Below, piece by piece: positions 1 to 64,000 of a stretch of 64,000 nucleotides of DNA. Both the position numbers and the translations under genes were made by a program. The DNA comes from Polytrichum commune (lineage: Eukaryota; Streptophyta; Polytrichopsida; Polytrichales; Polytrichaceae), in contig OX485808.1 of NCBI GenBank assembly GCA_950295325.1, forward strand, positions 18,868,527 through 18,932,526. Direction: 5' to 3'. Numbering within the stretch: the stretch's first letter is position 1; each line of letters begins with the position of its first letter. A model generated the notes under the pieces. That model did not search any database, was not told where the DNA came from, and worked only from the letters and a program-made list of their open reading frames with translations.

Positions 1-2186
1 AGTGGGGGATCAAGTTGTCACAGATCACATGTACGCAAGGCCGCTGGGTTGGAGTGGGATGTTTATGATGACAACACCCAAAAAGCCAGGGCAGGTTGGG
101 AGAATGTACCACAACCGTGGTCAGTGAAGACTGCAATGCAGTACGTGGGCTTCCTTCACTTTGATCGGTTGTGGCCAAGACCTTGTCACGAGCGACACTG
201 CAAGGCCATTAGTGCGAGTTATATGCAGCTTGATGACGTGGAGGCAAAATGGAGATTCCTAATGATACTTAGAAGTGTCTCCAATTTGGATAGATGGCCC
301 AAGAGTGCAATTCCAAAGTCGGTGGCGTGTATGATGTATGCGGAGCACGTGTTGCGAGTTAGGGTGGATTGGTCAAGTTTGGCTACCCTGCATGGTCAAA
401 AATTTGGGGGTATTGGAATTGCATTCACTAAATGCACAGTTCCAGATATTCCATACACTCCCGTTCCTGAGTGGTTCAGGAGGAATCCTCGACTAGTGGA
501 CGAGCCTGGGGCCCCATTTCCAGAGGGTCGGGAACCAAAAAAACCACGTAATCGTAAACGACCAGCCAATGACGTGGAGATGGCCATCGAGGAGGCGTTT
601 GAGCATATGGATGAGGGCATGGAGGCAAATGTCGAGGTCAACAACCTGATCAATGACGTGGTTAACGAGGTCCTAGACGAGGTAAACCTTGGTGAACATG
701 GAGCGGACCCGACGGAGAGCAGAATGGAGGAATTGCGTAAGCAACATGCGTTGGAAATTCGTGAGTATAAAACGATGATTTTCGAGTTGGAAAATCGAGT
801 TGCAACACTTACGATGGGGGAGGCTAGCAGTTCAAGTAGTACACCAATTAACCTTCAGTCTTTGGAAGCAGAGAGGGACGCAACTTTACAGGAGGCCAAG
901 ATTGCAAAGTCACAAGCTCTGGAGGTATGTATGAAGAATGAAGTAATGCGAGGAAAGATGGAGGCTTTGCAAAAGGAGGTGGTGGACATGCAACAACAAC
1001 TTCAAGTGGTCAATGAAGTGGTTGTTGATCACGAAGCCAAGATTGGCGGACTGGAAGAACAGAATTCAAGGTTGAAGAAATTTCTGTTGGATGCGATTGT
1101 GGAGCGCAAAAATATGAGGACAAGCATATGCTTGCTATGGCCAAGGCTCATCAATTTGAAGCTGATTTTGAAAGCATCCAGAAAGAATTGAACCGCAATC
1201 AGAGAATGCGGAATATGATGCTCACGTCATGGCCAGAAGATGAGCAGATGTATCATAGTAGGTGGGATAGGGATAATGAGTGGACATTGCCAAGCGGGAG
1301 CATCGATTGGCGTCAAGTGACGGACCCAGATCACCATTGGGATGTGACCCAAGTGCATGAATATCCATTCCGCATGAGGGGTGAGTTGTTATGGCCAAAT
1401 CCACATACAATGGTCTTCGACAGAACCGCATGTGCGATTTGCCAATGTCCATTTGGCCCAGAGGGATGCTATCAAGTTGGATCATGTGGGGCCCAATTCC
1501 ATCCACAATGTCTAATAGGGAATATGATCAAGAAACGCCAATGTCCTCATTGCAGATCACCCTTCCACCCTCGTTTGTACCTCCAATTTGGCCTTCGGGA
1601 TTACATGCCTAACGACTGGGTATTAAAGCCATGGGGCTTTCCCTTCGATCTTCAAGAATTTGATGGGGAGAATGGTTATACAATTGTGCCAAGGTTGAGC
1701 TATGGCACTAGAACAGAGATGGCGACTGGACACGGAATGCACGTCAAATTTTGTATGAAAAGATTTTTGTACCAAACTCTTGAATGGCATTGGGATTCAA
1801 CCAGCAGACAATTAAAGAGAGGCATTCATCCTCCTTGGTACAATGCAGCAGGTCTCGAATCAATATCGGAGCATGATTTGGAAGAAGATGCAGATGACAT
1901 GCCTACGGAACGGGATCCGAGATATGAATTGCAGTTAGAGGTGGGGTACCACAAGAACAGGCTGCAGTTGGCTGCAATTGATGCACTCTTGCATAGAGTT
2001 GCGGATGATGTGGTATTGAGATGGCTAAGTGGTGGGCCTAGACCACGTAATGCCGTTCCATTGTCTCCTGGTAGTCATCCATACCTCACCCGTGGAACAA
2101 CGCGAAGCATGGAAGCGGGGGAATCATCACGAGCACGACGAGGATCTACTTCAGCTAGAATAGACCTCGATTCAAATTCGGATTAG
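1..2186 (+). CDS. Coiled-coil protein with C-terminal RING-type zinc finger, 5' partial, one frame break
   Basis: The reading frame is open at the window edge, so the true start lies outside. The first part (to about 1,110) has a globular N-terminal region, an acidic middle and a long heptad-rich coiled coil (about 710-1,100). The coil continues without loss of character in another frame from about 1,110, beside a run of five A, and runs to the stop at 2,186. This points to a 1-nt indel or a sequencing error rather than two genes. The second part holds a RING-like finger at 1,431-1,553: CxxC, then C, then FHPQC, then CPHC. A RING of this kind usually marks an E3 ubiquitin ligase, but the acidic coiled-coil layout in a transposon-rich setting makes an element-encoded protein equally possible. 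I do not recognise the family. It is tail-to-tail with the hAT gene that follows. Confidence 0.6.
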
Positions 2187-2885
2187 GCATTTTTGTACCA
2201 TGTTTAGGAAGTTGTATAGGAACGGATGAAGACTTTGGACACAATGAACATATTTCATGTTCAAAGTATATGTAATATAAAGAGGATTTACCGACAAGTT
2301 GTCATTTCTAAGATCGTGTAAAAGATAACATATGGATGCCACATGTTTTAATGTTATTCGAAACTTTTAAAAACTTACTTGAATATTAGTAATTCATATG
2401 ATAGTCTAACCAAAAGTATTATTGACTACATAGTCAATATTGAATACCACGTAAAGATATAATTATATAAAACGGATAGAAAGGTCCTCAAAAAAAGGAT
2501 GTCACCAACGAAGCATGTACAATCGAGCAATAGGGGATTGCAACATTTATAAAAGCATATTCTTTAAGAAGCTCAATAAATAAACATAAAACTCCATTCA
2601 CAGTAAGAATTATACAAAATAGTAATTAATAAAGGCATAACATGTTGTTGGAAATTAATTGCAATGCCAAATTGACAACCATATTGTATTTTTAAAAATT
2701 TTAAAAACATGCAATAAATAATTTTATTACTATAATAAAATGATACAACTTCGAAGGTAACGTTTGCTTTGTGGTCTAAATGTCTTACCGAAGGCCCTAA
2801 GGTTGTAACTTGTATCAATTTTGACGTAAGTAATAAATTATGGGAGTACGTGGGAGCACCGAAATACCACATTTGTGCAAAACCA
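2187..2885. other. AT-rich spacer between convergent genes
   Basis: No convincing ORF. It holds the 3' ends of the RING-type gene (+) and the hAT gene (-), with AT-rich sequence typical of 3' flanks. Confidence 0.5.
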
Positions 2886-5800
2886 TTACGTTCGAATCCG
2901 TACTGTGGGATCATTTGCTTCGACACATCTTGGATCCTCTTCAGACTCGTCTGTGCTACAATCATCATCCGTTTGGGGAGTCGCGCTCCGAAGATGCAAC
3001 TCTCGGTCACGTTGTGAGAAAATTATCTTCTTGGTCGGCCGGGAGCCCTCTGCATCCTGTATGCCATTTTCATCTAGATGTGGTGTACCCTCATCTTCAT
3101 TGTAGTCTTCAGCAGTAAACGGAAGCGATCTTCCATGATACCTCTTTCTAGTACGTTTGACACCTCTCGTAGTTCTCTGACGCCCTCCACCCGTACCACG
3201 ACTTGAGTGCACTTCATCTCTACTTCCATCTATAAAAACATCCCCCGTTGTACTTCCGCCTCCAACTCCAAGGCCACCTGTTCCATTGGATTGACTGTGT
3301 GGAAGTGAAACTGATGCGGATGGAATTTCAATTGGTATGTTCTCAACAACATGTCGACGAACAGATTGACGACGTGGCGCCTCTGTAGTAACATTTCTTG
3401 AAACATTGTGTATAGCAACCAAAGTAGCACCCACCGCAGTTGCACGTAAAACACCCAATCTAGAAGTATTGGCAATACTTCGAGTGAGAGGACGACGTTG
3501 ACCTTGTGCATGTACTTGCACCGTAGAGGTTGATGCAGTTCTTTGAAGAGCACGGAATCGAGTTGTAGGTATTTCAGGAACATTGGGCGTTTGATCTTCT
3601 ATACGATGGTTGGATATGAGGGAGGTGTCCATGGATTCAGAATGTACTCGGGCTGGAAGTGGATCCTGTTGAACGTGCGTTGGCTCATTTGCGGGTAGTA
3701 CATTGTCACCTTCACCAAAAGAAAGAGAATCGCTCCGAGGTTGCAAGGAATCTACTTCAATTCCTACATTCTCACTTGCCCCCATAGCAACATTATGGGC
3801 AGGGCGAAACCCTTGTCCAGTGTGGAGAGTTTCAAAAGGCGGTCCTCCAATAGACCCCTCATGATCGTCATGCATTCCGTCGTTATGTTGGGGGACATCC
3901 GGTTCATCAAAATCAAACACCCCAAGGTTTCCATCACTACCATTGCCATCTTCATCTTCTGAATCATGATTCTCGGAATCGAGGTCATCCAAATTAAAGT
4001 CGATGTCATCAACATTGTTGTCATCATCATTTCCGGCCCTATCATTTGGATCCACGTCATCTTCGTTGTCATCTTCTTCGTCAAGGTCATCGTCAGAATG
4101 GACCTCATTCAATTCGTACCATTGCGCAGGTCTTGGGCCCCTCCGATGTCGAATGAGCCTACTATTGGTATATATGTAGACGAGGTCCTCGGCACGACTA
4201 TGCTTCAAGCGATTGCGACTCTTGTTGTGAACATATGAGTACATGCTCCAATTGCGTTCACATGCGGATGCGGAACATACTTGTGTAAGGATACGTCTTG
4301 CTATTGTTTGGAGGGCTTTAGCTCCACCTCCCATTGCATCCCACCATTCATGGAGAGGTGCGGCATGCACGCTCGGGTCAGTAGAATCAGCAAAAGGCCC
4401 TCGATTTTCAAGGAAATCTTGGTACTGGTGGAGGATTTGGACATAAGTGTCCTCATCTTGAGCAAGCCTGCGAAGAACTCGATTTAGGATTGTCCTCGAA
4501 TTCTCATCCTCATGGAGTGGGGCCCAACCACGTAGAAGCGGATTTAACATCGCTCCAGCCCAATGTAGATCATTCAACATCAACCTCCATCTATTTTGAA
4601 ACGTTAGCATAGCATTTGCAGCAAGCTCAGGGCTTAAGCGAAATGGAGGTTTACTGAATCCACGAATATGGGTTTGTAAATCATGCATGACCCTCCAAGC
4701 CATTCCCATTGCAGGCGCCTTGCCATCAAATACACGAAGAGCTTTAACAACCGGGATCACCATATACAAGAAATTTTCGCACGTGTTCCATAATCCATCA
4801 GAACGTATAAAGCTTCGCACAGCAGAGCCCTTCATGTAAGAGGTGCGAGATCTCCTCCTCATATCATGCATTAGAGTAGGCCAATCCTCATCAACCACCA
4901 TTCTTTCCAAAGCATTGCGTACTTGAAGAAGACGATCTATCATGATGAAGTTCGTTGCAAAACGGGTCTCTACAGGTAGGCGGAGTGAGAGATTTGGTGA
5001 CAACCTCCGGAATATAGCTTGAGAAGCATGATGGTTTTTGATAAAAACACAAATATGGCGCGCCTTTTTTACCAACTTTTTCACCCATTCCTCCTTCCCC
5101 CAATCTTCTAAGAGGAGATCTAGGCAATGCGCAGCACATCCTTGAAAATATAGATCGGGATTTGCTTGAATCAAGTCGCGAGCAGCGGAGGCCATAACTG
5201 GGGCATTGTCGGTGCAAATCTGGACCACATTATGTCGACCAACCTTTTCCACAAATGGTTGAATTTGAGCAGCAACGTATACATGATCCTTGTGATTTCC
5301 CGTGGTATCAATGGTACCCAAGAAAACATCTCCCTTTGTGCCGCATTGGAGAACGTTTAGGAGAGGTCGGTTTTGCACGTTGTCCCATCCATCACAACAT
5401 ATTGTAACACCGTATTTTTCAACGGAATTCCCCATCTTCTCCTTCACTTGCCTATCTAGGTCAACCTTTTTATCAGTTAACAACTTCGTACGGATGGCAT
5501 TGTACGATGGTGGTGTGTAGGCTGGCATTCGATGACGGGCAGTTTCACGCACAGCATGAACAAATGCAAGATGTCTCACAATGTTGAAAGGAATGTTAGC
5601 TTCATAAAAAGCCGTTGCCCATGCTCTATCAAGGAGTTGTTTTGTTGACACATTGAACCCCTCCGTTATGTTGAGTTGACGTAGTTCACGAGGAGGTGTA
5701 CCATATATCACAACATCAGAATGTTGAGTGGATTGGGACATAAGCAAAGGCTCTGTTTCACTAATTACGGAGTCCGCTATAATAGGCTCCAGAGGTACAA

Positions 5801-6083
5801 TATTTGGCACCGGAGAGTCCTCATTTACAATGCCTACATGTAAGGGCACAATGCCTCCGCAATGTTCAAACAAGACCCTAATATGCGGGGGTACCATCCT
5901 ACATGTGGAAACATCACAAGCACCCCCTACAGGAGGTCTATAACCAAGGTGGGCCAACATTCTATTTCCTCGGTAAGATATGACGAACGGGCAAAACCTA
6001 CATTTAACCTGCCTTTGTGATTTACCGGGAACCATCCCCTTATCCTCGTACCAATGATCCCATGCATCATTTCGGCGTGGCAT
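2886..6083 (-). CDS. hAT-family transposase (BED finger, DUF659, hAT dimerisation domain)
   Basis: About 1,065 aa from the ATG at 6,083. A splice-acceptor-like site (tttgcag) lies 16 bases upstream, so a 5' leader intron is likely. Order of parts, numbered from that Met: a BED-type finger (CxxC at residues 28 and 31, then His and Cys); a DUF659-like core with CCDGWDN (Asp about 231) and CTDNAPVM (Asp about 292); and the hAT C-terminal dimerisation block with ACERNWS, whose Glu completes the usual D-D-E set. Then follow a very acidic D/E-rich stretch and a basic, Ser/Thr-rich tail. hAT transposases cut and paste DNA with 8-bp target duplications. The ORF is full length without stops, so it may be young. 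I could not define the element's inverted repeats. The 300-residue tail beyond the dimerisation domain is longer than in common hAT proteins. Confidence 0.88.
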   Translation of the reverse strand: MPRRNDAWDHWYEDKGMVPGKSQRQVKCRFCPFVISYRGNRMLAHLGYRPPVGGACDVSTCRMVPPHIRVLFEHCGGIVPLHVGIVNEDSPVPNIVPLEPIIADSVISETEPLLMSQSTQHSDVVIYGTPPRELRQLNITEGFNVSTKQLLDRAWATAFYEANIPFNIVRHLAFVHAVRETARHRMPAYTPPSYNAIRTKLLTDKKVDLDRQVKEKMGNSVEKYGVTICCDGWDNVQNRPLLNVLQCGTKGDVFLGTIDTTGNHKDHVYVAAQIQPFVEKVGRHNVVQICTDNAPVMASAARDLIQANPDLYFQGCAAHCLDLLLEDWGKEEWVKKLVKKARHICVFIKNHHASQAIFRRLSPNLSLRLPVETRFATNFIMIDRLLQVRNALERMVVDEDWPTLMHDMRRRSRTSYMKGSAVRSFIRSDGLWNTCENFLYMVIPVVKALRVFDGKAPAMGMAWRVMHDLQTHIRGFSKPPFRLSPELAANAMLTFQNRWRLMLNDLHWAGAMLNPLLRGWAPLHEDENSRTILNRVLRRLAQDEDTYVQILHQYQDFLENRGPFADSTDPSVHAAPLHEWWDAMGGGAKALQTIARRILTQVCSASACERNWSMYSYVHNKSRNRLKHSRAEDLVYIYTNSRLIRHRRGPRPAQWYELNEVHSDDDLDEEDDNEDDVDPNDRAGNDDDNNVDDIDFNLDDLDSENHDSEDEDGNGSDGNLGVFDFDEPDVPQHNDGMHDDHEGSIGGPPFETLHTGQGFRPAHNVAMGASENVGIEVDSLQPRSDSLSFGEGDNVLPANEPTHVQQDPLPARVHSESMDTSLISNHRIEDQTPNVPEIPTTRFRALQRTASTSTVQVHAQGQRRPLTRSIANTSRLGVLRATAVGATLVAIHNVSRNVTTEAPRRQSVRRHVVENIPIEIPSASVSLPHSQSNGTGGLGVGGGSTTGDVFIDGSRDEVHSSRGTGGGRQRTTRGVKRTRKRYHGRSLPFTAEDYNEDEGTPHLDENGIQDAEGSRPTKKIIFSQRDRELHLRSATPQTDDDCSTDESEEDPRCVEANDPTVRIRT

Positions 6084-6288
6084 GACTTCAACAAAACCTG
6101 CAAATACAAACAAGTTAGAGCAAGTAACTTTGATCGCATACTAGGTCCTGTTCAAGAGTGCCACAAGGGCAACCCTAATTCACAGTCACTAGATTGGACA
6201 AAGTATCCTCTGCATTCGGGTCTCACGCATTCAATCCTCACTCCTCAAAGGAGAATCAAAAGACTTGAGACACACTATGTCAGTGGAG

Positions 6289-6965
6289 GCAAAAATGGCA
6301 CCTTGAACCCTCAATTTATAGTATTCGAATCGGACGGGGGAGCGGACGGAAGGGGGGGGGGGAGCGGACAAGGGAGCGGACGGGGGAGCGGACGGACGGG
6401 GGGGGGGGCGGACGGGGGAGGGGGGGGGGCGGACGGGGGAACGGACGGGGGTGGGGCGGACGGAGGGGGGTGGAGCGGACGGGGGAGGGGGGGGGGCGGA
6501 CGGGGGAGGGGGGGGGGGCGGACGGGGGAACGGACGGAACGAACGGACGGAGGCAAAAATGGCACCTTGAACCCTCAATTTATAGTATTCGAATCGGACG
6601 GGGGAGCGGACGGAAAGGGGGGGGGGGAGCGGACAAGGGAGCGGACGGGGGAGCGGACGGAAAGGGGGGGGGGAGCGGACAAGGGAGCGGACGGACGGGG
6701 GGGAGCGGACAAGGGAGCGGACGGACGGGGGGGGGGGGGGGGGCGGACGGGGGGGCAGACGGGGGAACGGACGGGGGTGGGGCGGACGGAGGGGGGTGGA
6801 GCGGACGGGGGAGGGGGGGGGGCGGACGGGAGGGCGGATGGGAGAGGGGGGGAGCGGACGGGGGGGAACGGTGGCGAACGGGGATTGTGAACGGGAGCGG
6901 ACGGGGGGGAACGGGGGCGAACGGGGGTTGGGAACGGAGGCGGACGGGGGGGCGGACGGGCTCTA
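6289..6965. repeat. G-rich low-complexity block (GGGGGAGCGGACGG-like units) with a duplicated 60-bp segment
   Basis: Purine-rich units such as GGGGGAGCGGACGG repeat for over 600 bases on the + strand. Runs of 8-17 G occur. A segment of about 60 bp that starts with ggaggcaaaaatggcacc appears at 6,287 and again at 6,550, so the block grew by at least one larger duplication. ORFs read through it on both strands are compositional artefacts. The block lies just upstream of the hAT gene's start, so it could act on that promoter or be expanded filler. G-quadruplex formation is plausible. Confidence 0.85.
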
Positions 6966-7110
6966 GTAAATTTTTCCCCACTTTACCTTTACTTTGCTGA
7001 CATGTCATCACACGTGGACATTGTAAATCCTACGTGTCAGAAATGGGTTAATGTAATTACACAAAAAAATCGGTAAAATTCAAGTCCGTCAGGATAAAGA
7101 CAGCATCCGG

Positions 7111-7179
7111 CATAATGTCGTGACGGATACGTGTCGTGACGGCACGACATTATGTCGGGATTACCCTCCGTCACGACAC
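7111..7179. repeat. Overlapping inverted repeats built on GTGTCGTG / CACGACAC
   Basis: CATAATGTCGTG (7,111-7,122) is an exact reverse complement of 7,143-7,154. GTGTCGTGACGG (7,131-7,142) is an exact reverse complement of 7,168-7,179. A compact palindrome, TGTCGTG, ACGG, CACGACA, spans 7,132-7,149. It lies immediately beside the DUF7869 gene remnant, which is where the other two DUF7869 loci carry their own palindrome families. Confidence 0.7.
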
Positions 7180-7191
7180 AATAGACAACCC

Positions 7192-7317
7192 TGCATATTC
7201 ATAGCATGGAAACCACGGAAAAATCATAGTGGATCAGTGTCCATCCCTCAAAAGTACATAACTTTTGCAAAAGACAACCTTGCTCGGATCGCAGAAGAAG
7301 CAACCCACGTTGAATGA
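7192..7317 (+). pseudogene. C-terminal fragment of a DUF7869-type protein
   Basis: The last 41 codons, ending in TGA, read AWKPRK... IPQKYITFAKDNLARIA. They match the extreme C-termini of the two larger DUF7869-type genes in this window (AWKPRKGSK, IPQKHIDFAKDNLARIA). Everything upstream of this part is missing. The fragment points towards a CACTA-like end 530 bases downstream, just as the other two genes do, so it is the remnant of a third, inverted element. Not functional. Confidence 0.8.
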
Positions 7318-7319
7318 GA

Positions 7320-7812
7320 AGTTGGTAGGATTGTGTTAGCATGATTATAGTGTAATATGTAATTCGACGAATATATATTACTCATATGTGTGCTCCTCAA
7401 ACTTGGGGCAAAGTTTGGGTAGAACTTGCAAATGCTATATTGTTTGGGGTTGGATGAATATCCATTTACTATATTTCAATACAGTTGTGAAGTTCATTTT
7501 TTTATTAAGTTTGGGACTAAATTTTCCATTGAAGAAAAATGCATTTATTGCATGTACTTTGTATGTTGCAATGTCTATATTTTATTGACCATGCTAATAA
7601 TAGAAATCATTTTATATGTTTCTTGGGTGAAACTAGTTTGGAGTGCTCTACCCAAAGTGTTTTTGTTGATGAAGTTGGTGTTCAGTGCTCTACCATATGT
7701 GCTTATGTCCACACCCCATAGATTTGGGATATTAGAACATATAATATATTTGAGATTGTTCGCAATATAGTTTCGGAACACGGAATGTTGTTTGATCCAT
7801 ATATTAATTTGA
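7320..7812. other. Subterminal DNA of the left CACTA-like element
   Basis: AT-rich, no gene. It lies between the DUF7869 remnant and the TAGTG end at 7,846, as 17,257-17,610 and 56,613-57,445 do in the other elements. Short direct repeats (ttggagtgctctaccca / ttcagtgctctacca) occur near 7,640-7,690. Confidence 0.5.
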
Positions 7813-7846
7813 GACTAGAGAAAGTCTCAATTTAACGAATATAGTG
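7811..7846 (-). repeat. CACTA-like element end (DUF7869 side), ending TAGTG
   Basis: Read on the minus strand it begins CACTATATTCGTTAAA, followed by GAGACTTT and, after a short loop, AGTCTC. The ends at 17,211 and 56,571 share the same CACTATATTCGTTAA start and the same small hairpin. The element lies to the left of this end. The bases that follow are tta, and the partner end is not in the window. Confidence 0.75.
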
Positions 7847-8519
7847 TTATAGTGAGAAATGAGCATTTGGTTGTTAACAACAAGAAAAAAAACCAATATG
7901 TACGCGACCACACACACACACACACACATATATATCATAAATAAATTATCATATTTGTATTGCATGCCCTATGATATCTTGAATATGATTATCATTGACT
8001 TTCATAATATGAACAATTTTGAAAATGTAACAAAACATATTGCAAATGACACTTAATTTTAAAATACGTTAATAATACAATACAAACATTGAGAAAGGAA
8101 AGATAGAGTCAGACACAAAACATGTGTAACTCCAAGGTTTAGCCTAAGTGAAAGTATGTTAAAGAAATGATGCCAATAATGAAACCTTCAATTACAACAG
8201 TTGAACACGTGCTAATAAAAAACTAACCATCATTATAAATTGTTGTGATGGATGTTGAACATGATTCAGCCTCTAACTTTATGAAATCTAAAACCCACCG
8301 ATCATAATGTCTAGGTTTTTTAAGCGTTGAAGGGGAACGTTGAGCAGCAAGAATGGAAGTCATAACCTCAACATAGATAGGGAGGCTTTGCAGGGGTGAT
8401 GAACTTTGTTAAAACACTTGGATCTATAAAAAAAAACGCTAGCATCCGCAACATTGCGGTATCACATTGTTGGCACATGGCAACTTAAATGTTTTAATAA
8501 TGATTGATTACTCCATGCG
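7847..8519. other. AT-rich DNA with a (CA)n/(TA)n microsatellite
   Basis: No gene seen. A run of about ten CA units followed by TA units lies at 7,909-7,936. Confidence 0.5.
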
Positions 8520-8952
8520 AGTACTGTGGGAGTCCAAATTCGACGGAAATACGGAAATACGGAAATACGGGTTCCATTTCCGTATTTTTTCGTGCTTATC
8601 TGAAAGTAATAGGGTCTTTTAGGTTAAAATTAATTGTACTAGGAAATAGAGTATTCTAACCCCGCCTTGTGCGATAAAACGACTCTAAATAAGTACTATG
8701 ACCGGTCCGTCAAATAGGATGGGCGGACCATGTAATCATGGTCCAAACCATTGGTCCGGACCAAGTAACAGACGCGCCAAGATTACCCAACGGCCCGGAA
8801 TTGGCGGTTATAACGGGTCTTATGACGGTTGGGGGAAAAGAAAGCCGTTGGTAAAAATGTTAGTAAAACCGTTGGTGAGAACCGCCGGAAAACGGTTGGT
8901 AACCGTTTTCCGTTAAACCAAACGGTAACAGGGGAAGGAAGAGGGAGGAAGG

Positions 8953-8961
8953 ATATTTAAG
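8953..8961 (+). promoter_or_regulatory. TATA-like box
   Basis: ATATTTAAG precedes a pyrimidine-rich stretch (cccttccttctccctccc) about 70 bases before the long ORF of the TG...CA element. The layout is that of an RNA polymerase II start region. Confidence 0.4.
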
Positions 8962-9027
8962 GGTCCCTTCCTTCTCCCTCCCACTTTTTTCTGAAAAAGG
9001 CAACCTGTTGAGAGAACGAGTGGTGAG

Positions 9028-11235
9028 GTGTTAATTCTTTCGAGCCGCCAGCAGTGGGATTGCTGGGACTCTGCACTTTTCAGTCACCGGCAGTGGGCTT
9101 GCCGGGACCCTGTGGCAATTAGACGGAAGGGAAGGAATCCGGAAGAGAGGGAGTTTCAGTGGTTGAGCCGGAAACTGAGAGAAGAGGAAGATGCCGGAAG
9201 CACGGTTCCGCTCAAAGCCCTCATCCCTGCAATTCCGAGGGAGGATAGGGAGCTACAGGAGCTCGCGGAGGATCTCCGGGTTATGGGCTGCGCGGGGTTG
9301 CTAGCCAAACCCTGGAACCTCCGAGCCGAAGATACCCTCCGAGAGTTTAAGTTTGAGAGAGGAAATCAGTGGCTAGGGACAAAGAGGAGAGATCCGGAAC
9401 ACTGGACTCCGGACATTTGGAACAGGGTCTACGGGTTTCCTCGGGGAATTACAGAAGGATGGGCCGGCCGCCGCGACGGCTTGTTCGCCGGAAAATTTAG
9501 AGGGGACGCGGATCCGAAGGACGGCTTCCACCCCGGGAACTGCCGGAACCTGAGAGAGAGGAGGGTGTTGGAATTCCTCCTGCCTATCCTTAACCCGGAC
9601 AAGCCGAAGCGGATTAGCCTTACCATGGCTAACACGTTGTTCGGTGCCATGTCCGGAGTCCGGCCTGTGAACTGGGGGCTAATTATCCAGGAAATAGTGG
9701 GGCGGGCCCTCCCCCATATTGGCCGGAAACCCTCCTTCCTCTCCCCCTTCATTTTGCATCTCTACCAGCATTTCGACTGCATCACGGCCGAGGAGGAGGA
9801 CCTGCTCACAATAGCGGCGGACGAGGTCACCTACAAGCTGCTTCTGGAAGCCGGAGACATCGAGACGGAGACCTCCAGCGACCCTATTCTTCCGGAAGCA
9901 CCTCCCTCGTCACCCGGAAGCCCGCCGCCAACCGTCTCGAGGCCACTCTCTCCTCCTCCCCCTCACCAACATCCGGAAGCCGGACCCAGCCGGGAGACCC
10001 CATGGCGGAATGTGGATCTATCCGCTTGGGACTTTCCGGAGAATTAGTTCAAACGGTTCCAGGAGGGGATGGAGGACCTCAAGACCCAGTATTACCGACT
10101 GGAGCACATCGTCAGGGGGGCGAACCATGCTCTGGACGACTGCGGACCCGGAAACATTCTCCGGGAATTGGCAAAGAGGGCGGACCGGAAGGAGCTGGAG
10201 CAGGCCAAGACGGAGAACGCCCACCTCACCGCACAGGTAGCGGCCATGACTCAGGAGCTGAGTCAGAAGAGCGAGGAGATCCGGAAGTACCATGCGGAGC
10301 AGGCAGTGCTCTTCAGCCGGATCCGGGAACTGGTGGGTCATCCGGCGGAGATCGTGAACAAGGCACATCTCTACGACCGGATGATGGAGTCCGGAGATCC
10401 CGCTTCCGCCAGGCAGACCCTCCCCATCCTCGTGAAGTATTCACGGACGATGAAGGATCTCCTGGCGGAAATCCAGAGGGTGGTCCCGCCAAACGGAACA
10501 CCGCGGAGGGTGCTCTATCCGGGTCCGCCAGGGTCACCAACCGGAACCCTCTACGAGGTGGTTGGTGAAGTAGCCCTGGTTCAGAATCCGCCGTCCTCTG
10601 CAGGACCCCGCCAGCAGGGAGGCGGCTCTCGGCCTGGTAGTTCCGGAGGGGCTCCGGAAAGGGTCCGTTCCCCCCAGGTGAGGCGGAAGAGCACCGGGTC
10701 GGTCCGATCCGGAAGGGGCCAGTCCCCTGTTCCGCGGAACTCGGATAGGTCCCGGACTCCGGATAGGGCTAGGACGCCGATCCGGCACCAGACTTCCGAT
10801 CAGGAGGCAACTCCGAGTAGGGGCAAGGCCCCTATGACCCACGCCTCGCCATCGTCTCCACGGGACTGCCAAATGGTGAGTCCCTTTCCTCCGCCACCCT
10901 CAAGGGCGGCCTCCAACAGGGATCCGCGGACGGCTTCGATCTCGGGCGGACGGAATCCGGAGCAGGGCACCGGAAGCGATCCTTCTCCAGTCCGAAGCAT
11001 CCGGATGGGGACAGCTTCCGGAACCCCAGGGACAGTCTCCGGAACACCAGGGACCGCTACCCCACGGACCGAGAGGGCAGCGGATTCGGAGGACGAGGTT
11101 GCTCCGTCTCCAAACATGAGGAGGATGCTCACGCGGCTGCAGAAGGCATCGCCGACAGGGGGCTCATCCGCCGTCAGCGAGTTAGGGAGTCACTCAAAGG
11201 AGGGATCGGCTCCGAAGAAGCACCGGTCTTCTTAG
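9028..11235 (+). pseudogene. Gag-like ORF with coiled coil, one in-frame amber stop
   Basis: One frame runs from 9,028 to 11,235 with a single TAG at 10,045-10,047. The frame is the same before and after it. The first usable ATG in frame is at 9,283, so the start is uncertain. The N-terminal part (to about 9,850) is a globular region rich in W and R. Then come a Pro-rich linker, the TAG, a coiled coil (about 10,070-10,330) and a long basic Ser/Pro/Arg-rich tail. This order resembles retrotransposon gag or plant additional ORFs, but I cannot name the family. The TAG could come from CAG by one C-to-T change. Confidence 0.6.
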
Positions 11236-12607
11236 TGAGGAGAGTAGCTAGATTAGTTAGGCAGAATAAAGGTAGGCAGGTAGGGCTTAGGAGTTTTTGA
11301 AAACGAGTAATAAAATTTTCTCTTGGTAATGTCAGTGGAAAACCCGGATCTGGATCCGGGAAATCCGGGAGACCGGGTGTAGTTAGGGTTTTCTTAAGCG
11401 GCGGCCGCTTGGGCCGCCGCCCTCAGTTTAGGGATTTTTGAGCCTCTACTTAAGGCTGAATAAGGAGCTTGAGAAGGGTTCCTTCTCCCTTGTTGTATTT
11501 TGATTACTCCTACTCTAAATAAATGCCTTTGCTTCTCACTCCTTGACTTCTCTTGATTGATGTTTGCGTGAATGATCCGGAGATTGTTAGCGGAAGAAAG
11601 AGAGAGAGCATGGGGGATAGGAGTTCCGGATAGGACATGAGAGAGGAGACCCGGATCAGATCCGGTTATCACCTTGTAGATCCTCTCTGAGTGTAGTGGG
11701 AGGGAAACCTCACTAATCAGGTGGGTTGGGTAACGTCTAGATGGGATAGCCGCTGGGAAGATTGGGTGAGATCCGGACTTACGCCAATCTGATCTTCTGA
11801 AGAGGTCCCACCGTCCTTAGACGGACCTATCTGGATTGGTGGTACGGATCGCCCAGTTAGCTCAGATTGAGTAGAATCCAAGGTAGAGGTAGCCGGACAG
11901 ATCCGTCGGACGGAGAAGGAGAGGTCCGGATCAGTAAGGATTCCGGATTGGAGGCCATCTCCGGGGTGCAGTAGGAAGAGATCCTCATTGTTCCGTGTGT
12001 CTGGGTAACGTCCCGGTGAGACAGCCGTGGGGGAGATTAGGCCAAGGTCCGGAAGGGATCCGGACTTAACTGATCTTCCGAAGAGGTATCATCACTGGTG
12101 GACGGGGCAATCCGGAAAGTGGTACGGGTCACCCACTCATCCCGTCGAGTCAGATCTCCGGCCGGAATCCGGACTCCTCTGGTCACTATAGTCCCAAGAA
12201 ACAACCCAGATCTCTCTGTGTGACCTGCCAAGACGGATCTGATCAATCCGGATTGATTGTGAGGGAGGTTCCGGATTGCAACCTTATCAAGGACGTCTTC
12301 ACCGGAAGAAACCACCTATTCTAGAGGGTAGACGTAGAGGGGTGGGTAAGCATTATAATTAGGACCTAGAAATATCATCCGGAAAGGCACACTCCGGAAA
12401 AAGGCTAAGAGTGTCCCCAAAAACCAAAAATCCGGAAACTAGGGTTTCCGGAAATTTGGCTAAGGAAGAGGAAATAAGCAGGTACGGAGAGTTTTAGACC
12501 TCCTACACTTCACAGAATCCCTGGACGATACTAGGGTCATCCGGACAACCCGGATTAGGCACTTAAAACCGCCAATCCGGATATTTTGGTGTTCGCGTGT
12601 TCCCACA
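11236..12607. other. 3' third of the TG...CA element, CCGGA-rich repeats
   Basis: No gene. AATAAA at 11,309 and AAATAAATG near 11,517 could serve polyadenylation. The words atccggat and ccggaa recur dozens of times. Two related blocks (11,690-11,840 and 11,950-12,120) share cctcact / ggtaacgtc / agacagccg-type wording and look like diverged copies of one unit. Confidence 0.5.
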
Positions 12608-12612
12608 AGTAC

Positions 12613-14888
12613 AAAAAATTATGTATAAGAAATATTTCAAAGAAAAATTACAAAACCAACCACATGAAGCATTTAGAGTAGAAAAACAAACAAAACTCAT
12701 TCACAAAATAAATTGATGGCCTTGCGATTATGAATTGGAGAATCATACGAGTCTTCCGAATAGGTGGCTTTGGCAATAGTTGAAGTAGATTGTATGATTA
12801 AGGACTTCAAGATGGAATTAAAAACATTTTTGTCACCTTCCAACTCCAGGTGATACGTCAAAAGTGCAGCAAACATGTATGGAAAGTCCCACCAAAGAGA
12901 TAATACATAATTATTGAAATTATATTGAAAATAAATATCAAGGTAAAAACAAATGGATTTATAAATGTGTATGCAGTGAGATCTGCAACAATGCCTTCGG
13001 GTTTTGACAAAACATTAATCAAAACTTGAAACAACAGCGGATGTTTTTCTTGTGGACTTCTCCAAGGTGTGACACCATCATCTCTCATAAGTTGAAAAAT
13101 AATACCATGAAGTTGTATAAACATCATCATCCAAATCCAAACCATTCTCTAAAAGATCTTTGTCGGTATTCATTTGAAAATGCAAAGGCATGCATTTCGA
13201 TCTGGAAGGTATTGATAAAATGGTGAACAAGCAAGAGCATTGTGCATTTGATTACATACAAAAAAATGAAAAGAAAGTTAAACAAAAAAACCAATCAAAA
13301 TAGAATGTAAACAATTAACAATGATTCATGAAAATAAGGAAAAACGTGAAGGTTACAAATTGGGAGACTAACCGTTTTGTTTGGATTGTAAGGATTGGCT
13401 AACGAAGTGAGTTTACACAAAGTCCAAGGCTCATGAGTAACCTTGAAATTTTAATTGAAAAAAATAAGAAGACGATTATTTTGTCTGTTTGCAACTTTAG
13501 GATAAAATAGCAACAAAACATCATCGTCATGAAACTATTGCATGTGAAATGAAAATAGACTAAGATTTTTTTTCTTAAACTTTGCATTCCAAAAAGATAT
13601 TAAAGAAGAAGGTATTAAAATTCCAAGCACAAAAGTGTCCCTCCGAGATACCTGCAATAACCAAGTCAACTGCTAACATTGTTTTCTGAACACCTTGAAA
13701 ATAGAATGTGCAATTCGCACCAACCTAGGCAACAAAAAACACAACTCATGTAGAGTTAATATTTTGTTAAGAAACAAATGTATAAACACAATTTAATTGA
13801 TAATTCAATATATGGTTTCAAAAAATTGGTAAGAAAAATACCTTTGTAAGAAATGCATTGATATTGTGAGAAGGTCGAGGCCAGGTCTTGGTATAATCTT
13901 TTACATTCAAAATGAGCTCAAATGAATCCTTACGATAATTACATTGTGTAATATAAGGAACTTTAGTTTTTATTCTTAAAGAAAAAAATGGCTCCAAAAC
14001 GGTAGGAAGAATATGATTAGGCTCCAACGGAGTTACAGGTTGGAAGACCTTATGTTTCTTGTCAAAATGTCCACCACTTATGATGTCATTGATTTTTGTT
14101 TATTTAGGGAGAATTTACTTTCCTTTCGTTTCATGGGGTCTGTATATGGTATTTTTTCTTCGACTGTCAGCAAAACAAATATAGGGTGAAGGCGATTATG
14201 TAATTCCAGTTTGGAATGCAAAATTTTATCCACTAGACAATTCAAATACCATCTACATATAGATCGATGGATCTTATCGCAATGTTTGCATATTTTAAGA
14301 ATAAACACGGAATTTTCTTATTGAACATCCTTCAAACTATTAAAAAAAAGATGATAGCTTGTCCAAAGCATTGAAAAAAAGTAAAAAACACCTAAAGTAT
14401 ATATAAGAAAAATAAAAATAATCCAAAATAAAAATAATTATTACAAATAAAAATAAACATTAAACATCAAAAATATAATATAAGGTAGGAACATGTGAAC
14501 AACCCACCTCATAGCTTGAAGTCTAGTAGGTTGCTTATCGAAAGCATTTTTTTTTATAATGTCATCATCAAACATTAACATGTTGAAAAATATTGTTTCC
14601 CAGCAAGTTACCCTCCAAACTCAATATAATCAATAAAAATAAGCAAAAGTTTAGTTGCATTTGGGTCACCTAGATGCTAAAAATCATAGAATCATAAAAC
14701 GCATGAGCTTCTTTAGCCAACTATTGCACAAAAAATGGTGAAATAAGTACAAAATTAATGAAAAAATCTTCATACAAAAACTATACCTAGAATAAATAAA
14801 ATAAACATATGTGCAAAAAAAAATTCATACTTGATTTCAAAATGTTGCATTTTGTAATCAAAGATCAAAAGTCTTATCAGTCATAAGC
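12613..14888. other. AT-rich non-coding DNA
   Basis: No supported gene on either strand. ORFs here are short and without recognisable motifs. Confidence 0.5.
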
Positions 14889-15173
14889 CTCGGGGGGTTC
14901 ACTCCCTCTTATATTTTGCATACACGTTCGGGACCTATTTATTGGGGGGAGGGTTATTTACCTTGCAGAAAAGATTATAAGGTGATGGTATTCTACATGT
15001 AAAAAGCCTGAAAATATTATATGTGATGGTATTTTACATGTAAACATGTTTCACTATTTTAAAATCCCCTATTTTACATGTATATTTTTTACAAAATTTA
15101 TCTATAATGAATATATTGGACGTTATTTTTTATCGTACGTTGTTCTACGATTTTCGCCAGTGAACCCCCCGAG
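14889..15173. mobile_element. 285-bp MITE with 15-bp inverted repeats and 8-bp target duplication
   Basis: CTCGGGGGGTTCACT at the left end is the exact reverse complement of AGTGAACCCCCCGAG at the right end. TCATAAGC flanks both sides (14,881-14,888 and 15,174-15,181). An 8-bp duplication fits a hAT-mobilised non-autonomous element. The inside repeats ttttacatgtaaa-type short palindromes and has no ORF. Confidence 0.9.
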
Positions 15174-15181
15174 TCATAAGC

Positions 15182-17210
15182 ATCTTTGGGACCTTCAAAG
15201 CCATACAAAATGCATGATTGAAATTTTAAAGATACAAACACCTAACCTTTTGTTGGAGATTTACATTTCATGTCACAAGATGTTGAAATTTTTTCTTGAT
15301 TCATTTAAGGCTTGTGATAACATAAACCATAATGTTGTTTGCCTTGAGCAGAGAATTCCGGATTTAATGAAAGATCTGCAACAAACAATTGCTTCACAAG
15401 ATTAAAATATATTTTGACAAGTTTAGCATCCATTGTAACATTCATATATTCAGTGACACCTTCAGAGGACTGGTCATACTCTAGAGCGAGTTTAAAATAT
15501 TTTTTTGGCCAAATTTCTAGCCTAGGCAGGATCTTGTTGAGAAAAATAAAATATTAACGAAATACAATGATATACTATAACATATGAAGCTTTGAAAAAT
15601 GAAATTATGGTATGAAATTTACATTATACAAATATTCTAGAAAGAAATTTTGCATAAGTATATACCATATTGCAATTGAGAAGAATGATCCATCTATCCA
15701 TAATTATAAAGAACACGGGACGTTAGACAATCTGCATAAGTCCTTAAATTTTAGATTTGCACAACTTATAATTGTTGTTCAAATGATAGGGTTAACGTCT
15801 CCACCTCTTCATCATATAAATACTTGTCTAGCATCTCACTTTCTCCAAATTATAACTTTGCAAAGATAGCCTGATAAGGAGGATACTTCTCCATGGCTCC
15901 ATGAACCTATTCAACACATAGTAGAGATAGCTAGCACCAATTTGAGAGACTTTGGTAATATCCAAAGACTTTACCTGACATGTAAATTAATCGATCTACA
16001 TATTAAAGAACACACAACACTTAGACAATTGTTGTTGTGTGTAATGAGCTTGCAACCTAGTGTAACTAAGCCGACTCATTCCCAACAAGCACAACTTTAT
16101 TTCAATATGCAAGTTTCTAGAAATACACCTATCAAATAGTCTATGATGGTTCTTGATATTGTTGTCCCACTGATGCCCCAAACGCATACTACCGGATTAT
16201 ATCCTATTAGATCAAAGCAATGTAGGACATTGGTAGAATCATCAACACATGGAAGTCATTGCAAACAACAAGTTCTACATGCACATAAGGATACATGTTC
16301 AATGTCACCCAACATTTCTCATCTTCACGTATATGAATGCAAATTACATGAAGCTACATAAGTTGGAAAGCATATGGGACAAGAAAACAACTTTGCCAAA
16401 GAATTCAGGCTTGAACTTGTGAAACTAACAAAATACCAATACTAGAATATAGTTTCCTTAAATCAGCATGGGTGAGCTCTATCCCAATACTGAAAACCAC
16501 AAAATATCATTGCATGTACTAGAAAACACACCCAACAATCAACATTTCAAACAATTTTGAGCTAATATAGTCAAAATGCAAGGAGTTTGCTACTACAATC
16601 AATTTGTTGTTGCTACAATCTACCGCAATCCCAAGATGACTTACATCTCCTTACAAAAACAACCTTTATGATGACTTCAATGAATTCATAATAAAGCTTG
16701 TAAACTCATGTTTTGCACAATTGTTGGAATTTTGCAAGATTTAATGAATTCTATGAATCTCCAAACACTTCGTGCTTCATTTAAGCATGTATTGATGGAC
16801 CATTCTTATCATGGTTTATGAACTCATTGGTATGAGCACATATTTGTAGGAATTCATGTTGTTGTTGTCTTTCCATTAAGTTTGCCTCGTAGACACCAAT
16901 AAAAAAAATGGATTCCTCCAATTAAGCTTAACCCAAGCATTTCGTAAACCATCCATTTTGTAAGCATTTCCAAGAAGTCATGATGGATACATATGTGTTG
17001 TTGATGAACTTCTCTATGCATGCACATGTTGAAGAACTTTTGATGAGCAACAATGGAGCAAGAAAGTGAATTAGTTGGATATAGACTTCTAGACGTGTGC
17101 TTCAATAATCTTGTCAATTATGTTCTTAATAACCTTCACCTTAGTGCTCCATAAAACTACTATTTATCCAAACAAAGGGACTCCCATGTAATCCAAAAAA
17201 TTAGAAGGAA
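15182..17210. other. AT-rich non-coding DNA
   Basis: No supported gene. Many short scattered ORFs lack motifs. It may be decayed transposon sequence. Confidence 0.4.
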
Positions 17211-17257
17211 CACTATATTCGTTAATCGGAGACTTTTGAAAGTCTCAAAATTAAATA
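17211..17257 (+). repeat. CACTA-like element end (DUF7869 side)
   Basis: Starts CACTATATTCGTTAAT. It is followed by GAGACTTT, a 2-nt loop and AAAGTCTC, a perfect small hairpin. The same start and hairpin occur at 56,571 and, inverted, at 7,846. The preceding bases are gaa. Confidence 0.8.
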
Positions 17258-17610
17258 TGCCCATAGTTTGGGATGCCAATATTGTGGGCATATAGAATAT
17301 TGGGAACATCAAGAACATGATTTATAAATTCGCATGCGCAGAATATTATCATTACTAAAAATAAAAAGTCTCAATTACAATGAAAACGTGTAGTCCATGT
17401 AAAAAATAACAATGGACTTTTAAAAACAAATTGTTTTTGTCATTTTAGAGTTTAGGGTGCCCATCCCAAAAGTAAGGGTCTTATAAAGTTGGATGACACA
17501 TCCCAAACATATGCCACAATGGAATGTGACAAGTCTACTAAGTCTATTAAAAACCAAGCTTGCTAAGCTCACATGCCTCTCGCCATTAACTCCCACCTAG
17601 TATGTTATGT
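17258..17610. other. Subterminal DNA of the central CACTA-like element
   Basis: AT-rich and without an ORF. The wording ccatagtttgggatgccaatattgtg matches the subterminal region after 56,613, which supports common ancestry of the two elements. Confidence 0.6.
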
Positions 17611-20600
17611 TTACCCATCTCCATCTTCCGCTTCATATCCATTGTCCGAGTCATTTTCCGCAGCTGCAATACGTGCCAAATTGTCCTTGGCAAAATCTAT
17701 ATGTTTTTGGGGGATGGTCATTGATTCTGTTTTGGAACCTTTGCGCGGCTTCCAAGCACAAAGTATAGTATCCGTGTTTATCCAAACCGGTTTGTACGCT
17801 GAGTCCATTGTCCACTTGAAATTCTTTTTGGTGTCCCAACCTAAATAAGTGCGAAGCACGTTCTGGTCTTTAGTGCTTGGACGGCAATATTCCACCTCAA
17901 TTTGACGAAAGTTGGGGCTAATTCGAACAAAATTGGGTGAAGACAATGCTTTCACCAACCAAATTGGTTTGGGATGCTCCTCATCCCCAGCTCGTACGAG
18001 CACCATATAACCTTCGTGGCAATCAACCCCAACACGAAACGACGGTGCCGGTCGATTGCGGGCAGGGCCAACGTAATGTTCATCCATTGCGAACTCTTCA
18101 CGAACGTCTCCATTGCTGAAAAACATGGTGTCGGACTCGACAACCGTCAAACGACTTTGTGGCCAAAACCCTTGTGTCAAAGTCGTACGGGTGTCGCCAT
18201 CAACTGTCACTAGTGCCGAGCGAATGCGATCCCAATATGAAATCAATGGTTCATGAGTATCTCTAACACGTCTAGTGATGTCCTCCTCACACAACTCCTT
18301 CCAATATTCAATGAATCCGGATATGCCTTTGATGATCTCCGGTCCATTCCTCATGGGGTCGGGTTTACAAGGCTTTGGATCCCTATCCGGGAGCAAACAT
18401 TTCCCATCATTGTCTTGACGCCATACTAGTATACCATCATCCCTTATATAGAATCGGAATTGTTGTGCTTTGGTGTGTCCCACCAAACGGTCCCCTCCTT
18501 TCAACATGTATGGCTTGATGAAGGCCTTAAAATCTGGTACTTCCTCGATCATGTGCGGAATCACCGGCATATGGTCCAAATCCATATACGATTTCATAAG
18601 AAGTGGTATGGTTGGAAAATCTTCCTCATGCAACTTCATGCTCCACCGTCCGAAGGACGCATCAATGTCGTCATGTGTGTGTCCCACCATCAAGAAAGAC
18701 ACAAACACCTCCTTGAAGATACCTTTTGCCACAAGCAAAGACCAAAAACAAAATACGTATCGACATTTGTTGTCCTTTGCGCAATTATCAAGTTGAACGT
18801 GGAGAGTTGGAGGCAAAGGTTTTGCACAAATAGGCTCTCCGGATGCTTCCGGCAATGACAACATACAAACCTCCTTACCCGCAAGCACTGCCTCATAAAG
18901 GGGTGTCGTTCCACACCCATCAAACAATGCACGTGAAGACTGTATCGGCGGTTTCTCTAGATCGCGCAAGAGTTTTGCAAATGAACCCACCGTGTGGTTA
19001 GCATCGCCAGGGTAAAAATCCAAACCATAATGGGCATATTTTACGTCCCCATGGCCGTGGGCAATCATACCTATAAAAAACAAACGATGGGTTAATCTCC
19101 AAAAAAAATGAAGAGACCACTAAAGTAGAACATTTGGAAAAACCACCCAATAAAATAGGATTTAGGGTGAATATAGGTTTGTTATGCCATACAAACCTGT
19201 TACAGATACGGGTAACTTGAAAAGACCATCCGTGGCCTTTATTTTGCGAGCATAACAAGGGCATGCGGTCTTCGAGTGGTCCATTTTATCATGGATAATT
19301 GTTAGAACCTCTGTAGGCCTCATTATGGACAGAGCACGGTTCTTGTAGTAATCTTGACGGTGAGCCTCTTGGTTGTTGACATGTTCAATATATTTTGCCT
19401 GATGCCTGGTATGAGACTCAGTACCTATGGGGTGGGCATCTCGAAGACCTTTGTATTTTTCACGCGTCGTGCACCTCGCGAACTTGTCACCAGGTCTCTT
19501 CAAAATATATTCTGCAAATTGTTGGTTTTTAATGACACTCAACTTGGACAAAGAAATGGGTCCACAACCCGCTATGCGACCCACTTCGTTGATATCCGTT
19601 AATATGTTCTTCCATTTTGTGCCCGTGGGCAACACCATTTGAACAACTTTCTCCCCTGTCGACAATGTCCTCGTCTTGTGGGGCATTGCATCGGCCAATG
19701 GCACTATGATCGTGGAGAGTGTGGCGGAGGCTTGGAGTGTAGACTCCCTAGGTTTCTTTGTGCCCGCATTGTCATGAAATCGAGAGCGACGACCCAATGA
19801 TGAATACTTTCTAAACCTATAAAAGTCAGCCTTGGAGACGGCATGAATGGTATACCATGCGGTACAACACACTTCCACATTCTCGAGGGTCACCACCTTA
19901 TGGCCATGCGCATCAAGGTGCAAATTTCTATGGACCTCGAGTTTCTTTGCTGACCTCATACGAAAATCCGCAAGCCACATCTCCTGACGCAAAGACTTAA
20001 TTTTTTCGCGGGGGAAAAATTGGCAACATCTTTTTGCACAACAGTCCTTGGCGGACACGAGACGGATAGAATCGTCTCCTATTATGCGATCCCGTCGACG
20101 CTCTTTATCATTAGGAGGCGCGCGGCTAGAATCATATCTACGGAGGCCTTTGCGAGGACGAGTGTTGGAAACCAAGGTTGATTGAATTTGCTCATGCCGT
20201 CGCCCATGATCCCACAAGCTTACTTCTTCATGGAGAACCCGACGAAGGGGCCATCGGCGCAATGAAAACCTCCAAGTCACAGGGACCTCAAGCGGAAGCA
20301 AAGAATTCAAGATGCACACCCCAACATCATGGAGACCAAGGGGATTGGCATCAACACATTCACGGGGATCGGAGTTTCTACATATGCCATTTGCCACCGG
20401 GACACCTAGATCATTAAGTAGAACCACATCAAGGCCCACCCATTTCTCCCTACCATATCCTGCACACAAAGGAATGTCATCGTCGTCCACACCGAAATGT
20501 AGAGAACTGTCGTGCACTTGAAAAGAATCATGAGAGGATGTACGCAATGACACACCCTCCACGTTTGTGTCGTCAAAACTACCCGCGGATGAGGATGAAA

Positions 20601-20673
20601 TTTCACATTCACAAACGGAGGACGACATGTCTGTTGACAACTCCAGAGAACTACCATCCACATGCATCGCCAT
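17611..20673 (-). CDS. DUF7869-type protein, two exons, intact (candidate transposase)
   Basis: Exons are 19,197-20,673 and 17,611-19,070 on the minus strand. The 126-bp GT-AG intron joins VTG to MIAHGHG in phase, for a 978-aa product. The ATG follows a splice-acceptor-like ttttgtag, so a leader intron is likely. The N-terminal half is acidic, then has Cys-rich clusters (KDCCAKRCCQ, later CPCYARKIKATDG). The C-terminal half holds VQLDNCAKDNK and VGHTHDDIDASFGRW, the hallmark of the DUF7869 family as I know it. The two Asp-rich motifs are spaced like the second and third acidic positions of an RNase H fold, so a transposase role is plausible but inferred. It lies 400 bases inside a CACTA-like end and is transcribed towards it, with a palindrome array upstream. 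Compared with the copy at 57,446-60,541 it lacks 19-20 residues between RDD and ILVWRQ. Confidence 0.8.
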
Positions 20674-20950
20674 CCCACCTACAAAAACCAGAGGCACCAG
20701 GAGACCCAAACGTAAACTAAAGAATGACAGCCAACATGGACGACATTCAACGCAGCATGTCAAATCAGTCAAGTTCTAAATACCAACGTCCGTTCGTATA
20801 CGACTGCAATAGTGAATGTGCCTATGTGTGGAAGTCAATAACTTAGAAAGCCTTTCAAAGTGCTATCATATTGATTGCTGATGGAATTTACGAAAGTGCG
20901 TTCGTTAATTACAGACCATCGACCTGCATGAGCAGAACGTACAAGTTTTT

Positions 20951-22081
20951 TATACGAACGTACGTTCGTATAGCATAGGATGAATGAGTTTGGGTATAAA
21001 GGTTTATAAACGAGGAGTTTTTTCTGGAAACCAGTACAGAACTCGCATGTTGTATTAACGACCAAAATTTGTAAACCACAACTATCCCGAATTTCGAAGA
21101 GTATATCGGGACAAAACAGATAGCATGTTTACGAACGCACGTTCGTAAAACCACAGAAATCACTATCTGCAGGTGTACACCAGGAAATCATAGATGGCGT
21201 ACTTACGAACGCACGTTCGTAAATGAACAACCATTATATTTATAATTGCACATACATAAAAGCGTAGATGCCACATTTACGAACGCACGTTCGTAAATGA
21301 ACCACCATTCGCATTGCAAATGATTGATATACATGTGTCACAACGTCGACTCTGGTATACTTTGGTAGTTACGAACGCACGTTCGTAAACCCAAAACATT
21401 GCGTCTGATCCAACTGTGCTACTGATGGGACCTCATACTTACGAACGCGCGTTCGTAAAACCACAGCAACCCCCATCTGAATGTATAAACTAGGAAATCA
21501 TAGATGGCGTACTTACGAACGCACGTTCGTAAATGAACAACCATTATATTTATAATTGCACATACATAAAAACGTAGATGCCACATTTACGAACGCACGT
21601 TCGTAAATGAACCACCATTCGCATTGCAAATGATTGATATACATGTGTGTCACAACGTCGACTCTGGTATACTTTGGTAGTTACGAACGCACGTTCGTAA
21701 ACCCACAACATTGCGTCTGATCCAACTGTGCTACTGATGGGACCTCATACTTACGAACGCGCGTTCGTAAAACCACAGCAACCCCCATCTGAATGTATAC
21801 ACTTGGAAATCATAGATGGCGTACTTACGAACGCACGTTCGTAAATGAACAACCATTATATTTATAATTGTACATACATAAAAGTGTAGATGCCACATTT
21901 ACGAACGCACGTTCGTAAATGAACCACCATTCGCATTGCAAATGATTGATATACATATGTCACAACGTCGACTCAGGTATACTTTGGTAGTTACGAACGC
22001 ACGTTCGTAAACCCACATCATTCCGTCCGATCCAACTGTGCTAGTGATGGGACCTCATACTTACAAACGCGCGTTCGTAAG
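20951..22081. repeat. Palindrome array, family A (14 sites), in about 311-bp higher-order repeats
   Basis: Fourteen near-perfect palindromes, arm TTACGAACG, 2-nt spacer (CA, CG or TA), arm CGTTCGTAA. Sites start near 20,951, 21,128, 21,203, 21,277, 21,369, 21,439, 21,513, 21,587, 21,680, 21,752, 21,825, 21,898, 21,991 and 22,060. From 21,130 on, a block of about 311 bp with four sites is repeated three times. The sites are better conserved than the DNA between them. The array lies directly upstream of the DUF7869-type gene. Confidence 0.92.
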
Positions 22082-22604
22082 TATCCGGTATTTGCGGCGG
22101 TATATGCGGGATATGCTATGTCCTGTACCTGTGAGGAATACGGTTGGCGAACAGGAGGGTGGCTTGAGCGCGCTCCGACGACTCTCTAGAGCGCACACCT
22201 CCCGTCAGCCGCAGAAAAGAGCTCTCCCATGGGGGGAAAAGCTTTAAGTACCTCCCCCCGGTGGTTCAAAATCTCTTGGATGCTCTTTAAAAAGCGGATT
22301 CCCGCCCCCTACCTAGACCTACCAATATGCCATTCCCGCCATGCCATTCCCGCCATGACGAATTATATAAATAGCATTTTGTATGCAACATGTATTGCAT
22401 GCACGCACATTATATTGGAAAAAAATGTAAATCGGTCGCACACCTTAGATGTAACCAAGGTCTGAACCACCAAATCTATATATATATATACATATATATG
22501 TTTCATGATATTTAAATATTATGAATTTTGACATAGAAGATTAAATGATTTGCAACCAAGGTGTGAAGTCCAAGTTAATTAACAATTCGTATCTAATACA
22601 ATAA
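22082..22604. other. Non-coding DNA after the palindrome array
   Basis: A GC-richer patch (22,080-22,270) with no clear gene, then AT-rich DNA with a (TA)n run at 22,472-22,500. Confidence 0.4.
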
Positions 22605-22890
22605 TGGTATATTTGGTAATTGGAGTCATTTAGTTGATTTTGAGACTATTTAAGAACGCACTTTAAATTTCAAATATGGACTTGTAATTACAAACTAAAA
22701 CTTCCATACGTATAGTTTCCAAATCGGATACACCTTATATTAGACATAAAGGCATTGAAGGGAACGAAATTATGAAACATAGTTACATGAAAATATTTGC
22801 ACATGAAATGAGAAATAGACCCCAAAGGAAGGGAACATACCGAGAATTAATGGAACTTGAATCAATTCAATGGAAATACCATCCATAACT
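22605..22890 (+). repeat. Decayed CACTA-like end, phosphatase-side type, inverted
   Basis: Read left to right, this resembles the end at 46,231 read on the minus strand. Shared words include tttagttgattttgagactatttaag, gacataaaggcattgaa, and acatgaaaatatt followed by gaaatgagaaat. The outermost CACTA is degraded (caataatggtatatt). It is the remnant of another copy, in opposite orientation, inside the larger interval. Confidence 0.55.
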
Positions 22891-24401
22891 CTTCTTAACC
22901 TTGATATATAAAAGAAACTAAATATAGAAACTAAATTTATATCACTCAATAAGGTGGGAGTGGGACTCATGGACCCATGAACAGAAAATCATTGACGCAT
23001 GAATTAAGGGCCTAAGACATGCAAGTTATAATAATATTAAGTATGGATTGTGTGAACAAATTGTATAATAACTATTAAGTTATTATTTCATCAAAACTCT
23101 TAAGTTTCAAGTTTTATTAATCACATAAACCAAATTTTTGTCTCAATTCAATTAATTTAGAATCTCCAAATGACAATCGGCATGATTCTCAATTATTACG
23201 ATTGATATGAATCAAATAAAGCAATTTCCAATCCATCGAACATCGGTAGATCATTTTGACATGCCCATAGATCACAACATGGCCACATACAAGACTACCA
23301 TGTAAGATACAAAGATGCAGGGATGTAGAGTTTAGGGTTGGTGATAGTGTTTAGGGTTTAGGGTTTAGGGTTTAGTGTATTCGACCACGTGGCTGCAATG
23401 CACAAGTTCAATCTAAAATGTCCTCAAATGAATGACGATAAACAAAATTCAAGCATGTTTACTAAGTTATTGAAGTTAATGTGATAGACGCATCCATTAC
23501 ATATAGGGTTTACAAATCATGAATTTAATGTGAACTCATTACTTATACATTCAAGTCGTTATAAGTGTTACATATTGTAGAATGTTTCATTCAATTAATA
23601 CTTAAGTTGAATTATATATACTATCGTTTATGCTTTTTTTGTATTAAACCTTAGGGTCCTATTTTTAAAAACAATTAGTGTTAATTCTATAAATGTTCAT
23701 GGTTTAGGGTTTTAGTTGTACAAGTGTTACTTGTACATTTTGGATAGTTGTTCTTTTTTAAACCCCCCCACCAAAGGCTGATTTTTCACAAAGGTTTTGC
23801 CCGTCCACGTCCAAAAACCTTGAATTGAAAGGCAAAAAAAATTGCAACCCGTCCCAAAACCGGTAATTATTTCTAAACCAACCCGTCCATGGAAAGGTTA
23901 AAGAAAAAACAACCCGTCCCAAAACAGGTAATTTCTAAACCAACCCGTCCATGGAAAGGTTAAAGAAAAAACAACCCGTCCCAAAACAGGGAATTTCTAA
24001 ACCAACCCGTCCATGAAAAGGTTAAAGAGAAAAACCAATTAATAAAGATAAACCGAAAGATGTTGGCATGTGATTGGTTGCACTTGGAAACAATAGGATC
24101 TTGCTTCAATGCCATCAATACTATGTCTTTTTGCTAATTTCAGCTGCCACCACCAGCATTCCCTCCACGACATTGCCCCCCCCCCAATTTTTTCCATTTG
24201 AGTTTTGAAGCTCTTCCCATCGAGCAGGTATTGAAGCTCTTCCCATTAACAAATATGAGTTAGTTAGGTATCTCTTACACACATTCTTTCTATATCTTTT
24301 GGGCATGAGGGATTATGAGGTTTTGGGTGAAGGATTTGATTTTTTTTTTTTGGAACAAGAACTGGTAGGCTTCGCGGTCGAGGAGATTCAACCTACCTTT
24401 T
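22891..24401. other. AT-rich DNA with interstitial telomere repeats and a 62-bp tandem repeat
   Basis: TTTAGGG units occur at 23,331-23,374, four of them nearly perfect. A unit of about 62 bp (aacccgtcccaaaacaggta... to ggttaaagaaaaaac) is repeated three times at 23,845-24,035, and related wording returns near 24,900-24,970. No intact gene. Confidence 0.6.
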
Positions 24402-24605
24402 TTGTCATGCACTGCAATATGTGAGAGGGGTTTTCCTAAACAAAACCTAATAAAAAATCATCTACGTACTAGTTTGAAGTTAGAAACTTTAGAAGCTTTG
24501 ATGCACATTTCATGTGCAAATATTCCAGTTGAAAACATAAATTGGAATGCAGTGATGCTTGTTTGGAGAAACATGAAGGATAGGAGAATTCATCCACTTC
24601 TTTGA
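24402..24605 (+). pseudogene. hAT dimerisation-domain fragment
   Basis: A 67-codon open stretch with ERGFPKQNLIKNHLRTSLK, then LEALMHISC and WRNMKDRRI. This is the order seen near the C-terminus of many hAT transposases (the CERxFS...RIK...R..L block). There is no upstream transposase and no start codon of its own. The acccgtcc repeats on both sides (23,760-24,035 and 24,900-24,990) may be the ends of the decayed element that carried it. Confidence 0.5.
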
Positions 24606-25017
24606 AGGGTAAGTAGGTATTTATTTTAAATTTTTTGATCATATTCATATATAATGATTCTTATTCAATTGCTAAGTGTACCTTCAATTATAATCTTTGA
24701 CATTATGTTAAAAAGGTTCTAAATTTTGTGGTTGATGAATTAATGTATGCAGATGAATCATGCACTTCAATTTGATATTTTGATTGGGTATTAGTGCTTT
24801 GATTGCATTATGCTTATATTCACATGTCATATATGACATAATGATATTTATACCATTTATGTTTTTGAAACAAAAATTATAAAAACATTATTTTTAGAAC
24901 CCATCCAAAATAAATTTGAAATGTCCAAAAACCGGTTCATTTTCTAAGAACCCGTCCACTGGAAATGATTTTTTTTAATGAACATGTCCCTAGACATGTT
25001 AGGGACCTTGTGAAAAA

Positions 25018-25180
25018 CCACCACTGCCCCTACCCCCCTTCATCTACCCATATCTACCCATCCCATCCCATCCCCACCCATCTCCCCTCCCCATCCCCAC
25101 CCATCCCCACCCATCCCCCTCTCCTCATCCCTTCCCATCTCCCATGCTCATCCCTTCCCATCCCATCCATGTTAAGCGCG
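25018..25180. repeat. Low-complexity C-rich tract (CCCATCCCCAC-type)
   Basis: Simple repeats of ccatccc and ctaccc over about 160 bases on the + strand. ORFs through it are compositional. Confidence 0.8.
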
Positions 25181-25925
25181 GTCCAGTGGAGGGATGCCAC
25201 ATGGCAGCCGCAGGGAAACCCTAGCGGTGCCGGCTACCTCCCCGCGCCCCTCCTCCTCATTCTCATTCCCAGCAGAGAGAAGAGGAGCGAAGTAGAGCGG
25301 AGCGAAGCTCTGGCGAAATTTAGAATGCTTTAGTTTATGTGTTTTAATTTTTCGCATCTTAGGAGTCGCATATTTCTCTTCAGTTTGGAACGAATCTGAT
25401 TAGAGAGCTTTAGAGTTGTGCGCATCAAGAGTAGAGAGCTTGTGAGCTTGTGAGCTTGTGCAGGTTGCAAGCTTTCTTTTTTTTGTTGTTTTTGTGAGCT
25501 TCATAGTTGCAAGTTCGGAGAAGACAGCTTGCTCGGTGACAGCTTGAAGTTTGTAGGCTTCAGAGTTGCAAGCTGTGTTTTAGTGGTTGTTTTTGTGAGC
25601 TTGATAGTTGCAAGCTTGGAAGAAGGAAGCTTGATGGTTGCAAGATTGCAATTTCAGTGCACATGAGTAGTTGCTAGGGTTTAGGTCTCATTCAATTGCA
25701 TACAAGGAGTGTTCCAAAATTTTCAGCAAGAAGAAACAAGGTCAAGCACATTGCAATGTGAGTGAAGTAATCCTTCTAAACTCGCTTCCCAAACATTCTG
25801 AATTTTTGCATTGTTGAATTCCATGGGTTTTGTTTGTATTGTCAACTTCTTTAGCATGAGATCTGGCATGTTGTGTATGCTTTATGAATTCTGCACTGAT
25901 TTGGTTTGAGTATCCTGGTTCTGAT
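25181..25925 (+). promoter_or_regulatory. Presumed promoter and leader of the ParB-like gene, with gagcttg repeats
   Basis: No ORF of note. The words gagcttgtgagcttgtgag and ttgcaagctt recur between 25,430 and 25,650. The stretch lies ahead of the palindrome-rich leader intron of the ParB-like gene, so promoter function is likely, but no clear TATA box was identified. Confidence 0.35.
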
Positions 25926-26041
25926 CCAGTGTTGCAGGCACGAACGCAAGCATTCTTCAGAGCTGAAGTGTATACGCATACGCATACGTATACGTATACG
26001 TATAAGTACATGTACGGACAGAACGCTCTCAAGAAGTTCAC

Positions 26042-26600
26042 ATTTACGAACGAGCGTTCGTAAATGTGAACACAACCTGCAAACCAGAGCTGTTGTGACC
26101 CCTCCCAGTCCATATGTTTACGAACGCACGTTCGTAAACACGCAACCCATCCTCTTTTCATGTGTTTACGAACGCGCGTTCGTAAACACCCACCCCTAAA
26201 CCCCTAAATTTTACGAACGCACGTTCGTAAACAAGGAATACATAATAGTCTGAGTATTTACGAACGCACGTTCGTAAGCACATAATCCCTGCCCATACCT
26301 CATTATACGAACGAGCATTCGTAAATGACTGCCTTGTGCCCGTCAAAAGATTTACAAACGTGCGTTCGTAAACACATGTTGAACAAATTGAAGATATAAA
26401 TCAGTATAAGTCACAACAGAACAAAATAATATAAACACATTGGTATTTAAAACACGCAAACATCTAAAGCCAAAAGAACAGCCTCTCAAACAGAACACAT
26501 TTACGAACGTACGTTCGTAAATATCTCAACAACTATTGTTCAAAATATTTGAAAATTGTAGAACTCTGTCTGCTAAATACGAACGCTCGCTCGTAAATAC
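26042..26600. repeat. Palindrome array, family A, about 47-bp phasing, upstream of the ParB-like gene
   Basis: Nine sites with arms ACGAACG and CGTTCGT and spacers AG, CA, CG, TG, TA or CT, some imperfect. ACGAACG cores start at 26,120, 26,168, 26,213, 26,260, 26,307 and 26,354, i.e. every 45-48 bases. Further sites lie at 26,045, 26,503 and 26,579. The array ends 29 bases before the splice acceptor (ttttgcag) that precedes the ATG at 26,629, so it lies in or before a leader intron. An extra self-complementary (TACG)n stretch is at 25,969-26,010. Confidence 0.9.
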
Positions 26601-26628
26601 GATCCTGACTACCTATGTTGTTTTGCAG

Positions 26629-29328
26629 ATGGCCATCCCTAACAGAAGCGCGATAGAGATGTTCGGACAGAAGTTGGAGAGTGTCCCAGAGTCAGTGACA
26701 GACGACAATGGGAATGACAATTATGTCCCACAGGAGGACTTCATGAAAGAGTGGACGGCGCTTCTAGAGATGTTAGAGGATGGAACATTCGTTATCCGCT
26801 TCGTCTACCAGCTCAATACCAACGACGATGAACCAGAGCAGTGGGTGCAGATGGCAACATGGGAGATAGATTCCGTGGAGGCACAGGGCAATTACGTAAT
26901 CCTCAACATGAAGTACAACAATGACCACGTCAACGTGTTGCTGGACTACTTGGCATACACCTTCTCCCACAACTACGCGCAGATGCATGTTAAAGAGGAG
27001 GGAAAGCGTTTCGACCTGCCAAAACTCTTCACAAGATATAGCCTAAGTCAACATTGGACAGCAAGGAAATTGACCGCTTTGTGCTTGAACATCTCCAAGA
27101 CCAACAGTGTTGTGTTGGAGGCCAACAAGAAGAAGAAGAGTCCCAAGAAACCAACGCAATCCGGTGTAGGCGGATCTAGAAGTGCTCCGCGGCCTGTTCC
27201 CACTGCGAGCAGATTGACCGAAGGTACGAGCAGACATTCCACTCCTTCGAAGAGAACGAGGGACAACATGGAGAAGTCTGGCGTAACTGAGGGCGCAGAG
27301 GTCAGTTCCCCGCCAGTCATGCCGACTCCTTTGCAGAAAGGAGAGGTACCGGGCGGTGCGAAGGCCACGCGCATCCTTCGAGATTTTAACAGTTACTCGA
27401 AGGACTGCTGGCCAATGGGTCGATTTTTCACATTCAACGTCGACTGCTTCAAATGTGAAAAATCTCCAAACAAGTGGGTAGTGAGGTTACGGGAGACCGG
27501 GGGTGTGAAGTGGCAGTTGAATAACCTCTACAACAACGTCAAGTGGGACATGCAAACAGTTTGTGTGATGCCAAAGGGTTTCACTACCCGTCCCACGGAG
27601 AGGGATTGGCCACGAATCCTCAACGGAGATTTCTGGATCATCGACGGACATCACAGCTTGGAGGCTGCTAAGATCGTTCTGAATGACGACGCCTTCCAAC
27701 ACGAGCTGAAGGGCGACTTGCGCTATTGGAAGTCGTTTGTGGTGTGGTCAGACGACTGGGAGAAGCTCCGCAAAATATCAACGTATTTGAATAGCGGAAA
27801 CAAGACGAAAGCTTTTGAGGCGTCCTGGGCTGCGAATATTGTTGCTGCAAGAGACGTCTGGGTGGCACACGGTAGCCCCCCTAAGGAGAGGGAGAACGCC
27901 AAGAAACCTTCTCCACAGTGGAAGGTAAGTTTATGAACGTGCGTTCGTAAACATCATCTCAATATTTCCTTTCTTGTTTGCATTTTACGAACGTGCGTTC
28001 GTATTTTACTCTTGACTGACATCCATTTTAATATGCAGGCGTTCTGCGACGCTATGGTAGACAAATTCTCCTCCATCGACATGAAGTCTACTTCAACCAA
28101 GTCGGTGCTGGAGTTGAAAGGTGAGCTCAGGCTCATATGCTGTACAACAGACACCTGGGATTTATGGACCCAGTTTTTTGACTCCCACACGTCGGGAGAT
28201 TTAACCAACCCCGACACGGAGGAGAAGTACAATGCCGTTGAGAACTTCGAGTGCCCCCCGCTGCTCAGGGAGTTCTTCAGACCCCTCCAAGGGCTAACAG
28301 AATCGGAGTTGAAGCGATGCGCCGTGCACGCTCTAATGAAAACAGAGGGAAGGAAACTTCCCTATCCAAAAATATTTTTGAAGAGACCCAAGCACAAGCC
28401 CGGGACATACTCCATCAAGGAGTGGTGCGAGCATCGAAAGCTGAAGACAGCAGCAATGAGGGAATTGAGCGCACTGGCACCTCAATACCAAATCTTCGAC
28501 GTCGACGGCGACGTGAAGTGGAATCATTGGAAGGTGTTCAAGCAAGCCTTTAATATTAGAGGCCCCTCAATGCGAAGTCTGGTCAGGGAGCACGCCGCAT
28601 CTTTGAAACTGAAGGGCAACAAACGGACTAAGAAGTCCGAGACGGATGCCCAGGAGGTGGGCCTTTATAAAAAAAATTTGGAGAGGAAGAGGACAGCAAC
28701 ATTCGAAGGAGTGGCGAGGTTTTGCACTGTCACCACAGGCCTAGAGAGGACCACATTCTCTAAGTGGGATGGTAACTTCACCAGGGCGGATGTTAGGGAG
28801 GACCGACGGGGATGCCCATTTGCCCTTATCGATTTCAGGAGCATCCCGGGTGCGTCGAGCCGCGGGACAAAGGACCTGCCATTCTACAACCCATTCATGG
28901 CCAAGTTCATGGAGTACAAATCTCCTGCCATGAGGGAGCCCCACGTTTGGCTATGGATTGTCGAGCACGAGAGGCTGTCGGAAATTCTGGAACTGTACGA
29001 GAAGACCATCAAGTTCGAGTACAGTATTTACCACAGCACCTATGTTCCCGCCAAGACAGAAGGGATCGTTGTAATCAACGAGGCCAGGGGAAACAAGCAG
29101 GTGGGAGCAGTCAGCCTCGTCTTCCTGACCTTCAACCAGCTAAGGGATGGGAGGGTCCCTATCAAGGCTAGCAATGTATTCAAGAAGATATACAACATCC
29201 CGCACCCACCTCCCAAAGATCTATTCCAGGAGACGTTATTTACTGTCATTCCCGCAGTTGAACTCAGGCTGGAATTCTACATATCCATTCTCCAGAGTTT
29301 GACAACCCATGGAGAGACGGTGTACTAA
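26629..29328 (+). CDS. ParB-like protein, exons 1 and 2, 3' part cut off by a gypsy insertion
   Basis: Exon 1 is 26,629-27,924 (432 codons). A 114-bp GT-AG intron follows, then exon 2 from 28,039. The frame is phase 0 across the junction. Residues about 330-345 read DFWIIDGHHSLEAAK. Beta-strand-like residues precede them and a conserved Asn region (YLNSGNK) follows. This is the form of the ParB/sulfiredoxin fold, whose signature is (I/V)xDGxxRxxA. ParB proteins bind short palindromes (parS). The motif's usual Arg is Ser here. The ORF stops at 29,326-29,328 only because the first three bases of an inserted LTR supply TAA. The gene probably resumes at about 42,270. The leader, the intron (27,933-28,004) and the distal exon all carry family A palindromes. 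The ParB assignment rests on motif form, not on a search. Confidence 0.65.
27933..28004. repeat. Two family A palindromes inside the 114-bp intron
   Basis: Cores GAACGTGCGTTCGTAAA at about 27,935 and TTTACGAACG, TG, CGTTCGTA at about 27,985. The first begins 9 bases after the splice donor. Together they fill much of the intron. Confidence 0.9.
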
Positions 29329-31565
29329 TGCACCCCGTGGGTCGTTCCCTTGCAACTTAGCTCAAGAAGACTCACGGTAAGACATCACGTAAATTTATAT
29401 TCGCTTGAGAATTACCGTGCCTCATTAATATGTTCGGTCCTCTAATTAATAATTCCTCTCTTCTCCTTATGATATGAATATATTATTAGAGTGAACACAA
29501 TCTCATTATCTTAAATTCTCATTCTCAATGTAAGGCATCATTGATTATAAGAATCCTTAGATTAGAGAAGGTTTCAAGAGGTGTAACAATATCCTTGATA
29601 GCAATATATTTTCTAATAAGTTATATGTGAGCAATTTAGAGCTCGTAGTACATAACATCAATCACACAATTGTTAATATTACTCTTATAGTGAGGAAGAA
29701 GATCTCATGTTCTTGAGTCTTCCTTTTTAAGCTCAAGTGTTACTACTTATAATATTATAACTTGATATATATATATATAGTAGTTTGAAATTTCATGAAC
29801 ACATCGTTGATTGTTTTGCAATATCACGTTTAACTTCAAAGTGTTTCTTGATGACGATAGTAATTATAACTCTCTTGAGTTTTTCTCAAGAGAGAGAACT
29901 CTTCTCTTCAATAGTTAATCCTTTACTTGTAATGACATCCAACAACTCACAAAGTATCTTAAGAGAATAAGCACTTTTACTACAAAGTGTTTCTTGATGA
30001 CGAGAAGTAAACCTATCTCTCTTGAGTTTTGCTCAAAAGAGAGAGAGAGATCTTCTCTTTAATGAATAATTCTTCAAATTGTAATGACATCCAACAACTC
30101 ACAAAGTATCTTAAAAGAAGTTCAATAACAATTGTAGTAAGTAGATTATCTTATATCAATATTACTTCATTCATATGTATTCAAACTTTGATGTGAATTA
30201 ATGTCTTCATCATTCTTGTCAATCACAAGTTCAACAATCAATATGTAGTATAATATGTATAATACTTATAAGTCAATTATGTAGTTTTCAATAATAAGCT
30301 CCTCCTCTTTTGAAGGAGTTTGTAATCGTTAAGTGGTTTTGCTTTAAACATGCATATAATTCTTCAATCATTCAATCACATGTATATTTATAATTCCCTT
30401 TTGAGGAGTTCAATGATAAGTTCCACTTTAGAGAGTCAATCGTAATTCCGACGTTCAAGTCAAATTGTCGTTACTACTCACAACAACTACTCTCAAAGTT
30501 CCATTGATACTCCAACTCTTCTTGAGCGCTTTGTTCTCACCCTCGCACTAATACTTTGAGTTCTTTCTCAAAGTGCTTACTCTTCTCTCGTTTAATAATC
30601 TCTTGAGTCACAAGTACCAATTGACAACTCGTAGTTCGACTTGAGAAAGAGAGAGAGAAAGGTCACACACATTTGTGGAAAAGATATTGTATTGCAAAAG
30701 AGCTCCGAGAGGAGAGATACAAAGAAACTCAAGTGTTTTTAACACTCAAATTTGTGATAACTTCGTTGTGTAGAAAATGAGGTATAAGTCTCATAATTTG
30801 CTTCCCTTATATAGTCTTTTCTCCCTATCCAAAATCTATACTAAGAGTGGTTGTTAACTTCCACTTCCATAGATACTAGCTATCTTTGATATATGTAGAT
30901 GCCATCTATCCTAAACGGTTATAACCGTTTTACTATTTGAATGTTCAAATTACTAAAATTCTACTATATCCTTGTCGTGGCTACATTGTAGTTCCTTTTG
31001 AGAATGTAATCAAATCTCCACCATTGCTTGATTCCAATGATTTGTATTTAAACATACTAGTAGAATCTACCCTTGGCCTATATGCTCATAATGCATCTTC
31101 ATAATGTATAAGAATCTAAAATTCTTACATAATTCATGCTTCTTCAAAATATTCCATAAACATGTCTCTTCGGATAATCATTTATCCTCAAAATCCTATA
31201 TTCTATCTATCTCCTAAAGGCTTCATAATGCTTTTTCAAAATAGTCCTTTAAAATCTTATACTTCTTTATGCCTCCTAATGCTCAATACTAACTCCTCCA
31301 TGCTAGTATAGTGTCCTCCTACTCAATTCCTAAGTTCTCCTTCATTAAAACGCTGATGGCCCTATACCCGTGGGTAAGGGACCCCATAACCGCGCGTAAG
31401 GTACGTATTTCCATGACAGTGACCCTATTACCGTGGCTGAGAGCTCTTCGGCATTCTTCTTCGGCGTTCTTCTTCGGCATTCTTCCTCTTCATCTCCAGG
31501 GTTGTTTTGATGTTGTTATGCACTCTAACTTGCCTCTTCCTCTCTTATAATGTTGTTGCTTAACA
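29326..31565 (-). repeat. 3' LTR of the gypsy element (2,240 bp)
   Basis: It matches the solo LTR at 52,466-54,683 in inverted orientation along its whole length, with small differences. On the minus strand it starts TGTTAAGCAACAAC and ends GGGTGCATTA, where the solo copy ends TGCATCA. A TATATAAG box lies at the place matching 53,218 of the solo copy. An internal tandem duplication of about 120 bp is at 29,840-30,120. Confidence 0.92.
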
Positions 31566-31584
31566 TTTTACCCCCTCCCAAGAG
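31566..31584 (-). other. Polypurine tract
   Basis: On the minus strand ctcttgggagggggtaaaa directly precedes the LTR's TGTTAAG. This is the position and composition expected of the plus-strand primer of an LTR retrotransposon, and it fixes the element's orientation. Confidence 0.85.
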
Positions 31585-31597
31585 GAAGATCCTGCCC

Positions 31598-34500
31598 TCA
31601 GGATCGCTTTGGGATTTTCATGCTTCCAGGGTCATATTGAGGGAGGTAGAGCAATGTGCGTGCATGTGGTGTTGATATGATCCTTTGCTCCAGTGTGCGT
31701 TTCCGATCTTCAAGGGCCCTGGTTATGTATCCATTTAGCTGTATTCGGTGAAAGCTTTGCGGAAAAGAGTCAGGGTATTTTCTGACAAGGTCTTGGTGTA
31801 GGTGACTGGCTTGATGTAGAAGTGAAGTGTCCTCTCCTGCTAATGTATCAAGTGCAGATAGGAAGTCGGGAAAGTTGGAATCGGCCATCTGTTGTATCTC
31901 CTTAACTAGGTCTAAGTCATATGGTTCAATCTGAGGCAGTGAGTTCCTGTTTTCTATGTTAGTATAGAACTCTTCATGATGCCTTTGAATGTGGTTAAGG
32001 GCCGAAATGCAAAACCTTGTGAGATAGAAATTTGGGTTTGTGGATGTTATTTCTGCGAGTCCCTTTGGTAAGACCAGATCCTTTAGAACCCACATAAAAA
32101 TTAGCAAATCCCTTGCAGCTGAGTTCGCTTTTGCCCATAATTCCTGAAATTGTTCCTTTGAGAGGTGACTCTTGTTCCAAATGTCGGGAAGGTTGCTCCA
32201 TCTCAAGATCATAGGTTTGAATGCTCTGTAGTACTGAAAAATACTAACTGGGGGTGGCAGATTTTGCATTGTTACTGTAATAGCATTGCCGAGATCTTCA
32301 ATGTTATCAAACCCTAAGAGACGCTCTAATGCGTAAGGATCTGGTATTTCTTCCTCTTGTTCAATCTTGGCTTGAAGTTCATCTCTCTCCGCTATTACCT
32401 GGTATAGTTCCGTTCTGAGAGTCCTAAGTGTGTGATGGATTTTGGTTGTGACTCTGTGTAGCAGTTTTTGTGCCGACATTTGTTCCTCTGTCGCAGGTTG
32501 TTTTTGAATCCATAAATCGAAGGCTTCGATTTTCGCAATTTCCATTACCCTGTCTTGATTTGAACGTGCTTGTGTATCTAATGTGTGAAGCTGTGTGCTG
32601 TAAGAGGCAAAGTCCTGCTGGAATGCTTGCAGGTTCGTTAAAATTTGGTGCCGAATGTCGGTGACAGTGCTGCGGAGTTGTTTTGATTTTTGCTGTAATT
32701 GATGTTCAGCGATGGCGGCTATCCTGGTTTGGTGTTGTCGGTAGTTTTGGATCTGGTCGCGGTGTTCCTGCTCCTGTCGTTGAAGGTTCTCCGCAAGCTG
32801 TTTGATGTTGACGATTTCGGCAGCATGTTGTGTTCGAAGAAGCGTTATCTCCTGGTGGTGTCGGTTCCTTTCAGCAGCTATCTGCTGGTCCATTTCGGTT
32901 GCATGCTGGCTTCGCAGGTTTTCTATTTGGGTTCGAAGTTCCTGATTTTCTCTTTGGCTGGCTGTAGCAATTCGGTGAGTGTGCCCTTCTGCTGCTTCGA
33001 TTTTTGCTTGGAGTTGCTGGTTCTCCTCAGTAAGCTGGTGGATTCGTTCCAGCGCTTTGGTGTAGAGGATTGATTTCTGCTTGTTGTCTTCGTCAATTAG
33101 TCTTTGTCGTTCTTCTGATGCTTTGTATTTGCTTTGTAGGAGACCGAATTCCTGTCTTAACAGGTTGTACTCTGCTTGAGAGGCGTTGTGGTGTGGTAAT
33201 TCGGCGTCGCGATGTAGTGCTGCTACTATCCCTGTTTGGGAATTTGGGGTTTCTTTTTGATTTTTGACTTTGTTAGACTGCTGCGCAGGTGCCGCTACAG
33301 ACTGGCTTCGGAGAGGCTCGGAGTTCGGAGGAGCGTGGTCCGTTACTTCGGCGATTTGCACTGTGTTTTCGGCGATGTTTTTTACTGCGCCTTTGGTTAC
33401 TTGTTGTAGATTCCACCTCTCTTCGGCAGCTGGGTTGTGCAGGCTTTTACTTCGGCGCCGAAGTTCCGTGTCTGTGGCTTGAGGAGTTTCGGCGAACTTG
33501 TTGGGCTCTTCGTTGTAGAGTGTTGATTTTTCTTTAGAGTTTCGGTGGTCGTTGCTGGTTTGATGCCGGCCTTGCTGATCGCCGAAGTTAGTCTGTAGAA
33601 GTTCCAATTTCTGTTCGAGCGGCTGGTTTACTCCTTTAGAGGTTTTGTCGATGCAGCTGATGCGGTCATTGTAACCGATTGCTGGCTCAATGTCGGCTTG
33701 GAGGATTTTTAGTTGAAGTTGGTCGCCTGTCTGAAGAGCTGCGGTGTTTGAAAGAGGCACAGTTGTGGTGTCCCTAAGACGATGTTCCTCTGTTGTACCA
33801 ATGTTTGAGTTCAATTCCCGCATCTCGGAATTTCCTGGGTTGGCCGCTTCTGAATCTGGAACAAATTTCTGTATGTTTTGTATCGCATTCTGATCTGCTT
33901 CGTTAAGTGGTTGCTCATGTTGTACCTTGTTGGATGCTAGTGATGTTTCTGTGATCAAATTCCCGAGGGATTGGGTAGCCTGATTGAGTTGCTGCCAAAT
34001 ACTTCTCAACTGTATTGGGTTGAACTGTAATGTGGTATCGTTTATTGTGCTTAGAAACACATTGTTGGTCGTTGTTGGTTCTATGACTGCACTCAAAGTT
34101 TTTGAAATGTCCCTTTCTTCCTTGAATGAGTCTGGTTTAACATAGGAGGGGTCTCCTAAATCAATAATAATGCTAGGAGTTGGTGTTGGTTTAGCCATGT
34201 CTGGTCCGGCTATGGCCACCAAAATCTGTGGAGGTTCTTTTGTTTTTGATGTTTCCCCTGTGGTGAGTTCCATTGGTTGGGTTTTCCTCTTTTTGGAAAT
34301 TGGTTCCTCTATTAATTCCGAAGGCATAAGAATGCCGGCCTCTATTTCTTGCTGGACTGTAAGCCGTCCTTCACTAATCAGAATCATGGTAAGTGGGGGT
34401 CCCACTAGTGTCCTCAAACTAGTAGTCTTATCCTTGTATAGTGCCTCTTTGAGAGTGATGAGTTCCGTTTTGATGTATGCATAGAACAATGCAGGCCAAT

Positions 34501-34666
34501 CAACTTCTCTTCCATTTAGAGCATCTTGTATGTGTACTACTGCTGTGCATGGTATTGTATTGGCACTGGTTCTTAGTAAAAACAATGAATTGAAAAACTT
34601 GAGAGGTTTTCTTGCCTCAAGAATTGTGCAGTCGTTAATCTTGCATGTTCCAATCTTGGTCTTCAT
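31598..34666 (-). CDS. Extra 3' ORF of the gypsy element, coiled-coil protein (1,022 aa)
   Basis: Starts at a real ATG at 34,666, overlaps the end of pol by 32 bases in another frame and ends 33 bases from the LTR. The N-terminal part (about 1-120, with GREVDWPALFYAYIKTEL) resembles the N-terminal domain of plant transposon additional ORFs. A low-complexity Thr/Gln-rich middle follows, then a heptad-rich coiled coil (about residues 500-690) and a helical C-terminal domain. Additional ORFs of unknown function are known in Tat-lineage gypsy elements. The frame is open throughout. The product is probably structural or gag-like, which is an inference. Confidence 0.7.
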   Translation of the reverse strand: MKTKIGTCKINDCTILEARKPLKFFNSLFLLRTSANTIPCTAVVHIQDALNGREVDWPALFYAYIKTELITLKEALYKDKTTSLRTLVGPPLTMILISEGRLTVQQEIEAGILMPSELIEEPISKKRKTQPMELTTGETSKTKEPPQILVAIAGPDMAKPTPTPSIIIDLGDPSYVKPDSFKEERDISKTLSAVIEPTTTNNVFLSTINDTTLQFNPIQLRSIWQQLNQATQSLGNLITETSLASNKVQHEQPLNEADQNAIQNIQKFVPDSEAANPGNSEMRELNSNIGTTEEHRLRDTTTVPLSNTAALQTGDQLQLKILQADIEPAIGYNDRISCIDKTSKGVNQPLEQKLELLQTNFGDQQGRHQTSNDHRNSKEKSTLYNEEPNKFAETPQATDTELRRRSKSLHNPAAEERWNLQQVTKGAVKNIAENTVQIAEVTDHAPPNSEPLRSQSVAAPAQQSNKVKNQKETPNSQTGIVAALHRDAELPHHNASQAEYNLLRQEFGLLQSKYKASEERQRLIDEDNKQKSILYTKALERIHQLTEENQQLQAKIEAAEGHTHRIATASQRENQELRTQIENLRSQHATEMDQQIAAERNRHHQEITLLRTQHAAEIVNIKQLAENLQRQEQEHRDQIQNYRQHQTRIAAIAEHQLQQKSKQLRSTVTDIRHQILTNLQAFQQDFASYSTQLHTLDTQARSNQDRVMEIAKIEAFDLWIQKQPATEEQMSAQKLLHRVTTKIHHTLRTLRTELYQVIAERDELQAKIEQEEEIPDPYALERLLGFDNIEDLGNAITVTMQNLPPPVSIFQYYRAFKPMILRWSNLPDIWNKSHLSKEQFQELWAKANSAARDLLIFMWVLKDLVLPKGLAEITSTNPNFYLTRFCISALNHIQRHHEEFYTNIENRNSLPQIEPYDLDLVKEIQQMADSNFPDFLSALDTLAGEDTSLLHQASHLHQDLVRKYPDSFPQSFHRIQLNGYITRALEDRKRTLEQRIISTPHARTLLYLPQYDPGSMKIPKRS

Positions 34667-37600
34667 TTTCTCCTTGATGTTGGGAAATATGTCTGCTGCA
34701 TGTACCCTTGGTGTCCCTGGCTCCCTCTTGGCGATGAATGTGTTGAGAAAAAAATACTCCCTTCATTGTCTGCCTCCATCCCTTGCTGAAAATCGGAATC
34801 GTGTGTCCATTGAGTCTTGTTTGCATTGTGTCCACATCTAAATTGGTAATCACCTCTTGTATGACACTTGCATTCATAATCTCCCAGGTGACTCTTGTAA
34901 TGAATCGATCTAACCCTATAAGCTGTAAGAAGGTTTCTTCTTCTCTACTCGGCTCGTAATCCAAAGCACCCATATCTGTGCTAAATGTAATATCTGCAAT
35001 GGACCTTGTCATTGCTGCCTTTCCCTTCTCCTTGGCAGTCAAACCCATTGTGACATTACCTAATCCAATCCCCCAAAAGCTAATTGTTTCTATCAACCTC
35101 TCAGCTAAAATTTCTGACTCACTGAAATGAAGGTTGTTTTGCTTCTGATAAGTGCTAAGTAATCTCACAACTCTCTTCAATTCTGTGTAACTGGTATATT
35201 GAAACACTGTCCTCGAATGCCTGGACCAAGCTAAAGACGTCTTCAGTTCAGAGAGACCTTCCTCGAACTCTGCTCCAAACAGCTGTGAAAGAGAACTAAG
35301 ACTTGTGAATCTTCTGAGAGGTAGCCTTGGGAAGTCTGTTGCTAATGTCCTTGGGACAGTCTGATTAATGATGTATTCGGGTAATTCTGTTACGCTTCTT
35401 GATGTTAGCTGGCCGATCCAGCTAGGCCTTTTAACCCTGTAATTTCTGACATGGCATCTTGGTGGCTTTATCATCTTCTTACTTGTGTGTTGACAAGGTG
35501 TAGCTCCTTTATGCCTTCCTGACTTAATGCCTTCTTGTGATACCTCTTTTTGATTTGCAATTCTCTTCATGTGTAAATGGGTGGATATGGGTCCATGAAG
35601 AATATTATCTTGGATCTTTGGAATGACAGTAATTTGATGTATTATAAGTGTAATTTCAGTTCCATTGAAATTTTCTGTACTCTGTGTGGCTTTAAATTGG
35701 ATAGTATGTCTTTGAATGGATGAATGTAGGGGCGTTTTCCATTCTTGCGTAAGATGTCCATTATAGTGTAGTAGTCTAATCACGAATAGTGTATAGATTA
35801 TGCTCCATAAGTGTACCATTTTTCCACATGCGTGGTTTAAACTTCGCGTGGTAGCCAATTTGTAATGTGTATAGTTTGTTACGTCCTCCGCACATGTCAT
35901 GTTATCATAATGATGTTGTGGAATTTGACGTGTGTCTATCCCGTTGCATGCGTATGGTTCGCACCTTTCTTCTTTTGAGAGGTAAGATTTCATAATCACC
36001 TTGGTTGAAATTGATTGATCATGAACCCCATTTGCCAATGGTTGTATGGAATAACATTCCAATAATTTATGGTGAACTTCTTCATAATCCGGGGATGTAA
36101 AAATATTCATCCCGTCTTGGTTAAAAGTGATAACTTGGCTGGGGTTAACCCAGTCATATGGTAAAAACTTCTTCGATCCCCATCGTCCCAATTCTTTTTG
36201 ATGTATGGTCTTGATCTCAATGGTATCGTCATCGTGGATTCTTGTGATGGTGTATGGTCCCACCCATTTTTGTTGTTCAAAAGGTGTCTTGATTTGTATG
36301 TGTGGTAGATATTTGCTCACTACTTTTTGCCCTTTGTAAAATCTGCATGGTTTCCTTGAATGGCTTGATTCTCCCTTGTGGTGGTTGGTATTAATGGATC
36401 CGTTTATACAATTCGTACTTGTATTGTCAAGTGATGAGTTCGCGGCGTCATCCACTTCTAAAACATATGCCTTTGCTTCAAGGGGTTCATGATAAGGTTT
36501 AATCTTACTCATATTCACCCTTCCGAGATTTTCTCCTTGTAATGTGCTTACATCCACGGTATTGTTGTCATAAATTTCTGTAATTTCGTAAGGTCCACTC
36601 CATCGGATTCGGAATTTGCCCGGTCCGGGTTTGTTCATCCTTTGATGCCACAAAATCTTTTGACCCTTGTAAAATTTGGGACTTTTATTTTGTTGTGAAT
36701 TCTCCTTTGCTTGATAAGTGTTGTCGGTCTTTTCCTTGGTGTCATAAGAGGGTTTCTTGCAATGTTTGCACCTCTTGCCTTCTATTAAAGTTTTATCTTG
36801 TCGTCTTTTTCTCATAATTTGAGTGTGCTCGATATTTTCCTCCGCTTCGATACGGGTCAAATCTAAGGTCTTTAATTGTTCCATTCTCCTCTTAAGAACG
36901 GGGTGCCATTCTTGACTCTTTTGTAGATTTTCCTCGTGGTAAATGAATGTCAATGGAAGTAATGCTTCCGTTCCAAATACCAATGAGAATGGTGTATGCT
37001 TGGTGGTGACTTTGTATGCCGTTCTATATGCCCATAGTGCCGCATATAGTTTAGTGTCCCAATCCGTGCGATTGGCGTTTACCATTTTGGTAAGTGTTGT
37101 TTTAATGACTTTGTTGGTGCTCTCCGCTTGGCCATTAGCTTGAGGGTAGTAAGTTGTTGATTTACGATGCAAGACCATAAATGTCTTGGTTAGAATTTGG
37201 ATTGTCTCGTTTAGAAAGTGACTCCCTTGATCACTAACTAGTTCAATCGGACATCCGAATTTGGTGATGATCTCCTCAAATATGAATTTCGCGGTAGATG
37301 CCGCGGTATTATCCTTAAGTGCTCTTGCTTCTACCCATTTGGTAGTGTAATCCGTGGCCGTGATGATGTATCGATTTTTAGTACCCTTGGCGGGAGGATT
37401 GATTGGTCCTATAAAGTCTAATCCCCATCTTTGAAAGACTTCCGTAGGCATGATTGGGTGTAGTGGTTGTGCGGACTTGGAGACTTTTGGTCCCACTATT
37501 TGGCATATGTCGCATTGTTTGCAATACATATACACATCCCTTTTCATAGTAGGCCACCAATAGAGAGCTGTCAATATTTTGTGCAATGTAATATTTGCCG

Positions 37601-40600
37601 CAAAGTGTCCTCCCGCAATGCCTTCATGTGCTTCGGCGATGATCGCCTCGGTAATTGGTCCGGAGACACATCTCCTTTTCATTCCATCGGCTCCTTCCTT
37701 GATTAATTGGTCTCCATTAATTAGTTGAAAATGTCTACTTCTTATCGCTATTTGTTGTCTTTGAGAAGTCGTTGTCGGTGTTGTCAATCTCCCGTGCGAT
37801 AAGTAGTCAATAAATGGTGTTCTCCAATCTTCTTGTTGATCGGTGGTAATTGCTCCGCATTGAATTTTGGTTGTTGCTTTCTTCTTACATTTCGGACATT
37901 CTCCATTGATATAATGTTCCGTATCTTGTGCTATAGTAGGCCACCAATAAGGCCCGTTAAATATTTGTTGAATTGTATCATTCGGGTTGAGATGATAACC
38001 ATTTTGTTCATGCATTCTTTTGATTAGATGCTTGATTGGATCTCCTGCGATACATATTTTCGTTTCTCCGTGGTCTACTTCCTTCCGTAATTCTCCCTCT
38101 TCCATAAAGTAAGTTCCATTCTCTTGTTCAAATGGATGCCGATCTCCGGTTGTTCCTTGAATCAAGTACTCTACTATTGGTGCTCTCCAATCCAGATTGG
38201 TTGATTCATTTTTTCGTGTCGTTGGTCTAGTACCATTTCTTTGTTTGATGAAACTTTGAATATCGCGAGTCATCGTAGGCCACCAATATGGTCCTTGTGT
38301 TGCTTGTTTTATCATTTCTTCACATGTTTGATATTTTTCATGAAGTTCCTTCAAAAATCCTTGTATCCGATTCTCCGAGATGCATTCTTTAGGTATCTCA
38401 TTGGCGACAAATCGTCTCATTAGTTTCCCATTCATGATGGCGAAGAATTGACTTCTATTCGCAATCCGTTCCTTCTCTTCTCCGGTTAAGTCATTGCTCA
38501 TTACCTTTCCGAATAATAAGTATTCGAGGTAAGGTTTTCTCCAATCCGATGGTGACATTTGCTTTAATATAGTCACTTGTTTATCTTTTAGATTCATCTC
38601 TTCTTGCTTCCCATTGAGTTGTAACATGCATTCTTCACATTCATATTCCGCGTGACACTTGATGTCTTCATCAATTGTAGGCCACCAATAAGGACTAAAG
38701 AATATTAATTGCTTAGTCATAGGTAAGGTCAAATGTTTGCCTTTTGCGTTGTGAGTGGCCGCTATGAGTTTTCCTCCTCGACTTCGTGTGACGCATATTC
38801 GCGTATCTCCGTTGGGTAGTAATCTTATCAAGGTTCTTCCGTTGAGAACGAACCGCTTGCATTTGTTTGCCCATCGAAGTTGTTTTTCATTGGTAATATT
38901 TTCTCCATTTACTTGTCCATTTCTTAAGTACTCAAAATAGGGTGTTCTCCAATCCGTCGAGTGGTTTTCTTTCGTAGTTGACTCGTCATCCGATACCGAG
39001 TCTAGTACTAGAGTATCATTTTCTAGTTCATGTATTCGTCCTTCATTTTGTCTATAGCAAACCGGACATTCTTCGCAATAACTTGCTACGTCCCTCTTTC
39101 TTGTTGGCCACCAATAAGGTCCACTTAATATGGTGAGCCAAGTATTTTCGAAGGTTTGATGACGGCCTTCTTGTTCATGCGCTTCCGCGATGATCTCCTC
39201 AATAACTTGTCCTGCTATGCATGTTTTTGATTCTCCACTTGGGCTAATTCGTATTAATTTATCTCCATCCATGACGTAGGGTTCACTCGCTCTTCTTATA
39301 CGTGTTTGTTCTTCTTCCGTTGTCCCTATTATCAACAACTTTCCATACTTGAGATATTCTTTGAACGGTTTTCTCCAATCTTCCGTTGGTTGAATATAGA
39401 CCATGTATCATTCAAGGCATGGTGTCACATTTTCCTTTCCTTGTTCATTTCCTTCATTTGATTGCTCCCTTTCTTCCATGTAATCATCTTCTTCTTCTAA
39501 TACCTCCATACAAAATAAATTGGCATCCGGTAGTTGATCGTTTACTCCGGTGGGTGGTTCTCCATTATCGATTCTTGAGAGGTGATCCGCCATCACGTGT
39601 CGTCTCCCGGGCATATACACAATCTCAAAATCGTATTCTTGTAGAAGAAGCATCCATCTTGCGATTCTCCCCGAGATTATCGGTCTATTTATCAAATATA
39701 ACAATGCTTGATGATCCACGTAAAACACGAAATGATTCGCCAAAAGGTAGTGTCGGAATTTGTTTACCGAATATACCATTGCTAATGCTTCGCGTTCCGT
39801 TGTACTATAATTTTTCTCCGCTTGATTTAGTAATCGGCTTGCGTAATATATAGGTGAGTCAATATTTCCATTCACCTTTTGCGCTAGTACCGCTCCAATG
39901 GCTATGTTTGATGCATCACAATGGACATGGAATTCCATTGACCAATTTGAAGCCATTAGTATTGGTGTCGTAGTTAGAAGTCTCTTGACTAGTTCAAATG
40001 TTTGTTGGCAATTTGTCGTCCATTCAAATGCTTCATCATTTTTTAGGAGAGCATAAAGAGGTCTCGTAATTTGTGCAAACATCCATATGAATCTCCTATG
40101 GTATGTTACCGAGCCTAAGAATGCTCGTAAACTCTTGACATTTGTTGGTGGTGGTAAGTTTTGTATCACGGAGATCTTTTTGGGATCTATCAAAAATCCC
40201 TCTTTGCAAACCACGTGACCAAGTAATCTCCCCGAGGTCACACAAATCATGCACTTCTCCGGATTAAGACTTAATCCACACTCTCTACATCGTTGAAGAC
40301 AAAGCTTAAGGTGCTTGATATGATCCGCCTTTGTTCCATATATACTAAAATCGTCCAAAAATACTTTCATAAAATCATTTAGAAACTCCGCGAAAATCGT
40401 CATCACTCCCCTTTGAAAAGTAGATGGCGCACTCATAAGTCCAAATGACATCACTCTAGTAGCATAAGTTCCCCACTCCGTAATAAAACAAGTTTTTGGT
40501 TGATCCTCCGGTGCTACCCTTACTTGATTGTAACCACTAAGCCCATCTAGTAGTGACAACATCTCGTGTCCGGCTACCGTTTCGAGAATCTCCTCCGTGA

Positions 40601-42254
40601 ATGGTAATGGAAATGGATCGGATTTTGTTGCTCCATTGAGTTTCCGATAATCTACGCATACTCTTAACTTTCCATTTTTCTTTGGTACTATCACTATCGG
40701 TGAAAGCCATTCCGCTCTATCTACCGGGTATATGAATCCGGCCTTTAGTAATTTGTTAATCTCCTCTTTCACCTTCGCCGCATAATTCGGATTCATTCGA
40801 TATCTACTTTGCTTGATCGGCTTGGTATTCGGTTTGAGCTCTATCTTGTGTTCACAAATGTGAGGTGGTATCCCTTTCATATCTTCATACGTCCATGCGA
40901 ATACATCCTTGTAATCCCTTAGTATCTTAATCACTTGGTTTTCATAGGTAGGGTCAAGTTCCTTTCCTATTCGTACCATTTTTGGATCCTCCGTTGTTCC
41001 CAAGTTAATCTCCTTTATCATATCTTCATCTTCAATGGTCCATCCGGCGATTGTCTTTCCTTTCACCGCTTCGGATGCTGGTGTTCGATCGATCGCTTGT
41101 TCTCCTTCCTTCATCTCATAAAAGTGAGGTGGATAGACCGGTTTCTCTCCCATGTCTTCCTTTTGTTTTGGAGTTCCTTCTTTGAGCTTGGGAACTTGTT
41201 TCTCCTTCTTGACAATTGCTTTTGATTTCTTGTTGACGTTTTCCACGTTTTCTCCTTCAATACTTGTCATGACCATATTGCATTCGGTTTCGTATAATTG
41301 CTTTAATCCATCAAGTTCCACATCCGCTATGTAATGTAAACTTGGATAACCTTGATAAACTACTTGTTCCTCTTCATCAGTTAATCCGGCTTCCCAATCA
41401 AATCCTTCGATATTGATTGGTCTTGATGAATCCGGAAGTTTTGGTCTTCGATTAGTACCAATACATACATCTATTCCATTTTGATACAAAATTAGTTGAC
41501 TCTTTCCCCAATCATGCTTGGCACGTGCTTGCTTAAGCCATGGTCGTCCAAGTAGCATCGAGTAACAATTTTCTTGATTCTCCATCTTCATTACCGTCAC
41601 GGTAATCTTAAAGGTCAGTCCTCCAATTGTGATTTTCAAATTTTTGATGATTCCTAGTGGCATTACTTTTCTTTGATCCGCCATCTTGATTGTAAATGGT
41701 GCCACTTCAAGTTGTTTTCCAATTCCTAACTTCTCCATCAAGGTGTCCGTAATAATGTTAACTCCCGATCCTCCATCTAGTAACACATTTGGTATTCGTC
41801 GATTCTTAGTCCATACCGCTATCATCGGCATTTCTTCATCAAAGTCTTCCGTGGCTACGAGATACGTTTGAGGTACTTTCCTCTCATCTCGCCCGTTTGT
41901 GTAAATTGCTTCCATTACTTTTCTTTTGCAATAAGGGGCTATCTCCAAAAGTTGCCCTACCGTTATATTTGCTTGAGTTGAATCTAGTACTTTTCGAATA
42001 ATTTGTCCTACCCTCGATCGGGGTTCTTCTTCCGTCGCTTTTCTCCTAGACGACGTCCGGTACTCCGTTGCAAGATCTTCTGGCTCTAAAAGATCTTCGC
42101 CCGCTTCCCGTTGTATCTTCTTAATCGTATTCGTTACTTGGCGGTGTATCTCCCGCTTCTTCTTCCATTCCGAGTCCTCCGGTGCATCCCGCACCTCCTG
42201 TGACTCATTTTCCTTTCGCCTCATCTTGGGCTCATTCTCATTTTCTGCCGCCAT
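34635..42254 (-). pseudogene. Gypsy pol: protease, RT, RNase H, integrase, with one in-frame TGA
   Basis: Two long ORFs (39,408-42,254 and 34,635-39,404) lie in the same frame. They are parted only by a TGA at 39,408-39,410 and one further codon before an ATG. Part 1 has a retropepsin-like LLDGGSGVNII, RT with LLDGLSGYNQV and FLDDF in the catalytic place, and RNase H (HCDASNIAIGAVLAQ), ending near MADHLSR. Part 2 has five tandem copies of the integrase N-terminal zinc module (DWR...PYWWPT), a catalytic core (D663, D725, E761 of this part) and two copies of the integrase C-terminal FYKGQK...GPY fold. A long tail without a match follows. The TGA may be a CGA decay or a read-through stop. Most of gag is missing. 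Confidence 0.88.
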
Positions 42255-42270
42255 CAAGACTGCCTTCAGA

Positions 42271-43453
42271 CCCCCATGGGACTCCTGGGGGCTACACCGG
42301 GTCGTCTGCTGGGGCAACCCAAGATGTCGCCCCCGCAAGAGTATCTAGATTGGATCCCTTCGGCACACCTGGGGGATGCTCGACGTCGGGGTCTCCCAGG
42401 ACCTCCTCGGTGCCAAAGATGGAGACACTCGACCTCCTCGACCAACGGTCGCGTCCATCCTTGGACCTCTTCAGGAACACGAGGAGGAGGATGAAAAAGA
42501 CGCCCTACGTGGAGCTGCCGCCAGGGGCAATTATCGATGTGTCCGACGAGGACGAGGGGGACATGGACATCATGTCCGAGCTGGGGGTGGAGTACGACAG
42601 GAACAAGCGGGTGAAGGAGGAATCCCTCACAGTTGCCGAGCTCAACTCCAAGCTGGAGCAGAAGATGAAGGAGGAAATGGCGGCAGCGCAGGAGGAGAGC
42701 GCCAGACAAATGGCGAGGCTGGAGAAGGAGCTCAGGGATTCCGCCGCAAAGACAGACGCCATCTTCGAGATGCTGAGAAGCATGCAGAGCATGCCTGCTC
42801 CGGTGCAACAGCCCTACCCCTATCCCCCTGTAGGACACCCCTCACAGTCCTCTTCGCCAGGAATGTACCAAGCAGGGCCATCCCACCCCCGAGCGCATCC
42901 CACACTGGCTGGAAGTCCCTTTCCACCTGAACTGGCAACAACGGCAGCGCCTTCGCACGATGCGGTCTCTGCGGCGATAAGAGAGGACGAAGATTTACGA
43001 ACGCGCGTTCGTGAATCTTCAGGTGCGGCAGTCCTCACCCCTCCCCCATCAAGGGTAGGAGTGCCCTCAACTGCAGACAGGGTAGTTGCTAGGAGGGGCG
43101 ATGACACTGCGGAACACACTGACATGCTCATTGTGGAGGACACGCAGGGGAGCCCCAATGATGCGGCATGTATCGCGTGCATGGATGTGGAGAGCCCTGA
43201 GCATTGTCAGCATCCTTCTGCGCGGATGGAGGATGTCCGCATGGAGACTCTCGACCTGGGCGGGGACGAAGACGAAGCGGATCTCATCGAACAGACCCAG
43301 GCGTCCCAGGCTGACCATGCACCAGAGGCCATGGAGGCAGAGGCAGCTGCTCCGATGGAGGTTACGAACGCGCGTTCGTTAATCGAAGAGGAGGGAACTG
43401 CTCGGTCCAGCGCCGCTGCCCCTCCCCCCGATGACGAGGTAACTCATCTCTGA
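42271..43453 (+). CDS. Probable 3' part of the ParB-like gene (coiled coil, acidic tail)
   Basis: The frame is open from the gypsy border to a stop at 43,453 and has no credible start of its own near the border, which suggests that it continues exon 2 of the ParB-like gene. It reads GTPGG-type repeats, an acidic SDEDEGDMDIM stretch, a coiled coil (about 42,600-42,790), a Pro-rich linker and an acidic Ala/Glu-rich tail. Two family A palindromes lie within the coding sequence, at 42,989-43,010 and 43,362-43,381, and are read in different frames (LRTRVRE and TNARSLI). The joining of the two halves is inferred from position and frame. It could instead be a separate gene. Confidence 0.55.
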
Positions 43454-43466
43454 GAATACCTCTCAT

Positions 43467-43489
43467 TTTACGAACGCGCGTTCGTAACC
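43467..43489. repeat. Family A palindrome just after the stop codon
   Basis: ttttACGAACG, CG, CGTTCGTaac about 15 bases past the stop of the upstream ORF, in the presumed 3' UTR. Confidence 0.9.
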
Positions 43490-43749
43490 AACTAACCCCC
43501 TCGTTTGTTATTGGCGCTTCATGTCCGGCGGCATCAGGAGGCCCGCGCGAGCCTTTTCTGCGTGACACCCTAGGCCTGCCAGTTTTGTAGGACAATTTTG
43601 TAGGACACGGAAATTGTGATAGATTATCACGTGAGACATTTGTAAATATTCAACGGATTTAATATATGAGCAGTTTATCTCTGCATCGGATTTTCCCAAT
43701 TTTGTGCATCGTCTATTCAATCCCTGTGTTGTGAATGGTCTGGCGTCTC

Positions 43750-43932
43750 TATAAACTCTTGTATGCCCCTTCCTCAATCACGAACGCTCGTTCGTAAATG
43801 TGTGCGACCCAGTGTCCACCTCCTTCACGAACGAGCGTTCGTAGATTATGCCTGTAATCTCACTCACTCACGAACGTTCGTAAATGACGCGCGCCGCCAC
43901 CCGCAGCCCTCATTCACGAACGCGCGTTCGGA
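43750..43932 (+). promoter_or_regulatory. TATA box followed by four phased family A palindromes
   Basis: TATAAA at 43,750-43,755 is followed 30 bases later by palindrome cores starting at 43,780, 43,827, 43,870 and 43,916. That is a spacing of 43-47 bases, as in the array at 26,042-26,600. The first site falls where transcription would start, so the sites lie at the start of the phosphatase gene's leader. The third site has lost its spacer and part of one arm. Confidence 0.6.
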
Positions 43933-44053
43933 AGTGTGCCTCTGAGCGCATTCGCATTGCACTCTAAACCCTCGCTCCCTCGTCATTCCCTTAATGCAAT
44001 TTTAATTTATTTATTGGACCATATCATTGAACTAGTTAAATTGTTAATCACAG

Positions 44054-44821
44054 GACCCCACGAAGTTAAATCGCAACCCGTCGGCGAGTGGGCCTCAGAC
44101 CCGTCACAAGCCCTTCCTGGTTCTTGACCTTAACGGGGTGTTGTGTCACACCCAACACATCCCCAAGGTCCCCACCCGTTCCTTCCGCCAACCCGACGAG
44201 ATGGACTACGACGGCCAGCTCGACACTCTGATAAACTGCAAGGCCGTCCGCGCCCGTCCAGGCGTGCGGGACTTCCTTCGAGAGGTGCTCGACCTCTTTC
44301 ACGTGGTCGTCTGGAGCTCCATGATCATGGAGAACACGGAGGCCATCGTCGACTTCCTCTTTCGTGGCCTCCCGAGACCATGCCTCGTCCTCGGCCAAGA
44401 TGCGTGCGACGATCTAGTCGACGAGAAGGGGTTTCCCGTGCCCAAGTTCGGCGGTCGAGGAGGGGGACAACAGTTCCTCAAGGTCCTCCGGTCCAGGTTG
44501 TGGCAAGGCATCCCCATTCTCGAGGGGGTCCCCCACGGACATTGGCCTACGCCGGAGAACACCCTCCTCGTCGACGACAGCCCAACGAAGAGCGTCCTCA
44601 ATCCCCCGGGCACCGTCGTCTTCCCCGACACTTGGACCGGCGATAGGAAAGATACCTTTTTGGTCGATAAGCTAGCACCTTATCTTAGAATGCTAGTGCT
44701 CCACCCCGGGAGCATCCCCGATTTTGTTAGGTCCAACCCCATCGGCAACGCCGCGCTTAGTCCCCGCGACAATGTATATAAGAGCATCGTGCGGCTTGCA
44801 AAAATCAATAAATTGATTTGA
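44054..44821 (+). CDS. FCP1/NIF-like HAD phosphatase
   Basis: The frame opens after a splice-acceptor-like ttaatcacag at 44,053. There is no ATG before the first motif, so an upstream exon probably supplies the start. The first in-frame ATG is at 44,201. FLVLDLNGVLCHT is HAD motif I, with Asn at the second Asp place, as in the DxNG subfamily of plant FCP1-like proteins. VVVWSSMI is motif II and LLVDDSPTKSV is motif III with its Asp pair. FPDTWTGD follows. These enzymes remove phosphate from Ser/Thr in proteins such as the RNA polymerase II tail. With motif I altered, activity is uncertain. It lies between two CACTA-like ends and behind a palindrome-bearing leader, which suggests a host gene captured by the element. 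Confidence 0.75.
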   Translation, partial: DPTKLNRNPSASGPQTRHKPFLVLDLNGVLCHTQHIPKVPTRSFRQPDEMDYDGQLDTLINCKAVRARPGVRDFLREVLDLFHVVVWSSMIMENTEAIVDFLFRGLPRPCLVLGQDACDDLVDEKGFPVPKFGGRGGGQQFLKVLRSRLWQGIPILEGVPHGHWPTPENTLLVDDSPTKSVLNPPGTVVFPDTWTGDRKDTFLVDKLAPYLRMLVLHPGSIPDFVRSNPIGNAALSPRDNVYKSIVRLAKINKLI

Positions 44822-44895
44822 ATTGCCACCGTGTATTTGTTTGTTTCCATGTGGATCACATTTCTAATTCCTTTTTTGGATGCCTTTTGGTCGTG

Positions 44896-44931
44896 TTTGT
44901 TGTTGTTGTTGTTGTTGTTGTTGTTGACAGT
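44896..44931. repeat. (GTT)n microsatellite
   Basis: About ten ttg units in a row, 80 bases after the phosphatase stop codon. Confidence 0.9.
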
Positions 44932-45023
44932 TTGCCCCGCCTTGCGACGCCCCCCTCCTCGATGGCCCTTTCATTCCCCGCTCGGCCCCTCCCTCCCCCT
45001 CGCGCGACGCGTCGAACTTCCGA

Positions 45024-45859
45024 ATGCCATCCCTCTACCAATTCTCGGCGGTGGACGCGGCGTCGGCCGTGGATTACTCCCGTGACGTCGGGATCGAAGA
45101 CGGCGTCGTCAATAGTCCTCCCCCCAAACTCCACTTGCGCACGCGCGCACCCTCGCCCTCTCCCCTCTCCAAAGAGAAACGAACTCTCGTTCGTTTGGCT
45201 ACGACGTCAAGGGAGGACGGTGTCCCTCGTCGCGGTCCGAGCCGGCGTCTCCGCATGGAAGCCCCCCCGCAGGAAGCCCTCCCCTCCGCCTCCGCTCCTC
45301 CCCCTGCCAACTCCTCCCACGTCGCTCGTCCCCCTTGCATTGATCCCCCCGTCAACAGCCCGAAAGCCAAGGTGCAATTTCTTTTACTCCCCTACCACAT
45401 TTCCCGCCATTGGTTTACTTGTCTCCCATGTTTACATTCCCTTGTGGCCGCGATGTTTACGAACATACATCCCAAACCGCCGTCGTTTCCCCCACTCCGT
45501 TCAAGCCTTTGATTTAATCCCACTAAATTTGCTTTCTTTCGCAGGTGGCTACTCGCTCGATGGGTGCCCATCCCTCCTCGACGTCGTCCTTGGATAGGCT
45601 GGCACCCAAGGCCACGTCCTCCGATTCCGATCGTTGTTTGGCCGTCCGGCGAACCACGAGACAATCTGTCTCCCAAACGCAATCGTATTCCACTCACCAT
45701 ACCACTTCGTACAATTCGGGAGCGCGTCCGGATAATATTATATGGAAGAACGGCACATATTCCGGGTCCGTCAACAGTAATGGTTATAGCCGCGGGCCGG
45801 AGATTTTTAAGGCCATGGAGGCTGCCAAAAAAAAAAAGATGGCCGCGACAAAAAAATAG
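45024..45859 (+). CDS. Small two-exon protein of unknown function, Lys-rich C-terminus
   Basis: Exons 45,024-45,371 and 45,545-45,859 joined over a 173-bp GT-AG intron give 220 aa in phase. The start is the first ATG with sensible composition (MPSLYQFSAVD). The N-terminal half is Pro/Ser/Arg-rich. The C-terminal half ends NIIWKNGTYSGSVN, GYSRGPEIFKAM and a Lys-rich tail that could be a nuclear localisation signal. I do not recognise it. Exon 1 carries a diverged palindrome at 45,177-45,196 (AAACGAAC, TCTC, GTTCGTTT) inside the codons for KRTLVR. It is the last gene before the TAGTG end at 46,231, in line with the phosphatase gene. Confidence 0.55.
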
Positions 45860-46184
45860 TGGGACGGACTCCCTAAACTAAAAATAGGTTCAAGGCTATT
45901 AGATATTATCTATGACTTTAGATTTTATTTCGTGTTCTCCAAGACATTGATGGTTTTTCCATTATCCTTGTATTTCATTCCAATTGAATTCATTCAATTT
46001 CCATTCATCATCCGTATCTTGCCTTCCATTCATGACCATTTCTCATTTCATACGCCAATATTTTCATGTATGCTTCACATTTTCGTTCAATTCCATGCTT
46101 TTATGTCTAATTATTGTTTCCAACCCTATACATTTCCGAGTTTTAGTTCGTAATTACTAGTTCTTATTTGAAATGTGCGTCCTT
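45860..46184. other. Subterminal DNA, phosphatase side, of the central element
   Basis: No gene. Repeated words of the ttccattc / ttcaattcc type. It matches 22,640-22,890 in inverted orientation. Confidence 0.6.
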
Positions 46185-46231
46185 AAATAGTCTCAAAATC
46201 ATCTAAAAGTCTCTAATTAATGAATATAGTG
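46185..46231 (-). repeat. CACTA-like element end (phosphatase side), ending TAGTG
   Basis: On the minus strand it starts CACTATATTCATTAATTAGAGACTTTT. It shares the first 14 bases, bar one, with the ends at 17,211 and 56,571 and faces the end at 17,211. The bases outside (ttt) do not match those outside 17,211 (gaa), so a target duplication is not confirmed. Confidence 0.7.
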
Positions 46232-46235
46232 TTTT

Positions 46236-49200
46236 TGTTCAAAAAAGTGTGTCTCGGTCCCGAGACACCCTAGACAAGGGTAATGAGTGGGCTGACTTCA
46301 GTGTGAAATCAATTGGGTTAGAAGTCGATAAGGTTGTGATTAGGCCTGAATCTGATTTAAGTGTGAAGTGAACTTGGGTTATATGTTGCTTAGGTTGTGA
46401 TTATGCCTGAATCTGATTTAAGTGTGAAGTTGGTAAGGCTCATATAAGGCCTGAAATCAAATCTCTTAATGTTAGCTTTGTTCAAAATAGTGTGTCTCGG
46501 TCCCGAGACACCCTTGAGAAGGGTATTAAGTGGGCTGACTTAAGTGTGAAATCAATTGGGTTAGAAGTCGAAATGGTTGTGATTAGGCATGAATCTGTTT
46601 TAAGTGTGAAGTGAGGTTGGTTTATATGTTGCTTAGGTTGTGATTAGGCTTGAATCTGATTTAAGTGTGAAGTGAGTTTGGGTTGTATGTTAATAAGGTT
46701 GTGATTAGGCCTGAATCTGATTTAAGTGTGAAGTGAGTTTGGGTTATATGTAGCTTAGGTTGTGAGTAGGCCTAAAATCTGATTTAAGTTTGAAGTTGGT
46801 AAAGCTGATATAAGGCCTGAAATCAAATTTTTGAAAGTCACATTTGTTCAAAATAGTGTGTCTCGGTCCCGAGACACCCTTGAGAAGGGTATTAAGTGGG
46901 CTGACTTAAGTGTGAAATCGATTGGGTTAGTAGTCGATAAGGTTGTCAATAGGCCTGAATTTGATTTAAGTGTGAAGTGAGCTTGGGATATATGTTGCTT
47001 AGGTTGTGATTAGGCCTGAATCTGATTTAAGTGTGAATTTGGCAAGGCTCATATAAGGCCTGAAATCAAATCTGTTCATGTTAGCTTTATTCAAAATAGT
47101 GTGTCTCGGTCCCGAGACACCCTTGAGAAGGGTATTAAGTGGGCTGACTTAAGTGTGAAATCAATTGGGTTAGGAGTTGATAAGGTTGTGATGAGGCCTG
47201 AATCTGATATAAGTGTGAAGTGAGTTTTGGTTATATGTAGCTTAGGTTGTGATTAGGCCTGAATCTGATTTAAGTGTGAAGTTGGCAAGGCTCATATAAG
47301 GCCTGAAATCAAATCTTTTAAAGTTAGCTTTGTTCAAAAAAGTGTGTCTTGGTCCCGAGACACCCTTGAGAAGGGTATTAAGTGGGATGACTTAAGTGTG
47401 AAATCAATTGGGTTAGAAGTTGATAAGGTTGTGATGAGGCCTGAATCTGATTTAAGTGTGAAGTGAGCTTAGGTTCTATTTTGCTTACGTTGTGATTAGG
47501 CCTGAATCTGATTTAATTGTGAAGTTGGCAAGGCTCATATAAGGCCTGAAATCAAATCTTTTAAAGTTAGCTTTGTTCAAAAAGGTCTGTCTCGGTCCCG
47601 AGACACCCGAGGCAAGGGTCTTCAGTGGGCTGAATTCAGTGTGAAATCAATTGGTTTAGAAGTTGATAACGTTGTGATGAGGCCTGAATCTGATTTAAGT
47701 GTGAAGATGAGTTTGGGTTATATGTAGCTTAGGTTGTGACTAGGCCTGAATCTGATTTAAGTGTCAAGTTGGTCAAGCTCATATAAGGCCTGAAATCAAA
47801 TCTCTTCATGTTGGCTTTGTTCAAAATAGTATGTCTTGGTCCCGAGACACCCTTGGGAAGGGTATTAAGTGGGCTGATTTAAGTGTGAAATCGATTGGGT
47901 TAGAAGTCGATAAGGTTGTTAATAGGCATGAATCTGATTTAAGTGTGAAGTGAGCTTGGGATATATGTTGCTTAGGTTGTGATTAGGCTTGAATCTGATT
48001 TAAGTGTGAAGTGAGTTTGGGTTATATGTTTCTTAGGTTTTGATTAGGCCTGAAATGTAAATTGTTCAAAATAGTGTGTCTCGGCCCCGAGAGACCCTAG
48101 AGAAGGTCTTAACTGGGTTGAACAATATTTGTAGTCAGTTGGGTTAGGATGTTGGTAAGGTTTTTGTTAGGCCTGAAATCAACCTTAAGTGTGAATTGCA
48201 TTTGAATCTGATGTTGGTAATAATGTGATTAGGCCTAAAATCTGATTTAAGTGTGAAGTTGGTAAATCCGATATAAGGCCTGAAATCAAATTTTTGAAAG
48301 TCACATTTGTTCAAAATAGTGTGTCTCGGTCCCGAGACATCCCTGAGAAGGGTATTAAGTGGGCTGACTTAAGTGTGAAATCGATTGGGTTAGTAGTCGA
48401 TAAGGTTGTGATGAGGCCTGAATTTGATTTAAGTGTGAAGTGAGCTTGGGATATATGTTGCTTAGGTTGTGATTAGGCCTGAATCTGATTTAAGTGTGAA
48501 TTTGGCAAGGGTCATATAAGGCCTGAAATCAAATCTGTTCATGTTAGCTTTATTCAAAATAGTGTGTCTCGGTCCCGAGACACCCTTGAGAAGGGTATTA
48601 AGTGGGCTGACTTAAGTGTGAAATCAATTGGGTTAGGAGTTGATAAGGTTGTGATGATGCCTGAATCTGATATAAGTGTGAAGTGAGTTTTGGTTATATG
48701 TAGCTTAGGTTGTGATTAGGCCTGAATCTGATTTAAGTGTGAAGTTGGCAAGGCTCATATAAGGCCTGAAATCAAATCTTTTAAAGTTAGCTTTGTTCGA
48801 AAAAGTGTGTCTCTGTCCCGAGAAACCCGAGGCAAGGGTCTTCAGTGGGCTGAATTCAGTGTGAAATCAATTGGGTTAGAAGTTGATAACGTTGTGATGA
48901 GGCCTGAATCTGATTTAAGTGTGAAGATGAGTTTGGGTTATATGTAGGTTAGGTTGTGATTAGGCCTGAATTTGATTTAAGTGTCAAGTTGGTGAAGCTC
49001 ATATAAGGCCTGAAATCAAATCTCTTAATGTTAGCTTTGTTCAAAATAGTGTGTCTCGGTCCCGAGACACCCTTGAGAAGGGTATTAAGTGGGGTGACTT
49101 AAGTGTGAAATCGATTGGGTTAGAAGTCGATAAGGTTGTTAATAGGCCTGAATCTGATTTAAGTGTGAAGTGAGCTTGGGATATATGTTGCTTAGGTTGT

Positions 49201-50530
49201 GATTAGGCTTGAATCTGATTTAAGTGAGAAGTGAGTTTGGGTTATATGTTTCTTAGGTTTTGATTTGGCCTGAAATGTAAATTGTTCAAAATAGTGTGTC
49301 TCGGCCATGAGAGACCCTAGAGAAGGTCTGAACTGGGTTGAACAATATTTGTAGTCAGTTGGGTTAGGATGTTGGTAAGGTTTTTGTTAGGCCTGAAATC
49401 AACCTTAAGTGTGAATTGAATTTGAATCTGATGTTGGTAATAATGTGATTAGGCCTAAAATCTGATTTAAGTGTGAAGTTGGTAAATCCGATATAAGGCC
49501 TGAAATCAAATTTTTGAAAGTCACATTTGTTCAAAATAGTGTCTCTCGGTCCCGAGACACCCTAGACAAGGGTATTAAGTGGGATGACTTAAGTGTGAAA
49601 TCAATTGGGTTAGAAGTTGATAAGGTTGTGATGAGGCCTGAATCTGATTTAAGTGTGAAGTGAGCTTAGGTTCTATTTTGCTTACGTTGTGATTAGGCTT
49701 GAATCTGATTTAATTGTGAAGTTGGCAAGGGTCATATAAGGCCTGAAATCAAATCTTTAAAAGTTAGCTTTGTTCAAAAAAGTGTGTCTCGGTCCCGAGA
49801 CACCCGAGGCAAGGGTCTTCAGTGGGCTGAATTCAGCGTGAAATCAATTGGGTTAGAAGTTGCTTAGGTTGTGATTAGGCCTGAATCTGATTTAAGTGTG
49901 AAGTGAGTTTGGGTTATATGTAGCTTAGGTTGTGACTAGGCCTGAATCTGATTTAAGTGTGAAGTTGGTAAGCCTCATATAAGGCCTGAAATCAAATCTC
50001 TTAATGTTAGCTTTATTCAAAATAGTGTGTCTCGGTCCCGAGACACCCTTGAGACGGGTATTAAGTGTGCTGACTTAAGTGTGAAATCAATTGGGTTAGA
50101 AGTCGATAAGATTGTGATTAGGCATAAATCTGATTTAAGTGTGAAGTGAGTTTGGGTTGTATGTTGCATAGGTTGTGTGTAGGCCTGAAATCTGAATTGT
50201 TCAAAATAGTGTGTCTCGGTCCCCAGAGACCCTAGAGAAGGTCTTAACTGGGTTGAACTATGTTTGAAATCAGTTGGGTTAGGATGTTGGTAAGGTTTTT
50301 GTTAGTCCTGAAATCAACCTTAAGTGTGAAGTGAGTTTGAATATGATGTTGGCAATAATGTGATTAGGCCTAAAATCTGATTTAAGTGTGAAGGTGGCAA
50401 CGCTGATATAAGGCCTGAAATCAAATTCTTGAAAGTCACATTTGTTCAAAATAGTGTGTCTCGGTCCCGAGACACCCGAGACAAGGGTGTCTCGTTGGCT
50501 GAATTATGTGTGAAATCAGTTGGGTTAGGA
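46236..50530. repeat. Satellite array with family C palindromes at multiples of about 61 bp
   Basis: The basic monomer is about 61 bp (gtgattaggcctgaatctga through atgttgcttaggtt). One variant monomer carries a 20-bp palindrome: arm GTGTCTCGG, spacer TC, arm CCGAGACAC. Sites start near 46,249, 46,492, 46,855, 47,099, 47,343, 47,586, 47,828, 48,076, 48,320, 48,563, 48,807, 49,052, 49,296, 49,540, 49,785, 50,028, 50,210 and 50,456. Spacings are 242-248 bp, with one of 363 and one of 182, which are four, six and three monomers. A few sites are degenerate (48,076; 48,807; 49,296; 50,210). Confidence 0.93.
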
Positions 50531-50827
50531 TGTTGGTAAGGTTTTAGTTAGGCCAGAAATCAACCTTAATTGTGAAGTGAATTTGAATTGGATGTTGGTT
50601 ATAATGTGCTTAGAGTTGAAATCTGAAATTTCATTGTTGGTTAAATGATTATTGGATTGTAATTAGGCCTGAAATCTGATTTGAGTGTGAATTTAGTTTA
50701 TATGCCAAGATGTTGATTACACCAAAACAGATTATTTGACTTTGAGTTTAGTTTGGGTTGGTTGTTGGAAAGGCTGTGATTAGGCCTGACATCAAAATTG
50801 GAAAATTAAGCATTGGATTTTCCGCAG
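50531..50827. other. Diverged satellite running into the first recognisable exon
   Basis: Satellite wording (taggcctgaaatctgattt) decays gradually. The last bases, ttttccgcag, form a splice acceptor. The stretch is therefore probably intron. Confidence 0.55.
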
Positions 50828-52465
50828 AGTTTGGGAGCTACCGATCTTGAAACTTACGTTTCAAATGCTATTGAAGGCATCATGGACCATGATGAGCAGA
50901 ATGTTGGGGAAGAGGTAAGTACTCACGTAGTTACATAATGTGTGAATTAGTTGTACCTTATGCCATGCAGCTTTGTGTCTTAAATACATACCTGTGTTTT
51001 GTAGGTCGAGTGCCCCACCCCCCAGGACTCACCGGCACCGGCTTCACCGGCAGCGACTCAAGCTTCAAGAGAGACTGCAATTGATCTTGACAGTTCTGAT
51101 GAAGGTCAGGATGAGGATGAAGATGGGCTTGGAGATAAGGATACGTTTGACGGGGATGAAGATGAACTTAGATCCCGTCAGAAATTGAATTCCGTGGCCA
51201 TGATCTCTCAATTGAGAGTCAAACTTTTCAGTTCATCGAGGTTCAATATTCCTTTATGTAGAATGCTTGCCATGCCTATGGTGAGGCCAACACTCTCAAC
51301 TGATCTTGATAAATTGGAGCAGGAGTTTGTCCATGGGTATAGAGAGGGCTCCTCAGTTTCTTATGTGACATTAACAGATGAAGAAGGCAAAACACAAGAG
51401 GTGTCTGAAGCTGATAAGGCATCCTGGGGTCCCATTTGGAATTCAAAAAATGAAGAATTCAATTCCTATCTTCAGTCTGTTCCGGAGTTAGCCGGTTTCA
51501 AGGATTTGATGTTCTTTGTATGTGACGGTAACCATAGGCGTAAGGCATGGTTAAATCATATTGAAAGACTTTACAAAATAGATGAGGCCTGGCATTATAT
51601 GGTGGATAGCATCCTACTTGACACAAAAGGCAAAGTTGGGGTTGTTATGCAAGTGATGCATAACATCAACAAGTAAGTTTTGTTAATTAATTTGTATTTC
51701 TTTTTATGTAAAATGCTTCTTGTTATACCATTAATGTCATGTGCTAATCCGCCCTTTTTGATTGATAATTGCAGGCATACTGAAGACTCTCACGTCAAGA
51801 CCAACTTTGTTCACACCCTTTTTAGGATTCAAAAGTATGGTCTTATGCCAATCGAACATTATCAAAACATATTGACTCCATCAGAGATGAAGAGGTGCAA
51901 GAGAACTCAAAATGCCAAAAAAACTTGGTACACATTGAATCTTTAAGTATTCACGAACTTCATCTTCCGGGTATGATCTCTATAATATGTACTGCATTTT
52001 TTTAATCACTAACATATTGTCATTATCTAAAATCAAATGATCACCTAGGTTACAGTATACTTGGATGACTAACTAAGTCTACCCCTGTGCAGCATGAACT
52101 TGGACTTGCTGCAGATGAGGGTGTTTGACAACTTGTGGAGCAATCAGATGTAGAAGTGTCCGCCGCTGAAAAAACAACCGCTATGAAAGTTGCTACAAAG
52201 AAAAGAGCCAAGGCACTTCATAAGAAAATGTCGAAACTAGTTGCTCTGGCAAACCCGGACTTGACGGATGGATGGCTTCGAGAGGTATAAACTCTACTTT
52301 ACAAGCACATTTTTCAATCTTCATGTTCTTTAATGACCCCTGAGATTCTAATAAATAGCTATATGTTTCACAGATTGGACGTCACTATAGTCTTAACTCA
52401 ATTACACCCGAGCTCAATATGGAGAAATTGCAGTTGATCGTTATTGCAAAAGCATCGGCCGCTTC

Positions 52466-54683
52466 TGTTAAGCAACAACATTATAAGAGAGGAAGAGGCA
52501 AGTTAGAGTGCATAACAACATCAAAACAACCCTGGAGATGAAGAGGAAGAATGCCGAAGAAGAACGCCGAAGAAGAATGCCGAAGAGCTCTCGGCCACGG
52601 TAATAGGGTCACTGTCATGGAAATACGTACCTTACGCGCGGTTATGGGGTCCCTTACCCACGGGTATAGGGCCATCAGCGTTTTAATGAAGGAGAACTTA
52701 GGAATTGAGTAGGAGGACACTATACTAGCATGGAGGAGTTAGTATTGAGCATTAGGAGGCATAAAGAAGTATAAGATTTTAAAGGACTATTTTGAAAAAG
52801 CATTATGAAGCCTTTAGGAGATAGATAGAATATAGGATTTTGAGGATAAATGATTATCCGAAGAGACATGTTTATGGAATATTTTGAAGAAGCATGAATT
52901 ATGTAAGAATTTTAGATTCTTATACATTATGAAGATGCATTATGAGCATATAGGCCAAGGGTAGATTCTACTAGTATGTTTAAATACAAATCATTGGAAT
53001 CAAGCAATGGTGGAGATTTGATTACATTCTCAAAAGGAACTACAATGTAGCCACGACAAGGATATAGTAGAATTTTAGTAATTTGAACATTCAAATAGTA
53101 AAACGGTTATAACCGTTTAGGATAGATGGCATCTACATATATCAAAGATAGCTAGTATCTATGGAAGTGGAAGTTAACAACCACTCTTAGTATAGATTTT
53201 GGATAGGGAGAAAAGACTATATAAGGGAAGCAAATTATGAGACTTATACCTCATTTTCTACACAACGAAGTTATCACAAATTTGAGTGTTAAAAACACTT
53301 GAGTTTCTTTGTATCTCTCCTCTCGGAGCTCTTTTGCAATACAATATCTTTTCCACAAATGTGTGTGACCTTTCTCTCTCTCTTTCTCAAGTCGAACTAC
53401 GAGTTGTCAATTGGTACTTGTGACTCAAGAGATTATTAAACGAGAGAAGAGTAAGCACTTTGAGAAAGAACTCAAAGTATTAGTGCGAGGGTGAGAACAA
53501 AGCGCTCAAGAAGAGTTGGAGTATCAATGGAACTTTGAGAGTAGTTGTTGTGAGTAGTAACGACAATTTGACTTGAACGTCGGAATTACGATTGACTCTC
53601 TAAAGTGGAACTTATCATTGAACTCAAAAGGGAATTATAAATATACATGTGATTGAATAATTGAATAATTATATGCATGTTATGATTTAAGCAAAACAAC
53701 TTAACGATTGCAACTCCTTCAAAAGAGGAGGAGCTTATTATTGAAAACTACATAATTGACTTATAAGTATTATACATATTATACTACATATTGATTGTTG
53801 AACTTATGATTAACAAGAATGATGAAGACATTAATTCATATAAAAGTTTGAATACATATGAATGAAGTAATATTGATATAAGATAATCTACTTACTACAA
53901 TTGTTATTGAAGCTTCTTACTTTAAGATTCTTTGTGAGTTGTTGGATGTCATTACAATTTGAAGGATTATCTATTCAAGAGAAGATCTCTATCTCTCTTG
54001 AGCAAAACTCAAGAGAAATAGGTTTATCTTCTCGTCATCAAGAAACACTTTGTAGTAAAAGTGCTTATTCTCTTAAGATACTTTGTGAGTTGTTGGATGT
54101 CATTAACAATCAAAGAGGAGTTCTTTCTCTTGAATAAACCTCAAGAAAGTTATAATTATTCTTGTCATTAAAACACTTTGAATGTTAAACGTGACATTGC
54201 AAAACAATCAATGATGTGTTCACAAAATTATAACTACTATATGCATACATGTCAAGTTACAATATTATAAGTAGTAACACTTGAGCTTAAAAAGGAAGAC
54301 TCAAGAATATTAGATCTTCCTCATCATTATAAGATTACTATCATTTGTGTGATTAATGTTTATGAACTACTAACATTAAGGATTCATACAATTTACTGAA
54401 CACTATATTATCAAGGATATTGTTACACCTCTTGAAGCTTTCTTTAAATCTAATGGTTCTTATTATCAATGATGCCTTACATTGAGAGTAAGAATTAAGA
54501 TAATGAGATTGTGTTCACTCCAATAATTATATTCATATCATAAGGAGAAGAGAGGGATTATTAATTAGAGACCGAACATATTAATGAGGCACGGTAGTTC
54601 TCAAGCGAATATAAATTTACGTGATGTCTCACCGTGAGTCTTCTTGAGCTAAATTGTAAGGGAACGACCCACGGGGTGCATCA
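52466..54683 (+). mobile_element. Solo LTR of the gypsy family, with GCTTC target duplication
   Basis: 2,218 bp, TGTTAAGC...TGCATCA, flanked by gcttc at 52,461-52,465 and 54,684-54,688. It is the inverted counterpart of 29,326-31,565. Removing it and one gcttc restores an open frame (AAS-KVKWLEYLNSS), so it landed in an exon. A TATATAAG box at 53,218-53,225 is the likely LTR promoter. Solo LTRs arise by recombination between the two LTRs of a full element. Confidence 0.95.
53218..53225 (+). promoter_or_regulatory. LTR TATA box
   Basis: TATATAAG inside the solo LTR, followed by ggaagcaaattatgagac. It is conserved in the inverted copy near 30,816. Confidence 0.5.
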
Positions 54684-54815
54684 GCTTCTAAGGTTAAATG
54701 GTTGGAATATTTAAACTCCTCTGCATCTACACGTGAGGCCCGCAAACTGCCCCGTAAGCCCACCAACGAGGAGAAACTGGGTGCATTTCTAGCTAAGGCG
54801 TGCTTTTGGGCCGGA

Positions 54816-56570
54816 GTGAGTTAATACTTCCCAATCAATTCGTTTAATTTGTTTGTCTTGAGGCCTGAAAACTGTTTGGGTTATATGTTGCTTAGGTTGT
54901 GATTAGGCCTGAAATCAAATTTCTGCCATTAAGATTTGGTCAACAAGGGTCCTAAGTGGGCTGAACTAAATGTGAAATCAATTGGGATAGATGTTGCTAT
55001 GGTTGTGATTAGGCTTGAATCTGACCTAAGTGTGAACTGAGTTTGGGATATTTTTTGCTTAGCTTGTGATGATGCCCGACAGCTGATTTCAGTGTGAAGT
55101 GAGTGATGGATAGACTTTGGTAAGCTTGTGAATAAGCCTGAATCTGATGTGAGTGTGAAATTTAAGTGTCATGTTGTAAAGGTGTTTAGTAGGCCTGAAA
55201 TCAAATTTATGAGAGTAAGATTTGGTCAATAAGGGGTGTCTCGGTCTTGGACCCTAGACAAGGGTCTTAAGTGGGTTGAAGTAAGTGTGAAATCAATTGG
55301 GTTAGATGTTGCTATGGTTGTGATTAGGCTTGAATTTGTTTTATGTGTCAAGTGAGTTTGGGTTATATGTTGATAAGGTTGTGATTAGGCCTGAAATCTG
55401 ATTTAAGTGTCAAGTGTGTTTGGGTTATATGTTGCTTAGGTTGTGATTAAGCCTGAAATCTGGTTTAAGTGTCAAGTTGTTAAGGCTGCTATAAGGCCTG
55501 AAAACAAATTTTTGAAAGTCACATTTGTTCAAAATAGTGTGTCTCGGTCCCGAGACACCCTACACAAGGGTATTAAGTGGGCTGACTTCGGTGTGAAATC
55601 AATTGGGTTAGAAGATGATAAGGTTGTGATTATGCCTGAATCTGATTTAAGTGTGAAGTGAACTTGGGTTATATGTTGCTTAGGTTGTGATTAGGCCTGA
55701 AATCTGATTTAAGGGTCAAGTGACTTTGGATTATATGTTGCTTAGGTTGTGATTAGGCCTGAAATCTTATTTAAGTTTGAAGTTGTTAAGGCTGATATAA
55801 GGCCTGAAATCAAATTTCTGTAAGTCATCTTTGTTCAAAAAAGTGTCTCGGTCCCGAGACACCCTAGACAAGGGTCTTATGTGGGCTGAATTAAGTGTGA
55901 AGTGATTTCAGATTAGAAGTTGATAAGGTTGTGATTAGGCCCGACTCTGATATAAGTGTAAAGTGAGGTTGGGTTATATGTTGCTTAGGTTGTGTTTAGG
56001 CCTGAAATTTGAATTGTTCAAAATAGTGTGTCTCGGTCCCGAGACACCCTGGACAAGGTCTTAACTGGGTTGAATTATGTGTGAAATCAGTTAGGGTAGG
56101 TTGTTGGTAAGGTATTTGTTATGCCTGAAATCAACCTTAAGTGTGAAGTGAGTTTGAATTGGATGTTGGTAATAATGTCATTAGGCCTGAAATCTGATTT
56201 GAGTGTGAAGTTGGTAAAGCCGATATAAGGCCTGAAATCAATTTTCCCAAAGTTAGGTCTGTTCAAAAAAATGTGTTTCGGTCCCGAGACACTCTAGAGA
56301 AGGGTATTAAGTGGGCTGACTTAAGTGTGAAATCAATTGGGTTCGAAGTTGATAAGGTTGTGATTAGGCCTGAATCTGATTTAAGTGTGATGTGAGTTTG
56401 GGTTATATGTAGCTTAGGTTGTGATTAGGCCTGAAATCTGATTTAAGTTTGAAGTTGTTAAGGCTCATATAAGGCCTGACATCAAATCTCTTAATATTAG
56501 CGTTATTCAAAATAGTGTGTCTCGGTCCCGACACACCCTTGAGAAGGGTATTAAGTGGGATGACTTAAAA
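54816..56570. repeat. Satellite array, second block, with family C palindromes
   Basis: The same 61-bp monomers resume after the last ParB-like exon. Palindromes are near 55,237 (degenerate), 55,539, 55,843, 56,028, 56,273 and 56,517. Spacings are about 302, 304, 185, 245 and 244, i.e. five, five, three, four and four monomers. The block is cut off at 56,570 by the CACTA-like end. Confidence 0.9.
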
Positions 56571-56612
56571 CACTATATTCGTTAATTGGAGACTTTGGAA
56601 AGTCTCTAAATA
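56571..56612 (+). repeat. CACTA-like element end (DUF7869 side)
   Basis: CACTATATTCGTTAATTGGAG, then GACTTT, a 2-nt loop and AAAGTC. It is nearly identical to 17,211-17,257. The element extends rightwards and its far end is not in the window. It is inserted directly in, or joined to, the family C satellite. Confidence 0.8.
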
Positions 56613-57445
56613 AATTGGACCCATAGTTTCGGATGCGAATATTGTGAACGTAGGGAACATGGGGAATATGGGGAACAATGGCAACACAATGTTTAGGAGA
56701 TCCATATGTGACTACTATATATAGATATCTAAATATAGTAATTATTTAGTTGATAATCAAAACTACGCCAACACAATATTCCAATGACAAAAATTCACAA
56801 TTATTTTGTATTTTCGATTTTGTAGTGAGCAAAAATAACGAATCTATAAATAGCCATCTGATTTTATATCTATAGACTCTTGGATGTGTATCCCAAACAT
56901 AAAGGTCTTAGCCAATTGTGGGTGAATTGAACGGCACATCCCAAACGCAACAATATTAAAATAATTTGACAGTGGGTACAAGAAATTGCAAATTAGCATC
57001 TGCAATATAATTATATAGTTTGGACTCCACATCCGTAAAAACAAACATATAAAAAATATTTGATAGCACATGGGAAGTTGGATTCCACATCCGTAAATCA
57101 ATACAATCATGCAATATAATTGTAATCTATAACAACCGTAAAAACAAACATATAAAAAACATTTGATAGCCATGGGAAGTTGGATTCCACATCCGTAAAT
57201 CAATACAATCATGCAATATAATTGTAATCTATAACAACCGTAAAAACAAACATATAAAAAACATTTGATAGCGCATGGGAAGTTGGATTCCACATCCATA
57301 AATCAATACAATCATGCAATATAATTGTAATCCATAACATTGCTATAAAATGTGTCTAATATACTAGTATTCGACCCCCATGTCATATATTTCATGAAAA
57401 ACCAAGACACATTTCAAATAACTTTGGTCCAAACCTACGTCAATA
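56613..57445. repeat. Subterminal DNA with three copies of an about 102-bp tandem repeat
   Basis: The first part matches the subterminal region after 17,257. From about 57,040 to 57,335 a unit of roughly 102 bp (aaacatataaaaaacatttgatag..., gggaagttggattccacatccg) is repeated three times. No gene. Confidence 0.75.
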
Positions 57446-60400
57446 TCACTCTCCATCTTCATCCTCAGCTTCATTTCCATTATCGACATCGTTTTCTGCA
57501 GCAGCAATACGTGCCAAGTTGTCTTTGGCAAAATCTATATGTTTTTGGGGGATGGTCATTGTCTCAGATTTGGAACCTTTGCATGGTTTCCAAGCACAAA
57601 GTATGGTATCTGTGTTTATCCAAATTGGTTCGTATGCTGAGTCCATTGTCCATTTGAAACCTTTTTTTGTGTCCCACCCTAAATATATGCGGAGCACATT
57701 TTGATCTTTGGTGCTTGGACGGCAATATTCCACCTCAATTTGACGAAAATTTGGGCTAGTTGGAACAAAATTTGGTGATGACAATGCTTTTACCAACCAA
57801 ATCGGTTTAGGGTGCTCCTCATCTCCCGGACGTACGAGGATCATATAACCTTCGTAGCAATCAACAGCCACACGAAATGATGGAGCCGAGCGATTACGAG
57901 CTGGGCCAACATAATGGTCGTCCGCAGCGAACTCTTCACGGATGTCCCCATTGTCGAAGAACATGGCCTCAGATTCCACGATTGTCACTCGGCTTTGTGG
58001 CCAAAAACCTTGTGTCAAACATGAATGTGTATCGACATCGGGTGCTAGCAATGCTGAGCGAATGCGATCCCAATACGCAATCAATGGTTCGTGGATATCC
58101 CGAACACGCCTTGTGATGTCTTCCTCGCACAGTTCTTTCCAATACTCGATGAATCTGGATATACCTTTGATAATTTCAAGTCCATTCCTCATGGGGTTGG
58201 GTGTGCAAGGCTTTGGCTCCCCATCAGGTAGCATACATTTGCCCTCTTCGTTTTGGCGCCATACGAGTATCCCTTCCTCTGGACCCCAATTCGGAGAAGT
58301 GCACAAAACTTTGAATTGCATGGCCGGCAGACCATCATCATGCATATAGAATCGGAATTGTTGAGCCTTGGTATGGCCCACTAAGCGGTCACCTCCTTTA
58401 AGAATGAATGGTTTGATAAACGATTTGAAATCGGGCACTTCTTCAATCAAATGCGGGATGACTGGCACATTATCCAAATCCATGTATGATTTCATGAGAA
58501 GAGGAATTGTCGGAAAATCCTCCTCGTGCAACTTCATACTCCAACGTCCAAATGAAGCGTCAATGTCATCATGCGTGTGGCCAACCATCAAAAAAGACAC
58601 AAACACTTCTTTGAAAATGCCCTTGGCTACGAGCAATGACCAAAAACAAAACACGTATCAACATTTGTTGTTTTTGGCACAATTGTCCAGTTGCACGTGT
58701 AGAGTTGGAGGCAAAGGTTTAGCAAGAACGGGTTGTTCAGATGGTTCTTGCAGTGAAGATAGACAAACTTCCTTCCCCTCTAGCACAGCCTCATAAATCG
58801 GTGTTGTTCCACATCCAACAAAAAGAGCACGAGAGGATGATGTTGGCGGACTCTCAAGATCTCGTAGAAGTTTTGCAAAAGACCCTACGGTATGATTGGC
58901 GTCGCCTGGATAGAAATCCAAGCCATAATGTGCATATTTGACGTCCACATGGCCATGTGCGATCATACCTGAATTAACACATACAAATGAGAGGTACATT
59001 CCAAAATCAGCTATGAGAATGAGATTCAATTTTTCCGCAAGCACGCCAAGAAAATGAACAAACACTTACGGACGTGCATCCGTAACTCTTAACGATTAGT
59101 ATGTGGGTGCGCCAAAAAATGTGAAACCCAACGAACCTGTGACAGATATTGGAAGCTTGAAATATCCATCTGTAGCCTTTATTTTCCGCGCATAACACGG
59201 GCACGCAGTCTTCGCATGGTCCATTTTGTCATGAATGATTGTCAAAACCTCATTCGGCCTCATTATCGATAATGCGCGATTCTTGTAGTAGTCTTGACGG
59301 TGTGCCTCCTGGTTGTTGACATGCTCAATGTATTTCCGTTGATGTCTATTGTGCGACTCAGTCCCTATTGGATGTGCATCTCGAAGGCCTTTATATTTCT
59401 CACAAGCAGAACACCTAGCAAACTTATCCCCAGGCCTCTTCGTAATGTACTCTGCAAATTGTTGACTCTTGATCACACTCAATTTTGACAACGAAATCGG
59501 CCCACATCCAGCCTTTTCGCCAACTTCATTAACATCCATAGGTATGTTCTTCCATTTTGTCCCAGTAGGCAAAACCATCTGAACAATCTTTTCCCCCGAC
59601 GGCAAAGTCCGCGTCTTGTGTGGCATCGCATCCGCTAATGGCATAATGATGGTTGATAGTGTTGCAGCCGCTTGGAGTGTTGCCTCCCTGGGCTTTTTTG
59701 TGCCAGAGTTGCCATGGAACCGAGAACGCCGTCCTTGCATCGAGTAGTTCCGGAACCTATAAAAATCTGCCTTTGAAACTGCATGTATAATGTACCATGC
59801 CTTGCAACATACCTCTACATTTTCCAAGGTCACAACCTTACGACCTTCGGCATCAAAGTGCACGTTGCGATGAACTTCAAGTTTCTTTGCAGATCGCATA
59901 CGAAAGTCCGCAAGCCACATCTCTTGTCTCACAGATTTGATTTTGTCACGGGGAAATAGTTGGCAACACCTCTTTGCACAACAATCCTTTGTTGCTACGG
60001 ACCTAATAGATGTGTCTCCCAATGTTTGATCACGATGACGTTGCGTGGGTTCACGAGGCACGCGAACGGAATCATACTTACGCCGACCTTTTCTAGGACG
60101 CATTGTGGCGAACAAAGTCTTTTGTATTTCCTCAAAACGACGGGCATGATTCCACAAGCTGACACCATCATGAAGAACACTTCGCAACGGCCATCGATGA
60201 AGAGAGAATCTCCAACCAGGAGGCACTTCCAATGGATGTTTGGAATTCAAAATGCACACCCCAACATCTTCTTCCCCAAGGGGATTTGCATCAATACAGT
60301 CTATAGGATTTGAGTTCCTACAAACACCATCGGCCACGGGGACGCCACATCCATTGACTAGGACAACATCAAGATCAATCCACTGTTCCCGTGAATAACC

Positions 60401-60541
60401 CTCACATGGTGGAAGGAATTCATCCTCTACATTGGCGACACCAATTGTAGTTTCCTGTTCCACGACATCTTCAAATTCGCTAGCATAGCTTGACGCTTCC
60501 GAAGAGAACTCGAATGCACTATCATTGATGTTGGAATCCAT
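57446..60541 (-). pseudogene. DUF7869-type protein, second copy, one nonsense codon
   Basis: Exons 59,137-60,541 and 57,446-58,968 on the minus strand, with the same intron position and phase as the copy at 17,611-20,673. The ATG at 60,541 lies just after a cttgtag acceptor. The protein is colinear with the first copy and keeps KDCCAKRCCQ, CPCYARKIKATDG, VQLDNCAKNNK and VGHTHDDIDASFGRW. One TGA at 58,658-58,660 (NKC[stop]YVFCFW) replaces the CGA Arg codon of the other copy, a single C-to-T change at a CpG. All else is open, so decay is recent or the stop is read through. It contains about 20 residues (PAMQFKVLCTSPNWGPEE region) absent from the other copy. The intron carries a family B palindrome at 59,067-59,088. 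Confidence 0.82.
59066..59088. repeat. Family B palindrome inside the intron of the second DUF7869-type gene
   Basis: cttACGGACG, TG, CATCCGTaac, with one mismatch between arms. The matching intron of the first copy has no such site. Confidence 0.8.
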
Positions 60542-60682
60542 GGCCACTACAAGTGATCCAAACGAAGAGTATGTTAAAATATCCCATTCAATAAATGATA
60601 TGGATAGGCCTAACGCTTATTGTCAATGAAACACAATGTGAACAATAATGAATTTCATGGCCTGGAAACAAAGGGTTTAGGG

Positions 60683-61822
60683 TATACGAACGCGCGTTCG
60701 TATACCTCCATGTAACAACATTATCAGTGCAAGCACATGCGCATACAAATACATTTATTTGTTCATAGTTTGCGGAAAGGTCCAGACAACGCGCATCCGT
60801 AAATCTCTTCATGATCAAAGAGGTCATTATCATGCGCAAATATTTCCGCAAACTATACAACTTAGGAATACGGACGCGCGTCCGAAAACATCCAAATGTC
60901 AAAAGCCAGTGTTGTCCAAGACACATAGAGGTTTAGGGACCCAAGAGGTCCAGGTGCCACGGACATGTTTACCCAAGCCTGACGACTATGAGTTTGAAGA
61001 GGTTAACATACGCGCTTCCTAGTGTGTTTTATGAATGTCAAAATATTATACTATGAGACATAGGGTGATGTAAGTTTAGGGTTTAGGGATCTTATGCCTC
61101 CATTGACCGTACAGTCTCAACGTAATATTCTACATGGCACAAAACTATGGCACCAGAGGTTTGCAGGTTACGGACGCGCGTCCGTAAACCTATCTGGACC
61201 TCAGTACGAGCACAAAGACAATGCTCAAGGCAACAAAGGAACAAAGCGCCCGGAGGTTTAAGCTTTATGGACGCGCATCCGTAAATTTACAGTCTCGATT
61301 GCATACTCTAAATGGCAAGTGGTAATGATCCCAGTTCAGGTGCAATACCGAACTATGTCACTACAAGGTACGCAGGTTTACAGACGCGCGTCCGTAAACC
61401 TCAACGTACATGAGTACTAGCTCAAGTACAGTTCTCAGAGCAATACATAATCAATTAACCAAGAGGTTTAAGGTTTACGGACGCGCGTTCGTAAATTTAC
61501 AGTCTCGATTGCATACTCTAAAAGGCAAGTGGTAATGATCCCAGTTCAGGTGCAACACCGAACTATGGCACCACAAGGTACGAAGGTTTACGGACGCGCG
61601 TCCGTAGATTTACAGTCTCGATTACATACTCTAAAAGGCAAGTGGTAATGATCCCAGTTCAGGTGCAACACCGAACTATGGCACCACAAGGTACGAAGGT
61701 ATACGGACGCGCGTCCGTAAACCTCAATGTACATGAGTACTAGATCAAGTACAGTTCTCAGAGCAATAGATAATCAATTAACCAAGAGGTTTAAGGTTTA
61801 CGGACGCGCGTCCGTAAACCTC
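60683..61822. repeat. Palindrome array, family B, alternating 97/113-bp spacing
   Basis: Arm TTTACGGACG, spacer CG, arm CGTCCGTAAA. Cores start near 60,870, 61,170, 61,267, 61,380, 61,477, 61,590, 61,703 and 61,800. From 61,170 the spacings are 97, 113, 97, 113, 113 and 97. One site at 60,686 is family A (ACGAACG, CG, CGTTCGT), and a decayed one lies near 60,785. It lies upstream of the second DUF7869-type gene, as family A does for the first. Confidence 0.92.
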
Positions 61823-63328
61823 CGTGATTTGCGGCGCCATAATAGGAACCTTACACCAGGAATGATACCTGCCATAAATAATAATCAATCACACTACAAG
61901 GATCCAGAGAGTGCAACCCACATAAAAATTGCCTCCACTAATGGGTTTAGGGCTTGGAATTTAGTGTTTAGGGTATAAAAGGTCCATTGCAATAAGATCT
62001 GTACCTGCACGAAATAAACATCCAGCACACTACAAGGGTCCAAGCAGCGCAACCCACATCTGAGATGCAAAAAGAGTCCCGAAGTGGGGGGGTGTCCCCT
62101 TAAGTACTCATCGTTTTCCCTTGGATCCGTTTTCCAACATAGGATACTCGCCACCAACTACGTCCTATAAATAAAAACCTAACATTACTACATTCCGAGT
62201 GCCAGCCTTACAATGGAATGTGTATTCATAGTGGACAACATGCATAGACCATGAGTCCACATAATGACAAAGCAAAAGGCATCTATGTATTTATGGTGGA
62301 CAACAAAGCAAATTGGCTAATAATATATGAGCATTGAACATTGTTGAGGTGTGGTTTATAATATTGAAGTACCTAATATTGAGAGGTCATTGTAGAATTA
62401 GTAGACAGGACATTATAGTATCGTGTAAAAAATAAACCACAACAACAACAATAGTGCATGGAGTATAAAAATACATGTCATTCAAAATTAAACTAGCATC
62501 CATTTTATTGTTTTGCATACAATGTAATGATATTCACTCCAATATCATGTTATCTCCTCTCATCTTGCATTTAATATCGTAATTACATTGGCCACCACCC
62601 TAACATTTAACCCGTTTAATTTACCCACCTTTACACACCTATACATAATTGTATTAATACGTACACAAACTTTGAGGACATCTAAAGTAGCACATGAAAG
62701 TAGCACATGAAAGTAGCACATCTATTGTCATAGGTACTATGGGTTGCATTAAAATCAATATTGTCAATTTCCTCTCTTAACCTTAGGGCCCCCTTCAATA
62801 CATCAACATTTATTTCAAAAAAACTAATACTAGCCTTCTTCATGTACTATACGTGAGAAAAAAACAATTTTGAGTACCCCATGTACATTATCTATAGCAA
62901 TGACTCAAACAATAGCAATTGTTGTTCAAAGTAACATTATAGAGAGAAGGGGAGGGTAGGGTATCCAAATATTATTAAGGCAAGCAATATTAAGTTGGTG
63001 ACAGAAGGGGGATACTCTCATTAGTTCATACGTGATACCCTAAACCCTAAACCCTAAACCCTATAACCGCCCAACCATAAACAAACACGAGGACATAGTG
63101 CAAGCATGGTTAACTGAATAACTTCCAATACGTGTCAAGTAATTCAAAACTATATGACTACCTTTAAATTTTGTAAAATAAAACCATAAACACTTCAAAA
63201 GTGAAGCAAATTTATGGGTAACCTTGCCTTTCATTATTTTAAATCTTTCTTTGGCTGGGTAAAATCTACCCCTTAGAGGCAAGTACAAGATTTAGACGGG
63301 ACTTGTTATCCTTTCATGTGAGCTAAAC
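61823..63328. other. AT-rich non-coding DNA with telomere-like repeats
   Basis: No gene. Telomere-like TTTAGGG/CCCTAAA units lie at 61,945-61,975 and 63,036-63,062 (four in a row). A small tandem repeat, agtagcacatgaa, occurs at 62,688-62,720. Confidence 0.6.
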
Positions 63329-63492
63329 ATAGCATTATTCAAATCCATAACAATGTTTTGTGGGATTGATAGTATTTTATAAAATATTCCTTGATATTCC
63401 CATATTAAGAGTGAATGTGGGAATATCAAGGAATGTTTTGTGGGATACTATCAATCCCACAAAACAATGTTGTGGATATGAATAATGTTATG
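63329..63492. repeat. Foldback (inverted-repeat) element of about 160 bp
   Basis: Arms of about 45 bases (attattcaaatccataacaa... and the reverse complement ending gttgtggatatgaataat) match with few mismatches. An inner pair, tccttgatattccca / tgggaatatcaagga, is also present. It resembles a MITE, but no target duplication was clear. Confidence 0.65.
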
Positions 63493-64000
63493 AATGGCAA
63501 AATCCACCCTACATTGTTACGATGTCGTTGTTAAATTGTCCAAACATTACATCACATGTATCCATTAATTTTATGTTCTAAACCATATTTTACCATTGGC
63601 AATAGGCCCCTGTACTTTTGATGAAAGGTTTTGAAGATCATATATTGGTATTCTATAATCGAGTACTTAACACAACTCACCACCGAAACAAAACTCCAGT
63701 ATAAACAAGTTGGCTACTACTTATAAGCGATAATACAAGCTCAAGCCTAGGCGTGGATGAATCCCGAATGTTGTGTAATGTACATGAGGGATCTAAATTC
63801 AACAGATACCCATGCGTTTTGTTTTAATACAAGCTTAGACCTATGTGTGGAGGGATTGAATTAATCCGTAAATGTTGTTTAAGATATTATAAGCATATGA
63901 ATTCAACCCATATCTCGATGTTTGGGTTTTGTTAATTGCGTTTGAACTATGCTTAAATTTAAATATCATGCATAATGATACTCGCATCAAAGCATCCAAA
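63493..64000. other. AT-rich DNA to the window edge
   Basis: Nothing recognisable on either strand. Confidence 0.4.

What the first reader, a model, noticed from the sequence alone, without database searches (positions are those of the whole stretch)
20951..54815. ParB-like proteins encoded beside their own palindrome families: a possible partition- or anti-silencing-like system in giant plant transposons
Two unrelated-looking loci each encode a protein with the ParB-type DGxxRxxA signature (IDGHHSLEAA at about 27,640; CDGNHRRKAW at about 51,520). Each is embedded in a different family of 20-22-bp palindromes, A at the first and C at the second. ParB proteins bind palindromic parS sites, and in VANDAL transposons VANC proteins bind element-specific short motifs to remove silencing. 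The sequence shows the pairing; the recognition is my inference.
Basis: partly seen in the sequence, partly recalled or inferred. Interest (0 to 1): 0.92.

Follow-up and report, generated by a model that had tools for sequence, protein, structure and literature searches.

The report
Plant transposons with private palindrome codes
Large plant DNA transposons carry a gene for a protein with the fold of bacterial ParB, a DNA-binding protein, and arrays of a palindrome that differs between transposon lineages in step with that protein, which suggests a self-made switch that each lineage uses on its own DNA.

Summary
The first protein (ParB1, 26629-29325) has a ParB/Srx domain by structure prediction. 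It lies in a DNA transposon (element A, 17209-29325 + 42242-46233) with a DUF7869 presumed transposase and a phosphatase-like gene. Palindrome A is TTTACGAACG-NN-CGTTCGTAAA. Related elements keep the architecture but change palindrome with the diverged protein: B (42% identical) TTTACGGACG, D (34%) GTTTGGGTCG. ParB2 is not shown to be ParB-fold but goes with GTGTCTCGG-NN-CCGAGACAC, of similar geometry. Genome counts are 3737, 1310, 9731 and 997, against 0 in each reversed control. In the loci and lists sampled each gene goes with its own palindrome; 26 wrong-type checks found none, though element B also holds two A-type sites. Sites avoid coding sequence (0 of 127 A, 0 of 116 D) and sit upstream of genes and in ParB1's intron, as VANC motifs do in VANDAL transposons. 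Best reading: ParB1 is an element-specific regulator, probably activator or anti-silencer, convergent with VANC. Binding and function are inferred; partition is not supported.

The parts
17209..17250 (+). Left terminal inverted repeat of element A (AACACTATATTCGTTAAT...)
   Evidence: a second copy has a 4-bp direct repeat ATGA at its ends (one copy only); the window copy shows no such repeat
17614..20775 (-). DUF7869 gene of element A, presumed transposase (ORFs 17614-19119 and 19165-20775)
   Evidence: Pfam PF25273, E 1.6e-39; role as transposase inferred
20782..22078 (.). Palindrome A cluster 1, largely in a 310-bp tandem repeat just upstream of the DUF7869 gene
26046..26594 (.). Palindrome A cluster 2, upstream of the ParB1 start; the leader ends in a splice-acceptor-like TGCAG directly before ATG
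26629..27924 (+). ParB1 exon 1: N-terminal beta-rich domain (weak PH/FERM-F3-like match), disordered linker, ParB/Srx domain (residues about 266-394)
   Evidence: dN/dS 0.07-0.12 in 4 comparisons
27925..28038 (+). ParB1 intron 1 (GT..AG) with two palindrome A sites (27933 with one mismatch, 27987)
   Evidence: intron inferred from reading frames and copies
28039..29325 (+). ParB1 exon 2, conserved region with no significant family match; cut in this copy by the retroelement at 29325
29326..42241 (-). Ty3/gypsy-like fragment with one recognisable LTR (to about 31565), in element A with about 490 bp of the element missing; not part of the system
42997..43931 (.). Palindrome A cluster 3, upstream of the phosphatase-like gene
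44048..44818 (+). NIF / CTD-phosphatase-like gene carried by element A; 63% identical protein in element B
   Evidence: Pfam PF03031, E 1.8e-15
46192..46233 (-). Right terminal inverted repeat of element A
46234..50600 (.). Left array of palindrome C in 243-bp tandem repeats
51005..51673 (+). ParB2 exon 1 with CDGNHRRKAW; further exons inferred downstream by eye
   Evidence: dN/dS 0.14-0.26 in 18 of 21 comparisons
52466..54684 (+). Solo LTR of the same gypsy family inserted in the ParB2 region; not part of the system
   Evidence: L010, L011 and L013 run from 52466 straight to 54684
54876..56568 (.). Right array of palindrome C
56569..60616 (-). Start of element B: left TIR, then DUF7869 gene 57449-60616 (78-82% identical protein to A)
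60870..61815 (.). Palindrome B cluster (TTTACGGACG-NN-CGTCCGTAAA), with one A-type site just before it at 60686; the ParB of element B lies beyond the window (L042)

Best explanation
ParB1 is a transposon-encoded DNA-binding regulator with a ParB/Srx domain. It recognises, probably as a dimer, a 22-bp two-fold-symmetric site (two 10-bp arms around a free 2-bp spacer) that its own element repeats in non-coding DNA beside its genes: upstream of the presumed transposase, in the ParB1 leader and intron, and upstream of the phosphatase-like gene. By marking its own element in this way it most likely activates those genes or protects them from silencing, as VANC proteins do for VANDAL transposons. 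Diverging elements changed protein and palindrome together. Shown by computation: the fold, the pairing in the loci and lists sampled, site placement, symmetry and purifying selection. Inferred: binding, dimerisation, and activation or anti-silencing. Whether ParB2 with palindrome C is a second, unrelated instance of the same scheme is open.
Against: No binding, expression or methylation data. The signature arginine of ParB is replaced (DGQHS), so CTP binding is doubtful. No DNA-binding domain was identified; exon 2 has no significant family match (best Pfam E 0.03; one of 30 members weakly matches HTH_70 at E 0.094). Privacy is imperfect: element B holds two A-type sites, one about 60 bp before its ParB start, and mixed half-sites lie beside ParB-B genes, so A and B may cross-react. 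ParB2's fold is unconfirmed and hhalign finds no homology to ParB1 beyond the DGxH motif (E 0.11, probability 0.5%). One A cluster (641-646 kb) and one C cluster (468-472 kb) on C1 have no such gene in the stretches read, one B cluster (25.98 Mb) has none among the 92 genes listed, and 4 of 30 ParB2 loci lack exact C palindromes in the stretch held. Three ParB2 pairs have dN/dS 0.33-0.46 and two of six loci compared carry a stop. A palindrome guessed by back-translating a metagenome protein (P0209) has 0 matches here.
Confidence: 0.6

Rival explanations
1. The palindromes are binding sites of the DUF7869 transposase, or of its accessory complex, used to cut or pair the element, and ParB1 has another job.
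For: The DUF7869 gene sits beside the largest palindrome cluster and diverges along with the palindromes. An element at C1 641-646 kb keeps the palindromes and a scrap of the DUF7869 gene with no ParB seen. One ParB2 locus (L023) has a DUF7869 piece beside it.
Against: Sites are not at the ends: the first lies 3.6 kb inside and the last (one mismatch) about 1 kb inside element A. They sit beside genes and inside a ParB1 intron. The DUF7869 protein is 78-82% identical between A and B although the palindrome changed. In the one ParB2 copy read over 20 kb no DUF7869 gene was found, yet it has palindromes of the same geometry.
Confidence: 0.15
2. ParB1 is an autorepressor: it binds its own promoter and intron and the transposase promoter to limit copy number.
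For: Same anatomy; site density near the ParB1 leader fits autoregulation.
Against: Sites are also upstream of the phosphatase-like gene and many lie in tandem arrays, as in VANC targets. Lineage-specific codes are explained more simply by escape from a host than by self-limitation. This is a weak argument.
Confidence: 0.15
3. A ParB-parS-like partition or tethering system for an episomal or replicating stage of the element.
For: ParB fold and palindromic sites.
Against: Copies are dispersed chromosomal insertions. No ParA-like gene was noticed among the genes identified (no dedicated search). The canonical ParB arginine motif is changed. Sites lie beside several genes, not in one centromere-like block.
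Confidence: 0.04
4. The palindromes are only tandem-repeat by-products (satellite spread) without a reader.
For: Many sites are in tandem arrays.
Against: The 2-bp spacer (0.3-0.7 bit in A, C and D) and the flanks vary while the outer arm bases, which were not used to pick sites, are kept; isolated sites occur in introns and leaders with poorly alignable surroundings; mixed half-sites are rare; none in coding DNA.
Confidence: 0.04

Closest known systems
VANC proteins of VANDAL transposons in Arabidopsis (Nat Commun 2017, PMC5735166, passages seen; Sasaki et al. 2023, PMC10398659, abstract and outline only)
   Same: Transposon-encoded protein beside dense, lineage-specific short motif arrays in non-coding DNA, including introns and the region upstream of the transposase gene; tandem repeats; related proteins with different targets.
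   Different: Here the protein has a ParB/Srx domain and the presumed transposase is DUF7869. The motif is a 20-22-bp palindrome with a free 2-bp spacer, whereas VANC21 reads the 9-base YAGTATTAY arrayed in one orientation. No binding or demethylation has been shown.
Bacterial ParB and Noc
   Same: ParB/Srx domain fold; palindromic sites clustered near the gene.
   Different: DGQHS in place of the arginine-rich GERRxRA motif (recalled); extra N-terminal domain and a large exon 2 of unknown fold; eukaryotic transposon; no ParA seen; palindromes differ from parS (parS consensus recalled, not looked up).
Plant and animal sulfiredoxin
   Different: Transposon gene paired with DNA palindromes; no sign of a peroxiredoxin-repair role.
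TIGR-Tas (PMC12045711; search listing only)
   Same: Came up in searches for ParB with transposon and plant or eukaryote terms; no closer resemblance was checked.
   Different: Its abstract describes an RNA-guided system of phages and parasitic bacteria; no guide RNA array was noticed here (not searched for).

Membership tests
ParB | ParB/Srx N-terminal domain fold | tested here: met
ParB | GERRxRA-type arginine CTP motif | tested here: not met
   Aligned ParB1 family reads mostly IDGQHS.EA; G340, H342 and A346 are nearly invariant but there is no arginine pair; motif definition recalled
ParB | Helix-turn-helix that reads parS, and a C-terminal dimer domain | tested here: inconclusive
   Exon 2 has no significant Pfam or PDB match; one of 30 members weakly matches HTH_70 (E 0.094); not folded, no jobs left
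ParB | ParA partner and parS consensus | not tested
   No ParA was noticed among translated ORFs; no dedicated search; palindromes differ from the recalled parS
ParB (second protein, ParB2) | ParB/Srx fold | tested here: inconclusive
   Exon-1 model pLDDT 57; no ParB match except Noc at E 0.68
VANC/VANDAL | Element-specific motif arrays in introns and upstream of element genes | tested here: met
   VANDAL description
VANC/VANDAL | Mutator-type (MULE) transposase beside the regulator (recalled) | tested here: not met
   Element A carries DUF7869; no other transposase domain hit in the element A ORFs scanned
VANC/VANDAL | Sequence homology to VANC | not tested
   No VANC sequence was compared directly; ParB1 exon 1 has no Pfam hit
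VANC/VANDAL | Regulator binds the motif and removes methylation or silencing | not testable with these tools
   Needs EMSA or DAP-seq and bisulfite sequencing
Sulfiredoxin | Srx fold | tested here: met
   Rows 9, 17, 19, 20 and others
Sulfiredoxin | Catalytic cysteine motif for peroxiredoxin repair | tested here: not met
   The signature position reads DGQHS, without the GCHR motif (recalled), in the aligned ParB1 family

The most novel reading that the evidence does not exclude
A eukaryotic ParB-parS-like machine: ParB1 loads at its own palindrome and spreads along the element as a clamp, using CTP or another ligand, to keep silencing factors off. Its code has been rewritten several times, and an apparently unrelated DGxH protein (ParB2) has converged on nearly the same palindrome geometry (9 or 10 bp arms, 2-bp spacer). 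The same genome would then hold about four transposon address codes that could be tested in one plant.
Probability: 0.15. Interest if true: 0.95.

Novelty: new variant of a known kind. Interest (0 to 1): 0.82.

Why it matters
It would be a second, independent case of transposons carrying sequence-specific self-recognition, built on a protein fold best known from bacterial chromosome segregation. Because one genome holds lineages with palindromes that differ at one base per half-site (A, B) or almost wholly (D), it is a natural laboratory for how protein-DNA codes change, and it may give new programmable tools for opening silent plant chromatin.

Tried and rejected
Rejected: the 2.2-kb inverted repeat as a giant-transposon TIR (it is an LTR); AAACGGTTATAACCGTTT as a ParB palindrome (it lies in the LTR); partition (see rivals).

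Led nowhere: PDB sequence searches with exon 1 of each protein and with the exon 2 alignment; Pfam on both ParB-like proteins and on the 30 members of the exon 2 alignment; profile comparison of ParB1 with ParB2; fold search with the poor ParB2 model. NCBIfam and PHROGs were never run (searches failed) and PADLOC was not tried. In the viral collection ParB1, ParB2 and exon 2 gave no confirmed relative; in the prokaryote collection only ParB1 exon 1 was tried, with none. A methyltransferase reading of exons 2-3, from a VFGG[TS]KF.YAA stretch resembling motif I (recalled), found no profile support and is kept only as a lead. A further palindrome guessed from the intron read-through of P0209 has no match in this genome. 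CpG decay in near-sites was not informative. A paper search to place DUF7869 elements among 4-bp-duplication superfamilies and one on the likely host did not help. Paper searches for ParB with transposon and plant, moss or eukaryote terms, for DUF7869, and for palindromic DNA-transposon sites with anti-silencing and bryophyte terms listed nothing that from titles and abstract starts describes this system; the library lacks most subscription journals. None of the ten papers listed contains the term DUF7869.

Limits: the site logos select sites by their core, so core conservation there is by construction; spacer, outer arm bases and flanks are not. Pairing was tested on fetched loci (8 of 40 ParB-A, 30 of 40 ParB2 and 12 of 91 ParB-D matches listed) and on the first sites listed on contig C1; gene lists are capped. 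In one search three ParB-A and two ParB-D genes had been found through palindromes, so the independent own-type count is 11 of 13 (A 1 of 1, B 5 of 5, ParB2 4 of 6, D 1 of 1); the D list was abridged. Site counts from paralogous copies are not independent. On C1 four smaller D groups (2 to 9 sites) and single A and C sites were not examined. first gave 12 D sites in coding because my query ran into the intron; one search corrected this to 0 of 116. Synonymous sites are near saturation in three of the four ParB1 comparisons.
Full report
Setting. All counts below are for that genome. I call the first protein ParB1 and the second ParB2 for convenience; only ParB1 is shown to have the ParB fold.

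What is in the window. Comparison with a 99% identical copy on C1 shows that element A runs from 17209 to 29325 and again from 42242 to 46233, with inverted ends AACACTATATTC. The other copy has a 4-bp direct repeat ATGA at its ends; the window copy has none. The gap is a Ty3/gypsy-like fragment with one recognisable LTR. The second half of the long inverted repeat, 52466-54684, is a solo LTR: it starts TG, ends CA, has a 5-bp duplication GCTTC, and is absent from L010, L011 and L013, where the flanking DNA is continuous. Element A carries a DUF7869 gene (presumed transposase), ParB1 in at least two exons, and an NIF/CTD-phosphatase-like gene. Element B begins at 56569 with the same left end and, with the next 10 kb of the contig, shows the same order: DUF7869 gene, palindromes, ParB, phosphatase-like gene. 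Between A and B lies element C with ParB2 and its repeats; no DUF7869 gene was found in it or in 20 kb around another copy, and its transposase, if any, is unknown.

Palindromes. The site is two arms of 9-10 bp around a 2-bp spacer that carries little information in A, C and D (0.3-0.7 bit; B, with 25 sites from one element, 1.1-1.4). Flanks fall to near zero beyond the arms in A and D and are somewhat higher in C and B, where sites share repeat units. A is TTTACGAACG, B TTTACGGACG, D GTTTGGGTCG, C GTGTCTCGG. With 9-bp arms the genome holds 3737 A, 1310 B, 9731 D and 997 C sites, each against 0 for the pattern read backwards. Sites with one A half and one B half number 60, and several of these lie beside ParB-B genes, so the two halves mostly change together.

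Pairing. Starting from genes, window copies included: 8 of 8 ParB-A loci hold A palindromes, 26 of 30 ParB2 loci hold C, 12 of 12 ParB-D loci hold D. Starting from palindrome lists, which were not chosen by gene: of multi-site clusters examined on C1, A 4 of 5, D 3 of 3 large ones, C 4 of 5 and B 5 of 6 (one of the five genes is full of stops) have the matching gene. For the misses at C1 641-646 kb and 468-472 kb I read most of the cluster and its surroundings; the first is an A-like element with a phosphatase-like gene (65%) and a scrap of the DUF7869 gene, possibly a derivative that lost ParB. The third miss, a B cluster at 25.98 Mb, was not read. Cross-check: 0 of 26 gene-by-wrong-type combinations had a site within 3 kb; no ParB-B gene fell in the range of another list. 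Against strict privacy, element B itself holds two A-type sites, one about 60 bp before its ParB start.

Code change. A and B differ by one base per half-site; their DUF7869 proteins are 78-82% identical but ParB exon 1 only 42% and exon 2 53-54%. A and D differ at most positions; DUF7869 60-71% over the part read, ParB exon 1 34%, exon 2 35-38%. Public proteins read through introns agree: relatives near A show peptides that can encode the A palindrome, P0020 the B type, P0026-P0028 the D type; these are back-readings of peptides, not DNA. A further type guessed from P0209 was not found here.

Placement and selection. Sites lie upstream of the DUF7869 gene, in the leader and first intron of ParB1, and upstream of the phosphatase-like gene. 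None of 127 A sites (8 loci), 116 D sites (12 loci) or 20 B sites (one element) is in coding sequence. Upstream of ParB1, DNA outside the sites is 78% identical in the one distant A pair compared, against 71% for shuffled DNA, yet both hold sites. dN/dS is 0.07-0.12 for ParB1 exon 1 (synonymous sites near saturation in three of four comparisons). For ParB2 it is 0.14-0.26 in 18 of 21 comparisons and 0.33-0.46 in three closer pairs; two of the six loci compared carry a stop. So both proteins have been kept under selection through many copies, although both window copies are interrupted.

Mechanism. Transposon-encoded VANC proteins bind short motifs arrayed in introns and upstream of element genes, which changed with the protein (PMC5735166, passages). 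The anatomy here is the same with different parts. I infer that ParB1 reads the palindrome and that the purpose is expression or anti-silencing of the element; repression cannot be excluded. Transposase binding is less likely because sites lie about 1 kb (right) and 3.6 kb (left) or more inside the ends. Partition is unlikely because copies are dispersed chromosomal insertions.

Novelty. No paper in the held library, by title and abstract start, described it in the searches run. Relatives of ParB1 and ParB2 carry no informative name in the listings (one search lists 120 of 231). The kind (transposon self-recognition by lineage-specific motifs) is known; the protein fold, the palindromic code with free spacer, and several codes in one genome are new to me.

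Noticed in passing
window 44048-44818; L042; L057: A phosphatase-like (NIF domain) gene is carried by elements A and B and by an A-like element at C1 645.9-650.4 kb, each time with palindromes upstream or nearby; its role for the transposon is unknown.
   Followed up: partly
window 28039-29325 and B element exons 2-3 (L042): The long conserved region after the ParB domain ends, in copies not cut by the retroelement, in VFGG[TS]KF.YAA and, after an inferred intron in element B, LGLQVNS, which resembles motif I of amino-methyltransferases (recalled); no profile support.
   Followed up: partly
C1 641-646 kb (L057, L064, L065): An element with many A palindromes, a DUF7869 scrap and a phosphatase-like gene but no ParB found: perhaps a non-autonomous derivative that keeps the code.
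   Followed up: partly
C1 468.6-471.9 kb (L063): C palindromes with a TA spacer in an array with spacings near 139 bp and its multiples, and no ParB2 in 8.7 kb.
   Followed up: partly
window 60686 and L042 (about 4.6 kb in): Two A-type palindromes sit among the B-type ones in element B, one about 60 bp before its ParB start.
   Followed up: partly
window 30913 and 53101: A different palindrome, AAACGGTTATAACCGTTT, sits in the gypsy LTR; 129 exact copies genome-wide against 1 reversed control.
   Followed up: partly
window 31604-34762 minus: The gypsy fragment has an ORF of about 1,050 residues, coiled-coil-like by eye, downstream of its polymerase and integrase region, an unusual layout.
   Followed up: no
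reverse complement of L043+L044, joined coordinates 15780-16292, minus strand: Near a ParB2 copy an ORF resembles a small enzyme, possibly a methyltransferase, by eye only.
   Followed up: no
window 6285-6952: A G-rich minisatellite with 12-, 46- and 264-bp periods lies beside a hAT transposase gene (2892-6140).
   Followed up: no
window 63037-63068: A short run of the plant-telomere-like unit ACCCTAA (4.4 copies).
   Followed up: no
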